NCBI GenBank assembly: GCA_030532825.1
Contig: JAUNKK010000013.1
Span: forward strand, 1 to 53,219
Length of the DNA stretch: 53,219 nt
Reading direction: 5' to 3'
Source: Propionibacteriaceae bacterium
GTDB taxonomy: Bacteria; Actinomycetota; Actinomycetes; Propionibacteriales; Propionibacteriaceae
Below, one piece after another: positions 1-53,219 of this stretch (the first letter of the stretch is position 1; each line of letters opens with the position of its first letter). The notes beneath the pieces were generated by a model. That model was not told the DNA's origin, did not search any database, and was given only the letters and a program-made list of their open reading frames with translations. The position numbers and the translations under genes are program-made.

Positions 1-458
1 AGCAGATCGTGGTCGCCCAGGGCGCCGCGGCCGAGGCCCGGCTCGTACAGGGCGCGTCCCACGCGACTCCGAGTGCGTTAGCGATGCGGCTCATCGACAT
101 GTGCACGACCACGAGAGCCTGGAGCGCCCACTCCAGCGCCGTGCGGGTGCGCTTGCACCGCGGCGCCGCCGCGTGGGTAAGGTCCTGACGCCGCACGTGA
201 GCACAGTCAGTGTTACGGCAACGGTGCAGCCGGTCGGCCGCCATCCCGTTGAAGCGTGGGCCAGTGAGCGCACCACACTGTCACGAACAGCTCTCCAGCA
301 ATCAAAGCAATGAAGATGACACCACTGGTCATCATCGAGCACCAGCAAGCAAGAACCGCATTGCTCGGCCCCAGGCGCTGACTGACTGCCTTCCGATCCA
401 GATCGTCCAAGCCGATGAAGGTGGTCAGGTCAGGGTCAGCGAAGGTAGCGTCAACCAC
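1..458 (-). pseudogene. ISL3-family transposase, N-terminal part, frameshifted and cut by window edge
   Basis: The frame opens with GTG at 458 and reads VDATFADPDLTTFIGLDDL, the typical start of actinobacterial ISL3 transposases. Near 345 the similarity jumps to another minus frame, with a degenerate zinc-ribbon region (WCHLHCFDCW) followed by RDSVVRSLAHASTGWRPT, matching the family pattern RD-VVRRLAHEP-GWRPT. Near 165 it jumps again to a frame reading LEWALQALVVVHMSMSRI and LGVAWDA, the family's helix-turn-helix region. Several cysteines of the zinc ribbon are lost. At least two frameshifts make this a non-functional relic. The DDE domain would lie outside the window. Confidence 0.75.
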
Positions 459-589
459 GTTGAGGTCTTCCAGGTGGACGGCGAGGAACCTTCATCCTCG
501 GAAGACCTCGACCTCTACCTACGGACCGAAGCACCCACGCCAGGCCCCTCCCGACAGACCCGGGACCTACTCCCCAACTGGGAGGAGCC
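1..589 (-). mobile_element. ISL3-family insertion sequence remnant (one end)
   Basis: The right-hand end of an ISL3-like element enters the window from the left edge. The outer terminal repeat lies at 567-589; read on the minus strand it starts GGCTCCTCCCAGTTGGGG, the GGCTCTTCC-like start expected for ISL3 ends. Inside it is a decayed minus-strand transposase reading frame (1-458). The other end and any target duplication lie outside the window. The gap 459-566 shows no other gene. Family assignment rests on motif memory, not a search. Confidence 0.72.
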
Positions 590-685
590 AATTTCGTGAT
601 GGGCATGGAGTTCCAGGGGGTTCCTGTGGTACGGTTGAAGCGGCTGCAAAACTGCCGTCGAGGTTGCAAGACAGACGTTATCAAT

Positions 686-690
686 GGAGG
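686..690 (+). promoter_or_regulatory. RBS that sets the start of the TetR-type gene
   Basis: GGAGG lies 5 bases before the ATG at 696. An in-frame ATG at 684 overlaps this Shine-Dalgarno sequence and has none of its own, so 696 is the better start. Between the ISL3 end (589) and the gene I see no convincing -35/-10 pair or clear operator palindrome. Confidence 0.7.
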
Positions 691-695
691 TCAGT

Positions 696-1313
696 ATGAC
701 ATCGATGGAAGTTATGAGGGATTCGGCCATGCGGGTCTTCGGATCCCGTGGTCTTGGTGCTGGACTTGAGGAGGTTGCTGCTGATGCGGGTGTCAGCGTC
801 GAGGATCTTATCTCACAGTTCGGATCGGTCGAAGACCTTCAGAAGGCATGCACTGACTATGTGTTCGAGGTAATCGGGAAGACTCACGGATCCTTGAACC
901 CCCATGAGGATATGTTCCAGCACTTGGCGACTGCGGACGAGTACGAACCCGTCGTTCGCTACCTCGCCATGTGTCTTCGCACGGGTGGTGATCTTGCACA
1001 TCAGGTTGTCGATCAGATGATCGCCGATGCGGAGAAGAATCTTGATCAGCAGGTGAAGCATGGAATCATCGTCGACAGTGCGGATCCCAAGGCGCGGGCT
1101 CGTTATCTGACGCTGAGCCAGGCAGGGGCACTGATTATGGAATTCGCGATCGCGGATCCACAAGCTAGTACTATGGAGATCTGGCAGAACCACGTCGCGA
1201 CAACCACATTGCCTGCTCTGGAACTCTACTCGCACGGAATCCTCACTGATGGCGGCGCGATGCTCAACGACTACAAGAGGACCATGGCTTCGGATGTTCC
1301 CGCTGAGCGGTAG
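696..1313 (+). CDS. TetR/AcrR-type transcriptional regulator
   Basis: This 205-aa protein has the TetR layout: a short helix 1 (MRDSAMRVFGSRGLG), then a helix-turn-helix reading LEEVAADAGVSVEDLISQFG and VEDLQKA at about residues 22-55. That matches the family pattern of an IA..AGVS....Y.HF..K..L segment, although LISQFG is an unusual recognition helix. The remaining roughly 150 residues form a helical ligand domain without a recognisable subfamily. It is the first gene of the plus-strand block and ends 5 bases before the PPTase gene, so it is probably co-transcribed with the biosynthetic genes rather than divergent from them. Its target is unknown: its own promoter or the ABC exporter operon at 50198 are the likely candidates, as TetR proteins often sense the exported product. 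Start chosen from the RBS at 686. Confidence 0.85.
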   Translation: MTSMEVMRDSAMRVFGSRGLGAGLEEVAADAGVSVEDLISQFGSVEDLQKACTDYVFEVIGKTHGSLNPHEDMFQHLATADEYEPVVRYLAMCLRTGGDLAHQVVDQMIADAEKNLDQQVKHGIIVDSADPKARARYLTLSQAGALIMEFAIADPQASTMEIWQNHVATTTLPALELYSHGILTDGGAMLNDYKRTMASDVPAER

Positions 1314-1318
1314 TAGCA

Positions 1319-2047
1319 ATGCTGTCCGGATTTTCCGGGCGCGTTCAGCAGTTGGGCTCCGCAGGTTTGCGGCTGTTTGAATCGCGCGATGATCTTGACG
1401 AGCAACTGTTTCCGGTAGAGCAGGACTATATCCGTCGGGCGGTGCCCAAGCGGTTCCAAGAATTTCAAACCGTGCGAGCGCTAGCGAGGCGGGGATTGGC
1501 GGAACTGGGGCGGGTGCGGCCACCGATGGTGCCGGGTGAACGGGGTGAACCGATTTGGCCTCAAGGCATCATCGGATCCATCACCCACTGCGATGGTTAT
1601 CGTGCTGTCATGGTGTCCACGTCCTGTCAGCTCCGCTCCATAGGCATCGATGCGGAGCCCAACTGTCCCCTTTCGACAGGCGTATTTCACCGTATCTCAT
1701 CGCCTGAAGAACGTGACGAGATACGTTTACTGGCGGAGGCTATTCCTCAGGTCTGCGGGGACAGACTGCTTTTCAGTGCAAAAGAGTCGATCTACAAGAT
1801 GTGGTTTCCCGTGGCGCGGAACATGCTGTGGTTTGATCAGGCGTGCGTGCGTCTTCTTCCAGATGGTTCCTTTGATGCAACGCTCTTGGTTCCCGCGGCT
1901 CGGTCGCCAGGTATTCCGCGGCGTGTCATCGGAAGATGGGACCTGTCTGAAGGAATCCTACGAACGATGGTGGACCTCCCACATGCGTCTATCTGTCCCA
2001 TCGAGGAATTGGCCATGGTGCCTGCGCATCTTCGTGACGAGGGTTGA
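1319..2047 (+). CDS. 4'-phosphopantetheinyl transferase (EntD/Sfp-like)
   Basis: This 242-aa protein would transfer the phosphopantetheine arm from CoA to the serine of carrier proteins, activating the dozen ACP domains encoded downstream. Motifs seen: AVPKRFQEFQTVRALAR at about residues 41-57 (the KR-EF-.GR.-AR pattern of EntD-type enzymes), SITHCDGYRAVMVS at about 89-102 (the SHC/THC motif), GIDAEPNC at about 110-117 with the magnesium-binding Asp/Glu, and FSAKESIYKMWFP at about 158-170 (the KES..K motif). All expected metal- and CoA-binding motifs are present, so it should be active. It begins 5 bases after the regulator's stop, without a strong RBS of its own, which suggests translational coupling. 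A PPTase inside the cluster is common for laterally acquired PKS clusters, since the host enzyme may not modify foreign ACPs. Confidence 0.9.
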   Translation: MLSGFSGRVQQLGSAGLRLFESRDDLDEQLFPVEQDYIRRAVPKRFQEFQTVRALARRGLAELGRVRPPMVPGERGEPIWPQGIIGSITHCDGYRAVMVSTSCQLRSIGIDAEPNCPLSTGVFHRISSPEERDEIRLLAEAIPQVCGDRLLFSAKESIYKMWFPVARNMLWFDQACVRLLPDGSFDATLLVPAARSPGIPRRVIGRWDLSEGILRTMVDLPHASICPIEELAMVPAHLRDEG

Positions 2048-2051
2048 GGAG
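2046..2051 (+). promoter_or_regulatory. RBS that sets the start of the PfaD-type gene
   Basis: GAGGAG lies 7 bases before the ATG at 2059. The reading frame is open back to a TTG at 2044, but that codon overlaps the PPTase stop and has no Shine-Dalgarno sequence, so 2059 is preferred. Confidence 0.65.
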
Positions 2052-2058
2052 TGAACGA

Positions 2059-3486
2059 ATGTCGGTGCGCGCTGAAGATCTCGGTAGTCCTGTATTCCGA
2101 CGTCGATACGGAGTCCGCCTGTCGTACGTCGCGGGATCGATGTATCGTGGCATCTCTTCACCAGAGTTGGTAGCAAAAATGGCGACCAGCGGTTTGCTTT
2201 CCTTCCTCGGGTCCGGTGGTCTCTCGGCGTCGGCGCTCGACCATGCAGTGGCAGAGACGCACAGTCGACTGGGGTGGCGGGGAGGATCTTTCGGTATCAA
2301 CTTGCTCGCCTCCCCATCCTGGCCCAGCCGTGAAAACGAAGTGGTGGATCTGTGCCTGTCTCAAGGCATTGACATTGTCGAGACGTCGGCGTTTGTCAGT
2401 GTCACTCCTCCCATGGTGCGGTATCGCCTGACCGGACTCACCGTAGGCCCGCAGGGTGAGGTAGTCGCGCCTCGACGCATCATGGCCAAGGTGTCCAGAC
2501 CCGAAGTTGCCCGCCTGTTCCTCGGTCCGCCACCGGAACCGATCATTCGGCAGTTGCTCGACGCGCGACGCATAACGGAGGACGAGGCCCGGTTGGCCAG
2601 CCGTGTTTCGATGGCCGACAGCATTACCGTCGAGGCCGACTCCGGAGGGCATACGGATCAACGACCGGCGCTGACTCTCCTGCCGGACATCATCAGACTC
2701 CGGGACAAGGTGCAAACCGGAATTCCGCAGGAACACCGCGTCAGCGTCGGCGCAGCGGGCGGACTTGGAACCCCGTCATCCGTGGCGGCGGTTCTTCTGA
2801 TGGGTGCGGACTACGTGCTCACAGGGAGTGTGAACCAGTGCACGGTTGAGGCAGGAACAAGTGATATCGTCAAGGACATGCTCGAAGAGATGGGAACCGC
2901 CGACACCTCCATCGCTCCAGCTGGCGACATGTTCGAAGAAGGCGCCAAGGTGCAGGTGTTGGGAAAGGGAACTCTGTTCGCCCCACGGGGTCGCAAGTTG
3001 TACGAGCTCTACCAGCGGTACTCGTCGTGGGACGACCTCGTTCGTGATGATCCACGTGCCGCTCACCAGATCCAGGAGAAGTGGCTGGGAAAGAGCTTTG
3101 ACGAAGTGTGGCAGGAGACATGTGCCCGCTATGCCCTCCATCGGATGGATGAGATCGAGCGGGCAGAGCGGCAGCCCCGCACAAAGATGGGGATGGTGTT
3201 CCGGCGCTACTTTTCGCAGTCGAGCCAGTGGGCGCAGGAGGGTGAGGAGAGCCAACGCGTGAACTTTCAGATTCAGTGTGGTCCTGCGCTAGGAGCTTGG
3301 AATGGTTGCGTACGCGGGACGCGGTTGGAGTCGTGGCGCTCGCGACACGTGGACGAGGTGGCCGAGACTCTGATGCAGGGTGCCGCTGAGCATCTCGAAA
3401 TAGCGTTGGGCCGATACCGGCCCGGCAACATGGAGGCGGATTCCTCGAAATCTTCGATCAATGAAAGCACAGGAGGACAGTCATGA
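2059..3486 (+). CDS. PfaD-family trans-acting enoyl reductase
   Basis: This 475-aa flavin-dependent TIM-barrel protein (2-nitropropane dioxygenase/PfaD group) reduces the alpha-beta double bond of ACP-bound enoyl intermediates in trans. Family signatures: an N-terminal FRRRYGVRLSYVAGSMYRGI segment; VSVGAAGGLGTPSSVAAVLL at about residues 232-251; GADYVLTGSVNQCTVEAGTS, the most typical PfaD stretch; then APAGDMFEEGAKVQVLGKGT and LYELYQRYSSWDDL. The length fits stand-alone PfaD proteins. None of the four megasynthases contains an ER domain, so this gene is the only visible source of enoyl reduction. Which module it serves cannot be told from sequence; the modules with DH and KR (M1, M4, M9) are candidates. 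Its last 4 bases overlap the AT gene. Confidence 0.92.
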   Translation: MSVRAEDLGSPVFRRRYGVRLSYVAGSMYRGISSPELVAKMATSGLLSFLGSGGLSASALDHAVAETHSRLGWRGGSFGINLLASPSWPSRENEVVDLCLSQGIDIVETSAFVSVTPPMVRYRLTGLTVGPQGEVVAPRRIMAKVSRPEVARLFLGPPPEPIIRQLLDARRITEDEARLASRVSMADSITVEADSGGHTDQRPALTLLPDIIRLRDKVQTGIPQEHRVSVGAAGGLGTPSSVAAVLLMGADYVLTGSVNQCTVEAGTSDIVKDMLEEMGTADTSIAPAGDMFEEGAKVQVLGKGTLFAPRGRKLYELYQRYSSWDDLVRDDPRAAHQIQEKWLGKSFDEVWQETCARYALHRMDEIERAERQPRTKMGMVFRRYFSQSSQWAQEGEESQRVNFQIQCGPALGAWNGCVRGTRLESWRSRHVDEVAETLMQGAAEHLEIALGRYRPGNMEADSSKSSINESTGGQS

Positions 3487-4367
3487 CCTTGATCCACGTC
3501 TTCCCTGGACAGGGTTCCCAGAGAGTAGGCATGGGTCGTGAAGTGTTTGCCCGCTTCCCGCACCTAGTGACCCAGGCGGAAAAGCAACTGGGGTGGTCTC
3601 TGCGCGATCTCTGTGAGAATGGACCGTCCGAGAAACTCTCCAACACTCGTTACACTCAACCCGCCATCTACGTGGTCAGCGCTTTGAACTATCTCGCCCT
3701 CGTGCGAGACAGCGGCGAGATCCCGACCCTGTTGGCGGGTCATAGTTTGGGTGAGTACACCGCCCTCTTCGCCGGTGGGGCATATGACTTCTTCACGGGC
3801 TTGGAGATCGTCTCGGAACGAGGCCGCCTTATGTCGGAGGCTCCTGCGGGCTCCATGGCGGCGGTCATTGGACTCGACAAGGGGAAAGTCAGCGATGTAT
3901 TGAACCAGAGGATGGGTCAAGCTGGCGTGGAATTGGTTAATTTGAACCTGATCGACCAGGTCGTTATCGCGGGCGCACCGGAAGCGTTGGAAGAAGCGGT
4001 CCCCACCCTTAAAGAGGCAGGAGCGGCGACTGTCGCCCGACTGTCGGTGAGCGGAGCGTTCCATTCCAGCCTCATGAGCGAACCCGCAAAAATATTTCGG
4101 AAATTCCTCGCTGGTTACAGGTTTAACAAGTTAAGGATATCGACTCTTTCCGACATTACCGCCGCGCCACATGAGCAGGCGACGCTGCACGAACTGCTCA
4201 GTCGCCAAATGACGGAGCCGGTGAATTGGACCGGCTGCATGGACCATATGCTCCGCCAGCCCGATCCCGAGATCGTGGACGTCGGGCCAGGCAGGGTCTT
4301 GGCACAGTTGGTGGCCAAGCACAGGGCCGCTTCAGGCAGTCTTGAAGCCCAGGGGGCGAGGCGATGA
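3483..4367 (+). CDS. Free-standing malonyl-CoA:ACP transacylase (trans-AT)
   Basis: This 294-aa FabD-like acyltransferase would load malonyl-CoA onto every extender ACP of the AT-less modules. FPGQGSQRVGMG at residues 7-18 is the oxyanion-hole region; GHSLGEYTALFAGGA around residue 86 carries the catalytic serine; GAFHSSLM near residue 195 holds the catalytic histidine, and the GAFH form goes with malonyl rather than methylmalonyl selection; VDVGPG lies near the C-terminus. AGGAT AGGAGG-type ribosome binding (AGGAGG at 3471-3476) precedes the ATG by 6 bases. It is a single AT, not a fused tandem AT or an AT-ER as in some trans-AT clusters. The start overlaps the end of the pfaD-type gene and its stop overlaps the first PKS gene (ATGA), so the three are translationally coupled. 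Confidence 0.94.
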   Translation: MTLIHVFPGQGSQRVGMGREVFARFPHLVTQAEKQLGWSLRDLCENGPSEKLSNTRYTQPAIYVVSALNYLALVRDSGEIPTLLAGHSLGEYTALFAGGAYDFFTGLEIVSERGRLMSEAPAGSMAAVIGLDKGKVSDVLNQRMGQAGVELVNLNLIDQVVIAGAPEALEEAVPTLKEAGAATVARLSVSGAFHSSLMSEPAKIFRKFLAGYRFNKLRISTLSDITAAPHEQATLHELLSRQMTEPVNWTGCMDHMLRQPDPEIVDVGPGRVLAQLVAKHRAASGSLEAQGARR

Positions 4368-7300
4368 GTTCGGTGGTCGTGTCATCAGAGAGTATCGAGC
4401 AATTTGCGGCGCTGAGTGGTGACCTGAATCCGCTCCATACGAACTTTTCCTATGCCCGTGCTACCCCATTTGGGAGGCCTGTGGCACACGGCGCGTTGGC
4501 TGTCCTCTACTGTCTCGCCCAACTCCCAGAGCGTGACGGCCAGTTGTCACGCCTTGAAGTCTCCTTTTACGAGCCCGTTTTCCCAGAAACCGCATACTCA
4601 TTGGAGATCACGGACGGCGCCGGGAGCGAGCCCGAGCTGGTGCTACGCGACGGTCAGCGACGAGTCTTGGCGGCAACCTGTGAGTTCCGGTTCGGGGGTA
4701 TGCCCTGCGATGCCCGCCCCACTGCGGAGGGCACTACGGTCGGGCGTAGGTCCATCAGTCGGGACCTCGAGCCCACAGACATCGTGAAGGGCATGACCCA
4801 GGCCGGTGTCTACGGCTGCGTTCCGGAGGACGTTTCCGCGCTGATGAGTGCGCTGGGTCTGCACGGGCGTGGTGTTAGCAACTTTCATGTGCAGGCTCTG
4901 GCGTGGTGTAGCTATGGTGTAGGCATGGAGGTTCCTGGAACATCCGCGCTCCTGTCGCGGATCGCAGTGGACCTCTCCGCGGAAGCCCCTGGTGAGGCGG
5001 GCGTGGCGGATGGGTTCTGGGAGGTCGAGGAGCACCATCTCGAGCGTGGAGTTGTCGACCTTCACGGTCAATTGGGGGACACGAGTTGCGGGCGCGTGTG
5101 GGCTGAGGTGGAGGCGAGGGCGTGGGTCCGCCCAAGACTCCCCGAACCGGATGTAGAACTGACCACCGAACTTGTGGGCGAGTCGACCCTGCTAGGGGAC
5201 AAAGTGGCTGTCGTCATCGGAGGCAGTAGGGGCCTTGGTGCCGCGCTGGTGCTTGGTCTCGTGCTACAAGGGGCGACCGTCTATCTGGTGCACAAGTCGA
5301 GCCCGGCTGCAGTCGCCAGGCTGCTGGGAGGTTTGGGATCGCGCAGCACCCAAGTACAGGTGATCGAAGGCGACTGCGCCGATCCGCGATTCTGCAGCGT
5401 CGTGGGGACGAGGATCGCGAACGATCACGGTCGTATCGATATACTCGTGCTCAATGCTGCACCTGCCTTACGTGCGCAGGATCCTGATGTGGAGGCAGGG
5501 CAGCGCCTGGTCAGTTACGTGGATCTGGCGCTGTCCATGGTCACCAGTCCCTTGGCTGCGCTCGGACAGATGGTAGACAGGGCGGCGGGTGCCGTTGTGT
5601 GGGTCTCGAGTTCGGCAGTGACCGAACCCGTTGAGGGCTGGAGCCACTACGTGACGGCGAAGGCGGCGGTGGAGGGACTCGCTCGTTCGGTGAGAACCCG
5701 CTACCCCCACACTCGATCGTTGGTGGTACGACCTCCTCGGCTGCTCACGACGCTCACCTCGTCCGCCCTGGGCGCAGAGGCCGTTCCTCCAGAACGTGTG
5801 GCGGCCAAGGTGGTCCGATGGTTTTGCTCAACCGAAAGGGCCGAAGACGGGATCGCCGTGATGGAGGATTTCTCTGGTTCCGCGGGAGTGCCAGACCCGG
5901 AACCGGCGGAGGGTGGCCACACTGATGTAAGTAGACAGTCCACTCCTGCTATCCAGATCGTGGCCACCTTCACGGCTGATCCTGTGCTGCCTGTGCTCCG
6001 TTGGTGGATGGACAAGCTGGGCCTTGATCTCGAACCACGTCTCAGTCCCTACGCCCAAGTCCTGCAGGAGCTCCTCCTTCCGACAAGTGATATGTCCCGC
6101 AACGCGGGTGGGGTGAACGTGGTCCTGTTGCGCCCCTCGGATTGGCCGGAGAAGAGTCGTACGTCCTTGGTCAAGGATCTTGGGGATGCCGTCCGAGGAG
6201 CTGTGGCTCGTAGTGATGTCCCCCATCTTGTGCTGGTATGTCCTTCTCCTCCGGGGACGGACGGCGTGGAACCAGAAACTGATCGCAGGGTGCTCGAACA
6301 GCTCGGTACACAGCTGGAGGGGATTGCCGGGGCCTATGTGTTCACGACCAATCACTTCGGTCCGCAGTACGTGGGGCGTGAGCACCACGACCACAGCCGG
6401 GATCGTCTGGGTCACTTGCCCTATACGCGAGAGGGTTTTGCCGGGCTAGCGACGATGATTGCCCGCAGCATCAGGGCTCTGCGTAGATCACCCGCCAAGG
6501 TGCTCGTGCTCGATGCAGACAATACCTTGTGGGGCGGGGTATGCAGCGAGGACGGAATAGACGGAGTTCGCGTGGACGAGGAACACCTCGAACTGCAGCG
6601 ATGGGCACTCGAACTCCGAGCTCGTGGCGTTCTGCTCTGTCTGGCCAGCAAGAACCTGGAGCAGGACGTCCACGCGGTGATGGAGCGGCAGGACATGCTG
6701 CTCAGCCCGCACGACTTCGCGGCCGAAAGGGTCAACTGGCTTTCAAAGTCCAGCAATATTCGTGACATGGTCGCTGAATTGGACCTGTCCCTCGACACGG
6801 TGGTCTTTCTTGACGACAACCCGTCTGAGGTTAGCGAGGTAACCGCTCGACTGCCCCAAGTCCTCGGACTGCGTCTGGCCTCCGGATCCGTCGGAGTTCG
6901 AGGCATCATAGACCACACATGGGCATTCGATCAAGTGGAGATCACCTCCGAGGACCGCTGGCGAGCCGATCGATATCAAGAGGCCAGAGTGCGCAAGGAG
7001 TTTCAGGAGTCCTCCCTCGACTTCGCATCCTTCTTGGCCGGGCTACGGCTGCGGATCGACATGCATGAGGCTGCCGAGGCGGATCGTGCGAGGGCGTCTC
7101 AGATGACGTATCGCACCACACAGTTTAACACAACTGGGTTGCGTCTCTCGGTCTCCGAGATTGCCCGCTTGGGGGACCGGGGTGCCTCGTGCTGGGTGGC
7201 CTCTGTCACCGATCGCTTCGGGGACCACGGAACAACCTGTCTCGCCATCACTTCCACATGCCAGGATAGGTTCCTTGTCGAGAACTTTCTGATGAGCTGT

Positions 7301-7933
7301 CGGATGCTCGGCAAGGGTATCGAACACGCCGTGCTGGCACGTCTTGGCAAACTCGCCCTTGAAGCAGGGCTTGGAGTCGTGGAGATTCCTGTCATCCCCA
7401 CCGAGCGCAACCAACCGGTCCGCGACTTCCTGCAGAACGTCGCAGGTCGGCCCGAGCAGGCCACCGGACCTGACGGATCACCTGTTCTTGTGCACCGCCT
7501 TGCGTCGACTAATGCGGCGGCAGTGGAGTTCCAGCCACAGGCCGACACGGTGGCCACAGCAGCCCCGGCCGAGCCGACCCCAACATCGACAACCAGGCCG
7601 AGCGACCGGTTTCTCGGCCTGTCGGACATCCTCTCCGATCTCACGACGTCTAATGCGGTGGCTGATACGGTCGACGGGAAGCAGAACCGGCTTTTTGGTG
7701 ATCGCCCTTTGCGGGCCGACCGCGACTGCACGCGCCAAGTGATTGCTGCCTTTTCCAAAGTGCTACGCCATCCCATGGATGAGTTGGGCCCGTCGACGCG
7801 GTTGGCAGATCTAGGGCTGAACTCCATGCTGCTGGTGGAGCTCACGGTGGAGCTCGAGCGTTCCAATGGCCGACTTCCGTCGACTCTGCTCTATGAGAGT
7901 GAGACCCTTGCCGATGTGGCGCAGGCCGTCTCG
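4364..7933 (+). other. Loading module: MaoC hydratase - SDR - FkbH - ACP
   Basis: FkbH-like domains of the HAD superfamily take the acyl group of 1,3-bisphosphoglycerate, remove phosphate and put glyceryl on an ACP. The HAD nucleophile motif DADNTL (Asp717, Asp719) is intact, and Cys727 in GGVC is the likely acyl-carrying cysteine. The ACP motif LGLNSMLL (Ser1154) follows. Upstream sit a MaoC-type hydratase with its Asp/His pair and an SDR with a Ser-Tyr-Lys set (VSSS, Tyr429, Lys433). Together these could dehydrate glyceryl-ACP and reduce the resulting pyruvyl group to lactyl, a logic proposed for bryostatin loading (BryA). That function is inference; glycerate might be kept instead. A stand-alone style MaoC and SDR fused before FkbH is not an arrangement I recognise. 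Confidence 0.8.
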
Positions 7934-10900
7934 GTTGCCCCGCCGGAAGGGGCAGCACAGACCCCTGTTGTAGAGGTCGGGACAGGGCCCAACCTAGACC
8001 ACATACTCCAAACGCCTCCGGTGGAGAGTGCGACAAGCGCACGCGCGGTTGCGGTGGTGGGCCTAGCGGGACGCTATCCCGGGGCTCGGAACCTCGCCGA
8101 GTTGTGGGGGGTCCTGTCGAGTGGCAGGTCCCAAGTACGCGAGATGCCTGAGGAACGACAGAACAGCGCATTCCGCGAGGCTGCAACCGGCGCGGCAGAC
8201 GTGAATGGCTGGCGGGGTTGCTTCCTTGACGATGTGATGGCTTTCGATTCCCTGTACTTCAACATCTCACCTCTCGAAGCCAGCGCGATGGACCCACAAC
8301 AGCGCTTGTTCCTCGAGACGGCAACGGAAGCGCTCCACGATGCTGGTTACACATCCGCTGCTCTGGGACATCGCGTCGGTGTCTATGTCGGGGCAATGGC
8401 GAGCGACTACAACGTGTTCTCCTCTCAAGCGACACTCCAGGGGGGGCCAGCTCTTCCACACTCGGCGCTATACCAGATTGCCAACCGTGTTTCGTACGTG
8501 CACGACTTCCATGGCCCGAGCGTTACCGTCGACACAGCGTGCTCCAGTTCTGGCGTGGCGCTGCATCGGGCCTACCGCGATGTGCGCAGCGGCGAAGTTG
8601 ATGCTGCGATCGCCGGGGGAGTTAATCTCCTCCTGCACCCGGCGCGCTTTATCCAGTACACGCACATGAACATGCTGTCTCCCTCCGGCGTGTGTCGACC
8701 CTTTGGAGCTGGGGCCGATGGAATGGTCATGGGTGAAGGCGTAGGCGCAGTGCTCCTCAAGCCCCTCGATGCTGCCGAACGAGACGGTGACCACATCTAC
8801 GCCCTCATCCGAGGCAGTGCCGTCAACACCGCGGGGCACACTCAAGGATTTACCGTGCCCAGCCCCGTGCGTCAAGCCGAACTGGTTCAAGCAGCTCTGG
8901 AAGACGCCCAGTTGTCGGCTGAACGCGTCTCCATGGTGGAGGCCCATGGAACGGGTACCCCACTCGGCGATCCGATCGAGATTCGGGGCCTCAGCCAGGC
9001 ACTAGCGGCGCGCGCGGCCGCCGGACGACCCTGCTTTGTCTCCAGCATCAAGTCCGTGATCGGGCACCTCGAGCCAGCCTCGGCCATCGCGGGCCTGACG
9101 AAAGCGATCCTGGAATTGCGACATCGAATTATCCTTCCCTCGCTCGGCGCGGAGACGCTCAATCCGAAGATCGATTTCGAGAGCACTCCCTTCTTCGTGC
9201 CCACGTCCTGCCGTCCGTGGCCGGAGGAGGAGGTCCCCCGAATCGTCGGAGTGAGCTCGTTCGGCGCAGGAGGTGTCAACGCGCATCTGCTCCTTGAGGA
9301 GTACCAAGCGCCCGTCCAAGCTCCGCTCGAGACCGGCGAGGAACAGCTCCTATTGCTGTCCGCACGAACAGAGGAGCTCCTCGCGACCAACGGTCAGATT
9401 CTGCGAGACCATCTCTGTGGAGAGGGTGCTGATCAAGTACTGTCACATGTGGCTCACACACTCCGTGTGGGCCGCCCGGCGATGCAGCAGAGACTGGCAC
9501 TCGTGGTAGCCGACCGTGAGAGCGCGATCAAAGCTCTCGATGAGTTCGTGGAGAGGGGCCCCGCGGGCATCGTCAGCGCCACCTGTCGTCATGGCCTCCG
9601 TCCAGGCGGTGGTCATTCCGAGGGGCTGTCCCATGTGTTGGGCACCTCAATCGGTGTCGATTTCCTGACCCAGCTGGGACGAGCTGGGGATCTCACCTCT
9701 CTGGCCACCCTGTGGGTGCAAGGCGTGGATGTGGATTGGCAACAGGTACTTCCGGGCTATGGCGCGCAGCGGGTATCACTGCCAGCCGCCCCCTTTGCCC
9801 GGCCTGTCCACTCACTTCTCCCGACGAGCGCTCCTGTCGTGCTCGACCCCAAGATCGTCGCACACGACCCCGCGGCCCCCCGGCCCTCCGACGAGATGGT
9901 TCCACCTGAAGATGCTGCCGCGCACAACCAGGGGGACGAGGTCGGCTTCGACGGGTCCGAACCGTGGTTGCGCGACCACGTGATCTCCGGGCGGCTCCTG
10001 ATACCCGCCGTTGTTTATCTGGATCTCGTGCTGCGTTCCTTCATCACCGCTCAACCCTCCCTGCCGCGGGGGCCACGAGCCATTCGCAATGTTGTGTGGT
10101 CGTCGCCGTTGGTGCTCTCCGGGGACGAGTTGCGCATTCGGATACTCAATGAGAGCCAAGGGCCCGAGGGAACCCCCTTCGCCATGGTCCTGCAAGAGGC
10201 CCAGCCAGGCGCACCCGTGGCCATGCGAGCGTCGGTCTCAGGAGTTGGCGAGCGCCCCGAGGGCGAACGTGCAGTCAGGAATCAAGAACACGCCTCGACC
10301 GCGTGGACCAAGGAGGAGATCTACCGGAACTTGGCAGAGCGCGGCATGGACTACGGCCCCGCGCTGCAGAGCGTGATCCGGGTGGAGAGGATCACTGACG
10401 GTGCCCGGTCCACAGTGGTCGTCCCTGCGACCATAGCTGCCGAAGAGGAGGACGGCCACATCCTGCATCCGGCTGTGATGGATGGCGCCCTCCAAACAGC
10501 GCTCGTGGGCAGCGGGCTGACCGGCGTCTTCCTCCCGTACTCGCTGGCTGAGTGCTGGGTCAGCGACAAGGGAACATGTCAAGAGGCCACCGTCTGCGTC
10601 AATTACCGGCGGCGGGATCCACGGATGCTGCGCTGCGACCTCGATGTAGTCGCACCGGATGGGCGCCTCCTAGTCGCGCTACGCGACCTCGTGCTGCTGC
10701 CGGAAAGATCTGTGCCTGAGAAGCAAGTTCAGATCGGTGCTATGCGTCCTGTGTGGCGGCCTGCGCTCGACGAGCACTCCGGTGGCACTGCACAGCAGCC
10801 GACGCACGTCGTCGTCCTCTCGGACGAGGAGTCTGATCTCGAAACGTGGCGCCTTGAGCAGACCTCGTGCGACTGGGTGCTGGCAGAACTCACGGAACTG

Positions 10901-13900
10901 GATGCACTGCTGGACGATGAGTCAGCTTCCGTGCTCTTGGTCGACTACCGCGGCCTTCGGGGCAGGAGCGTTTCGGTACTGCAGAGACTGGAGCAGGTTC
11001 ATGAGATCGCAACGGCTGTGCTGAGGGGGCGGGGGATTGCGACGCACCTTGTGGTGACACTCCCCGCAGTGGAGGATCCCGCGGCTGTGGCTGCCTCGGC
11101 CTTCTCACTTGCGGCAAGCCATGAGTCCGCGGCCTTGCGCTCGGTCCGCGTGGAGGTCGCCAATCTGGACGACATGCCAGGCCCCCACGACCTGCTGGAG
11201 GAGTGGCGGCACAGCGACGCCGAAGTCCGAGCCCGACATACTGATCGTCAGGTGAGGTCCTTCGAGCCCGTTGAGCTCCCACCTTTGTCGGCATCGTTGC
11301 TACCTAGACGCGGGCATTACGTCATCACCGGCGGGGGTGGTGGAATCGGTCAGAAGTTGGGAATCTGGTTGGCCAGCAGGCACGGCGCCCGGGTTCTGCT
11401 GGTCGGGAGATCTCCCTCGGGCCCTTGGGAAGGAAGAGTGCCCCACACCACCGATGGCGAGGTGCACTACGCCGCCTGCGACGTGACCGACCGTCAAGCG
11501 CTTGCCGCCGCCCTAGCGGAGGAACGCAAGAATCATGGCCCCTTCACCGGGGTTGTCCACGCTGCGGGTGTGATCGATGATGCCCCGCTCTTGCAGAAGC
11601 CGCTGGAACGCTGTGCTCGTGTTCTGGGGCCTAAGACCACGGGAGCGACACTACTAGACGAACTGACGGCCGAGGACCCCTTGGAATTCTTTGCCCTGAT
11701 GTCTTCTACGGCGGGTACCTTGGGAAGCGCGGGTCAGAGCGACTATTCGATGGCAAACCGTTTCCTCGATGCCCTTGCTGAGCAACGGAGTCAGCGGGCT
11801 GACAGGGGTCAACGTCGAGGCCGAACCGTGTCGCTGGTGTGGCCCCTGTGGTCCGACGGCGGGATGCAGCTGGATCCTGCGATGGATCTTGCGCTTCAGA
11901 AGTCAACCGGCTTCGCCCCTGTCTCGTCGGAGGAGGCATTTCTGTTCTTCGAGCGGGCGCTCGGAACCGATGAGCCCGTGCTCATAGCAGCGCTCGGGGA
12001 CCTCCCCCGGATTCAGCGAACGCTCCAGCGACACCCCCTGCCGCGACCAACACGCGCTAGGGACGTGCGACCAGCGACCGTGGAGGCGACACTCGGCCCC
12101 AACCGGCTGGCACTGGTGGCTGTGCTGCGGGAGCTTGCCATCGACTTGCTACACATCTCGGAACAGGACCTCGATGGAGACGTTGAGTTCAGCGATGTCG
12201 GTTTCGACTCTGTCCTCTACGCTGAATATGCTGCCAAGATCAATGAGCGGACGGGAACCGACATTTCGCCGGTGGTTTTCTTCGACCACGCCACCCTGGA
12301 CCTACTTGCCGACCACCTCCTCGCAGAGCACGAGCCACATTTGTCAGGGAGACCGGCAGTCAGTGAGCAAACCACGGCCGAAGTAGAAACCCAGCAGGAG
12401 CCTGAGGTTCCGGCTGCTAATGGTGCGGTCGCACTGGCTGCAGGCACAATTCATCCGCAACAGGTGGAAGCCAGCACGCCCCGACGGCAGAAATCGGACG
12501 GTATCGCGGTGATCGGTATGGCTGGACGCTTCCCTGGCGCAGACGACCTCGAGACCTTCTGGCAGAACCTGCTCGACGGAGTGGACGCCGTCTCAGAGGT
12601 GCCCGCCGATCGTTGGGATTGGCATGCGCATGCGCCTTCGTACCCAGGCGAGCCAAGCGGAATCCGTTCCCGTTGGGGTGGATTCCTGTCTGACGTCGAA
12701 CGCTTTGACAATGAGCTCTTCCACTTGTCGGAACGGGAAACAGTGCTGATGGATCCGCAACAGCGTCTGTTTCTCGAGACGGCTTGGTCGGCGCTGGAGG
12801 ACTCGGGGAGAAATCCCCGATCGCTGCGCGGCACATCCACTGGGGTCTTCGTCGGTGTGACTCTCAGCGATCATCTGCAACGGCTGCAGGAGAGCGGCGT
12901 ACCCCCAGTGGGGCATCTGGCGACGGGTAACGTACACAGCATCGTCGCAAATCGTGTCTCGTTCGCGCTGGATCTCCGCGGCCCGAGCGAGGTCGTCGAC
13001 ACCGCTTGCTCCAGTTCACTTGTAGCCCTGCACCGTGCCGTGTCGGCCTTGCATGCCGGTGAGTGCAACCTAGCAGTCGTCGGTGGTGTTAACACCCTCT
13101 TGACGCCCTTCTGGTTCGCCGCGTTTGACCATGCCGGCATGCTGTCCGCCCGTGGACGATGTGCCACATTCGACGCAGCGGCAGACGGATACGTGCGTGG
13201 TGAAGGAGTCGGCGCCGTCGTCCTACGACGACTCGATGAAGCGGTCGACGATGGTGACACGATCCACGGAGTCATCTCAGGCTCGGCCGTGGGCCACGGA
13301 GGACACGCGCATTCCCTTACTGCCCCGAGTCCGGCAGCCCAAGCGACAGTGATCGCTGCAGCCCATCGTCGGGCCGGCGGCCAGATCCCCGTCAGCCACA
13401 TCGAGGCCCACGGAACGGGTACTCCTTTGGGAGACCCGATCGAGGTCGAGGGACTCCGGCTCGCCGGTGTTGGAACCGGCGACTCAGCACTGAATTCTGC
13501 GCTGCTGGTACATCTGGGTGCGCTCAAGCCTGCAATCGGTCATCTGGAGTCGGCATCCGGTATCGCCGGGCTCATCAAGGTCCTGCTTGCCATGCGACAC
13601 CGATGGCTGCCAGGCAACCTCCACTTCGAGACCCCAAATCCGCACCTTGGACTTGATACCACCGCGCTCCGTGTACTCGAAAAGGGATGTCCTTGGGAGC
13701 CTGTGGACCACGACGGTGCTCCTGTCGCCCTGCGTGCCGGTTTGTCAGCTTTCGGATTCGGTGGAGTCAATGCTCACATCGTCGTCGACGAACCGCCCCA
13801 GCCGCCCAAGAGGGACTACGAGAACATCGGTCCATGTGTGGCAGTGCTTTCCGCTTCCGACCGGGCCGGGCTCATGAGGTACGCGAGAGCCATGGGCGCG

Positions 13901-16900
13901 GCACTAGCCGAGCAACAGGATCGGGTCGCAGCAGTGGACGCTGCGTGGACACTGTCCGCAGGTCGTCCTTCCCTTGACCACCGGGTGGCAGTCGTAGCGG
14001 ACACCGTCCAGGAGATGGCTCGTGGATTCCTCGACTTCGCAGACGGCGTGGACAGCCCCGAGGTCTTCTCGGGACAAGTACCAGTCGGCCAAGAGTCTGT
14101 GGCGGAGGGCCCGCCGGCCTCCGGTCCCCTATCAGGAAGATCGGCGGCCGAGCTCCAGGCGAGACGCTGGGTGTCCGGAGGGCTGCTGCCCGAGCTGCCC
14201 AGCAGAGCCACCCCGCCGCGCAGGGTGTCCCTGCCAACACATCCGTTTGCCTGCTGGCGGCATCCCATTACCAAGATCCTGCCGAGGGACATCCCCGACG
14301 ACGCAACCCCCACCACGGATCGACTGGTTCTCCTGCGACCCGGCTGGGGCCCTGCGAACGTCTCCCCAGCCACGGAACCTTCGCCAGCGCCAAGGACAGT
14401 GGTGCTGCTCGTCGGGCAGGACCGAACAATCGACCTCGCGGCGGCTCTGCCCGCCGCTCCGGGCGCACGCTGGGTTCTCCTGCGGGAGGACTCCGGTCTT
14501 CCACGGATCACACGTGACGAGTACGTCTTCACGGATGACGACGAGGCTGCGATCGTCTTGGAACGGCTGCTTGCGGACCACGAGATCGATGCGGTCGTAG
14601 ACCTGACAGGTCTCGACAGTGATCGCACATCAGTCGTTGCCGGCAGGGACTTCGGCGATCACCTCCTCGAGTTGGTACGTCGACGGCTGCAACCATCGCC
14701 CGCTTCCAACCTCGGGATACTCATGGTGGGATGCCGAACGTGGATGCGCCCGGTCCAAGCCAGGCGGGCGGCTGTCGTCCGTGCCCTCGGGGTGGAATAC
14801 CGCTCAGTCAGCGCTGCCTGCTTGGATCTGCAGGATCCACCCGACGATATCGCCCTGCTCCTGAATCTCGTCCTTGATGAGTTGAAGCACTTGGATCGGC
14901 GGCACCCGCGGTGGACACTTTTGGGTACTGGTGAGCGTCTGGACAGATCGCTTGAGGAGCTGCCCCTGCCGACAACCGCACTTGCTCAAGGAAAGTTTGG
15001 GCCCTTTGCTATCGATTCGACTGGCACCTACGTAATTACCGGAGGTACGAGCGGCCTCGGGCTTGCCATCGCTCGGAGACTGGTTGAACGTGGTGCCCGA
15101 CACCTCGCCCTGCTGGGGCGGCGCCCCATGCCCAGCGCTCACCTCTGGGATGATCTGGACCCGAACCATCCGCGGACGGAATCCGTGGAGGTGCTCCGAG
15201 AACTTCGAGCCTTGGGCGCCCACGTTATGGTGCATAGCGGAGAGCTTGACGACCGCGAGCCTTTGGATCGGTTCCTATCGGACTGTATTAGTCAGGGGTC
15301 CAGAATCGCGGGCGTAGTGCACTGTGCAGGCGATGTTCCCAGGGCCGTCACACCCTTCGCACACCAGTCCATCGATGACGTGCGTCGGGCATGGCGGGGC
15401 AAGGACGCGGGCTGGGACGTGCTGGCCATATGCCTGGAGGATCAGTGGCCCGACTTCGTCGTCCTCTTCTCCTCGGTGTCGAGCATTCTTCCCGCACTGG
15501 GTGCAGGATGGGCAGCTTATGCAGGGGCCAACGCCTACCTGGACGCTGAGGCCAACCGGCGCAGCACCGAGGGTGGTTCCCCAGTTGTGCGATCCATCAG
15601 TTGGGGGAGTTGGAACGAAGGTGGAACCGGCGTGATCACCACCCCTGCACACCAGCGGACCGGTCTCCGCGGATTGGGCCTCGCTGAGGGTCTGGACCTA
15701 CTTGAACATGCCCTGATGGTACAGGAACCGCATCTAGTGGCCGTCAAGATGCAGGCAGAAGGCCAACTACTGTCCAATCAGCAGTGGTCCAGCGAGCTTG
15801 GGAAGTCTGTCCGCCAGGGCATGGCCGTCGAGGCTGGCCAGCCTGACGGTCGGGGACAGGACGGAGAGTACATGGGGAGCAAGAACACGGAGGACTTCCT
15901 GCTCGACCTGTTCGAGGAACATCTGGGGGTCTCCAGGCAGCAGCTTCAGTCAGGTGTCTCCTTCGGACTGCTGGGAGTCGACTCCATCTTCATCGCTGGT
16001 CTCGTGCCCCTCCTAGAAACATATCTGGGCCGTCCCGTGCAGCCCACCGTCGTTCTGGAACATGACACGGTCCGTGGACTCGCGAGTGCGCTCGGCCCAC
16101 GGGAGGAAACCGCCGGACCGCCAAGCCCCCGCACCTTCCAAGGGACCACCGGACCTATGCGACATGGCGACGATATATTCACCAGGTCCAGACAGATCGC
16201 GGTCATCGGCATGGCTGGCCGCTATCCAGGGGCTCCCGACCTCGGAGCCTTCTGGGACCTCCTCTCGAGCGGGAAGTGCGCCGTGGGAGAGGTGCCCCAG
16301 GAGCGCTGGGACGTCGATGCGCTCTACAGGAGTTCCTGGGCTCCGGGAGCTGTCACCAGTCGTTGGGGTGGATTCCTGGAGGACGTAGACCACTTCGACC
16401 CCGAATACTTCGGGATCGATCCAGCAACAGCAGCGGACATGCACCCAGCCACTCGGCTCTTCCTCGAGACAAGCGACGCGACGCTGAGATCGGCGGGCTA
16501 CGAGCGCTCAGAGCTGGAAGGTCGCTGCGTGGGTGTCTATGTCGGAGGTGGGATCGAGGGTTACGGCAACCAGCGCCCCGATCCAGGACCGGACTCCGCC
16601 ACCGGCCTGAACCAGAATTTTCTCGCGGCGCAAGTTGCTCAATGGCTGAATCTGCGGGGTCCCCATCTCGTGGTCGACACAGCCTGTTCATCCTCCTTGG
16701 TAGCGCTCCACCTTGGCCTCCAAGCCCTTCATACCGGGGACTGCGACCTCTGCTTGGTCGGGGGGGTTGACCTACTCCTCGACAAGATGCCCTATCTCAA
16801 GCTCAGCGCTGCCAAGGCACTCTCGTCGGATGGACTCTGCCACACCTTTGACGCCAAGGCCAACGGTCTGGTGCTGGGCGAAGGGGTTGGTGCTGTCCTG

Positions 16901-17605
16901 CTCAAACCGTTCGAAATGGCACTCCAGGAGGGAGACCGCATCCTCGCGGTGATCGAGGGTACAGCGATGAACAACGATGGTAGGACAATGGGCCTCACGA
17001 CGCCCAGCCCTAAGGCCCAGCGCGAGGTTGTGGAGCGTGCTCTGGGGGTCGCCGAAGCGGACCCTGCGTCGGTCACCTATGTTGAGGCCCACGGAACCGG
17101 AACGCTCATCGGCGACCCGATTGAGGTGCAGGCATTGTCTTCCGTCTTCGACGCCAGGCACGGCAGTGGGCCGTGGTGCGGCATTGGCAGCGTCAAGACC
17201 AACATTGGCCATCTGCTGAGGGCCGCTGGTATGGCATCTCTGCACAAGGTCCTTCTTGCTCTGGCTCACGCTCAACTCCCGCCGACGTTGCACTGTGACG
17301 AGCCGAATCCGCGCTTCGATTTCGCACATTCTGTCTTCGAGCCGGTCACCTCATTGGTCCCTTGGCCCGAACGTGACGGGCTACGACGCGCCGGGGTGAG
17401 CAGCTTCGGTTTCGGAGGCACCAACGTGCACGTCGTGCTCCGAGGGCCCCGTCCGGAAGAGCTACGAGCGGTACGACGCGCCGAGCTGCCGCCCGCACCG
17501 TTCCGACGACGACGTTTCTGGCTACCAGAGATGATGGTCCACACCGAGACCGGTTCCCCCACACAGCAGCGCAAGCCGCTGCTTGCCCTCCAAGAAGAGG
17601 ACTGA
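4364..17605 (+). CDS. Trans-AT PKS 1: loading module, modules 1-2 and KS of module 3
   Basis: This 4413-aa megasynthase begins the chain. Domains in order: MaoC-like double hot-dog hydratase (about 1-265, SGDLNPLH with Asp20/His25), SDR ketoreductase-like domain (275-515, GGSRGLG near 286, Tyr429/Lys433), FkbH-like HAD glyceryl transferase (530-1045, DADNTLWGGVC at 717-727), ACP (Ser1154), KS1 (1228-1645, Cys1393), DH (His1872, Asp2040), KR (Tyr2461), ACP (Ser2616), KS2 (2714-3130, Cys2882), KR (Tyr3719), ACP (Ser3874), KS3 (3944-4360, Cys4108) and a short basic tail. No AT domain follows any KS, which defines the trans-AT type. The DH and ACP completing module 3 are on the next protein. The start overlaps the AT stop (ATGA). 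The loading region is unusual and is described separately. Confidence 0.95.
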   Translation: MSSVVVSSESIEQFAALSGDLNPLHTNFSYARATPFGRPVAHGALAVLYCLAQLPERDGQLSRLEVSFYEPVFPETAYSLEITDGAGSEPELVLRDGQRRVLAATCEFRFGGMPCDARPTAEGTTVGRRSISRDLEPTDIVKGMTQAGVYGCVPEDVSALMSALGLHGRGVSNFHVQALAWCSYGVGMEVPGTSALLSRIAVDLSAEAPGEAGVADGFWEVEEHHLERGVVDLHGQLGDTSCGRVWAEVEARAWVRPRLPEPDVELTTELVGESTLLGDKVAVVIGGSRGLGAALVLGLVLQGATVYLVHKSSPAAVARLLGGLGSRSTQVQVIEGDCADPRFCSVVGTRIANDHGRIDILVLNAAPALRAQDPDVEAGQRLVSYVDLALSMVTSPLAALGQMVDRAAGAVVWVSSSAVTEPVEGWSHYVTAKAAVEGLARSVRTRYPHTRSLVVRPPRLLTTLTSSALGAEAVPPERVAAKVVRWFCSTERAEDGIAVMEDFSGSAGVPDPEPAEGGHTDVSRQSTPAIQIVATFTADPVLPVLRWWMDKLGLDLEPRLSPYAQVLQELLLPTSDMSRNAGGVNVVLLRPSDWPEKSRTSLVKDLGDAVRGAVARSDVPHLVLVCPSPPGTDGVEPETDRRVLEQLGTQLEGIAGAYVFTTNHFGPQYVGREHHDHSRDRLGHLPYTREGFAGLATMIARSIRALRRSPAKVLVLDADNTLWGGVCSEDGIDGVRVDEEHLELQRWALELRARGVLLCLASKNLEQDVHAVMERQDMLLSPHDFAAERVNWLSKSSNIRDMVAELDLSLDTVVFLDDNPSEVSEVTARLPQVLGLRLASGSVGVRGIIDHTWAFDQVEITSEDRWRADRYQEARVRKEFQESSLDFASFLAGLRLRIDMHEAAEADRARASQMTYRTTQFNTTGLRLSVSEIARLGDRGASCWVASVTDRFGDHGTTCLAITSTCQDRFLVENFLMSCRMLGKGIEHAVLARLGKLALEAGLGVVEIPVIPTERNQPVRDFLQNVAGRPEQATGPDGSPVLVHRLASTNAAAVEFQPQADTVATAAPAEPTPTSTTRPSDRFLGLSDILSDLTTSNAVADTVDGKQNRLFGDRPLRADRDCTRQVIAAFSKVLRHPMDELGPSTRLADLGLNSMLLVELTVELERSNGRLPSTLLYESETLADVAQAVSVAPPEGAAQTPVVEVGTGPNLDHILQTPPVESATSARAVAVVGLAGRYPGARNLAELWGVLSSGRSQVREMPEERQNSAFREAATGAADVNGWRGCFLDDVMAFDSLYFNISPLEASAMDPQQRLFLETATEALHDAGYTSAALGHRVGVYVGAMASDYNVFSSQATLQGGPALPHSALYQIANRVSYVHDFHGPSVTVDTACSSSGVALHRAYRDVRSGEVDAAIAGGVNLLLHPARFIQYTHMNMLSPSGVCRPFGAGADGMVMGEGVGAVLLKPLDAAERDGDHIYALIRGSAVNTAGHTQGFTVPSPVRQAELVQAALEDAQLSAERVSMVEAHGTGTPLGDPIEIRGLSQALAARAAAGRPCFVSSIKSVIGHLEPASAIAGLTKAILELRHRIILPSLGAETLNPKIDFESTPFFVPTSCRPWPEEEVPRIVGVSSFGAGGVNAHLLLEEYQAPVQAPLETGEEQLLLLSARTEELLATNGQILRDHLCGEGADQVLSHVAHTLRVGRPAMQQRLALVVADRESAIKALDEFVERGPAGIVSATCRHGLRPGGGHSEGLSHVLGTSIGVDFLTQLGRAGDLTSLATLWVQGVDVDWQQVLPGYGAQRVSLPAAPFARPVHSLLPTSAPVVLDPKIVAHDPAAPRPSDEMVPPEDAAAHNQGDEVGFDGSEPWLRDHVISGRLLIPAVVYLDLVLRSFITAQPSLPRGPRAIRNVVWSSPLVLSGDELRIRILNESQGPEGTPFAMVLQEAQPGAPVAMRASVSGVGERPEGERAVRNQEHASTAWTKEEIYRNLAERGMDYGPALQSVIRVERITDGARSTVVVPATIAAEEEDGHILHPAVMDGALQTALVGSGLTGVFLPYSLAECWVSDKGTCQEATVCVNYRRRDPRMLRCDLDVVAPDGRLLVALRDLVLLPERSVPEKQVQIGAMRPVWRPALDEHSGGTAQQPTHVVVLSDEESDLETWRLEQTSCDWVLAELTELDALLDDESASVLLVDYRGLRGRSVSVLQRLEQVHEIATAVLRGRGIATHLVVTLPAVEDPAAVAASAFSLAASHESAALRSVRVEVANLDDMPGPHDLLEEWRHSDAEVRARHTDRQVRSFEPVELPPLSASLLPRRGHYVITGGGGGIGQKLGIWLASRHGARVLLVGRSPSGPWEGRVPHTTDGEVHYAACDVTDRQALAAALAEERKNHGPFTGVVHAAGVIDDAPLLQKPLERCARVLGPKTTGATLLDELTAEDPLEFFALMSSTAGTLGSAGQSDYSMANRFLDALAEQRSQRADRGQRRGRTVSLVWPLWSDGGMQLDPAMDLALQKSTGFAPVSSEEAFLFFERALGTDEPVLIAALGDLPRIQRTLQRHPLPRPTRARDVRPATVEATLGPNRLALVAVLRELAIDLLHISEQDLDGDVEFSDVGFDSVLYAEYAAKINERTGTDISPVVFFDHATLDLLADHLLAEHEPHLSGRPAVSEQTTAEVETQQEPEVPAANGAVALAAGTIHPQQVEASTPRRQKSDGIAVIGMAGRFPGADDLETFWQNLLDGVDAVSEVPADRWDWHAHAPSYPGEPSGIRSRWGGFLSDVERFDNELFHLSERETVLMDPQQRLFLETAWSALEDSGRNPRSLRGTSTGVFVGVTLSDHLQRLQESGVPPVGHLATGNVHSIVANRVSFALDLRGPSEVVDTACSSSLVALHRAVSALHAGECNLAVVGGVNTLLTPFWFAAFDHAGMLSARGRCATFDAAADGYVRGEGVGAVVLRRLDEAVDDGDTIHGVISGSAVGHGGHAHSLTAPSPAAQATVIAAAHRRAGGQIPVSHIEAHGTGTPLGDPIEVEGLRLAGVGTGDSALNSALLVHLGALKPAIGHLESASGIAGLIKVLLAMRHRWLPGNLHFETPNPHLGLDTTALRVLEKGCPWEPVDHDGAPVALRAGLSAFGFGGVNAHIVVDEPPQPPKRDYENIGPCVAVLSASDRAGLMRYARAMGAALAEQQDRVAAVDAAWTLSAGRPSLDHRVAVVADTVQEMARGFLDFADGVDSPEVFSGQVPVGQESVAEGPPASGPLSGRSAAELQARRWVSGGLLPELPSRATPPRRVSLPTHPFACWRHPITKILPRDIPDDATPTTDRLVLLRPGWGPANVSPATEPSPAPRTVVLLVGQDRTIDLAAALPAAPGARWVLLREDSGLPRITRDEYVFTDDDEAAIVLERLLADHEIDAVVDLTGLDSDRTSVVAGRDFGDHLLELVRRRLQPSPASNLGILMVGCRTWMRPVQARRAAVVRALGVEYRSVSAACLDLQDPPDDIALLLNLVLDELKHLDRRHPRWTLLGTGERLDRSLEELPLPTTALAQGKFGPFAIDSTGTYVITGGTSGLGLAIARRLVERGARHLALLGRRPMPSAHLWDDLDPNHPRTESVEVLRELRALGAHVMVHSGELDDREPLDRFLSDCISQGSRIAGVVHCAGDVPRAVTPFAHQSIDDVRRAWRGKDAGWDVLAICLEDQWPDFVVLFSSVSSILPALGAGWAAYAGANAYLDAEANRRSTEGGSPVVRSISWGSWNEGGTGVITTPAHQRTGLRGLGLAEGLDLLEHALMVQEPHLVAVKMQAEGQLLSNQQWSSELGKSVRQGMAVEAGQPDGRGQDGEYMGSKNTEDFLLDLFEEHLGVSRQQLQSGVSFGLLGVDSIFIAGLVPLLETYLGRPVQPTVVLEHDTVRGLASALGPREETAGPPSPRTFQGTTGPMRHGDDIFTRSRQIAVIGMAGRYPGAPDLGAFWDLLSSGKCAVGEVPQERWDVDALYRSSWAPGAVTSRWGGFLEDVDHFDPEYFGIDPATAADMHPATRLFLETSDATLRSAGYERSELEGRCVGVYVGGGIEGYGNQRPDPGPDSATGLNQNFLAAQVAQWLNLRGPHLVVDTACSSSLVALHLGLQALHTGDCDLCLVGGVDLLLDKMPYLKLSAAKALSSDGLCHTFDAKANGLVLGEGVGAVLLKPFEMALQEGDRILAVIEGTAMNNDGRTMGLTTPSPKAQREVVERALGVAEADPASVTYVEAHGTGTLIGDPIEVQALSSVFDARHGSGPWCGIGSVKTNIGHLLRAAGMASLHKVLLALAHAQLPPTLHCDEPNPRFDFAHSVFEPVTSLVPWPERDGLRRAGVSSFGFGGTNVHVVLRGPRPEELRAVRRAELPPAPFRRRRFWLPEMMVHTETGSPTQQRKPLLALQEED
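8045..12328 (+). other. Module 1: KS-DH-KR-ACP
   Basis: KS1 has Cys1393 in DTACSSS, the histidine motif EAHGTGT and IGHLEPAS, so it should condense. DH carries HVISGRLLIP (His1872) and DGALQ (Asp2040, Gln2044), both canonical. KR has GGGGGIG for NADPH, Tyr2461 in SDYSMAN, and a VIDD stretch resembling the LDD motif of B-type ketoreductases. ACP Ser2616. The expected product of this round is an alpha-beta alkene, which the PfaD protein might reduce. Confidence 0.88.
12503..16093 (+). other. Module 2: KS-KR-ACP
   Basis: KS2 has Cys2882 in DTACSSS plus EAHGTGT and AIGHLESAS, all intact. A structural KR half is followed by the catalytic half with GGTSGLG and Tyr3719 in AAYAGANAY; there is no LDD-like aspartate, which suggests an A-type alcohol. 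ACP Ser3874 in LLGVDSIF. No DH is present in this module, so a beta-hydroxyl is expected unless the DH-like domain of module 3 acts on it. Confidence 0.86.
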
Positions 17606-18780
17606 GCGAAATGGACGAGTTCATGCCAGAGCCGGGGGTGGATAACCCCTTGGCGCAGATCGACAACCGGCACTTTTCCAGCGCGATTGCGCACGATGCC
17701 CTGCCCTTCCGCGACCATCGTGTGCACGGGAGTGGCGTGCTCCCAGGCATTTTCCTGATCGATCTGGTCCTGCGGGCACTGCGTTCCTGCGGCACGGATG
17801 TCACACGAGTCGAACTGACTAGGTGTCTGTTTCGAACGCCGGTGGTGTCGAGTGGACGTGATATTCACCTCAGAGTGGAGCTGTCAGCCAAGGATAACTC
17901 AGGGGCTCGAGCGATCGTTCTAGGAAGAGATGTCCCCACGAATGCGTGGACCACGCACATGGAGTGCACGATCCTGCCCGCGATAGCTGGTCCCATACCT
18001 CAGGACATCGAGGCCGGTCCGAATCACCACGAAGTCGATGACCTCCGCGAGATGTACCGCTTTGCACGAGGCTTGGGAATCGAGCACGGTCCGTTCATGA
18101 CCCCCGCCGGGCGGGTGGCCCGCGACGGCGAGGGGGCAGTCGCAGAACTGCTCCTGCAGGATTTGGCTCAGTCCGGCCAAGACGACTTCTTCCTCCATCC
18201 AGTGCTGCTGGATTCGGCCACCCTCGTTCCCTTCTGGGCTCTCGGGAACTCACTGCGAGAATCCCTGTCCGAGCCGCTGATCCCGCTCTACGTGGACCGA
18301 ATTCTCGTGAGAGGCCCCCTCACGGGGCGTGCGCAGGTGGTGGTTCCGCGTGTCAGGCACGCAGAGGAACTGGACACTCTCGAGTCCGACATCCTGTTAG
18401 GCACTGTGGCCCGCGGCAGGTGGACGGTGGCTCTACTCGGTTTCGTCGCCAAACGCGTGCGCTCATCCGTGCACCTGGAACCGCTACCCGAAGAACCCCA
18501 GCCCGTGCCCACCACGCTCCGGAGACTCGACGAAATAGCGAATCACCCACACGTCCCGGTGTGCAACGCCCTTCAGCTCGTCACGAAGCTAGTGCAGATG
18601 AGGCAGAACACCGATGCTGGGGACGTCCCTCCGGACAAGGGGTTCTACGAGTTGGGGCTGGACTCGGGCGACTTGTTGGCGATCACGGACGAGCTCGAGC
18701 AGCTCCTGGAACAGCAGTTGTACCCGACCCTGTTGTTCGATCACTCCACATCTGCCGCGCTTGCACAGCACCTTGAGTCC
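16193..18780 (+). other. Module 3 (split across two proteins): KS | DH-like-ACP
   Basis: KS3 ends PKS 1. Its catalytic set is present (Cys4108, EAHGTGT, NIGHL), but the conserved MDPQQR loop reads MHPATR and the usual post-KS linker is very short. The next protein starts directly with a DH-like domain: HRVHGSGVLP (His36 of PKS 2) is canonical, while the second motif reads DSATL (Asp201), with Leu205 where Gln or His is expected. ACP Ser352 follows in LGLDSGDL. There is no KR. KS-KR-ACP followed by a KS | DH-ACP pair split at this junction matches known dehydrating bimodules, in which the second KS only transfers and the DH removes the hydroxyl made in the first half. Confidence 0.75.
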
Positions 18781-21700
18781 GAGTACCCGCTTGAGCTGTC
18801 CCGAATCCTTCGGACCGCAACACCTGATGCCGTTCGCTCTGGGGAGCCAGTGGACTCCATTGAGGGTGGGCCTGCCCCACTCTCCGAACCGGCCCTGTCG
18901 GTCGAGCAGGTAGCCTCAGACGATCCGATTGCCATAGTGGGGATCTCCGGGCGCTACCCCGGAGCCGCCTCCGTCGACGAGTTCTGGGACGTCCTGAAGA
19001 GTGGGGCTGACTGTGTGACGGAGATACCCCGCGATCGTTGGAACTGGGAGGAACACTTCGACTCCCACCCCGGCACACCGGGAATGAGCTACAGTCGGTG
19101 GGGAGGCTTTCTCGATCGTCCCGACTGCTTCGACCCACTTTTCTTCTCGATATCACCGCGTGATGCGGCCCGAATGGACCCCCAAGAGCGCCTCTTCCTG
19201 GAGACAGCATGGTCGACCCTGGAGGATGCCGGCTACTCTCCAAGGCGTGTTCGGGAAGAACTGGGAGGGCAGGTGGGTGTCTTTGCCGGCGTCATGTGGA
19301 GTGAGTACCAACTGCTCGGCCTGGAGGAAGCGAGGTTGGGGAATCACCAAGTCGCGGGTTCTTGGTTTTCCTCCATCCCGAACCGGGTGTCATTTGTCCT
19401 CGGCCTGGGTGGCCCGAGCCTAGCTGTGGACACTGCCTGCTCCTCCTCCCTTCAAGCGGTGCACCTCGCCTGCCAGAGCATTCGGTCCGGTGAGTGCCGG
19501 GCAGCGCTGGCAGGTGGCGTCAACCTCAGCCTGCACCCGACAAAGTACGCCACGTTGAGCGAGCTGAGGATGCTGTCCCCGACAGGGCGGTGCCATTCCT
19601 TCGGCGAGCAGGCAGACGGCTATGTTCCGGGAGAAGGCGTTGGTTGCGTGCTCTTGCGGCCTCTGCATGAGGCTCTCCAATGCAGAGACCAAGTCTTGGC
19701 TGTGATCCGCGGATCTGCAGCACAGCACGGGGGGCACAGCGGCGGCTTCTCCGTACCGAGCGCCCCGTCGCAGGCGAAACTCATCCGTGAAGCACTGGTC
19801 GGGTCCCGCACGGAGCCGACGACCATCTCGGCTATCGAGGCCCACGGCACGGGCACGGAATTGGGAGATCCGATTGAGGTCCGAGCACTGACAGAGGTTT
19901 TCGGCCCCGGACGCCAAGCGGGCAGCTGTGTCCTGGGCAGCGTTAAGTCGAACATCGGACATTTGGAGTCCGCATCGGGAATAGCCTCCCTCACTAAGAT
20001 GGTCCTAAGCCTCGGGCACGGAATGCACGTCCCCACACTGCACGCCGAACCGCCCAACCCGCACCTCGATCTCGCACGGACTCCCTTCAGGATAGTGAAC
20101 CGAGTGGAATCGTGGCAAACAGCCAGCAACCAACCCAGACGCGCAGGAATCAGTTCGTTCGGCGCAGGCGGGAACAATGTGCACCTCGTGCTCGAGGAAC
20201 ACATCGATCAACAGCCCCGAGCATCTCGTCCTGCCATGGAGCCGTATCCGGTGGTTATCCCCCTCTCTGCCCGATCCGAGGAACGTCTCATCGTCTCCGC
20301 ATCCCGACTGCGTAACCATCTGGCGACCCACCCTGGAATCCAACTGGTCGACGTGGCGCTCACCATGCAACGGGGCAGAGACTCTATGGAGCATCGCTGC
20401 GCACTCGTCGTCCGTAGCATCCAGCAGCTGATGGAGTTGTTGCCGAAGACACCGGACAAGGCCGGCACCCCCAATCTGCAGCTGACGGGCTCAGCCGGGA
20501 TCGTCGACGAGCTGCCCAGGACGGCTGCCGACCTGGTCAAGCGCTGGACAAGCGGGTCACAGATCGACTGGGAGCAAACCTGGCATCCGGCAACCAGCAT
20601 GCAGGAGGCCAGAACCGTGAGCCTGCCCACCTACCCCTTCCTGCGGCGCCGGTGCTGGGTCGACCAGAGCCTCTGCGAGATACCGGTACCCATGCCATCG
20701 CCACTCAGCGCGCCGGACGTGCTGTTGCATCGTTCTGAGTTGGGGACAACCGCGAGGGCTCTCGTACCTGTCAACGCCCCTTGGCTCAACGACCACTCCT
20801 ACAAGGGTCACCCACTCGTGCCCGGGACCTTCATCTTGGGTATCCTGGCTGCAGGCGCACGGATGATCACTGACGAGCCGGGTGGCGCTTCCGATCTCAA
20901 ACGAGTGACACTCCTCGAACCGACGCGACCGACGGGACCAGGGCAGGACCTGCTCCTCGAGATGAGAGCCACAGGTGGTGTGCGTCCGAGCTACGAACTG
21001 GTTCGTGCCGACGACCCTCAGAGCCCTGTCTTCGGCACGGCAGTCGCAGGCGCGGCGCGTCCACCCGTGGTCTCGGGAAGGTCCCTTCCTGAATCGAGCG
21101 GACGCACCGTGGATGCCGACGAGGTCTATGAGCGTCTCGAACAGAGAGGCTGGCACTACGGCTCGTCTTTGCGCCTCGTTGCCTCAGCCAACATCCTCGA
21201 TGAGGGGCTCACCGCCCAACTCGCCAGTTCGGCGGGTCCCCGTCAGGATGTGTTCTTCCTTGACGCAGCACTTCAGGCCACCGTCCTGCTCCTGCCGGAG
21301 CGAGGGGCCCCAATGCCGAGCATTTTCGTCGGAGTACACCTGTCCGGGAAGCGCGACGTGGCCGCTACAGCGACAGTGCGACGGATAGACAGCAACGGAG
21401 ACAAGAACACCTTCGAGGTGGTGGTAGAGGGCAGCGACGGGGGCGTTCTCGCATCCGTGGCCGAAGTGACCTTGGTGGATCCTCTCTCGCCGGACCTCCA
21501 CATGTATGCACCGCGATGGGTCGACGAGCCGGTGCGTGCGGTTGCTCCACGACATGAGGATTCAGACTGTCTGCTCCTGGTCAACAGCGACGTCGCCCGC
21601 GCTCGTCGCGAGGCTGACATGGTGAGCAGGCACTGCCGGATCCCCGTGGTGGTTGTCCACGAACAGGCTCTGCCTGGGCGTACCACTCCCGGAGAGTTCG

Positions 21701-24700
21701 GGGTTCGCGCCGGACACCTGGATGACCTCCAAGAGGTGCTGGACGTTCTGACAGCCGAGGGGAAGTCACCCAGCAGAGTCCTGTGCACAACGTGTCTCGG
21801 AGCGGCGGGTGACGACGATGCAGGACTGGAGCAGGTGCTCGGAATCTGCACAGCCTTGATAGGTCGGGCGCAGCTGCTGCCCCGACCGCTCCCCATGGTC
21901 GTGGCTGTGCGAGAGGGACGTTCTGCGGCGCTGGCTGGACTTGCCCAGACGGTACGGCTTGAACAGCCGGGCCTCCAGATGCGCACAGTGCGCACCGACG
22001 GACTGGCTGGTGAGGAGCTGCTTGCAGCACTACTCGCCGAACTGGACGACGTCGGCCCCGCTGACCATCGTGAGGTCCGCGTGGGGCCTCACGGCAAGCG
22101 ACAGGTTCGTGCTTACGCGCCTGTCCAGGTTGCAGGCTCGGCCGGCGAAGAGTCTCTCGCACGCACGGGTTCCTCGTACGTAGTGACAGGAGGCGCTGGC
22201 CAACTCGGGCTAATCACCGCCCGCTGGATCCTTAGCCAGCGTACTGGACATGATCCCATCGGCATCGTCCTGGTTGGACGATCCGAGCTGGATTCCGCAA
22301 GGAACGCATCGATAGATGAACTCGCTCGTGACCCCGAGGTGCAGGTGCGGTATGTCAGGGGCGATATCTCCGACCTTGATGTTGCGCGTGAGGCAGTCGC
22401 CACGGCCACCAGCTTGGGGCCACTACGGGGTGTGTTCCACGCGGCGGGGACCGTCGCCGATGGTCTGCTTGCCGGACGTGAGAGCTCATCCTTGGGACCT
22501 GTGTGGCAGACCAAGGTGGAGGGAGCCCTTGCTCTCGTCGAGGCGACACAAGGGTGTGACTTGGACTACTTCGTCTGCTATGGATCGGCGTCGTCGAGTC
22601 TCGGAAGCATCGGTCAGGCTGAGTACGCTATGGCCAATAGGTTTCTGGCCGAGTTCGCCGCAAGCGCACCCATCCACGGACGTCTGGGGCATGTCGTGAC
22701 CTTGGACTGGCCGCTGTGGCGCGATGGCGGCATGCAGATTCCCGCGGGGCGCACCGACAAGGTGCTCGCTTCTGCGGGCCTTCGCCTCTTGGAGACCCAA
22801 GAAGCCACGGACATGTTAGGGAACCTCATTGCGTGTGGGGAACCGAACCTCGTGATCCTGCCCGGGGAGGCAAAGCGGTTCGAGGAGCGTCTCGGAGTTG
22901 TCATGCGGGTCGATACCAGTGATACGGCCAGCTCACAGACCGTATCGGAGACATTGCAAGATGCTCGTCGGACCGTTGAGACGGTACAGGGGGGCCGTGC
23001 CGCGGGCGTTCTCGCTGAACTCCGAAGCATCTTGGCGACATTGCTCAAAGTGGAGGAGAAGGAGTTGGAGCCAGATCTTGAGCTCAGCCAGTTCGGGATC
23101 GACTCTGTCGTGGTCATGAAGGCCTTGGACCAGATCGAGGCCAAGTTCGGCATCGTTGCTCCTCCGAGCACGATCCAAGCGCATATGACGCTGCTCGACG
23201 TGGAGTGTGAAATCGTCCATCTCGGGGGGGCTGTCGAGGTCAAAGATCCGGTTGCGGAAGGGGCTCCACGCGATCCAGCACAGGGTCCGGGCCTGGACTT
23301 CGGGACTCAGAGTACAAGGGGCGACGTTGAAGAGACCGACATCGCCATCGTTTCGGTAGCCTGCTGCGCCGGGAGGGCGAGATCGACCGCAGAATTTTGG
23401 GACGCCCTTGTCAGGGGGCACGACCTTCTGGGGGCGGCTCCGGCGGATCACTGGTCGCGCGATCCAGAGCAGTGGCCGTCAACGCTGCGTGAGCGCTCTA
23501 TGGTAGGCGCATTCCTCCATGAATCTGTCGTAAGTCGGAAGAACCCTCTTGTCGAGTTGCCCTCTTTCGGCGATCCGCAGCATAATATTCTTCTCGGCAC
23601 CCTTGCCGATCTTGTCGCTGCCTCCGGTTACGCCGTCGATGATCTGTGCGGCTTGGACACAGCAGTGTTCATCGGTGCCACCGGTAACAACTACGTGCGC
23701 CACTCTCTGCGATCGAGTGAGGGATTGCCCTCCAATCTCCTGACTGGGACGCTGACCAGCATGACGGCTTCGTGGGTCAGCAAGGCGCTGGATCTGCACG
23801 GACCCTGCCAGGTGGTCGACACTGCCTGCTCTTCATCGTTGGTTGCGGTGCACCTGGCTTGCCGAAGCATCGCTTCCGGCGAGTGTGAGACTGCCATCGC
23901 TGGTGGAGTTTGCCTCTTGCCCGATCCATTTTCCCACGAGCTGCTGGATTCTGCCGGGCTGCTTTCCCACACGGGCTGTACGGGCGTCTTCGACCACGCA
24001 GCTGACGGCTACACGTTGGGGGAGGGAACTGGCCTCGTCATGCTCAAGCGGGCTGAGTTAGCCTACGCCGACGGCGACCAGGTGCTTGCTGTCATCCGTG
24101 GCTCCGCGGTGAACCATGACGGCCGATCCCTTGGAATCAGTGCACCAAACGCAGAGGTGCAGCACGCGCTCTTCGAGGAGGCCCTGCGCGTTGCCAACGT
24201 GCCAGGCAGTTCCATCGGTCACTGGGAGACGAGTGGAAGCGCCAACGACTTCGCCGATGCCCTAGAGATCCACTCTGCAGTGCGCCCACTGGCCCGCAGC
24301 GCCAGTGACCCCCGGACGTGTGCGATCAGCTGCCTGAAGTCCACCACGGGTGCCCTGCTCCACGCTGGTGGGGTCATGGCATTGATCAAGACGGTGCTGG
24401 CACTGCATACCGGCTATCTGCCCGCGAGCAACGGTGTGCAGACGAGCCATCCTCGTCTTGCTCTGGATCGGACTCCCTTCCGCCTGCTGACCGAGGGCGA
24501 GACATGGGTGCCTCCGGAGTCGGGCATGCGGCGCGGCGCAGTGTCTGCGCTCGGCCTAGGAGGCACCAACGCCCTGGTCATCGTAGAAGAGGCGAGGCGG
24601 AACTACCGGCCGCGTCATGGAGACCCGTTTGAGACGTGGGCGTCTGGCCAAGGCCAGATGGAGGAGGCGGCCCCAGACCGGGTGTCGACGATCCTCGACC

Positions 24701-24762
24701 GCTTGGACAAGGGCGACCTGTCCGCTCTGCAGGCGGCGACCGAACTCTTGGAGGAACGATGA
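17611..24762 (+). CDS. Trans-AT PKS 2: DH-ACP of module 3, module 4 and KS0 of module 5
   Basis: This 2383-aa protein starts 5 bases after PKS 1. Domains: DH-like (about 20-300, His36, Asp201), ACP (Ser352), KS4 (437-860, Cys610), DH (1045-1330, His1062, Asp1218), KR (1520-1720, Tyr1672), ACP (Ser1832), KS5 (1910-2330, Cys2073) and a C-terminal helical docking segment (about 2355-2383, ILDRLDKGDLSALQAATELL). KS5 keeps the cysteine but lacks both catalytic histidines, so it is non-elongating. Starting with a DH and ending with a KS is typical of trans-AT proteins, where breaks fall inside biosynthetic modules. The N-terminus shows no obvious docking helix, so the contact with PKS 1 must be of another kind. 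The stop overlaps the start of PKS 3 (ATGA). Confidence 0.94.
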   Translation: MDEFMPEPGVDNPLAQIDNRHFSSAIAHDALPFRDHRVHGSGVLPGIFLIDLVLRALRSCGTDVTRVELTRCLFRTPVVSSGRDIHLRVELSAKDNSGARAIVLGRDVPTNAWTTHMECTILPAIAGPIPQDIEAGPNHHEVDDLREMYRFARGLGIEHGPFMTPAGRVARDGEGAVAELLLQDLAQSGQDDFFLHPVLLDSATLVPFWALGNSLRESLSEPLIPLYVDRILVRGPLTGRAQVVVPRVRHAEELDTLESDILLGTVARGRWTVALLGFVAKRVRSSVHLEPLPEEPQPVPTTLRRLDEIANHPHVPVCNALQLVTKLVQMRQNTDAGDVPPDKGFYELGLDSGDLLAITDELEQLLEQQLYPTLLFDHSTSAALAQHLESEYPLELSRILRTATPDAVRSGEPVDSIEGGPAPLSEPALSVEQVASDDPIAIVGISGRYPGAASVDEFWDVLKSGADCVTEIPRDRWNWEEHFDSHPGTPGMSYSRWGGFLDRPDCFDPLFFSISPRDAARMDPQERLFLETAWSTLEDAGYSPRRVREELGGQVGVFAGVMWSEYQLLGLEEARLGNHQVAGSWFSSIPNRVSFVLGLGGPSLAVDTACSSSLQAVHLACQSIRSGECRAALAGGVNLSLHPTKYATLSELRMLSPTGRCHSFGEQADGYVPGEGVGCVLLRPLHEALQCRDQVLAVIRGSAAQHGGHSGGFSVPSAPSQAKLIREALVGSRTEPTTISAIEAHGTGTELGDPIEVRALTEVFGPGRQAGSCVLGSVKSNIGHLESASGIASLTKMVLSLGHGMHVPTLHAEPPNPHLDLARTPFRIVNRVESWQTASNQPRRAGISSFGAGGNNVHLVLEEHIDQQPRASRPAMEPYPVVIPLSARSEERLIVSASRLRNHLATHPGIQLVDVALTMQRGRDSMEHRCALVVRSIQQLMELLPKTPDKAGTPNLQLTGSAGIVDELPRTAADLVKRWTSGSQIDWEQTWHPATSMQEARTVSLPTYPFLRRRCWVDQSLCEIPVPMPSPLSAPDVLLHRSELGTTARALVPVNAPWLNDHSYKGHPLVPGTFILGILAAGARMITDEPGGASDLKRVTLLEPTRPTGPGQDLLLEMRATGGVRPSYELVRADDPQSPVFGTAVAGAARPPVVSGRSLPESSGRTVDADEVYERLEQRGWHYGSSLRLVASANILDEGLTAQLASSAGPRQDVFFLDAALQATVLLLPERGAPMPSIFVGVHLSGKRDVAATATVRRIDSNGDKNTFEVVVEGSDGGVLASVAEVTLVDPLSPDLHMYAPRWVDEPVRAVAPRHEDSDCLLLVNSDVARARREADMVSRHCRIPVVVVHEQALPGRTTPGEFGVRAGHLDDLQEVLDVLTAEGKSPSRVLCTTCLGAAGDDDAGLEQVLGICTALIGRAQLLPRPLPMVVAVREGRSAALAGLAQTVRLEQPGLQMRTVRTDGLAGEELLAALLAELDDVGPADHREVRVGPHGKRQVRAYAPVQVAGSAGEESLARTGSSYVVTGGAGQLGLITARWILSQRTGHDPIGIVLVGRSELDSARNASIDELARDPEVQVRYVRGDISDLDVAREAVATATSLGPLRGVFHAAGTVADGLLAGRESSSLGPVWQTKVEGALALVEATQGCDLDYFVCYGSASSSLGSIGQAEYAMANRFLAEFAASAPIHGRLGHVVTLDWPLWRDGGMQIPAGRTDKVLASAGLRLLETQEATDMLGNLIACGEPNLVILPGEAKRFEERLGVVMRVDTSDTASSQTVSETLQDARRTVETVQGGRAAGVLAELRSILATLLKVEEKELEPDLELSQFGIDSVVVMKALDQIEAKFGIVAPPSTIQAHMTLLDVECEIVHLGGAVEVKDPVAEGAPRDPAQGPGLDFGTQSTRGDVEETDIAIVSVACCAGRARSTAEFWDALVRGHDLLGAAPADHWSRDPEQWPSTLRERSMVGAFLHESVVSRKNPLVELPSFGDPQHNILLGTLADLVAASGYAVDDLCGLDTAVFIGATGNNYVRHSLRSSEGLPSNLLTGTLTSMTASWVSKALDLHGPCQVVDTACSSSLVAVHLACRSIASGECETAIAGGVCLLPDPFSHELLDSAGLLSHTGCTGVFDHAADGYTLGEGTGLVMLKRAELAYADGDQVLAVIRGSAVNHDGRSLGISAPNAEVQHALFEEALRVANVPGSSIGHWETSGSANDFADALEIHSAVRPLARSASDPRTCAISCLKSTTGALLHAGGVMALIKTVLALHTGYLPASNGVQTSHPRLALDRTPFRLLTEGETWVPPESGMRRGAVSALGLGGTNALVIVEEARRNYRPRHGDPFETWASGQGQMEEAAPDRVSTILDRLDKGDLSALQAATELLEER
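18919..23220 (+). other. Module 4: KS-DH-KR-ACP
   Basis: KS4 has Cys610, EAHGTGT and SNIGHLESAS and should elongate. DH has HSYKGHPLVP (His1062) and DAALQ (Asp1218, Gln1222). KR has GGAGQLG, Tyr1672 in AEYAMAN, and an aspartate in VADGLL at the LDD position, hinting at a B-type alcohol before dehydration. ACP Ser1832 in FGIDSVVV. Expected output is an alkene handed to the non-elongating KS5. Confidence 0.87.
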
Positions 24763-25133
24763 GTGCGACGAAATCCTCGGCCAACGCGCTGCAAGCAGTT
24801 CTTGCCTCCTACCGGGCCGGTGAACTTGACAGACGGGCTGTCGAACAGCTCGTACGTCGGTTGGTGGATTCGGAACGAGGAACGCCCGCGGCCTCGGAGG
24901 ATTCCGACGAGGTCGTTGGGTACATTGCCCGCAAGGTCTGGCGGATCCTGGGCGAACGTATGGCCATGCCCGAGTTTAGCGAGCAGTCCCTCGACAGCCG
25001 GTACACCGACCTCGGTGCCTCGTCCAACGACTTGGTGTACCTTGTCGAACGTCTTGAGGAGGACTTCGGCGTCCCCCTTCTCCTCACACTGATCTTCGAC
25101 CACCCGACCCCCCGTCGGACTGCGACCTTCATC
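23338..25133 (+). other. Module 5 (split, non-elongating): KS0 | ACP
   Basis: KS5 retains DTACSSS (Cys2073 of PKS 2), but the HGTGT motif is replaced by SGSAN (Ser2208 at the His position) and the second His motif KSNIGH is replaced by KSTTGA (Ala2248). Its N-terminus (SVACCAGRARS) also departs from the usual GMAGRFPGA. It can transacylate but not decarboxylate malonyl. The partner ACP is at the N-terminus of PKS 3 (Ser89 in LGASSNDL). No modifying domain is present, so this is a pass-through station, perhaps where a trans enzyme acts. Confidence 0.85.
24750..24754 (+). promoter_or_regulatory. RBS that sets the start of PKS 3
   Basis: GGAGG lies 4 bases before the ATG at 24759. The frame is open upstream to 24636 inside PKS 2, but the upstream 41 residues are Gly/Pro/Arg-rich shadow sequence, and only the start at 24759 has an RBS and the ATGA coupling to PKS 2. 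Confidence 0.75.
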
Positions 25134-28100
25134 GCAGCCCAGACGGACGGTGCAAGCCTTGTGGAAACGGGACAGATGTCGCGCACCGATGGTCCCTCGG
25201 GCGAGTCCCCAGCACTACCCAGCGAAGAGCCGTTCGAAGTTGCGATCATCGGGATGGACGGACGATTTCCTGGCGCGGATTCTGTGGATGCGCTCTGGCA
25301 GGCGATGCTGTCCGGGGAGGACCTGCTGTCCGATGTACCTGCCAGTCGCTGGGATCATGGAAGACTGCTCGACCGAGCGCGGGGTCGCGGTCAGGTAATG
25401 AGTAGGCGTGGCGGATTCCTTCGAGAGGTGGACAAGTTCGCTGCGCGGCGGTTCGCGATCTCGCCCCGCGAGGCGGCAACGATCGACCCCCAGATCCGGC
25501 TCCTCCTCGAGGTCTGCCTCGGCGCGGCCCAGGACGCCGGAGTCGCGCAACCTCTCGAGGGATCGAAGACAGGCGTCTTCGTGGGCATCTCATTCCATGA
25601 CTATGAGGAACTCATGGCTTCCGCCGACAGGCCCGTCGGGGCGCACGATGCGACGGGCACAGCGGCAGCGATGGCAGCTAATCGCGTTTCCTTCGTGCTC
25701 AACCTGCACGGTCCGAGCGTGACTGTCGACACAGCCTGCTCATCTTCCCTCGTTGCGTTTCACCAAGCGGTTCAAGCGCTGCGTTCAGGCGAGTGCGAGA
25801 TGGCGCTCGCCGCCGGCACCAATCTCATCCTTTCCCCGCGCCACTTCGAGTATCTTGCGGCCTTGGGCGCACAATCACAACGAGGGCGATGTGACCCGTT
25901 CGGATCGGGCGCCGATGGGTACGTACCCGCGGAGGCAGTGGCGGCTGTGATCCTAAAGCCCCTGTCGGCTGCTTTGGCTGATGGAGACCCGATTCATGCA
26001 GTCGTCAGAGGCAGTGCGGTTCGACATAATGGGCGCACGGCATCGCTGACCGCTACTGCGCCGCAAGCGCAGGCGGACCTCCTCCTGCAGGCATGGGCGG
26101 ACGCCTGCATCACACCGCAAAGGCTCGGTTTTATCGAGGCGCATGGCACGGGGACTGTACTGGGAGATCCCGTCGAGGTTGACGGGATCTTGGCGGCATT
26201 CGCAGCGTGTGGAGTTTCTTCGGATGATGACTACCATGTCGACCAGCGCTGCGTGCTCAGCTCGGCCAAGGCGCACTTGGGACACGCAGAGGCGGCAGCA
26301 GGGATCGTCGGAATAGTGAAAGCCATCCTGACCTTGGAGCATGCCCAGCATGTCACCATGCCGACCTTCCACGAAGCTAACCCGAACTGTCGTGTCACGA
26401 CGGGGCCACTACGGATCAACCGGACGAACGAGCCATGGCCCGATCGGGGTAATCGGCCCAGACAGGGTGCGGTCAGCTCCTTTGGGTTCGGTGGAACGGG
26501 TGCCCACGTCGTCCTCGAGGAAGCGCCCGACAGGCATCGACCAGCAAGGGCAAGATCGTGGCTGATCCCGCTGTCGGCAGACTCCCAAGAACTCCTTTCC
26601 GGCTGGGCATCGGCCATTCTCGACCGACTCCGAAACCTCTCCCAGATTTCCGTGGAAGGGGTGGCAGCCCAGTTGTGCCTCAGCCAGGACTTCCAGAACC
26701 ACCGTGCCTTGGTGGTCGCCGCGGAGCCGAGCGACCTTCTCCAAGGACTCGAGCGCATTGCCGCTGGTCGGTCGTCCGTTCCGCAACTGAACGATCCGGA
26801 TCACCAAGTGGCATGCCGACAGTGGATGGATGGAGACATTCCTGATTGGTCCACCCAATGGTCCGGGGAAACCCCCGTGAGAATGGCCCTGCCGGGTAGG
26901 CCGCTGCAGCGTGAGCGGTACTGGTTTGACGCCGACAGTCCCACCGGCCCCTTGCCCGGTGTGGGCTCGTCTGCCAATCGCACACTGGTGGGTCCCACAT
27001 CACAGGATCCCCTCGAGGAAGTCCCACCCGTCGCCGTACACCATGTGCCGGTTCTTGTCTCTGCGCCCGTTGACCGTGCAGGACTTCTGCCAGAAGGACT
27101 CGTCGTGGTGGCGGACGGGTCTGCCGCAGCAGTTCGAGCTCGTGAGATTGCCGAACGAAGTCGAGGAGGCCGGTGTGTAGTTCGGAGCGTATCAGTTGGC
27201 AATCGTTCCGCAGGATTCGAGGAAGAACTTCTCATGGCGTTCAGTGGCTCCGACTGCGTGAACTGTGTGCTGTGTTCTGACCCGCGACGGGGTCATACGG
27301 AGTTGGGGCCCGGGGAAGCGGCAACCGCGCTGGCCCAGCAGACCGATCTGGCGGCAGACATCTTCACCACTTGGCGCAGAGCCCGAGGCGCTTCCGGCGG
27401 GAGTCTTCATGTCGTCTCGATAGCCGATCTCCATGACCCCGTGGGGGCCTCCTTGGCGGGGGTGGTGCGAGCCGGAGTCGCCCGCGACAACCGGTTCGGT
27501 TGGACCTGCATCCAGGTCCCTGCCGATCTCGCAGGGACCGAGCTCTCAGCCTTGATTGCGTCAGAGTTTGCAGCAGTCATCCCGTCTTCCGTGCAGGAAG
27601 TCCTACACGAGGCAGGAGACCGTCGAGCGCTCACGTGGAAGATCCTCGGTGCAGCGGATGGTCCGGAGATCTTCCGACAAGGTGGTCGGTACCTTCTGAC
27701 GGGTGGAGCGGGTCGAATCGGCCGAGCGCTCGGGGAGCTTCTGGCCACACGCTACGGGGCCCGTCTGGTTCTGACCGGACGACAAGGGATGAGTGAAGAT
27801 CTGGACCAACATTTGCAACAACTCGAAGCGGTCGGAGGCGAGAGCGTCTATCTTCGGGCGGACGTCGCGAACACGGAGGAAATGGCCGGCGTCGTCGCTT
27901 TTGCCAAGGCACGCTTCGGTGGTCTGGACGGTGTGATTCACCTGGCAGGGGGGCTTGTCGAGTCCGAGCTCGAGAGGCGCTATGAGCGTGACATGGCCCC
28001 CATGCTGCAGCCAAAGGTCGCCGGCCTCATCGTGCTGGATCAGGTGACCCGTGACGAGCCGCTGGAGTTCTTTGCGGTCACCTCGTCTATGTCGGGTCTC

Positions 28101-31100
28101 ATCGGTACGCCTCTTCTCGGCGACTACGCGACTGTCAACAGATTCATGGACTCCTTCATGGAAAGACGCCAGCGACGGGTAGCGGAAGGATTGGGCAACG
28201 GTGCCTCTATCGCTCTGGACCTGCCATACTGGTGCGACGGTGGCTTGTCGATGCCTCCCTCCACTGCGCTGGCCATCGAGGCAGCGACAGGAATGGTAGC
28301 TCTGACAGCGGCGGACGGAACGGCGCTAGTCGAGGAGGCGCTCCGTCGTGCTGTGGGCGTAGGTTCTGTCCGGATTGCCAGTGCCTTCGGGAATCCAGCC
28401 AAGATCGCCACGGCCGTAGGTGCTCTGGCGGAGGAGGGCTCCTCGGGCAACGTTGGACCGTATCTCTCCTGTACCCCGGAAGACCTCCGGCTCCTGGTCG
28501 GTTGGTTAGCGGAGAGGGCAACGACAGTATTGCGTCTCGCGACGCCCCCCGCGCCCGACGACGACCTGACTCTGCTGGGTTTCGATTCCGTGACCGTGCA
28601 CGAGTTTGTCCGTGAAGTCGGCTCGTGTTTAGGCTTAGAGTTCGACGCGGCGACATTCTTCGAACACCGCACCTTGGCTTCGCTCGGTGAGGAGCTGGTC
28701 CGGACCCACCCGGTTCAGGTCGGTCTCTTGCGCGGGAGCGTCCCCCAGTCGCAGAGCAACCCCGATCCAAATCCCGGTGCGAGCGCAACGCCGGAAGAGC
28801 TGGGGCCTGAGGCGGTGGCTGTCATTGGAATGGCGGGGCGGTTCCCTGGTGCCGACTCGCTGGAGGAGTTCTGGGCTGATTTGTGCGAACGACGCGACGT
28901 CGTTGAAGTCTACCCAGACGATAGACTGCCCTGGCCGGAGAACTTCGGTGCCCCTCCACACGGCGGGTTCATGCACTGCGTGGCGGACTTCGACCCCGAC
29001 TTCTTCAAAGTGACGCGGCGAGAAGCGGAGGTGATGGATCCGCAGCAGCGGCTTCTGCTCATGACGGCGCACGAAGCACTCGCTGATGCTGCGATTCCCT
29101 ACGCGTCCCTGTATGGAACCCGGACAGGCGTTTTCGTCGGTGCATCGAATGTGGATCACTCGGACGTGTTGCGTGCGACCGGGTTATCCGGGGATGCGCA
29201 ATCGGTCACAGGTCTGGCACACGGCATGCTTGCCAACAGACTTTCCTACCAGCTGGGGCTGGTGGGACCCAGCGAAGTTGTCGACACTGCCTGTTCCAGT
29301 TCGTTGGTTGCACTGGATCGAGCGGTCCGCTCCTTGCGGGCGGGGGAGTGTGACACAGCCATCGTGGCCGGAGTCAACGTGTTGACGAGCCCCTTCCCCT
29401 TCAGGGCCTGCGGCCAGGCGGGAATGCTGTCGCTGACTGGACATTGTCACACGTTTGGAGCGAACGCCGACGGTTATGTCCGTGGCGAAGGCAGCATCGT
29501 CATGGTCCTGCGCCTACGTGACAGCGCAGAAGAGTGCGGAGACCCTGTACGGGCGTTGATTAGGCAGGTCGAAACGCGCCATCATGGGCATTCGCACGGG
29601 TTGACAGTGCCCGATCCAGAAGCGCAGGCCGAGCTCATCGTGTCCGTCCACCGCAGTGCCGGAGTAGACCCGCAAACGGTGGGACTCATTGAGGCGCATG
29701 GAACGGGCACACCACTGGGCGATCCCATCGAAGCCAACGGCCTGCTGCGGGCCTTCTCCAAGCTTGGGGCGTCGCGAGGTCCGGCATGGTGTGGTGTGGG
29801 ATCGGTCAAGTCCAGCATTGGCCATCTGGAAGCGGCTGCGGGGCTCGCAGCTCTTGCCAAGGTGGTCTTGGCACTCGAACACGGTTTTCGGCCGGCTACC
29901 CTGCACGCTGAACCCGTCAACCCGCAGATACATTTCGAAGACTCGCCTTTTTTTATCCTGAGCGAGGCGACATCGTGGCCCCAGCCAATGCTCGGAACGC
30001 ACCAAGCCCCCCGCAGGGCGGCGGTCAGCGCCTTCGGATTTGGGGGTGTCAACGCGCACGTCCTGATCGAGGAGGCGCTTCCTCGACCCGTGTCCGAGCA
30101 CCCCTATGCCGGGAAGCCAGCCGTTCTGCTTGTCACAGCTCGCTCGTTGCCTCGATTGAAAGCCCATGCTGAACTGTTGGCAGCCTATTTCGAAGCGCAT
30201 CCGGAGACGAGGCTCCAGGATGCTGCGGCCACCTTGGCCACGGGTCGTACCCACGAGACGGAACGGCGAGTGGTCGTCGCGTCAACGCCCGCGCAGACGG
30301 CTGCGCGGCTACATACTCTGGCAGCCGACGGTGAGCAGGAGGAGATCGACTGGCCAGAACAGCTCGTCGAGCAGTTGCGTGCATGGATTGCCGGCGGTCC
30401 TGCCGCGGCGGAGATTGCCGGCAACGGATGCAGGATTAGACTGCCGGGTTGTCCGTTCCAGATGGAACGCTGCTGGCCCGGGCACAAGCTCGCTCTTCCA
30501 GAGATTCCGACCTCTGCCCTTCCTCCGACGGTTCCCGCGCCGGAGATTGTGTCACAGAGTGAGACGGACACCGGAACCGTTGGATCTGCGCCGGCTGTGC
30601 AGGATCCTCAACGCCCTGATCGCGCACGGCGGGCCGTGAGGTCACTGTTCGCGGACTACCTTCGGGTACCTGTCGAGCAGGTCGGCACGGATCAGCCATT
30701 CGACCACCTGAATTTGGATTCGATAGCCACCCAGCAACTGCTCCAACTCCTGGAGGAGCAACTCGGGGCGTTGCCGTCGACACTATTGTACGAGAACGGC
30801 ACGATTGACACACTGGCGCAGTGGCTCAGCGAGATGCGACCTCATGAGGTGAACAGTTGGACACGAAGTCCAGACGCCGAGACTGCGGCGGATGACGTCG
30901 TCGCCGAGCAGGTGCCCACCGTTCTACGCGGTGCGGGCGAGAAGGCGCCCGGCAGCCCGGGTTCGGATGGCGCCGTCGCCGTCATCGGGATGGCCGGTGT
31001 CTTCCCAGGGGCGCAGGACGTCGACGTCCTGTGGGAAAAGCTCGTGGCGGGGGAGGACCTTATCACGAGCCGTCCGGCACCGTTGGACCGTGCGGCTAGT

Positions 31101-32846
31101 ACCTCACAGACAAGCACGCGCCCTCGTAGTGGCGGGTTCATCGACAACGTGGACGCCTTCGACGCCAAGTACTTCGGCATTAGCCCGTTGGAAGCAGAGC
31201 TGATGGATCCCCAGCAACGGCTCTTCCTGCAGGTGGCGGCGGCGAGCATTGAGAACTCCGGACACGCTCTTTCGACCTTCCGAGGATCCCGGACGGGGGT
31301 CTTCGTTGGTGTCTCATCCTCTGAGTACTACTCGCTAGTGGCCCGCGCGGGCAGGAGCCACGACGCTTATGCGCCGAGCGGCAATTCGCATGCCGTTCTG
31401 GCCAACCGCGTCTCATTCCTCCTTGACCTGCACGGGCCGAGCGAGCCTGTGGACACGGCGTGCTCGAGTTCCTTGACAGCACTTCACCGCGCTGTGCGAT
31501 GCCTCCAAGCCGGAGACTGCGACGCGGCCATCGCAGGCGGCGTGAATCTCCTGCTGTCGGACGACCTGTTCGAGTCCTTCGCGAACAGCGGATTCCTATC
31601 GCCGAGCGCACGGTGCCAAGCCTTCGGCGATGGAGCTGATGGATATGTTCGGAGTGAGGGGGCAGTGGCGATCCTGCTCAAGAGGCTCGACGAAGCGGTG
31701 GAAGGCGGCGATAATATCCTGGGAGTGATCCGTGGTTCCGGCGTCAACCATGGCGGACGGGTACGGTCCCTGACGGTGCCAAACCCCATGGCTCAGGCCG
31801 AGTTGATCGCCGACGTGTATGAGCGGGCCGGCATCTCACCACGTACCGTCACCTACGTGGAGGCGCACGGTACAGGGACGCCCATGGGGGACCCGATCGA
31901 ACTGACAGGGCTCCGGAAGGCCTTCGCAATGGGGGATCTGCAGCAGCACAATGACGTCCTGGCGTGGTGCGGCCTCGGTTCGATCAAGTCCAACCTCGGC
32001 CACATGGAATCGGCCTCTGGCGCCGCTGGGTTGGTCAAGGTCCTGCTCTCCATGAGGCATGGAACGTTGCCTCCTTCTCTGCATCTGTCACGCGTCAACC
32101 CGCTACTGGACCTCGCCGACAGCCCCTTCTGGCTCGTCCAGCGGACCTCCGAGTGGGCCCGACTGGTCGACCCCTCGGGTCGCGTGATCCCACGACGGGC
32201 TGGTCTGAGCTCCTTTGGTTTCGGAGGGGCGAATGCCCATGTCCTGGTTGAGGAGCACATGGCTGACATCCGGCCCGATGAGACGCCGGACGACGTGCGC
32301 GATGAGGTGCTCATTCTTTCCGCCTCGTCCGAGGAACAGCTGCTTCGTCTGGCGGAGGCAACGAGGCGCAGGCTCAAGACCCTCTCAACGAGCACAGATG
32401 AAGCCTTCATGCTCCGAGACGTGGTGCACACTCTCCAAGTGGGCAGAGATGAGCACTCCCAACGGCTGGCGCTGTGTGCACGTGACCTGGAAGAGGCGGC
32501 TGCACGACTAGGCGCCTACCTCGACGGTGCAACCGAAGGTCTCCCCATCTGGTCGGGACATGTCTCAGCGAAACGGTCAGTGCACGGGGTCCTCCCACAG
32601 GAAGCAGGCGCCATCGCACAGTTGTGGGTGGAGGGCGCTGACATCGTCTGGGACCGACAGGACGTCTTTGTGAGACGTCGCGTCCCGCTCCCGACCTACC
32701 CATTTGCGAAGGACCGGTACTGGGTCTCCTCCGATGAAGCGCAAGATGAGGCACTTCTGCGCCTGCTGGACCGGCTGGAGTCCGGTGACGTGGGAGTAGA
32801 CGAGGTCGAGGAGCAACTTGAGAAGGAGCTGAAGTCATGGCAGTGA
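24759..32846 (+). CDS. Trans-AT PKS 3: ACP of module 5, modules 6-7 and KS of module 8
   Basis: This 2695-aa protein has, in order: an N-terminal helical docking segment (about 5-38, ALQAVLASYRAGELDRRA), ACP (Ser89), KS6 (160-600, Cys327), KR (975-1170, Tyr1123), ACP (Ser1277), KS7 (1350-1770, Cys1512), ACP (Ser1988), KS8 (2070-2495, Cys2235) and a C-terminal docking segment (about 2660-2695, LLRLLDRLESGDVGVDEV). No AT, DH or ER is present. The docking segments share the pattern L..L..G.L/V with the neighbouring proteins' ends, as in the four-helix-bundle docking domains of trans-AT systems. The start was chosen by RBS and overlap; an upstream extension is rejected. The end overlaps PKS 4 by 10 bases. 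Confidence 0.94.
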   Translation: MSATKSSANALQAVLASYRAGELDRRAVEQLVRRLVDSERGTPAASEDSDEVVGYIARKVWRILGERMAMPEFSEQSLDSRYTDLGASSNDLVYLVERLEEDFGVPLLLTLIFDHPTPRRTATFIAAQTDGASLVETGQMSRTDGPSGESPALPSEEPFEVAIIGMDGRFPGADSVDALWQAMLSGEDLLSDVPASRWDHGRLLDRARGRGQVMSRRGGFLREVDKFAARRFAISPREAATIDPQIRLLLEVCLGAAQDAGVAQPLEGSKTGVFVGISFHDYEELMASADRPVGAHDATGTAAAMAANRVSFVLNLHGPSVTVDTACSSSLVAFHQAVQALRSGECEMALAAGTNLILSPRHFEYLAALGAQSQRGRCDPFGSGADGYVPAEAVAAVILKPLSAALADGDPIHAVVRGSAVRHNGRTASLTATAPQAQADLLLQAWADACITPQRLGFIEAHGTGTVLGDPVEVDGILAAFAACGVSSDDDYHVDQRCVLSSAKAHLGHAEAAAGIVGIVKAILTLEHAQHVTMPTFHEANPNCRVTTGPLRINRTNEPWPDRGNRPRQGAVSSFGFGGTGAHVVLEEAPDRHRPARARSWLIPLSADSQELLSGWASAILDRLRNLSQISVEGVAAQLCLSQDFQNHRALVVAAEPSDLLQGLERIAAGRSSVPQLNDPDHQVACRQWMDGDIPDWSTQWSGETPVRMALPGRPLQRERYWFDADSPTGPLPGVGSSANRTLVGPTSQDPLEEVPPVAVHHVPVLVSAPVDRAGLLPEGLVVVADGSAAAVRAREIAERSRGGRCVVRSVSVGNRSAGFEEELLMAFSGSDCVNCVLCSDPRRGHTELGPGEAATALAQQTDLAADIFTTWRRARGASGGSLHVVSIADLHDPVGASLAGVVRAGVARDNRFGWTCIQVPADLAGTELSALIASEFAAVIPSSVQEVLHEAGDRRALTWKILGAADGPEIFRQGGRYLLTGGAGRIGRALGELLATRYGARLVLTGRQGMSEDLDQHLQQLEAVGGESVYLRADVANTEEMAGVVAFAKARFGGLDGVIHLAGGLVESELERRYERDMAPMLQPKVAGLIVLDQVTRDEPLEFFAVTSSMSGLIGTPLLGDYATVNRFMDSFMERRQRRVAEGLGNGASIALDLPYWCDGGLSMPPSTALAIEAATGMVALTAADGTALVEEALRRAVGVGSVRIASAFGNPAKIATAVGALAEEGSSGNVGPYLSCTPEDLRLLVGWLAERATTVLRLATPPAPDDDLTLLGFDSVTVHEFVREVGSCLGLEFDAATFFEHRTLASLGEELVRTHPVQVGLLRGSVPQSQSNPDPNPGASATPEELGPEAVAVIGMAGRFPGADSLEEFWADLCERRDVVEVYPDDRLPWPENFGAPPHGGFMHCVADFDPDFFKVTRREAEVMDPQQRLLLMTAHEALADAAIPYASLYGTRTGVFVGASNVDHSDVLRATGLSGDAQSVTGLAHGMLANRLSYQLGLVGPSEVVDTACSSSLVALDRAVRSLRAGECDTAIVAGVNVLTSPFPFRACGQAGMLSLTGHCHTFGANADGYVRGEGSIVMVLRLRDSAEECGDPVRALIRQVETRHHGHSHGLTVPDPEAQAELIVSVHRSAGVDPQTVGLIEAHGTGTPLGDPIEANGLLRAFSKLGASRGPAWCGVGSVKSSIGHLEAAAGLAALAKVVLALEHGFRPATLHAEPVNPQIHFEDSPFFILSEATSWPQPMLGTHQAPRRAAVSAFGFGGVNAHVLIEEALPRPVSEHPYAGKPAVLLVTARSLPRLKAHAELLAAYFEAHPETRLQDAAATLATGRTHETERRVVVASTPAQTAARLHTLAADGEQEEIDWPEQLVEQLRAWIAGGPAAAEIAGNGCRIRLPGCPFQMERCWPGHKLALPEIPTSALPPTVPAPEIVSQSETDTGTVGSAPAVQDPQRPDRARRAVRSLFADYLRVPVEQVGTDQPFDHLNLDSIATQQLLQLLEEQLGALPSTLLYENGTIDTLAQWLSEMRPHEVNSWTRSPDAETAADDVVAEQVPTVLRGAGEKAPGSPGSDGAVAVIGMAGVFPGAQDVDVLWEKLVAGEDLITSRPAPLDRAASTSQTSTRPRSGGFIDNVDAFDAKYFGISPLEAELMDPQQRLFLQVAAASIENSGHALSTFRGSRTGVFVGVSSSEYYSLVARAGRSHDAYAPSGNSHAVLANRVSFLLDLHGPSEPVDTACSSSLTALHRAVRCLQAGDCDAAIAGGVNLLLSDDLFESFANSGFLSPSARCQAFGDGADGYVRSEGAVAILLKRLDEAVEGGDNILGVIRGSGVNHGGRVRSLTVPNPMAQAELIADVYERAGISPRTVTYVEAHGTGTPMGDPIELTGLRKAFAMGDLQQHNDVLAWCGLGSIKSNLGHMESASGAAGLVKVLLSMRHGTLPPSLHLSRVNPLLDLADSPFWLVQRTSEWARLVDPSGRVIPRRAGLSSFGFGGANAHVLVEEHMADIRPDETPDDVRDEVLILSASSEEQLLRLAEATRRRLKTLSTSTDEAFMLRDVVHTLQVGRDEHSQRLALCARDLEEAAARLGAYLDGATEGLPIWSGHVSAKRSVHGVLPQEAGAIAQLWVEGADIVWDRQDVFVRRRVPLPTYPFAKDRYWVSSDEAQDEALLRLLDRLESGDVGVDEVEEQLEKELKSWQ
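25236..28703 (+). other. Module 6: KS-KR-ACP
   Basis: KS6 has Cys327 in DTACSSS, EAHGTGT and KAHLGHAEAA and should elongate. KR has GGAGRIG and Tyr1123 in GDYATVN; the LDD position reads LVES, so stereotype is unclear. ACP Ser1277 in LGFDSVTV. Expected product is a beta-hydroxyl group. Confidence 0.87.
28806..30833 (+). other. Module 7: KS-ACP without ketoreductase
   Basis: KS7 is intact (Cys1512, EAHGTGT, SSIGHLEAA). After the post-KS linker an ACP follows directly (Ser1988 in LNLDSIAT). With no KR the beta-keto group should be kept, unless a trans enzyme changes it. No HMG-synthase cassette for beta-branching is encoded in the window. Confidence 0.85.
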
Positions 32847-34681
32847 TGGGAGGGACGATGTCCAGTGCAGCGCAGGAACAAGGTCGACGAACAATTCTGC
32901 AAGCTGTTCGCGACGGCCGCTTGTCTAGTAATGAGGCCCTGAGCCTCCTGCGAACACAGGCCCGAGCCCCGTCCGCCCAACCCGGCATGCCACAGGATCT
33001 GGCCACTGGCTGGTTCGAACCAGTATGGCGCCCCAGCCCGCAAGGAAACCTGTTTAGGGATGACAGTCGGCGAGTGCTGATCGGGGGCTTCGAGGAGCGC
33101 CCTGAAACAGAGCATGCGTTCGTGGAGCTTCCACGACCGGACCTCACCGGGAACGAACCGCACCTTGAATCATGTGTCCGCTCTTGGGCTGAAGCCCTGC
33201 GCTGGGCGCCCTCGGGGCAAAACCTGACCAACACCGTGGTCGTGCTCGATTCGGGACGGATGACGGCAGAAGAAAGTCTGCTCTGTGCTACCGCGCTAGT
33301 CCGGGCCCTCGCGGACTTAAACTCCGTTGCGGAGGCCAGGATCGTCTGGGCCTGCAGCGGAGCGGACTGGCAAGTGCGGTGTTCAGCAACTGCGGCGTTC
33401 GGCCAGGTTGTCTCCTTGGAGGAAGCCGGTCTCGCGTGGACATCTGTCGGTATCGACGAATGCGACTCAACTGAGGTGACGAGGATTAGCTTGAGCGAAG
33501 CTTGGCTGAACTCGCCTGGGAGTGCCGAGGTGCGGTATGTCAATGGCCAGCGCCTGGTGAAGGTCGTCGAACGGAGCAGTGCGCCCGAGCGCTCCCCCGA
33601 GGCTACTCTCCGCACGGCGAGTACCTGGCTGGTCAGCGGGGGAGCCGGCGGGCTGGGACGCCTCGTTGCGAAGGAACTCGCTGGTCGTTGGGCGGGACGT
33701 CTGGTGCTTCTTGGACGTCGCCCCATGGATCATGGCATCTCCGACTTCTGCCAAGAACTGGAGGATCTTGGTGGTCAGGCGTGCTATCTGAGCGCCGATC
33801 TAACAGACCCGACGGCGGTGACTGCTGCGGTCCACGAGGGCGTTCGAAGATTTGGGCCGCTGGAGAACGTTCTCCACCTCGCAGGAATCTCCTCTGGCGG
33901 GTTGGTGCGTGGGATCAACCGCGAAGAGTTGCTGGCTGGTTGGGCGGCTAAGGTGGCTGGCGCCAACTGCCTCGACGAGGCGACTCGCGAGCAACCGCTG
34001 GACCGTTTCGTCATGTTCTCCTCCTCGAGTGCCTACTTGGGCGCTCCCGGGCAAGCCGCCTATGCGGCTGCCAGTCGTGGCTTGTGCGAGTTCGCACGTC
34101 TACGGAACGCACGAGTTCGAGCCGGTCACGGCAGTGGGCGCAGTCAGGCGATCGTTTGGCCCGTCTGGGAGGACGGTGGCATGACGCTGGAGGACTGGGG
34201 ACGTGCGCACTTGACGACGGTAACGGGGCTCGCGCCCCTGCCGTCGCGTGCGGGCTTGGATGCCTTGGAACTTGTGCTCTCCTCCGACTGTGTCGATGCC
34301 TTTCCTGTGGTCGGGGACCTGCCCCGGTTCCGCGACTTTCTTCGCTCGCACCTCTGCGAGGATGGAATCCAGCCCGCACCGGTCAGTATCGCCGCCGCAC
34401 CGCTCTGCGAAGTCAATGGCCACGTCGCTCCCTCCCGTGCGCCGGTTGGAGCGGAGCACGCGGTCATGTGGCTGACGGCACTGGTCGAGCAGACCGCACG
34501 CTTCCCGCGGGGTAGCGTGGACCCTGACATACCTTTCGACGTCCTCGGGATCGACTCCCTGATGGTACGCCGCTTGGGTGTGGCCATGGAGGCACGCCTT
34601 GGGCCTCAGCCGACTTCACAGTTCTACGAACATCGAACCATCCGTGAGTTGGCGGGAAAGCTCGCGGCTGACTATCCAGAG
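30966..34681 (+). other. Module 8 (split): KS | KR-ACP
   Basis: KS8 at the end of PKS 3 is intact (Cys2235, EAHGTGT, SNLGHMESAS). PKS 4 supplies KR (GGAGGLG, Tyr409 in AAYAAAS) and ACP (Ser574 in LGIDSLMV). The LDD position reads SSGG, consistent with an A-type ketoreductase. The paired docking helices at the protein ends support this split module. A beta-hydroxyl is expected. Confidence 0.86.
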
Positions 34682-37600
34682 GCCTTCGGCAGTGCGCCGG
34701 CGCAACCGCTGTCGGGCACCGACGTCAGGCCAGCCCAGGAAAGTCATGCCTCGGTTAGGGAGGACATCGCCATCATCGGAATGGCAGGCGTGTTTCCCGG
34801 CGCTCGTGACGTAGATGAGTTGTGGGATAAACTGTTCGCCGGGCAGGACCTTGTTACACCGGTTCCCAAGGAGCGTTGGGACAACGAACGGTGGTACTCC
34901 AAGCGTCCCGCGACGCCCGGCCGAACCAATGGGAAGTGGGGTGGATTCCTGGAGGGGGTCGCAGAGTTTGACCCACTGTTCTTCGAGATATCTCCGCGTG
35001 AGGCCGAGCTTTTGGACCCACAGGAACGCCTCTTCCTTCAGACGGCTTGGCATGCTATGGAGGATGCAGCGCTATCTCCACGAATGCTTCGGAACAGCGC
35101 GGAAATAGATGGTGAGCATCGCGTTGGTGTTTTCGTTGGAGTCACTTCCGGTCAATACCAACTTCTCGGCATGGAGCAGTGGGCCAAGGGTAACATGGTC
35201 TCACCAACCTCCTCGTACTGGTCAGTCGCTAATCGCGTGTCCTACTTCCTCGACCTGAATGGTCCGAGCATGACAATCGACAGCGCCTGTTCATCTTCAC
35301 TCGTTGCACTGCACGAAGCCTGCGAGAGCATCCACAGGGGGGAGTCGCTGGTGGCCATCACTGGTGCAGTGAACCTCTCGCTGCATCCTGCCAAGTATGT
35401 CGCCCTGTCGCAGAGCAGGTTTTTATCATCTGACGGCAGGTGCCGGGCCTTCGGCGAAGGGGGTGACGGTTACGTTCCCGGGGAAGGTGCCGTAGCCTTT
35501 GTGTTAAAGCCCATATCGGCGGCTCGTCGGGACGGGGATCCGGTGCGTGCCGTGATTCGGTCAACTGCCGTCAACCACGGTGGGCGGACCAACGGGTACA
35601 CCGTCCCTGGGCCGCTCGCGCAGGGCGCCGTTGTCGCGCGGGCCTTGGACGCGGCCAGCGTCGATCCAGCTTCGATCTCATACGTGGAGGCGCACGGCAC
35701 CGGTACTGCTTTGGGAGACCCGATCGAGATCGAGGGGCTCGAACGCGCCTTCGGAACTGACATGGTCCCCGGGGGTTGTGCTATCGGCTCGGTGAAATCC
35801 AACATAGGCCATCTTGAGGCCGCCGCGGGGGCGGCGGGTGTCGTCAAGTGCGTGCTGCAGATGCAGCACCACACGTTGGTCCCCACCCTCCACTGCGAAC
35901 CGGCGAATCGCAACATCGACTGGGAACACTCGAGGTTCCGCGTGCAACGCGCGGTAGAACCATGGCAACCCGTCAATGGAGGAACCCTACTGGCCACGGT
36001 GAGTTCCTTTGGCGCGGGTGGTACCAATGCCAGCTTGGTGCTTGAGTCCTTCGAGGATGACGACGAGGTCCTTAGCCCGATGCTCCGGGGCAGCAGCGTC
36101 GTCCTGATCTCGGCACGCACTTCAGACGACCTTCGCCGCTACGCACGGAGGATCCGGGAGCATCTAGACCGAAAGACTCCTGCGCCACGGCTAGTCGACA
36201 TCGCGTGGACCCTTGCCGCGGGTCGGGAGCACCTCCCCACCAGGGTGGCCCTCAGGGCGGCCACGAATGGTGAGCTTCGCTCACGACTGGTCTGGTTGGA
36301 GGAGAACGGTGTCCCCGACGCGGCGTACCAGCTTGACGCCTTCGAGGCGGATCACAGGGCTAAGGCGGTCGCCGACTGGCTGGACGGCGGAGTGGTGGAC
36401 TTGCAAGTGCTCTTTGGCGAACGTTGTGGCGGGCGTCGCATCCACCTGCCGGGATATCCCTTCCAAAGGGATAGCTATTGGGTAGGGGAGGGCGTGCCCC
36501 TGGAGGAGGCGAACGAAGTCTCACAAACATGGGGCGAGGGCGTCCCCGTCGTCGTTCACCCCGACGATCCCGTGGTCTCCCAGCACGTTGTCAATGGTCG
36601 TTCTGTCGTTCCGGGCGTGGCCCACGTCCTGGCGATGGTGGGAGCCAAGGCAATTGGGGGGTGGTCCGTGGAGGGAGTCAGGCTCCTCAGGCCGCTTCTA
36701 GTGGATCGGGGCCAGTCGACGCACGCGGTGGTGGCTTCCGAGCCAGGAGGCCGGGTCCGGGTTCTATCTCACCATGGGGATTCGGTGACGGTGCATTCGA
36801 CGGGCAAGGTGGTGCTCGCGGAAGGCCTCAATGATATCGGCCTTGGTGGGGTGGAAAGCGCCGGCACACGTTGTACGCTCCGCGTCGATCCTGCCTCCGT
36901 CTATGCCGAGGCAGCAAGCCATGGGCTGGCCCTCGGCCCCGACTACCAACGCATGACCGGGCTGTGGGTCTCTCCATCGGGTGACGAGGCAGTGGCCACA
37001 GTGGCTGTCCCCGCCGACCTCGAGCGCGATGCCTCCGAAGGTTCCAGCTGGAGGCCTGCACCGGCTCTGGACAGCATGCTGCATCCGCTCTTGGCACTAG
37101 CACACGCAGAGTCTGTCCCTCGGGTTCCCCAGTCGATCGAACGTATCACCTTGTACCGCTGGCCTGCCCGTGAGGCCTTCGTCCATGCAAGGCTGCGATC
37201 CCGGCGTCACCCAGGGCGGAGCGCCTTGTGCGATGTCACGGTTCACGACGAACAGGGCCTGTGCATCATGGTCCGAGGACTTCTCGCTGTGCCGGTTCCG
37301 GGAACGACATCCCACGACGGCGGGGACAGAGAGGTCGTTCCCCAGACGCCTCTCGGGAAGAGTAGTGGCACCATTCCCTGCTTGGCCCCTGTTTGGGTAA
37401 TGCCAGGCGAGCCCTCGGCCGCCAGCCCCATCTTGGGGGGTGCCTTCGTCCTTAGATCAGAGGAGGACTTTGGACTTGGCGACGCGTTGCTGAAGGTTCA
37501 TCACGAAAGCGCTCCTGGCGCCCTGCTCACTGTCGATCCCGCGGACCTGCCGGACCCTGAACAGCTCCTGCAGCTCTTGGTCGTTGCTCGCCCTGGCGAC

Positions 37601-40600
37601 ACCGTCTACCTCATCTCCGGGATGTCCCGTCGACGCTACTCCGCGGACGATCCAGCGGACGCGATGCTCGTGCAGCGCCACACGGTGCTGCTCATGACAC
37701 GTCTCTGCCAAGCGCTCACCGCGATGCCCGATCGGGCGAGAGGGGTTCGGGTCACGATCGTGACCAACGATGTCCAGCAGCTCGGCGAGGAGACTGCATG
37801 GAATCCCTTCGCCGGCGGCCTGCTGGGCCTGACCCACGTGGCTGCCGCGGAGTTGCCTGGTGTGTTCTTCACCGCTGTGGACGTGTGCGCTGCTGATCTG
37901 TCGGGTCCCGAGCAGGTGATCGCCGTGGCCACGACTGTCTCGCAGCTCTGCCCGGACACCTCCGGCCAAGAGTTGGCACTGCGTACAGGTGTAGTGGTGC
38001 GCAAGGACCACGTCGGTGCGACCCTGCCCATGCCCCTGTCGGCGCGAGACGTGTTGGGCTTGGGAGGCAAATATTTGGTGATCGGAGGTGCCGGCGGTTT
38101 GGGGATGGCTGTGGCGCAAATGTTGGTCACCGAGTGTTCTGCGCACGTGCACTTGGTTGGCCGTCGGTCGCGTGAGGAGCTTCCTGCGGAAGTCGTATCC
38201 GCAATTGATTCGTCCCCGCAGCTGCATTACCTGCAGGGCGACGTGACGAGCGAGTCCGACATGCGACGGGCAGCGCTGTGGGCTGCGGGGCCCGATGGGC
38301 AGTTGGACGGCGTGGTACACGCTGCCTTCGTCATGGGCGACAGGGTGCTGGCCGGTCTGGACGAGGAGAGACTATTCGAGGTCCTTGCCCCGAAGATCGC
38401 GGGGTCAGTTTCCCTCTGCCGAGCCCTGTGGGACCTCGAAGTCAACCAACTCATTTTCTTCTCTTCAGCGATTTCGTTTACCGGCGCTCGCGGGCAAGGG
38501 GCCTATGCGGCAGCATCGAGTTTTATGGATGCTTACGGGCGGTACGTGGCGTCACGCTGGGGGCGCCGAGTGACGATTCTTGACTGGGGCTTCTGGGAGG
38601 AGACCGGAGCAGTGGCAACTGATGGGTACCGTGCTCGGATGGCCGAGCAGGGCGTGGTCGGACTTTCAACCGAAAAGGGCCTTGGCGCGTTCGCTACGGT
38701 GACAGGATCCCGTTTGGTTCAAGTTGCACCGTTCCAGGCTGACTCTATCCAGGAGAACCTCCACTTGGCCGATCGCAGCGACGGCTTCTGCGTGGAGGGA
38801 CTCCGTGAGGACATCCAACGACTCCAGCGAGATTCGGCGCCACTGGGTGATTCGGAGATGCTGGACGAGATGGAACAGGTTGCCAACCATGCCCTTGTGG
38901 CTCGCACCGACCTGCTCGGTATACCAATGGGGGGAGAGGATCCGGAGTCTATCGCCCAACGGCTGTCGGTCGTCAGCGCCCGGCGCCCGCTGCTGGATGC
39001 CCTGCTCGACATGTTGCTCCGACGGGGTTTTGTGGAATCTGACGGACACGGAACGCTTCGGCCCACTGCTCGCGGACAGGAATGCCGGCATGCGGCAGAA
39101 TCCATCCCCTCGATGATTTTGAGCTTGCGCGGACGCTATCCCGAGACGCAGGGCTTCTCGGAACTGATCGACCGCAGCACCTCGTCGATAATTTCGGTTC
39201 TGGGGGGCGCAATGCGGGGTAACGAGGTGCTTTTCCCCCGTGGATCTGATCATCTCGTGGCGTCGGTCTACCAAGGGAGCCGTCGCTCCGACTACTTCAA
39301 CTCAGTCGTGTACGAGGCCGTTCGCTCACTTGTCATTCGAGCAGACAGACCTCTCCGGATTGTTGAGGTCGGAGCTGGGACAGGGGGAACGACAGATCGC
39401 TTGCTCGCGGGACTGGTCGAGCATGCGGCGAAGGTGGAGCGTTACGATGTCACGGACATCTCTCCAACCCTCGTGCGGTCCGCCTCCGTGCGCTACGAGG
39501 GGCACGCCGTCTCCGTACGCACCGGCGTACTGGACATCGAGAAGCCGCCCTCGGAGCAGGGCTATGACCGTGGCAGCTACGACGTGGTGGTGGCCACCAA
39601 TGTCTTCCACGCCACTCGGGACATGGTCGCGACTCTTACCCATGCCGCAGATTTTCTTCGACCTGGCGGCGTACTGCTCGTCAACGAGGTAACTCGGGCT
39701 CGTGACTTCCTCACCCTCGTCTTTGGGCTCGCCGAGGGTTGGTGGTTAGCTCAAGATTCCCACTTGCGCATCCCCCACTCTCCGCTGCTCAGTCCCGGCG
39801 CTTGGCGTCTCGCAGCCACGCTCGCCGGCTTCGAACATGTGGAAATTGTTGGGGCGCCCGGCGATGAATCGAGCAACGAACAGATGGTTCTACTCGCTGA
39901 GAGGAACTCATGGACGAACGCGGACCAGAGCGCCGAACTGGTCGGCGTAAGCGCTCCAAGAGTGTCGGACCAAGGGGCCCTTCCTATAACTCCCCAGGGT
40001 CAAGTTCCGGCCAACCACGATCCATCCTTGGCATCGGCCCCGGACCAGAGCGCCCCGGGGACTGTCTCCGATAGTTTGGTCGACAGGCTCGGGACGGTAT
40101 ACGAGTCAGTGCTGGGCCTCCGTGGAGAGAAGATCGATCCCGACCAACGCTTGTCCGCCTACGGCTGCGACTCGGTGGCTTCCCTCGAAGTGCTGGACAG
40201 GCTTGAGCAGGACATGGGCGCCGTCCCCTCGGAGCTCGTGCTCGAGGCCACGACCTTGACCGAACTCGCGACGAAACTTTCAGCCGTGGTCACCGTGGCG
40301 GATGGTAACCGGTTCAAAGGGGCCGCGGACCGCGTGGCCGCAGTTCCATTGAAAGCACTCCCGGCTGCATGCGAAGTGCACGAGCAACACGTCGGCCGAG
40401 ATAGCGACTCTCCGTCGCGGACCTATCTGCAGGCTGGATCGCGTGAGCTGAACGCGCAACCTCCCTGTTCCGAGGTCGCCATCGTCGGGATGTCGGGCCG
40501 GTACCCGGGTGCCAAGGGCCTGGACGAGTGGTGGGACCACCTCAGGGCCGGACGGCGAAGTATCGGTGAGGTGCCACCATCCCGATGGGACCGCGCCGTG

Positions 40601-43600
40601 CTACGCGACCAGATCTCTACGCGGTGGGGCGCCTTCCTAGACGATGTCGACCACTTCGACTCGCTCCTGTTCGGAATCTCCCCCCGGGAAGCGGTGATGA
40701 TGGATCCTCAGGCGCGCCTCTTCCTGCAGAGCGTGTGGGAGCTCCTCGACAATGCTGGCTACCCGCGGAGTAGGGTCAATGCGGTCTCCCATGCCTGCCG
40801 AGGAGTCGGCGTGGGCACATTCGTCGGATCCATGTACAACCCCTACGAGCTCTTGGCGGCCGAGGAATGGGGCCGAGGACACCCTGTCTTGGCCAGCTCG
40901 GGCTCTTGGACAATCGCCAATCGTGTCTCCTTCGCCTTCGGCCTCGACGGCCCGAGCATCGCGGTGGACTCCGCTTGCTCGTCATCTGCGACAGCCATCC
41001 ACTTGGCGTGTCAAAGCCTGCGACAAGGCGAGTGCGGCATGGCTATCGTCGGTGGCGTGAATCTCATTCTCCACCCAGGCCACCACTTGGGCTTAGCCCA
41101 AGGCGGGATGCTCTCCGCAGGAGGCCGACCGCTGCCTTTCTCGAGTGCTGCCGACGGCATGGTGACTGCCGAAGGCGTTGGCGCCCTGCTGCTGCGCCCC
41201 CTAGAGGATGCCATCCGCGACGGCGACAGGATTCTCGGTTGTGTGCTCACTTCGACCTCGACGAGCAGTGGGGTACGGGAGAGCTTCTTATCCCCGCACA
41301 GTTCCACGGTGACAGAGCAGTTGCGTGCCACGCTCCGACTGGCTGGTCTGGAGCCATCCGACATCGACTATGTGGAAGCCCAAGCGATGGGATTTCCGGC
41401 CGGCGACGCTGCCGAGGCCGAGGCACTGCGCTCAGTCATCGGCGCAGCGGCCAGCACTACCTGCCGCGTCGGGACGATGAAGGGGCTCGTCGGGCACCTC
41501 GAAGCGGCTTCGGGGGTCGCGCAGGTGAGCAAAGTGCTCCTGCAGATGCGACACTCGACGATCGTGTCCTCAGTTGGAGCCTCGGATCCCTTCGGCGACG
41601 ATCCCGACCTCGGACTGCGGGTGATCACCGAGGAGGAGTCGTGGAGCGGTTCTGCAGGTCATCGACGTATCGCGCTCATTGATTCGTTCGGCGCCGGGGG
41701 AGCGAACACGCAGATCGTCATCGGGGAAGCGCCGCAGCGGCCGTTGACACCGACAACCTCCGCCAAGGTTGGCAACCTGCCGTTCCTGTTGTCGGCACGT
41801 CGATCCATTCAGCTCATTGAGGTGGCCCGGCGGCTGGTGGCCGTGGTCGGCGGGCCACGTTCGGTGGACTTGCGGCCGCAGGACGTGGCCTACACGCTCA
41901 TGGAGGGGCGGGAACCTCTCTCTCACCGCGTGGCTGTTGTGGCAGCCGATCTGGAAGAGCTGGCAACCATCTTGAGAGTGTGGCTTGAGGAACCGGACCG
42001 TGAGATCCCCGGGTTGTGGTCGAGTGCCGCACCGGAAAGGTCGTCTGCTGCTGGCAGCCCGGCAGAACGGGCAGCTGCCGTCTGGGTACGGGGCGGAACG
42101 CCACGATGGGCGAGTTTGGAAGTGGAAAGAGCCCAGTTGACGGAACTGTCGAGCTATCCCTTTGCTCCGGTGCGACACTGGTTTTCGACGACAACAGCAA
42201 GGATACCGTCACCAGATATACAGAACCCCACAGAAGAGAACGGACTCGTATCCAACAAGAACGCTGTCCCCCCGATCGCGCCCAGTGGCGAAGAATTTGA
42301 GGAGACTGGTCGTCGGAGCACGGAAGTGCGCGAAGCCCTAGCGAACGTCCTGCAGGTCGAGGCATCGGAGATCGAGGACGGTGACCCGATTAGTGACTAC
42401 GGCCTGGACTCCGTGTCGGTCGTAGCACTCATGGACCTGCTGCGCTCGAAGCACGGCGCCCAGGTCACCGCCTCCGACTTCTACGAGGTTCGGACGGTTG
42501 CAGACCTTGTGCGTCTCGTGACTAGGAGAGCAGCGGAGCCCGAACAGGCGTTGACCGAGCGACCACTCCATCCAACCGTCGCTGAACAGAATCTGCGTCA
42601 GTTGGACGCACCCGCAGACGCGGACGCAGTGGCCATCATCGGGATGTCAGCACGACTGCCTGGAGCGGCGACCGCAGATGAGTACTGGCGAGCCACCCTG
42701 GCTGGCCGGGTGGAGACTCGACCCTTCCCAGAGTGGCGTCACGGTCTGTCGTCCAAGGACGACACGACACGGATCGCCCACCGAGGAAACTTTATCGACG
42801 GGATCGACGAGTTTGACCCCGGCTTCTTCGGGATATCCCCCCGTGAGGCACGGCTGATGGATCCCCAGCACCGTCTGTTCCTGCAGACGGCATGGCACGC
42901 CGTCGAAGACGCAGGCTATGACCCTGGACAGCTGGCTGCGAGTACCACCGGCATCTTTGTCGGAGTGGCGGGAAACGAATACGGGCAGATACTCCAGTCG
43001 CTTGGCTCGGAGAATGACGGTCAGCTGGTCACGGGAAATGTCCACAGCGTCTTGGCCAATCGAGTCTCCTTTCTCTTGGACCTGCGGGGCCCCTCCGAGC
43101 CGGTAGACACCGCTTGCTCCAGCTCTCTGGTGGCCGTGCATCGCGCTGTGCGCGCCATTCGCTCGGGCGAGTGCACCATGGCCATCGCAGGTGGTGTAAA
43201 CGTTCTGTTGACCGATGCTGGCTTCGACGCGTTCGCTGCCTCAGGAATGCTATCGGAGGACGGTCGCTGCAGGACATTCGACAGCCGTGCGGATGGCTAC
43301 GTGCGGGGCGAAGGCGTTGGCGCGGTGCTCCTGAAGCCGCTCTCTGCTGCCTTGGCCGACGGCGACCACATCCGTGCGGTGATTCGCGGAACTGCCGTTG
43401 GACACGGCGGTCGTGCCACCTCTCTTAGCGCTCCGGAACCAGCCTCCCAAGCCGATGTCATCGTGCGTGCCTGGCAGGAGGCTGGTGGCCAGGAAGGACC
43501 GCAGTACGTGGAGGCGCACGGCACGGGGACCCGGCTGGGCGACCCTGTCGAAGTGTCGGGGCTGGCGATGGCGTTTGAGCAGTTGTGTGACAGCGGCTTT

Positions 43601-46450
43601 CACATCCGACGTTGCGGTCTCAGCACGGGCAAGACTGGAATCGGACATCTGGAGACGGCCGCCGGGATCGCTGGTCTCGTGCGGGCCGTTCTCGCGCTCG
43701 AGCACAGGATCATCCCTCCACTGTCCGGACTGCATCAGCCGAATGAACTCATCGACCTCACACAGACGCTCTTCGCCTTGGTGACCTCCCCCCAAGCCTG
43801 GGACGTCCCGACTGGTCCGGGCGGCCTAGCCCAGCCTCGCCGTGCCGGCGTCAGCTCTTTCGGGTTCGGTGGTGTGAACGCACACGTGGCCCTGGAGGAA
43901 GCCCCCGAAGCGCCAGCCCCGTCCAAGGGGCCCATGGGACCCTCCGATCACGTGGCGGTATTGTCAGCCAATGATGAGTTCAGCCTGCGGCACATGACTG
44001 AGGCGCTCGTTGAATGGATGGGTCCGCTGGGGCCGGGGCAGGACCTGACCCTTCGAGACGTCACATTCACGCTGCAGGATGGGCGGCCAGAGCGGCAGCA
44101 CCGACTCGCCGCGGTGGCGCAGGATGTCCCAGACCTGGTCCGCAGACTGAGCGGCTGGTTGAAGGGCGACGCCCATGAAGCGGTCTACCACGGGATTGCC
44201 GAGCCGCGGGATCGGCAGCAGGTGTCGACAAAGAGAGACGCATCCGAACTGCCCACCAGCCAGTTCCTCGCAGAGCGTTGGGTCAGAGGAGAGCTGATCG
44301 ACTGGGAAGCGGGCAGGGGAGCGCCAGGCCACAGAGTGAGGCTCCCCGGATACCCATTCGCGACGCATTCCTATTGGTTGACCCCAGAAGAGCAGAGTCG
44401 CCAAGCCCCAGTGCCGAGCGGTACCACAGTGGATCCAGTGCCCTGCCCGGACGCCTCCCCGGTTACGCCTTCGACAACCAAAGCCATCACGGTCCAGCCG
44501 GCCAGTGGAGGAATCGGGAAACGGACGGCACTGGTGCGGTCATTCCGAGGGATCGTCGCCCACCATCTCGAAACGCCTTCAGAAGTCATCGATGAGTATC
44601 AGGACCTCCGGGCTCTGGGGGTCGACTCGATCGCCGGACTGCGTATCATGCAGGCTGTCCAAGCGAAGTACGGCGAGGGCATCCCGATGCTCTCTATCAT
44701 CGAACACCCGACCATTGGGCAGTTTGTCGACAAGGTCCTGCTACCCCTCGATGAAGACAGTGCGACGCTGCGTCCGGACCCGCAGGACGACCCGATCGAG
44801 TACACCCGGTCGCACGACCAGAGTCCGGCACCGGTCTTCCGGCTCTGCGCCGGATCTCGTCCAGAGGCCCCGCCTCTGTTCTGCCTACCAGGTGAAACGG
44901 GCGAGCTCAGCTGGGCGCTTGCCCTTATCGACGAGGAGCGGGACCGCATGACCAACGCCGGAACGGTCTTCGGGATCGAGTCCTCGAGTTTCCGATCGGG
45001 AGATGGGGACTCCGGCCGCAGCTTGGCGGAACGAACATCTGAGTGTGTTCGAGCCATCAAAGCAGAAGTGGGGCAGGAACCGATCCGCCTCATGGCTGCC
45101 GGGAGAGGAGCAGTTCTCGGTATTGAGGTCGCCCGGCTGCTGTCCGACTCCGACAGCCTGATCCAGGATCTGGTGCTGGTGGAACCCCTTCTTGAACTCG
45201 AGCCGACCGGCAGCCCGGACAGTGACTGGTTTGAGGTCGCGCGCGGTTTGGGGCGTGCATGGCAAGTGGAGCTGACGAACTCGGCAGACGGCGCTTCAGC
45301 CGCGCAGCGCGAGGCGGTGGTGGCAGTACTTGCACGCGGTCGCAGTGGGATGGACGCAGAAACCGTCGAGCTCTGGCTCGAACGGTCGACTGCCGAGTGT
45401 CGAGGGCTCCGGAGCGCGCTGACCGTTTGGGATCGATCGCCTCTGGTCTATGCAGCCTCGAAGGTTTCCATCTGGGGTAACTCCGATGTCTGTGATCGCC
45501 TGATCGTCCCTCCACCGATCGAGCAGGCCGCCCCACGAACATCACTGGTGCATCCAGCGGAGTCGACGGTAAGTGTCGTACCCATCAATCGCCAAGGTGG
45601 CCAGGATGCGAGCTTCTGGTGCCACAGTCTGCTGGGCGATGTGAGTTACGCGCTCCACCTATCCAGAAACCTCGGCGTCGATCACCCGTTGTTCGGTTTG
45701 GAGCAGTTCCATCTCGATGGCAGCGCCCAGACCTATAGCCGAGTCGAGCAGCTGGCAGCCGCGCATATCGCAGCTATTCGGGAGGAGGACTCGAGCGGTC
45801 CCTACATCCTGGGCGGCTACTCGATGGGTGGGATTATCGCGTTTGAGACCGCCCGCCAACTCATCCACGCAGGTTCGCAGATCAGTTCCTTGGTGCTGAT
45901 CGATCCGATCATGCCGAACACCCCTGCGTGGCAGGCCATCGAGACGCAGAACATCGAAGGCTACGATTTCGAGCTCGTGGCCCTTGTGCTCGTTGCGAAT
46001 GCGCTAGGGGAGCGTTGGGAAGTGGAGCAGAGCATCTCGCATGAACAGCTGACAGGTCAGGATACGAGGTCCAGGATCGATGAGGTCACCCGACACCTGC
46101 GGCAGGGCTCCGCCAAGCCTCGTTCGGCAGAGGAGATCCGGAGGCTTGTCGAAGCAAATCACAGGGTTATAACGAGGAACAACGCCGCACTGGAGAACTA
46201 CGTGCCCCATGCGCTGGGCATCGATGTCCCCACCCTATTTCTGCGCGCTTCGAAGGGACAGGTTGGGCCCGACAATCCCAATCAGTTACCGATTGTCGGG
46301 CGTCTGCACGATGACCTATCCAATGGCTTTGCCGCATACGTGGGTTCGGTCTTATCTATCAAGGATGTTGACGCCGACCACTTCACGATTTGTGACCAGA
46401 AGCACATCAGTAAGGTGGCGAGCCTGATTCAAGACTTCTGGCGGTCGTGA
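32837..46450 (+). CDS. Trans-AT PKS 4: KR-ACP of module 8, modules 9-11 and tandem TE
   Basis: This 4537-aa protein ends the line. Domains: docking helices (about 10-42, RRTILQAVRDGRLSSNEAL), KR (262-465, Tyr409), ACP (Ser574), KS9 (642-1070, Cys818 in DSACSSS), DH (His1250, Asp1412/His1416), KR (1745-1945, Tyr1890), C-methyltransferase (about 2110-2380, VGAGTGGTT near 2178), ACP (Ser2446), KS10 (2545-2965, Cys2714, no HGTGT His), ACP (Ser3192), KS11 (3263-3690, Cys3427), ACP (Ser3931), a degenerate TE (about 4005-4200) and a second, intact TE (4235-4537, Ser4329, His4515). ATG codons at 32837, 32846 and 32858 are all in frame; 32837 has AAGGAG 8 bases upstream and is used here, but the 5-prime end is uncertain by 7 codons. 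Its stop at 46450 is followed after 56 bases by the monooxygenase gene. Confidence 0.94.
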   Translation: MAVMGGTMSSAAQEQGRRTILQAVRDGRLSSNEALSLLRTQARAPSAQPGMPQDLATGWFEPVWRPSPQGNLFRDDSRRVLIGGFEERPETEHAFVELPRPDLTGNEPHLESCVRSWAEALRWAPSGQNLTNTVVVLDSGRMTAEESLLCATALVRALADLNSVAEARIVWACSGADWQVRCSATAAFGQVVSLEEAGLAWTSVGIDECDSTEVTRISLSEAWLNSPGSAEVRYVNGQRLVKVVERSSAPERSPEATLRTASTWLVSGGAGGLGRLVAKELAGRWAGRLVLLGRRPMDHGISDFCQELEDLGGQACYLSADLTDPTAVTAAVHEGVRRFGPLENVLHLAGISSGGLVRGINREELLAGWAAKVAGANCLDEATREQPLDRFVMFSSSSAYLGAPGQAAYAAASRGLCEFARLRNARVRAGHGSGRSQAIVWPVWEDGGMTLEDWGRAHLTTVTGLAPLPSRAGLDALELVLSSDCVDAFPVVGDLPRFRDFLRSHLCEDGIQPAPVSIAAAPLCEVNGHVAPSRAPVGAEHAVMWLTALVEQTARFPRGSVDPDIPFDVLGIDSLMVRRLGVAMEARLGPQPTSQFYEHRTIRELAGKLAADYPEAFGSAPAQPLSGTDVRPAQESHASVREDIAIIGMAGVFPGARDVDELWDKLFAGQDLVTPVPKERWDNERWYSKRPATPGRTNGKWGGFLEGVAEFDPLFFEISPREAELLDPQERLFLQTAWHAMEDAALSPRMLRNSAEIDGEHRVGVFVGVTSGQYQLLGMEQWAKGNMVSPTSSYWSVANRVSYFLDLNGPSMTIDSACSSSLVALHEACESIHRGESLVAITGAVNLSLHPAKYVALSQSRFLSSDGRCRAFGEGGDGYVPGEGAVAFVLKPISAARRDGDPVRAVIRSTAVNHGGRTNGYTVPGPLAQGAVVARALDAASVDPASISYVEAHGTGTALGDPIEIEGLERAFGTDMVPGGCAIGSVKSNIGHLEAAAGAAGVVKCVLQMQHHTLVPTLHCEPANRNIDWEHSRFRVQRAVEPWQPVNGGTLLATVSSFGAGGTNASLVLESFEDDDEVLSPMLRGSSVVLISARTSDDLRRYARRIREHLDRKTPAPRLVDIAWTLAAGREHLPTRVALRAATNGELRSRLVWLEENGVPDAAYQLDAFEADHRAKAVADWLDGGVVDLQVLFGERCGGRRIHLPGYPFQRDSYWVGEGVPLEEANEVSQTWGEGVPVVVHPDDPVVSQHVVNGRSVVPGVAHVLAMVGAKAIGGWSVEGVRLLRPLLVDRGQSTHAVVASEPGGRVRVLSHHGDSVTVHSTGKVVLAEGLNDIGLGGVESAGTRCTLRVDPASVYAEAASHGLALGPDYQRMTGLWVSPSGDEAVATVAVPADLERDASEGSSWRPAPALDSMLHPLLALAHAESVPRVPQSIERITLYRWPAREAFVHARLRSRRHPGRSALCDVTVHDEQGLCIMVRGLLAVPVPGTTSHDGGDREVVPQTPLGKSSGTIPCLAPVWVMPGEPSAASPILGGAFVLRSEEDFGLGDALLKVHHESAPGALLTVDPADLPDPEQLLQLLVVARPGDTVYLISGMSRRRYSADDPADAMLVQRHTVLLMTRLCQALTAMPDRARGVRVTIVTNDVQQLGEETAWNPFAGGLLGLTHVAAAELPGVFFTAVDVCAADLSGPEQVIAVATTVSQLCPDTSGQELALRTGVVVRKDHVGATLPMPLSARDVLGLGGKYLVIGGAGGLGMAVAQMLVTECSAHVHLVGRRSREELPAEVVSAIDSSPQLHYLQGDVTSESDMRRAALWAAGPDGQLDGVVHAAFVMGDRVLAGLDEERLFEVLAPKIAGSVSLCRALWDLEVNQLIFFSSAISFTGARGQGAYAAASSFMDAYGRYVASRWGRRVTILDWGFWEETGAVATDGYRARMAEQGVVGLSTEKGLGAFATVTGSRLVQVAPFQADSIQENLHLADRSDGFCVEGLREDIQRLQRDSAPLGDSEMLDEMEQVANHALVARTDLLGIPMGGEDPESIAQRLSVVSARRPLLDALLDMLLRRGFVESDGHGTLRPTARGQECRHAAESIPSMILSLRGRYPETQGFSELIDRSTSSIISVLGGAMRGNEVLFPRGSDHLVASVYQGSRRSDYFNSVVYEAVRSLVIRADRPLRIVEVGAGTGGTTDRLLAGLVEHAAKVERYDVTDISPTLVRSASVRYEGHAVSVRTGVLDIEKPPSEQGYDRGSYDVVVATNVFHATRDMVATLTHAADFLRPGGVLLVNEVTRARDFLTLVFGLAEGWWLAQDSHLRIPHSPLLSPGAWRLAATLAGFEHVEIVGAPGDESSNEQMVLLAERNSWTNADQSAELVGVSAPRVSDQGALPITPQGQVPANHDPSLASAPDQSAPGTVSDSLVDRLGTVYESVLGLRGEKIDPDQRLSAYGCDSVASLEVLDRLEQDMGAVPSELVLEATTLTELATKLSAVVTVADGNRFKGAADRVAAVPLKALPAACEVHEQHVGRDSDSPSRTYLQAGSRELNAQPPCSEVAIVGMSGRYPGAKGLDEWWDHLRAGRRSIGEVPPSRWDRAVLRDQISTRWGAFLDDVDHFDSLLFGISPREAVMMDPQARLFLQSVWELLDNAGYPRSRVNAVSHACRGVGVGTFVGSMYNPYELLAAEEWGRGHPVLASSGSWTIANRVSFAFGLDGPSIAVDSACSSSATAIHLACQSLRQGECGMAIVGGVNLILHPGHHLGLAQGGMLSAGGRPLPFSSAADGMVTAEGVGALLLRPLEDAIRDGDRILGCVLTSTSTSSGVRESFLSPHSSTVTEQLRATLRLAGLEPSDIDYVEAQAMGFPAGDAAEAEALRSVIGAAASTTCRVGTMKGLVGHLEAASGVAQVSKVLLQMRHSTIVSSVGASDPFGDDPDLGLRVITEEESWSGSAGHRRIALIDSFGAGGANTQIVIGEAPQRPLTPTTSAKVGNLPFLLSARRSIQLIEVARRLVAVVGGPRSVDLRPQDVAYTLMEGREPLSHRVAVVAADLEELATILRVWLEEPDREIPGLWSSAAPERSSAAGSPAERAAAVWVRGGTPRWASLEVERAQLTELSSYPFAPVRHWFSTTTARIPSPDIQNPTEENGLVSNKNAVPPIAPSGEEFEETGRRSTEVREALANVLQVEASEIEDGDPISDYGLDSVSVVALMDLLRSKHGAQVTASDFYEVRTVADLVRLVTRRAAEPEQALTERPLHPTVAEQNLRQLDAPADADAVAIIGMSARLPGAATADEYWRATLAGRVETRPFPEWRHGLSSKDDTTRIAHRGNFIDGIDEFDPGFFGISPREARLMDPQHRLFLQTAWHAVEDAGYDPGQLAASTTGIFVGVAGNEYGQILQSLGSENDGQLVTGNVHSVLANRVSFLLDLRGPSEPVDTACSSSLVAVHRAVRAIRSGECTMAIAGGVNVLLTDAGFDAFAASGMLSEDGRCRTFDSRADGYVRGEGVGAVLLKPLSAALADGDHIRAVIRGTAVGHGGRATSLSAPEPASQADVIVRAWQEAGGQEGPQYVEAHGTGTRLGDPVEVSGLAMAFEQLCDSGFHIRRCGLSTGKTGIGHLETAAGIAGLVRAVLALEHRIIPPLSGLHQPNELIDLTQTLFALVTSPQAWDVPTGPGGLAQPRRAGVSSFGFGGVNAHVALEEAPEAPAPSKGPMGPSDHVAVLSANDEFSLRHMTEALVEWMGPLGPGQDLTLRDVTFTLQDGRPERQHRLAAVAQDVPDLVRRLSGWLKGDAHEAVYHGIAEPRDRQQVSTKRDASELPTSQFLAERWVRGELIDWEAGRGAPGHRVRLPGYPFATHSYWLTPEEQSRQAPVPSGTTVDPVPCPDASPVTPSTTKAITVQPASGGIGKRTALVRSFRGIVAHHLETPSEVIDEYQDLRALGVDSIAGLRIMQAVQAKYGEGIPMLSIIEHPTIGQFVDKVLLPLDEDSATLRPDPQDDPIEYTRSHDQSPAPVFRLCAGSRPEAPPLFCLPGETGELSWALALIDEERDRMTNAGTVFGIESSSFRSGDGDSGRSLAERTSECVRAIKAEVGQEPIRLMAAGRGAVLGIEVARLLSDSDSLIQDLVLVEPLLELEPTGSPDSDWFEVARGLGRAWQVELTNSADGASAAQREAVVAVLARGRSGMDAETVELWLERSTAECRGLRSALTVWDRSPLVYAASKVSIWGNSDVCDRLIVPPPIEQAAPRTSLVHPAESTVSVVPINRQGGQDASFWCHSLLGDVSYALHLSRNLGVDHPLFGLEQFHLDGSAQTYSRVEQLAAAHIAAIREEDSSGPYILGGYSMGGIIAFETARQLIHAGSQISSLVLIDPIMPNTPAWQAIETQNIEGYDFELVALVLVANALGERWEVEQSISHEQLTGQDTRSRIDEVTRHLRQGSAKPRSAEEIRRLVEANHRVITRNNAALENYVPHALGIDVPTLFLRASKGQVGPDNPNQLPIVGRLHDDLSNGFAAYVGSVLSIKDVDADHFTICDQKHISKVASLIQDFWRS
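34760..40276 (+). other. Module 9: KS-DH-KR-cMT-ACP
   Basis: KS9 reads DSACSSS (Cys818) with EAHGTGT and SNIGHLEAA intact. DH: HVVNGRSVVP (His1250) and DSMLH (Asp1412, His1416), the DxxxH form. KR: GGAGGLG, Tyr1890 in GAYAAAS, with an aspartate at the LDD position (MGD). The methyltransferase has a SAM motif I (VEVGAGTGG from about 2176) and FLRPGGVLLVNE further on. ACP Ser2446 in YGCDSVAS. Expected product: an alpha-methyl alkene, saturated if the PfaD enzyme acts here. Confidence 0.87.
40469..42526 (+). other. Module 10 (probably non-elongating): KS0-ACP
   Basis: KS10 keeps Cys2714 in DSACSSS and the second His (His2887 in VGHLEAAS), but HGTGT is replaced by QAMGF with Gln2849 at the His position. 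Loss of this His is the usual mark of a non-elongating KS in trans-AT lines. The linker then runs straight into an ACP (Ser3192 in YGLDSVSV). No modifying domain is present in cis, making this a candidate docking station for a trans-acting enzyme such as the monooxygenase at 46507. Confidence 0.85.
42623..46450 (+). other. Module 11 and release: KS-ACP-TE(inactive)-TE
   Basis: KS11 is intact (Cys3427, EAHGTGT, TGIGHLETAA) and is followed by ACP Ser3931 (LGVDSIAG). Two alpha/beta-hydrolase TE-like units come next. The first begins PLFCLPGETGELSWAL, but its nucleophile elbow reads AAGRGAV, with Gly4089 where Ser is needed, and the following strand has EP for DP. The second has GYSMGG (Ser4329), LIDP and DADHF (His4515) and is the likely releasing enzyme by hydrolysis or macrolactonisation. 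With no KR the last beta-keto should be kept at release. Confidence 0.85.
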
Positions 46451-46496
46451 CCTTTCGGTCCGCCCGGATCCGTCTCATGAGTTTCGTCGAACATGC

Positions 46497-46502
46497 AAGG
46501 AG
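46497..46502 (+). promoter_or_regulatory. RBS that sets the start of the monooxygenase gene
   Basis: AAGGAG lies 4 bases before the ATG at 46507. The frame is open back to 46447 and includes another ATG at 46477, neither with a comparable RBS. The protein from 46507 starts MKLSIYFFST, a natural first beta strand of this family. Confidence 0.75.
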
Positions 46503-46506
46503 CATC

Positions 46507-47616
46507 ATGAAGTTATCAATCTATTTCTTTTCGACCGAAGACGAGGTATCCAACGAGGATCGGTATGAATTCCTATTCACCGTAGCAGAGCATGCAGACC
46601 GTGTGGGCTATCATGCGCTCTGGACTCCAGAGCGACACTTCCAAGAATTTGGGGGCAGCTATCCAAATCCTGCCGTGTTAAGCGCCGCACTGAGCCGTAT
46701 CACCCGACGGATCGGGCTGCGCGCCGGAAGCGTCGTCATGCCCCATCACCATCCGGCAAGGCTGGTGGAGGACTGGGCGCTTGTCGACCAACTGTCAGGC
46801 GGACGGGTCGGAGTGTGCCTCGCCACGGGCTGGCACAAGGGGGATTTCGTCTTCTACCCCGACCGCTATAAGGACCGTAGAAAGTACACCTTTGATCAGG
46901 TTGACACGCTTCGTGAGCTATGGAAGGGAAACAGCGTCTCCTTTGACGGCCCCTATGGTGAGGATCTGGCGGTGACCACCTTCCCGAGGCCTGTCCAGAG
47001 AGAAATACCGTTGTGGATCGTCCACAGCAGCAACCCGGACACCTGGATTCGCGCCGGTGAGCAGGGCCTCAACGTCCTCTCTCTGCTCGACAACTGGGAC
47101 CGTTTGGAGCAAAACATCAATGCCTACCGTGAGGCACGTGCGAGGGCGGGCCACGAACCGAACGCTGGCACCATTACCCTGGGGCTGCACACCTACGTGG
47201 GGGACGACGACGGCGCAGTGCGTGGGCTCGTGCGTGAGCCGCTCTCTGGCTATCTGTCTTCTTTCCTCAAACAACGTGGTGGCGACGCCGCTTTGCACGG
47301 GGAGTCGAAGTCGATAAGCGAGCAGGAGAAGAAGATCTTGGTGGACAGCGTCTTCGACGACATGTACGAGAATCGGGCCTTGTTCGGTACCCCCGAGCGA
47401 TGCATTGCGATGATCAACAGACTGGCGGCGATTGGAGTGAACGAAGTGGCATGTTTACTCGATTTCGGGCTCCCTTTCGCCACGGTGCTGGAGGGCCTTC
47501 CGAAGCTCGATGAGGTGCTCGCTGCCGTGACGGATCTCGACCACGAGCGTGACCGGGCCAGAAACAGCCTGCAAAGTACGGGGAGAATGGGGTACTACGC
47601 TGTTAGGCGGCAGTAG
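46507..47616 (+). CDS. Luciferase-like flavin monooxygenase of the MupA/natural-product type
   Basis: This 369-aa protein belongs to the bacterial luciferase-like (LLM) flavin oxidoreductases that accompany PKS and NRPS lines. Seen: N-terminal strand MKLSIYFFS; AEHADRVGYHALWTPERHF; GGSYPNPAVLSAALS; RIGLRAGSVVMPHHHPARLVE; DQLSGGRVGVCLATGWHKGD, which is close to the family pattern; IPLWIVHSSNPDTW; and a C-terminal FGTPERCIAMINRLAAIGVNE. It would use reduced FMN from a host reductase and oxygen to hydroxylate or otherwise oxidise an ACP-bound intermediate; MupA in mupirocin assembly is the model. The site is unknown; KS0-ACP modules 5 and 10 are plausible stations. It is the last gene of the plus-strand block, 56 bases after PKS 4, and faces the thioesterase gene across an 18-base convergent gap without a visible terminator hairpin. 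Confidence 0.9.
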   Translation: MKLSIYFFSTEDEVSNEDRYEFLFTVAEHADRVGYHALWTPERHFQEFGGSYPNPAVLSAALSRITRRIGLRAGSVVMPHHHPARLVEDWALVDQLSGGRVGVCLATGWHKGDFVFYPDRYKDRRKYTFDQVDTLRELWKGNSVSFDGPYGEDLAVTTFPRPVQREIPLWIVHSSNPDTWIRAGEQGLNVLSLLDNWDRLEQNINAYREARARAGHEPNAGTITLGLHTYVGDDDGAVRGLVREPLSGYLSSFLKQRGGDAALHGESKSISEQEKKILVDSVFDDMYENRALFGTPERCIAMINRLAAIGVNEVACLLDFGLPFATVLEGLPKLDEVLAAVTDLDHERDRARNSLQSTGRMGYYAVRRQ

Positions 47617-47634
47617 CCTCACGTCTCGAAAATT

Positions 47635-48441
47635 TCACCAGGCGGTCAGGCGGGCGGCCAATGCCTCAGCGACGATCTGGGTGACCTCGTGGGCTCGTGT
47701 CTGGGCGAAAAAATGCCGTCCGCTGGGCAAGGTCCTGAACGTAGCATGCCCCACAGTCAGATCGTTCCACGCTCGAAGACCGGACTCTCTGGTCGTGGGG
47801 TCATCGCAAGCTCCCAATACCAGCAAGTCACTCGAGATGAGACGCGTCGGGTGGCTGAACCGATAAGCTTCGAGCATCTCCATATCTGCGCGTATCGGGG
47901 GAAGAAAAAGGCGTTGGAGCTCAGTGCTGTTGCGCAACAGATCGGGTATGCCCCCATATTTTTCTTGCATTGCGGTCAAGAATCTGGCATCGGAGAGCGA
48001 GTGGAGATCTTCGCCTTTGTGCACGTGGTGCGGCGCCATTCGCCCGGAGAGAATGAGCAATTCAGGCTGTGGTGCGCAATGGACCTCCATCCATTTGGTG
48101 AGTTCGTAGGCTAGCAGCGCACCCAAACTGTGTCCGAAAAGCGCAAAGGGCTCCTCTGTAGAGTCTGCTAGTTGCGGTCCGAGTGCGTTGATGACTTCTT
48201 CCACAGAGGTCATCAAGGGCTCGAGGGAGCGTGACTCGCGGCCCGGCAGTGTTACCGCGACCAAGCGGATCCATGGCGGAAGAAGTGGGACCCAACGAGC
48301 ATATGCCGCCGAACCTGCGCCGGCGTGGGGAAGACACACCAAGGTGGTCTTCCCCACACCGGCATTCCATTGCGTGAACCAGGGACCGGACGCCCAGTCC
48401 CTGTTCGGCCGCCTGGTTGAGTGAAGAGGAGTCGAAGACAC
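47635..48441 (-). CDS. Type II thioesterase
   Basis: This 268-aa alpha/beta hydrolase is the editing kind that removes wrong or stalled acyl groups from PKS carrier proteins. Motifs: TTLVCLPHAGAGSAAYARW at about residues 32-50, the usual N-terminal stretch; FALFGHSLGALLAYEL with the catalytic serine near residue 103; GACDDPTT with the acidic residue; and SGRHFFA with the catalytic histidine near the C-terminus. The start is a GTG at 48441, 9 bases after the permease stop; it has no clear Shine-Dalgarno sequence and is probably coupled to the permease. Being in the exporter operon on the opposite strand, it may be expressed separately from the PKS genes. Confidence 0.92.
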   Translation of the reverse strand: MSSTPLHSTRRPNRDWASGPWFTQWNAGVGKTTLVCLPHAGAGSAAYARWVPLLPPWIRLVAVTLPGRESRSLEPLMTSVEEVINALGPQLADSTEEPFALFGHSLGALLAYELTKWMEVHCAPQPELLILSGRMAPHHVHKGEDLHSLSDARFLTAMQEKYGGIPDLLRNSTELQRLFLPPIRADMEMLEAYRFSHPTRLISSDLLVLGACDDPTTRESGLRAWNDLTVGHATFRTLPSGRHFFAQTRAHEVTQIVAEALAARLTAW

Positions 48442-48450
48442 GGGGCTGGG

Positions 48451-49278
48451 TCAGCCGTGGAGGTCTCTGCGGCAAAATACCCAGTATCCGAGACCGAAGA
48501 GCACGATGGATAGTCCTCCCAGCAGGGCGATGCCGCCCCACCCGCGTCCGGTACTCAACGGATCGTCGCCGAAAGCCCAAGAGTAGGGCGAGATATTTGA
48601 CAGCCATCTCAGTGAGGAACTGGACTTTGACACTGCGTCGAAGGCGTAGCCGGCGACGGTGATGGCTGCTCCCGCGCCGATGGACCAGTTCGGCCGACCT
48701 GTCATTGAACCGACGGCCAGCGCGGTGGATCCGGCCACCAAGGCGAGACCACTCCATGCCACCGTTGCGGTGACGATGTTGCCAGCCGTCAATGAGAGTT
48801 CGGAGGGACTGTTCAGAAGGAGGAGCACGACGACGGTCGTGGCGCTCAGGGCCAAGATCCGGACGACGAGTGTGACGAAGCTTTCCAGCGCGTATTGTCC
48901 ACGACTTACGGCGTGGGAAAGCGTCAGCTCAAGTTGGCCGGAGTCCTCAGCCCCGGCAATCGCCTGAGATCCCCAGATGATGCAAGCCATTGCTGCGAGA
49001 AGAAAGCCGAGCAGGCCGAAGTAGGTAGCTTGGGTGTAACCCGCACCGGTGGCGATTCTGTCGAGGCCGAGGGTTCCTGACATCTGCTTGGGCAGGGAGT
49101 TGATCATGTCGCTCAGCTGTGGGGACTGAACGCTGGGGTAGACGGGCAGATAGAGGAGCAAAGCCAACGCCAGCCCGATGGACCATCCGATGAGTCCCCG
49201 GAGCCCGCTGCGAAGCTGCCAGCGCAGGATCGGCAACGTGGTGCGTTTGTTTGGCGTTTGTGTCATCGCTGTTGTCAT
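48451..49278 (-). CDS. ABC-2 type transporter permease
   Basis: This 275-aa membrane protein shows about six hydrophobic spans: roughly residues 27-47 (LIGWSIGLALALLLYLPVY), 88-107 (LLGFLLAAMACIIWGSQAIA), 137-156, 168-192, 200-213 and 246-267 (GIALLGGLSIVLFGLGYWVF). The end FCRRDLHG is typical of ABC-2 permeases in drug-export pairs. It would form the channel for the adjacent ATPase, exporting the polyketide or giving self-resistance; the substrate is inferred from position only. The ATG overlaps the ATPase stop by four bases, so the two are coupled. Confidence 0.88.
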   Translation of the reverse strand: MTTAMTQTPNKRTTLPILRWQLRSGLRGLIGWSIGLALALLLYLPVYPSVQSPQLSDMINSLPKQMSGTLGLDRIATGAGYTQATYFGLLGFLLAAMACIIWGSQAIAGAEDSGQLELTLSHAVSRGQYALESFVTLVVRILALSATTVVVLLLLNSPSELSLTAGNIVTATVAWSGLALVAGSTALAVGSMTGRPNWSIGAGAAITVAGYAFDAVSKSSSSLRWLSNISPYSWAFGDDPLSTGRGWGGIALLGGLSIVLFGLGYWVFCRRDLHG

Positions 49279-50198
49279 GACAGAGTCTCCGCATTCTCGT
49301 AGAGTTCCAGGACCGACCCCTCGAGATCAGGCTCTTCGAGGGTCAGCTCGCGAATGGTGTGACGCGCGAGGATTTTTACGGCAGAATCCGGCTCCCCGCG
49401 TAGGAGGCCCGATACTTGAATCAGCTGGTCCCCGACTTCACGGACGGCCAGATCCGTGAGGTGTGCTATTTCTTGAAGTTCTGCCTGCACGCGCTGGGCG
49501 TCGGAGCCCTCCAAGACAGAGCGCAGCCGGGAGGATCCGCTAAGCCGTAGCGAGGCGATTTCGCCCTCGGCCACGATGGTACCATGGGCAAGCACTGCCG
49601 CGGCGTCCGCCGTGTGTTGGATTTCGCCGAGGATGTGAGAGCTGAGTAGCACCGTCTGACCGTTCTCCTGAGCCTCGCGAATCATGCTCAGGAACTCACG
49701 CTGCATCAGGGGGTCAAGCCCGCTGGTAGGTTCGTCGAGAATCAGAAGTTCGGGGTGGTGCATAAATGCTTGGATGAGTCCGAGCTTCTGACGGTTTCCC
49801 TTTGACAGGGTTCGAACGGGGCGGTGCAGGTCGAGTTCTAGACGCTCTGCTAACTCCTGGATCGTGCCGGATGTGACAGGACCACTGATGCTGGCGAAGT
49901 GCTCCAGCACTGATTCGGCAGGGATGCGTTCGGTGAGTTTTATCTCGCCCGGAAGGTAGCCGATTCGGCGTCGTAGCTCAGGTTTCGAGGACCGAGGAGC
50001 TTCGCCTAGGACGGACACGGTACCGTCGTCAGGGCGGATGATGTCCACCAACATTCGAAGAGTCGTGGACTTTCCTGCGCCGTTGGGTCCAATTAGGCCA
50101 TAAATGCTACCGCGCTCGACCGTGAGGTCAATGCCGCGGACAGCATGGACCTTTCCGAATGACTTGCGCAGTCCTCTGGTTTCAATGACTGCTTTCAT
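49275..50198 (-). CDS. ABC transporter ATP-binding protein (drug-exporter type)
   Basis: This 307-aa ATPase has Walker A GPNGAGKST at about residues 37-45, a Q-loop region GYLPGEIKLTE, signature LSKGNRQK near 134, Walker B LLILDEPTSGLD near 150, and the switch histidine in LLSSH. The C-terminal 90 residues match the accessory region of DrrA-like exporters. It energises the permease encoded immediately downstream. A strong RBS (AGGAG, plus-strand 50205-50209) lies 6 bases before the ATG. It is the first gene of the three-gene minus-strand operon; its promoter must lie between here and the IS5 remnant. Confidence 0.93.
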   Translation of the reverse strand: MKAVIETRGLRKSFGKVHAVRGIDLTVERGSIYGLIGPNGAGKSTTLRMLVDIIRPDDGTVSVLGEAPRSSKPELRRRIGYLPGEIKLTERIPAESVLEHFASISGPVTSGTIQELAERLELDLHRPVRTLSKGNRQKLGLIQAFMHHPELLILDEPTSGLDPLMQREFLSMIREAQENGQTVLLSSHILGEIQHTADAAAVLAHGTIVAEGEIASLRLSGSSRLRSVLEGSDAQRVQAELQEIAHLTDLAVREVGDQLIQVSGLLRGEPDSAVKILARHTIRELTLEEPDLEGSVLELYENAETLS

Positions 50199-50241
50199 GG
50201 GTGTCTCCTCTGCGCATCGCGTCGTCTGGTATGGGTGTCTC
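50197..50241. repeat. 11-bp direct repeat in the leader of the ABC operon
   Basis: ATGGGTGTCTC occurs at 50197-50207 and again at 50231-50241, 34 bases apart. On the minus strand the first copy includes the start codon and spacer of the ATPase gene. It may be an operator pair or just a trace of a short duplication. Confidence 0.5.
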
Positions 50242-50307
50242 GTCCTTGAAGGTTATTCAGGGGCGTTTACTGGGGGGGTGGTGAGTTAGATAGGCGACGG
50301 CTCGTTG

Positions 50308-50324
50308 ATCTGAAAGAATCAGAT
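50308..50324. promoter_or_regulatory. Small perfect inverted repeat upstream of the ABC operon
   Basis: ATCTGA - 5 bases - TCAGAT, about 110 bases upstream of the ATPase start and next to an A+T-rich stretch (TTGCAATATAAAA). This could be a regulator site, for example for the TetR-type protein, or a part of the neighbouring IS5-type element's end. The rest of 50199-50356 holds no gene and no promoter that I can define. Confidence 0.3.
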
Positions 50325-50356
50325 TGCAATATAAAACCTCTCACTAACATACCATC

Positions 50357-50706
50357 ATGGACAAGGGTAGCACAGGCATGGACAGAGTGCAGTTGAGCCG
50401 CCTGGTGGAACTGGTGGTGGGCGATGAGGAGGTCGCCCTGGCGTCGAGAATCCTGGCCTCCGTCCAAGCGGTGCGGGTGACGCTGATGTACTTGCGAACC
50501 AGTGGCTGTCAGGAGGCGATCGCCGAGATCATGGGGAGTTCCCAGCCTACGATCGCGGTGATCGCCCGGATCATCGCCAGGGCCCTGGGCTCACTGCTGG
50601 CCATCGCCGAGGAGGTCTCCCGCGCCGGGGTGTACTTCATCGATGGGGCCCTTCTGCCCTGCTGGAACTGGAAGAACCGGTCTGATCTGTTCTCGGGCAA
50701 CCACAA
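50357..50706 (+). pseudogene. IS5-type transposase, N-terminal fragment cut by an IS3 element
   Basis: The frame starts with MDKGSTGMDRVQLSRLVELV and has a predicted helix-turn-helix (CQEAIAEIMGSSQPTIAVIA) followed by the first catalytic region YFIDGALLPCWNW and SDLFSGNHN, as in the actinobacterial IS5 transposases that read VDG-LLP-W...LYSGKH. The similarity ends exactly where the IS3 end begins (50707), so the rest of the DDE domain has been displaced beyond the window. After 50707 the frame runs on for 24 residues of nonsense. The left end and terminal repeat of the element were not identified. Confidence 0.8.
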
Positions 50707-50739
50707 TGGATCGTCCCGAGTTTTGTGGGGGGTGTGTAG

Positions 50740-51638
50740 TCACGCTGCGGCGGGTGCCGTGGCGGTGTTGCGGGTGTGATGGTAGTGGTCTTCGGCGGCT
50801 GTGGGTGGGAGGTCGTCGGGGTTGGTGCGGTGGGGGCGGGTGTGGTTGTACCAGTGGCCCCAGGTGGCGGTGGCGGCTTCGACCTCGTCTCGGTCTCGCC
50901 ATGAGCGGGTCCAGATCAGTTCTCGTTTGTAGGACTTGCTCGGGCGCCTCAGCGGCAGCGTTGTCGTAGGAGGGGCCCACTGCTGCGGTGGATGCCTGGA
51001 TCTGCTCTTGGGCGAGTCGTTGGCTGTAGCGGATGGACAGGTACTGGGTCCCGTGGTCCCAGTGGTGCACCACGCCTTTGATGCTGGTGCGCTGGCGCTC
51101 CTTGCGCTGCCAGATCGCATGCTCCAATGCCCCTAGGACGAAGTCGGTGGCCCGTGGTGGTGCTGGTCGACCAGCCCACGATGCGGCGGGAGAACAGGTC
51201 CATGACGAATGCGGTGTAGCAAAACCCCGACCAGGTGTGGACGTAGGTGAAGTCCACCGCCCAGCGCTGGTCGGGGCCGGCGGCGGTGAGCTCTCGGCCC
51301 AGCAGGTCCGGGGGCATCGCGGCGCAGGCGGCGGGCCTTGTGGTGCGTATCTTCCTGCCCGGGCCGATACCGCTGATTCCCAGGGCTGGCATGCGTCGCT
51401 CGAGGGTGCACCGCGCTACCGGGTTATGGCCTTGCTGGGCATTGAGCAGGCGCCAGGTCTTGCGTGAGCCCAGTGCCTGGCTGGTAGCCCTGGGCGCGCA
51501 AGCACACGATGCGCTCGTCGAGCGCTAGTGTTGGCCAGCGCCCTGGCGCTAAGGCCACGGCCCTTGGATGCGTAGTAGGTGCTCGGGGCGATCTGGCAGC
51601 CTGAGCCGGCCCCGGGCTGATCGGCACGGGCCCCGAAC
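50740..51638 (-). pseudogene. IS3-family transposase (ORF B), main part, frameshifted
   Basis: Read on the minus strand, the pieces are GCQIAPSTYYASKGRG (N-terminal region), VARCTLERRM..LGISGIGPGRK (the family RCTVERLM motif), then DQRWAVDFTYVHTWSGFCYT and MDLFSRRIVGWS with the first catalytic Asp. After about 51150 the similarity passes to another frame (LEHAIWQR, WDHGTQYLSIRYSQRLA, SYDNAAAEA: second Asp and Glu region), and near 50945 to a third (WYNHTRPHRTNPDDLPP, the C-terminus, stop at 50740). The usual HSDHG reads HWDHG. An additional shift in the 51440-51540 region is likely. Not functional. Confidence 0.82.
51631..51638. repeat. 8-bp target duplication of IS256, left copy
   Basis: CCCCGAAC lies directly outside the left end of the IS256 element; the same 8 bases lie outside its right end at 53075-53082. 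IS256-family insertions usually duplicate 8-9 bases. Confidence 0.75.
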
Positions 51639-51672
51639 GAGCCTGTCAAGTTTTCTGTGTAAGCGGGTTTGA

Positions 51673-53025
51673 TCAGAGGTAGGGGTTGATGCGGTCGGGG
51701 TAGGTGGTGGTGAGTTGGGCCAGGGCCTGTGTCCAGTTGGTGGTGGTCTGGCCCTCGATGAGGTGGCCCTTGGCGCGCCTGTCGGGGGCGGGCTTGCCGG
51801 CCTCCTTGGCTCGCTGGTGGGCCCGTTTGTCCTCGATGTCGCAGATGGTCAGCCACAGAAGCTTGACGGCGGCCTCGTCATTGGGGAGATGACCCCGGTT
51901 CTTGGTGACCTTGCGCAGCTGGTAGTTCAACGACTCAATACTGTTAGTGGTGTAGATCACCCGCCGCAGCATCGGGGGGAAGGCCAGGAAAGGCGTGAAT
52001 CGTTCCCAGGCCCGCTCCCAGGTCGCCGCGGTCTCGGGATACTTACCTCCCAGGGGACTGGATGCGGTAGTCCCCGCAGGGCCTTCCAGGCGGCCTGCTG
52101 ACCGGGGGCGGTGCAGGCTCGGCCTGAGGGCCGGCGACCTTCTTGCGGTCACCATAGGACACGAACCGCATGGAGGAGCGGATCAGATGGTACCCGCGCA
52201 GGTGTGGACCACTGAGTCGGGCCAAGTCGCCTCGATGGCCTCGGGCAGGCCCGTTAGCCCATCGCAGCACACGATCAGCGCATCGGCCACGCCCCTATTG
52301 GCCAGGTCGGCGCACACATGCGCCCAGAACGAGGCCCCTTCGTCGGCCTGGACCCAGATCCCCAGGACGTGCTTGATCCCTTCCATGCCCACCCCGATGG
52401 CGATATGGGCGGCCCGGCTCACCACCCGGTGACCCTGGCGGACCTTGACCCTGATGGCATCGAGGTAGACCACCGGGTAGAAGGCCTCCAGGGGACGGCG
52501 CTGCCAGTCCAGGACCGCCTCGCACACCGCGTCGGTGATTTTGGAGATCGTCGCCGCTGACAGGTCCACATCCAGGGTCTTGCGCAGATGGTGGGAGATA
52601 TCCCGCACCGTCATGCCCCCGGCGTACAGGCTGATGATCATCGCATCCAGCCCGTCCATGCGCCGCTGGCCCTTGCGCACCAGGCGCGGGGTCAACGTCC
52701 CGGCCCGATCCCGGGGGACCTCGATCTCAAAGGATCCCACCTCGCAGTCCACGGTCTTGGCGGTGGTGCCGTTGCGGGCGTTGCCGCGAGCCGCAGTCAT
52801 GGGCTCGCCCTTGGCATAGCCCAGGTGGTCATCAAGCCCGGCGCGCAGCCCGGCCTCCAAGGAGTCCTTGAGCAAGGCGGGCAGCAGGCCATCACAGCCC
52901 GTCAGCGGCACAGAGCCGTCCTCGATCCGCTCGAACAGCTCATCCAGAGCCCCGGAGTCCCGAAGCGCCCGAGCCACCTCCGAGCCCGAAGCAGGAGCGG
53001 GAGTCGTCTCATCAGTCACAGTCAT
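51673..53025 (-). pseudogene. IS256-family transposase, broken by two frameshifts
   Basis: The frame begins MTVTDETTPAPASGSEVARA at 53025 and is intact for about 277 residues: LLKDSLEAGLRAGLDDHLGY, RNARNGTTAKTVDCEVG, FEIEVPRDRAGTLTPRLVRK, the catalytic Asp in VVYLDAIRVKVR and the second in IVCCDGLTGLPEAI. Near 52195 the match moves to another frame (HLIRSSMRFVSYGDRKKVA), and by about 52070 to a third (SPLGGKYPETAATWERAWERFTPFL with the catalytic Glu, then RRVIYTTNSIESLNYQLRK and DEAAVKLLWLTICDIEDKR), stopping at 51673. Total span equals a full-length family member (about 450 codons). Only the two shifts inactivate it, so decay is recent or could be sequencing error. Confidence 0.88.
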
Positions 53026-53049
53026 CAGTGTGTCAGTCCTTCCAAGAAG

Positions 53050-53074
53050 GCTTACACAGAACAGTCAACACGCC
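53050..53074. repeat. Right terminal inverted repeat of IS256
   Basis: GCTTACACAGAACAGTCAAC at 53050-53069 pairs with the left end at 51644-51664 (17 of the 21 innermost positions match when compared by eye). Confidence 0.75.
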
Positions 53075-53082
53075 CCCCGAAC
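53075..53082. repeat. 8-bp target duplication of IS256, right copy
   Basis: CCCCGAAC, identical to 51631-51638, immediately outside the right end of the IS256 element. Confidence 0.75.
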
Positions 53083-53219
53083 TCCTCCTTGTGGGAGTCG
53101 ATGTGACTTCCAGAACAGCCAGATGGGCGCTCACACTCCGCCACGCCAGAAAAGCCGAGGCGGTCCTCAGGGTGTTATTCATGGGGGTTTGTTCGTGTCG
53201 TTAGTGGGTGCATCGGCCG
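53075..53219 (-). pseudogene. IS3-family transposase, ORF B start and ORF A end
   Basis: On the minus strand the bases next to IS256 read GSHIDSHKEEFG, and joining them to the far side gives HKEEFGARADQPGAGSGCQI, an unbroken ORF B N-terminus of the type IDAHR..FG.....GCQIAPSTYY. Just upstream another frame reads NNTLRTASAFLA, like the ORF A end (RRANEILKTASAFFA). The stretch is short and an in-frame stop lies about 20 codons upstream, so ORF A is probably decayed too. Confidence 0.6.

Follow-up and report, generated by a model that had tools for sequence, protein, structure and literature searches.

The question raised by this locus is which compound would be made by a trans-acyltransferase (trans-AT) polyketide synthase (PKS) line found in an actinobacterium outside Streptomyces, and whether that compound is new. 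The window analysed here, a stretch of 53,219 nt, is one whole contig of a Propionibacteriaceae assembly, and both apparent bounds of the cluster are therefore assembly ends. The cluster is predicted to encode a tartrolon-type macrodiolide pathway (probability about 0.9), an assignment that draws on domain order, kinship of the ketosynthases (KSs), a C44 carbon count and the production of tartrolons D and E by Teredinibacter. Tartrolons are boron-binding ring antibiotics known from shipworm bacteria and Streptomyces. What the window provides is an additional carrier of an established pathway, not a new compound class.

Gene content of the window

As the preliminary description had proposed, the locus apparently is a complete-looking trans-AT PKS gene set in a non-streptomycete actinobacterial assembly (Table 1). 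Its four megasynthases are collinear open reading frames (ORFs) of 4413, 2383, 2736 and 4537 aa (14,069 aa in total, against the earlier figure of about 14,000) with no internal stops. None of them carries an acyltransferase domain by Pfam (E ≤ 0.001), and a free AT is present; a multimodular PKS of this kind is a trans-AT system. The KSs nearest to those of the window are likewise from other trans-AT lines, in a pool without a deliberate cis-AT set. The free AT, PfaD-type enoyl reductase (ER), phosphopantetheinyl transferase (PPTase), flavin monooxygenase, type II thioesterase (TE), exporter and regulator read earlier from the DNA were all confirmed by Pfam or NCBIfam. The cluster start first placed at position 696 falls within the TetR gene, and the real start of PKS3 is probably an ATG at 24756, which overlaps the PKS2 stop.

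Table 1. Features of the window, with positions in the 53,219-nt contig
Feature	Position	Strand	Basis
TetR-family regulator	684..1313	+	Pfam TetR_C_25 3.6e-34; TetR_N 7.4e-05, just below cut-off
Sfp-type 4'-phosphopantetheinyl transferase	1319..2047	+	Pfam 4PPT_N, ACPS; NCBIfam PptT/Npt below cut-off
Trans-acting PfaD-type enoyl reductase	2044..3486	+	NCBIfam pfaD_fam 579.6 bits, cut-off 449
Free-standing malonyl transferase (trans-AT)	3483..4367	+	NCBIfam fabD 281.8 bits, cut-off 260.9; Pfam Acyl_transf_1
PKS1: loading MaoC-SDR-FkbH-ACP; KS1-DH-KR-ACP; KS2-KR-ACP; KS3	4364..17605	+	Pfam, own HMMs, active sites
Loading module MaoC-SDR-FkbH-ACP	4364..7963	+	NCBIfam FkbH 249 bits, cut-off 147; homologues
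PKS2: DH-ACP; KS4-DH-KR-ACP; KS5	17611..24762	+	Pfam, own HMMs, active sites
KS5, predicted non-extending	23296..24603	+	HGTGT His to Ser; second His to Ala
PKS3: ACP; KS6-KR-ACP; KS7-ACP; KS8	24636..32846	+	Pfam, own HMMs
PKS4: KR-ACP; KS9-DH-KR-MT-ACP; KS10-ACP; KS11-ACP; TE-like; TE	32837..46450	+	Pfam, own HMMs, active sites
Module 9 C-methyltransferase (MT)	39077..39856	+	Pfam Methyltransf_12; SAM motif EVGAGTG
KS10, predicted non-extending	40430..41740	+	HGTGT His to Gln
C-terminal thioesterase region	44738..46447	+	TE-like first part without nucleophile Ser, then TE with GYSMGG
MupA/Atu3671-family FMN luciferase-like monooxygenase	46447..47616	+	NCBIfam TIGR04020 412.6 bits, cut-off 244
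Type II (editing) thioesterase	47635..48441	-	Pfam Thioesterase 2.5e-34
ABC-2 type permease (exporter; self-protection proposed)	48451..49278	-	Pfam ABC2_membrane_2
ABC ATPase (DrrA-like)	49275..50198	-	Pfam ABC_tran; NCBIfam drrA under its cut-off of 312 (183 bits)
IS debris: rve integrase-core pieces, broken IS256/Mutator transposase (flank, outside pathway)	50591..53025	-	Pfam

The assembly line and its counterpart in a probable Teredinibacter genome

The line contains 11 KSs, nine of which have intact motifs, and the module of KS3 is split across PKS1 and PKS2. Only KS5 and KS10 lack catalytic histidines, and for that reason they are predicted not to extend the chain. Catalytic residues are present in the six KR, four DH, one MT and 12 ACP domains covered by the residue check. 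The MT of module 9 is the only one found in the window's assembly line. A role for KS3 as the non-extending KS of a dehydrating bimodule was considered and dropped, its motifs being intact and a C44 product requiring nine extensions. In the C-terminal region, the second TE was called by Pfam and the TE-like first part was read by eye against related lines; our own TE model found no first TE copy in the window or in Teredinibacter, and did find one in Streptomyces anulatus and Salinispora.

The same domain order occurs in a three-PKS cluster at about 2.283–2.332 Mb of a 5.19-Mb genome (PKSs at 2.286–2.332 Mb). Gene content is among the grounds on which this genome is probably Teredinibacter turnerae and the cluster trt. 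Its three PKSs fit trtDEF, the tartrolon PKS genes named in an excerpt of PMC6235255, and T. turnerae is described as a producer of tartrolons D and E in excerpts of PMC7274485 and PMC9692312. The 11-KS series is identical from the MaoC-SDR-FkbH-ACP loading module, present in the window as the trt pathway would have it, through to KS11-ACP-TE. In both lines the catalytic histidine is missing from these two degenerate KSs, KS5 and KS10, alone: Teredinibacter KS5 has Ser and Thr at the two His positions (Ser and Ala in the window), and its KS10 has Ser at the HGTGT His (Gln in the window). The two lines also share a single MT, the C-terminal TE, the luciferase-like monooxygenase, the trans-AT, the PfaD-type ER and the type II TE. 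They differ in arrangement: in Teredinibacter the counterparts of PKS2 and PKS3 are fused in one protein, the ER lies at the 3' end, the AT lies upstream on the opposite strand and the type II TE is also placed differently. PPTase, TetR and ABC pair were not detected beside the Teredinibacter cluster by our own models. These differences weigh against the tartrolon assignment, as does the low identity of the proteins (31–36% for the PKSs in the best long alignments, 28% for the loading module). The preliminary description had not recognized the module order as that of any known product and suggested that the compound may be new. The module order is in fact known, and a probably new compound is not supported, since the Teredinibacter line has the same module series, with matching KSs and the same degenerate KS5 and KS10; it is in substance the known cluster that had been named as the evidence against novelty.

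The carbon count also fits a tartrolon. With an assumed C3 starter, nine intact-motif KSs and one MT, each half would contain 3 + 9 × 2 + 1 = 22 carbons, giving a predicted C44 dimer. Tartrolon D (C44H68O14; calculated [M+Na]+ 843.4501) fits this prediction, and an excerpt of PMC9692312 reports [M+Na]+ at 843.449–843.451.

In the proposed pathway, the FkbH domain would load a three-carbon unit, which the MaoC/SDR part may convert to a lactyl starter. Nine of the KSs would then elongate the chain, drawing their malonyl units from the free AT; KS5 and KS10 would only hand it on. The state of each beta-carbon would be determined by the KR and DH domains together with the trans-ER, and the single methyl branch would come from the MT of module 9. 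The chain would end as a 22-carbon hydroxy acid, two of which the active C-terminal TE is expected to join into the C44 macrodiolide. The luciferase-like monooxygenase probably adds the C2 hydroxyl that helps bind borate. The ABC pair would export the product, and TetR would act as the regulator.

The product could instead be a congener of the same family other than tartrolon D, with the same C22 skeleton and another oxidation/reduction pattern or geometry. This is conceivable because the action of the trans-ER and the monooxygenase is not fixed by domain order, and we give it somewhat less than an even chance. In its favour, the PKSs are only 31–36% identical to those of Teredinibacter, the numbers of KSs (9, 10 or 11) and of MTs are not constant among related lines, and a discussion passage of PMC7274485 describes boron macrodiolides as diverse in oxidation state, methylation and ring size. 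Against this reading, domain order and degenerate KSs match the Teredinibacter line, and the KR, DH, MT and ACP domains keep their catalytic residues.

Kinship with actinobacterial lines

Compared with 188 other KSs, each of the 11 window KSs had a positional counterpart from a related line as its best match. When Teredinibacter alone was searched, the positional counterpart was the best match for nine of 11, the exceptions by identity being KS5 and KS7. In a tree of 199 KSs, 10 of the 11 grouped with their positional counterparts; KS9 grouped with a KS of another line of the same family (support 0.88), the KS6 of Teredinibacter was not part of the KS6 clade, and its KS10 was joined at a node with a support of 0.22. 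The exceptions in both comparisons count against the tartrolon assignment. These comparisons indicate position-by-position kinship with the lines of Phytohabitans, Streptomyces and Salinispora and, less closely, Teredinibacter. Local recombination of KS9 with a PKS of the same family, suggested by that one tree node, was dropped because BLAST ranks the positional KS7 of Streptomyces first and no clear switch shows in the tile scores. Trans-AT modules recombine often, and an unrelated new polyketide whose trt-like domain order arose by chance or module shuffling might be proposed on this ground and from the unclean placement of KS9. Such an origin is very improbable given the 11 positional best matches and the loading module, luciferase-like monooxygenase and terminal TE region shared with related lines.

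The nearest KSs are those of Phytohabitans flavus (mean 57% identity over 10 whole KSs), whose trans-AT line has the same 11-KS series and shares the loading module, luciferase-like monooxygenase, type II TE and ABC pair (48% identity for the ATPase). Unlike the window, it has an extra MT in module 7, and its ORFs are broken in the database record, apparently by frameshifts. Luciferase-like monooxygenase copies from the four other lines whose compared stretch includes the gene are 54–62% identical to that of the window. The 9-KS lines of S. anulatus, Salinispora fenicalii and S. niveus share the loading module, KS1–3 and ABC pair; the first two, which are complete, also have the luciferase-like monooxygenase, type II TE and TE-TE in common with the window, and the contig of S. 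niveus stops after its KS7. These lines have no counterparts of window KS5 and KS7, carry a second MT and show no detected DH in module 1. Their carbon count fits boromycin/aplasmomycin rather than tartrolon, which would lend some weight to a boromycin/aplasmomycin-type line (C17 chain, gem-dimethyl) in the window. The C40 structures of that class would call for a second MT and seven extending KSs. The window instead has 11 KSs, nine of them intact, and a single MT; its module 7 lacks an MT and its module 1 contains a DH. Such a product is hardly credible here. No paper combining trans-AT with boromycin was found in the open-access literature.

With the window, the pathway gains a carrier remote from the known tartrolon producers. 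The window also anchors a group of actinobacterial lines with 9, 10 or 11 KSs, in which the number of KSs and MTs apparently follows the chain length of the boron macrodiolides. Its diverged assembly line further offers a reference for testing domain functions. The activity of the class is of interest: tartrolons A and B are potassium ionophores and tartrolon E is strongly anti-apicomplexan, as stated in excerpts of PMC11970672 and PMC7274485.

Origin of the contig and distribution of the pathway

The contig is compositionally unlike its own assembly, which points to recent acquisition or mis-binning. From 27 contigs drawn, 18 were used for G+C (five, mostly N, and four below 5 kb were dropped). 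The window has 62.7% G+C, just under the range of these contigs (mean 65.0%, SD 1.4, range 62.9–67.2). Transfer had been suggested earlier from a G+C contrast; composition does fit transfer, or mis-binning, but the contrast is small, and the tetranucleotide signature speaks more strongly for a foreign origin. The tetranucleotide correlation of the window with the assembly sample is 0.54, against 0.73–0.93 for 14 assembly contigs and 0.82 for a PKS region from the same genus. Also, the cluster had been described as bounded by IS debris, which is true only of the right side (about 50.6–53.0 kb); on the left, none of five ORFs tested within the first 684 bases matched a Pfam family.

The contig may be a contaminant carrying the cluster of another bacterium, a tentative reading that is compatible with a tartrolon-type product. 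Besides the tetranucleotide signature, it is favoured by 2.0% contamination in an assembly of 219 contigs and by the right-end IS, other copies of which in the assembly are only partial (70–91% identity). However, recent transfer would give the same signals, and the G+C departs little from the sampled range. It is rather unlikely, if conceivable, that a non-Streptomyces actinobacterium recently acquired a whole tartrolon-type line whose divergence from the shipworm line allows a new boron-binding C44 congener.

The open-access literature yielded no paper linking Propionibacteriaceae, trans-AT and polyketide, and a search for a plasmid copy of the cluster (megablast of positions 4364–24000) gave no near match in the plasmid set. 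A PfaD-type ER occurs in five of 198 genomes of the host family, its own included (E ≤ 1e-20), the other four copies being 43–50% identical. Three of these four genomes carry trans-AT lines of different architecture, and for the fourth, the 60 kb examined yielded no more than an incomplete KS-ACP ORF lying at the edge.

Near full-length homologues of the loading module (39–40% identity) occur in the trans-AT lines of Salinispora and two Streptomyces, and the domain order is the same in Teredinibacter. In its FkbH motif the window reads DADNTLW, with Ala where all four lines compared with it have Cys (DCDNTLW), a further point against the tartrolon assignment. Two genomes with FkbH matches from the order of Pseudomonas batumici (G645 and G623) have other PKSs, according to our own models on the stretches examined. 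Across the host's order, nine of 391 genomes gave matches to the loading module at E ≤ 1e-30, the host's own and eight to the FkbH part only. Across its class, there were two of 394 at E ≤ 1e-100, the host's own and a partial match with its start 64 bases away from the end of a contig. Of 246 genomes in the S. anulatus genus, five matched at E ≤ 1e-100, and four of these matches, S. anulatus included, span nearly the whole module.

Assembly line of the window

With a probability of about 0.9, judged from sequence comparison, the window carries a tartrolon-type boron macrodiolide cluster, named here for its predicted product. The preliminary description had considered that the compound may be new; the kind of cluster is already known, and it is the carrier that is new. 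The domain order was read with Pfam and with HMMs built from the window's own domains, and no AT domain was detected by Pfam within the four megasynthases. We infer the function of each module from this order. The PKS3 ORF as called (24636-24762 region) begins at a GTG within PKS2; a more probable start is the ATG at 24756, which overlaps the stop codon of PKS2.

Genes of the window and domain order of the megasynthases
Feature	Detail	Position	Strand
Four AT-less megasynthases (PKS1-PKS4)	4413, 2383, 2736, 4537 aa	4364-46450	+
PKS1	MaoC-SDR-FkbH-ACP; KS1-DH-KR-ACP; KS2-KR-ACP; KS3 (protein ends here)
PKS2	DH-ACP; KS4-DH-KR-ACP; KS5 (protein ends here)
PKS3	ACP; KS6-KR-ACP; KS7-ACP; KS8 (protein ends here)
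PKS4	KR-ACP; KS9-DH-KR-MT-ACP; KS10-ACP; KS11-ACP-TE*-TE
TetR, PPTase, PfaD-type ER, free AT		upstream of megasynthases	
Luciferase-like monooxygenase (LLM)	MupA/Atu3671 family	downstream of megasynthases	
Type II TE and ABC exporter pair		downstream of megasynthases	-

The assembly line looks functional, since no frameshift breaks the window megasynthases. All 12 ACP serines are in place, as are the Ser/Tyr/Lys residues of all six KRs and the His and Asp of all four DHs, and the MT keeps its SAM motif. Both catalytic histidines are lost from KS5 and the first one from KS10. TE*, a TE-like stretch read by eye, lacks a serine in its nucleophile motif, and the next TE has GYSMGG. The FkbH motif of PKS1 (6512-6535) reads DADNTLW, as against DCDNTLW in all four other lines compared.

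Related clusters and ketosynthase kinship

The known counterpart is the probable tartrolon (trt) cluster of Teredinibacter turnerae, which has the domain order of the window but in three PKSs; this fits trtDEF, the name given to the tartrolon PKSs in an excerpt of PMC6235255. Its LLM, type II TE and ER follow the PKSs, with the AT upstream, and KS5 and KS10 are the KSs in it that are without the catalytic histidine, as in the window. Long PKS alignments between the two show 31-36% identity, and window-built models detected the Teredinibacter MaoC and loading ACP weakly (24 and 14 bits). Against the loading module (MaoC-SDR-FkbH-ACP), a further genome, G671, of which 20 kb was taken, scores the same as the Teredinibacter genome (G750). 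Among 293 genomes of the order of Pseudomonas batumici, four, G750 among them, matched this module at E<=1e-60, none of the four over its whole length.

The ER alignment served as query in a pattern-based scan across 84,980 genomes, and the best 80 of 203 relatives were taken. Among these no close sister was found, because the top relatives are 51-52% identical. Of the genomes behind these loci, 48 were searched with the loading module, and it matched in 22 (E<=1e-30): approximately end to end at 39-40% in Salinispora fenicalii, Streptomyces anulatus and Streptomyces sp. McG3, over residues 9-985 at 41% in Phytohabitans flavus, and in two pieces in S. niveus. In the genus of S. anulatus (246 genomes) five matched at E<=1e-100, four of them, S. 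anulatus included, over about the whole module.

Four of these five clusters, those of Salinispora, S. anulatus, Phytohabitans and S. niveus, were compared. Like the window, all four contain the ER, the AT, the loading module and the ABC pair; where the stretch extends to the 3' end, the LLM and type II TE are shared as well. The Phytohabitans line has the 11-KS series of the window plus one further MT. Nine KSs and a second MT are present in the S. anulatus and Salinispora lines; the contig of S. niveus stops after KS7. The tartrolon-type Phytohabitans line lies at ~13-63 kb of a 100-kb stretch and is interrupted by what look like frameshifts. About 16 kb beyond it, at 79-100 kb, is another trans-AT PKS.

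The window KSs were compared with 188 others. Of these, 101 came from other named loci, among them L076, where there seems to be a further related line. For all 11 window KSs, the top match lay at the corresponding position in a related line: in Phytohabitans for eight, in S. anulatus for two and in S. niveus for one. Correspondence for the 9-KS lines was assigned by order and identities. As a comparison, the KSs of three PKS regions from the GTDB family of the host were matched too, and the top match fell within these lines for 5/14, 1/10 and 0/14 KSs. Against Teredinibacter alone, nine of 11 window KSs were most similar to the same-position KS, the exceptions being KS5 and KS7. In a FastTree of 199 KSs, positional counterparts group with 10 of the 11, and KS9 groups with one from another line of the same family (0.88). 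Teredinibacter KS6 is placed outside the KS6 clade, and Teredinibacter KS3 enters the KS3 group only in company with KSs from two further loci. Support for the node that joins Teredinibacter KS10 is 0.22.

Predicted product and shorter lines

From a C3 starter, nine extensions with malonyl and a single methyl, 22 carbons are predicted for each half. For tartrolon D, an excerpt of PMC9692312 gives [M+Na]+ 843.449 from Streptomyces and 843.451, a putative MS identification, from T. turnerae strains; C44H68O14, a formula fitted here to the reported mass, has a computed [M+Na]+ of 843.4501. In tartrolons A/B each half contains 23 carbons (PMC11970672), which would fit one extra methyl, as in the Phytohabitans line.

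Actinobacterial 9- and 10-KS lines with the window-type loading module and a second MT form a family (regions of loci L052, L028 and L037, comprising L148-L156 and L162-L164; genome G897, L208-L211; genome G967, L212-L213). In the complete 9-KS lines the HGTGT motif is altered in KS4 and KS8, the His itself being kept in KS4 and in Salinispora KS8. If KS4 and KS8 are non-extending, these lines would build a C17 chain, which fits the boromycin and aplasmomycin structures. Because the KS count less the altered-motif KSs gives this chain in the complete 9-KS lines, the 9- and 10-KS lines are candidate boromycin/aplasmomycin clusters; no report joining 'trans-AT' with 'boromycin' was found in the open-access library searched. 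The Streptomyces-genus line of G967, with 10 KSs up to the contig end, is intermediate between the 9- and 11-KS forms.

Host and composition

The window is one entire contig of an assembly that comprises 3.33 Mb in 219 contigs (completeness 97.5%, contamination 2.0%). The GTDB family of the host, Propionibacteriaceae, also takes in a genome labelled Propionicimonas (G154), a genus that NCBI taxonomy assigns to Nocardioidaceae. The G+C content of the window is 62.7%, against 65.0% in sampled contigs of the assembly. The tetranucleotide correlation of the window to a 209-kb assembly sample is 0.54. Fourteen contigs of the assembly, taken singly, reach 0.73-0.93, and a PKS region from the same genus reaches 0.82; the highest correlation to the window among 74 named loci is 0.64, in Streptomyces. 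Because this signature departs from that of the assembly, the contig is either a recent acquisition or mis-binned. Elsewhere in the assembly the right-end IS occurs in partial copies only. It matched 401 records of the plasmid set, three of them within the 80-90% band; the 20 matches listed of the 401 are 64-74% identical and mostly IS256 elements, from actinobacteria and some proteobacteria.

The closed genome G023, which belongs to the same genus as the window, has a trans-AT PKS cluster of another kind; this one encodes an AT-ER fusion and 14 KSs that reach 340 aa or more. In another trans-AT cluster, from a MAG labelled Propionicimonas (L048), two of 14 KSs are 99-100% identical to Actinomyces israelii KSs, which points to a possible mis-binning or recent sharing of the contig in question (G154:C80).
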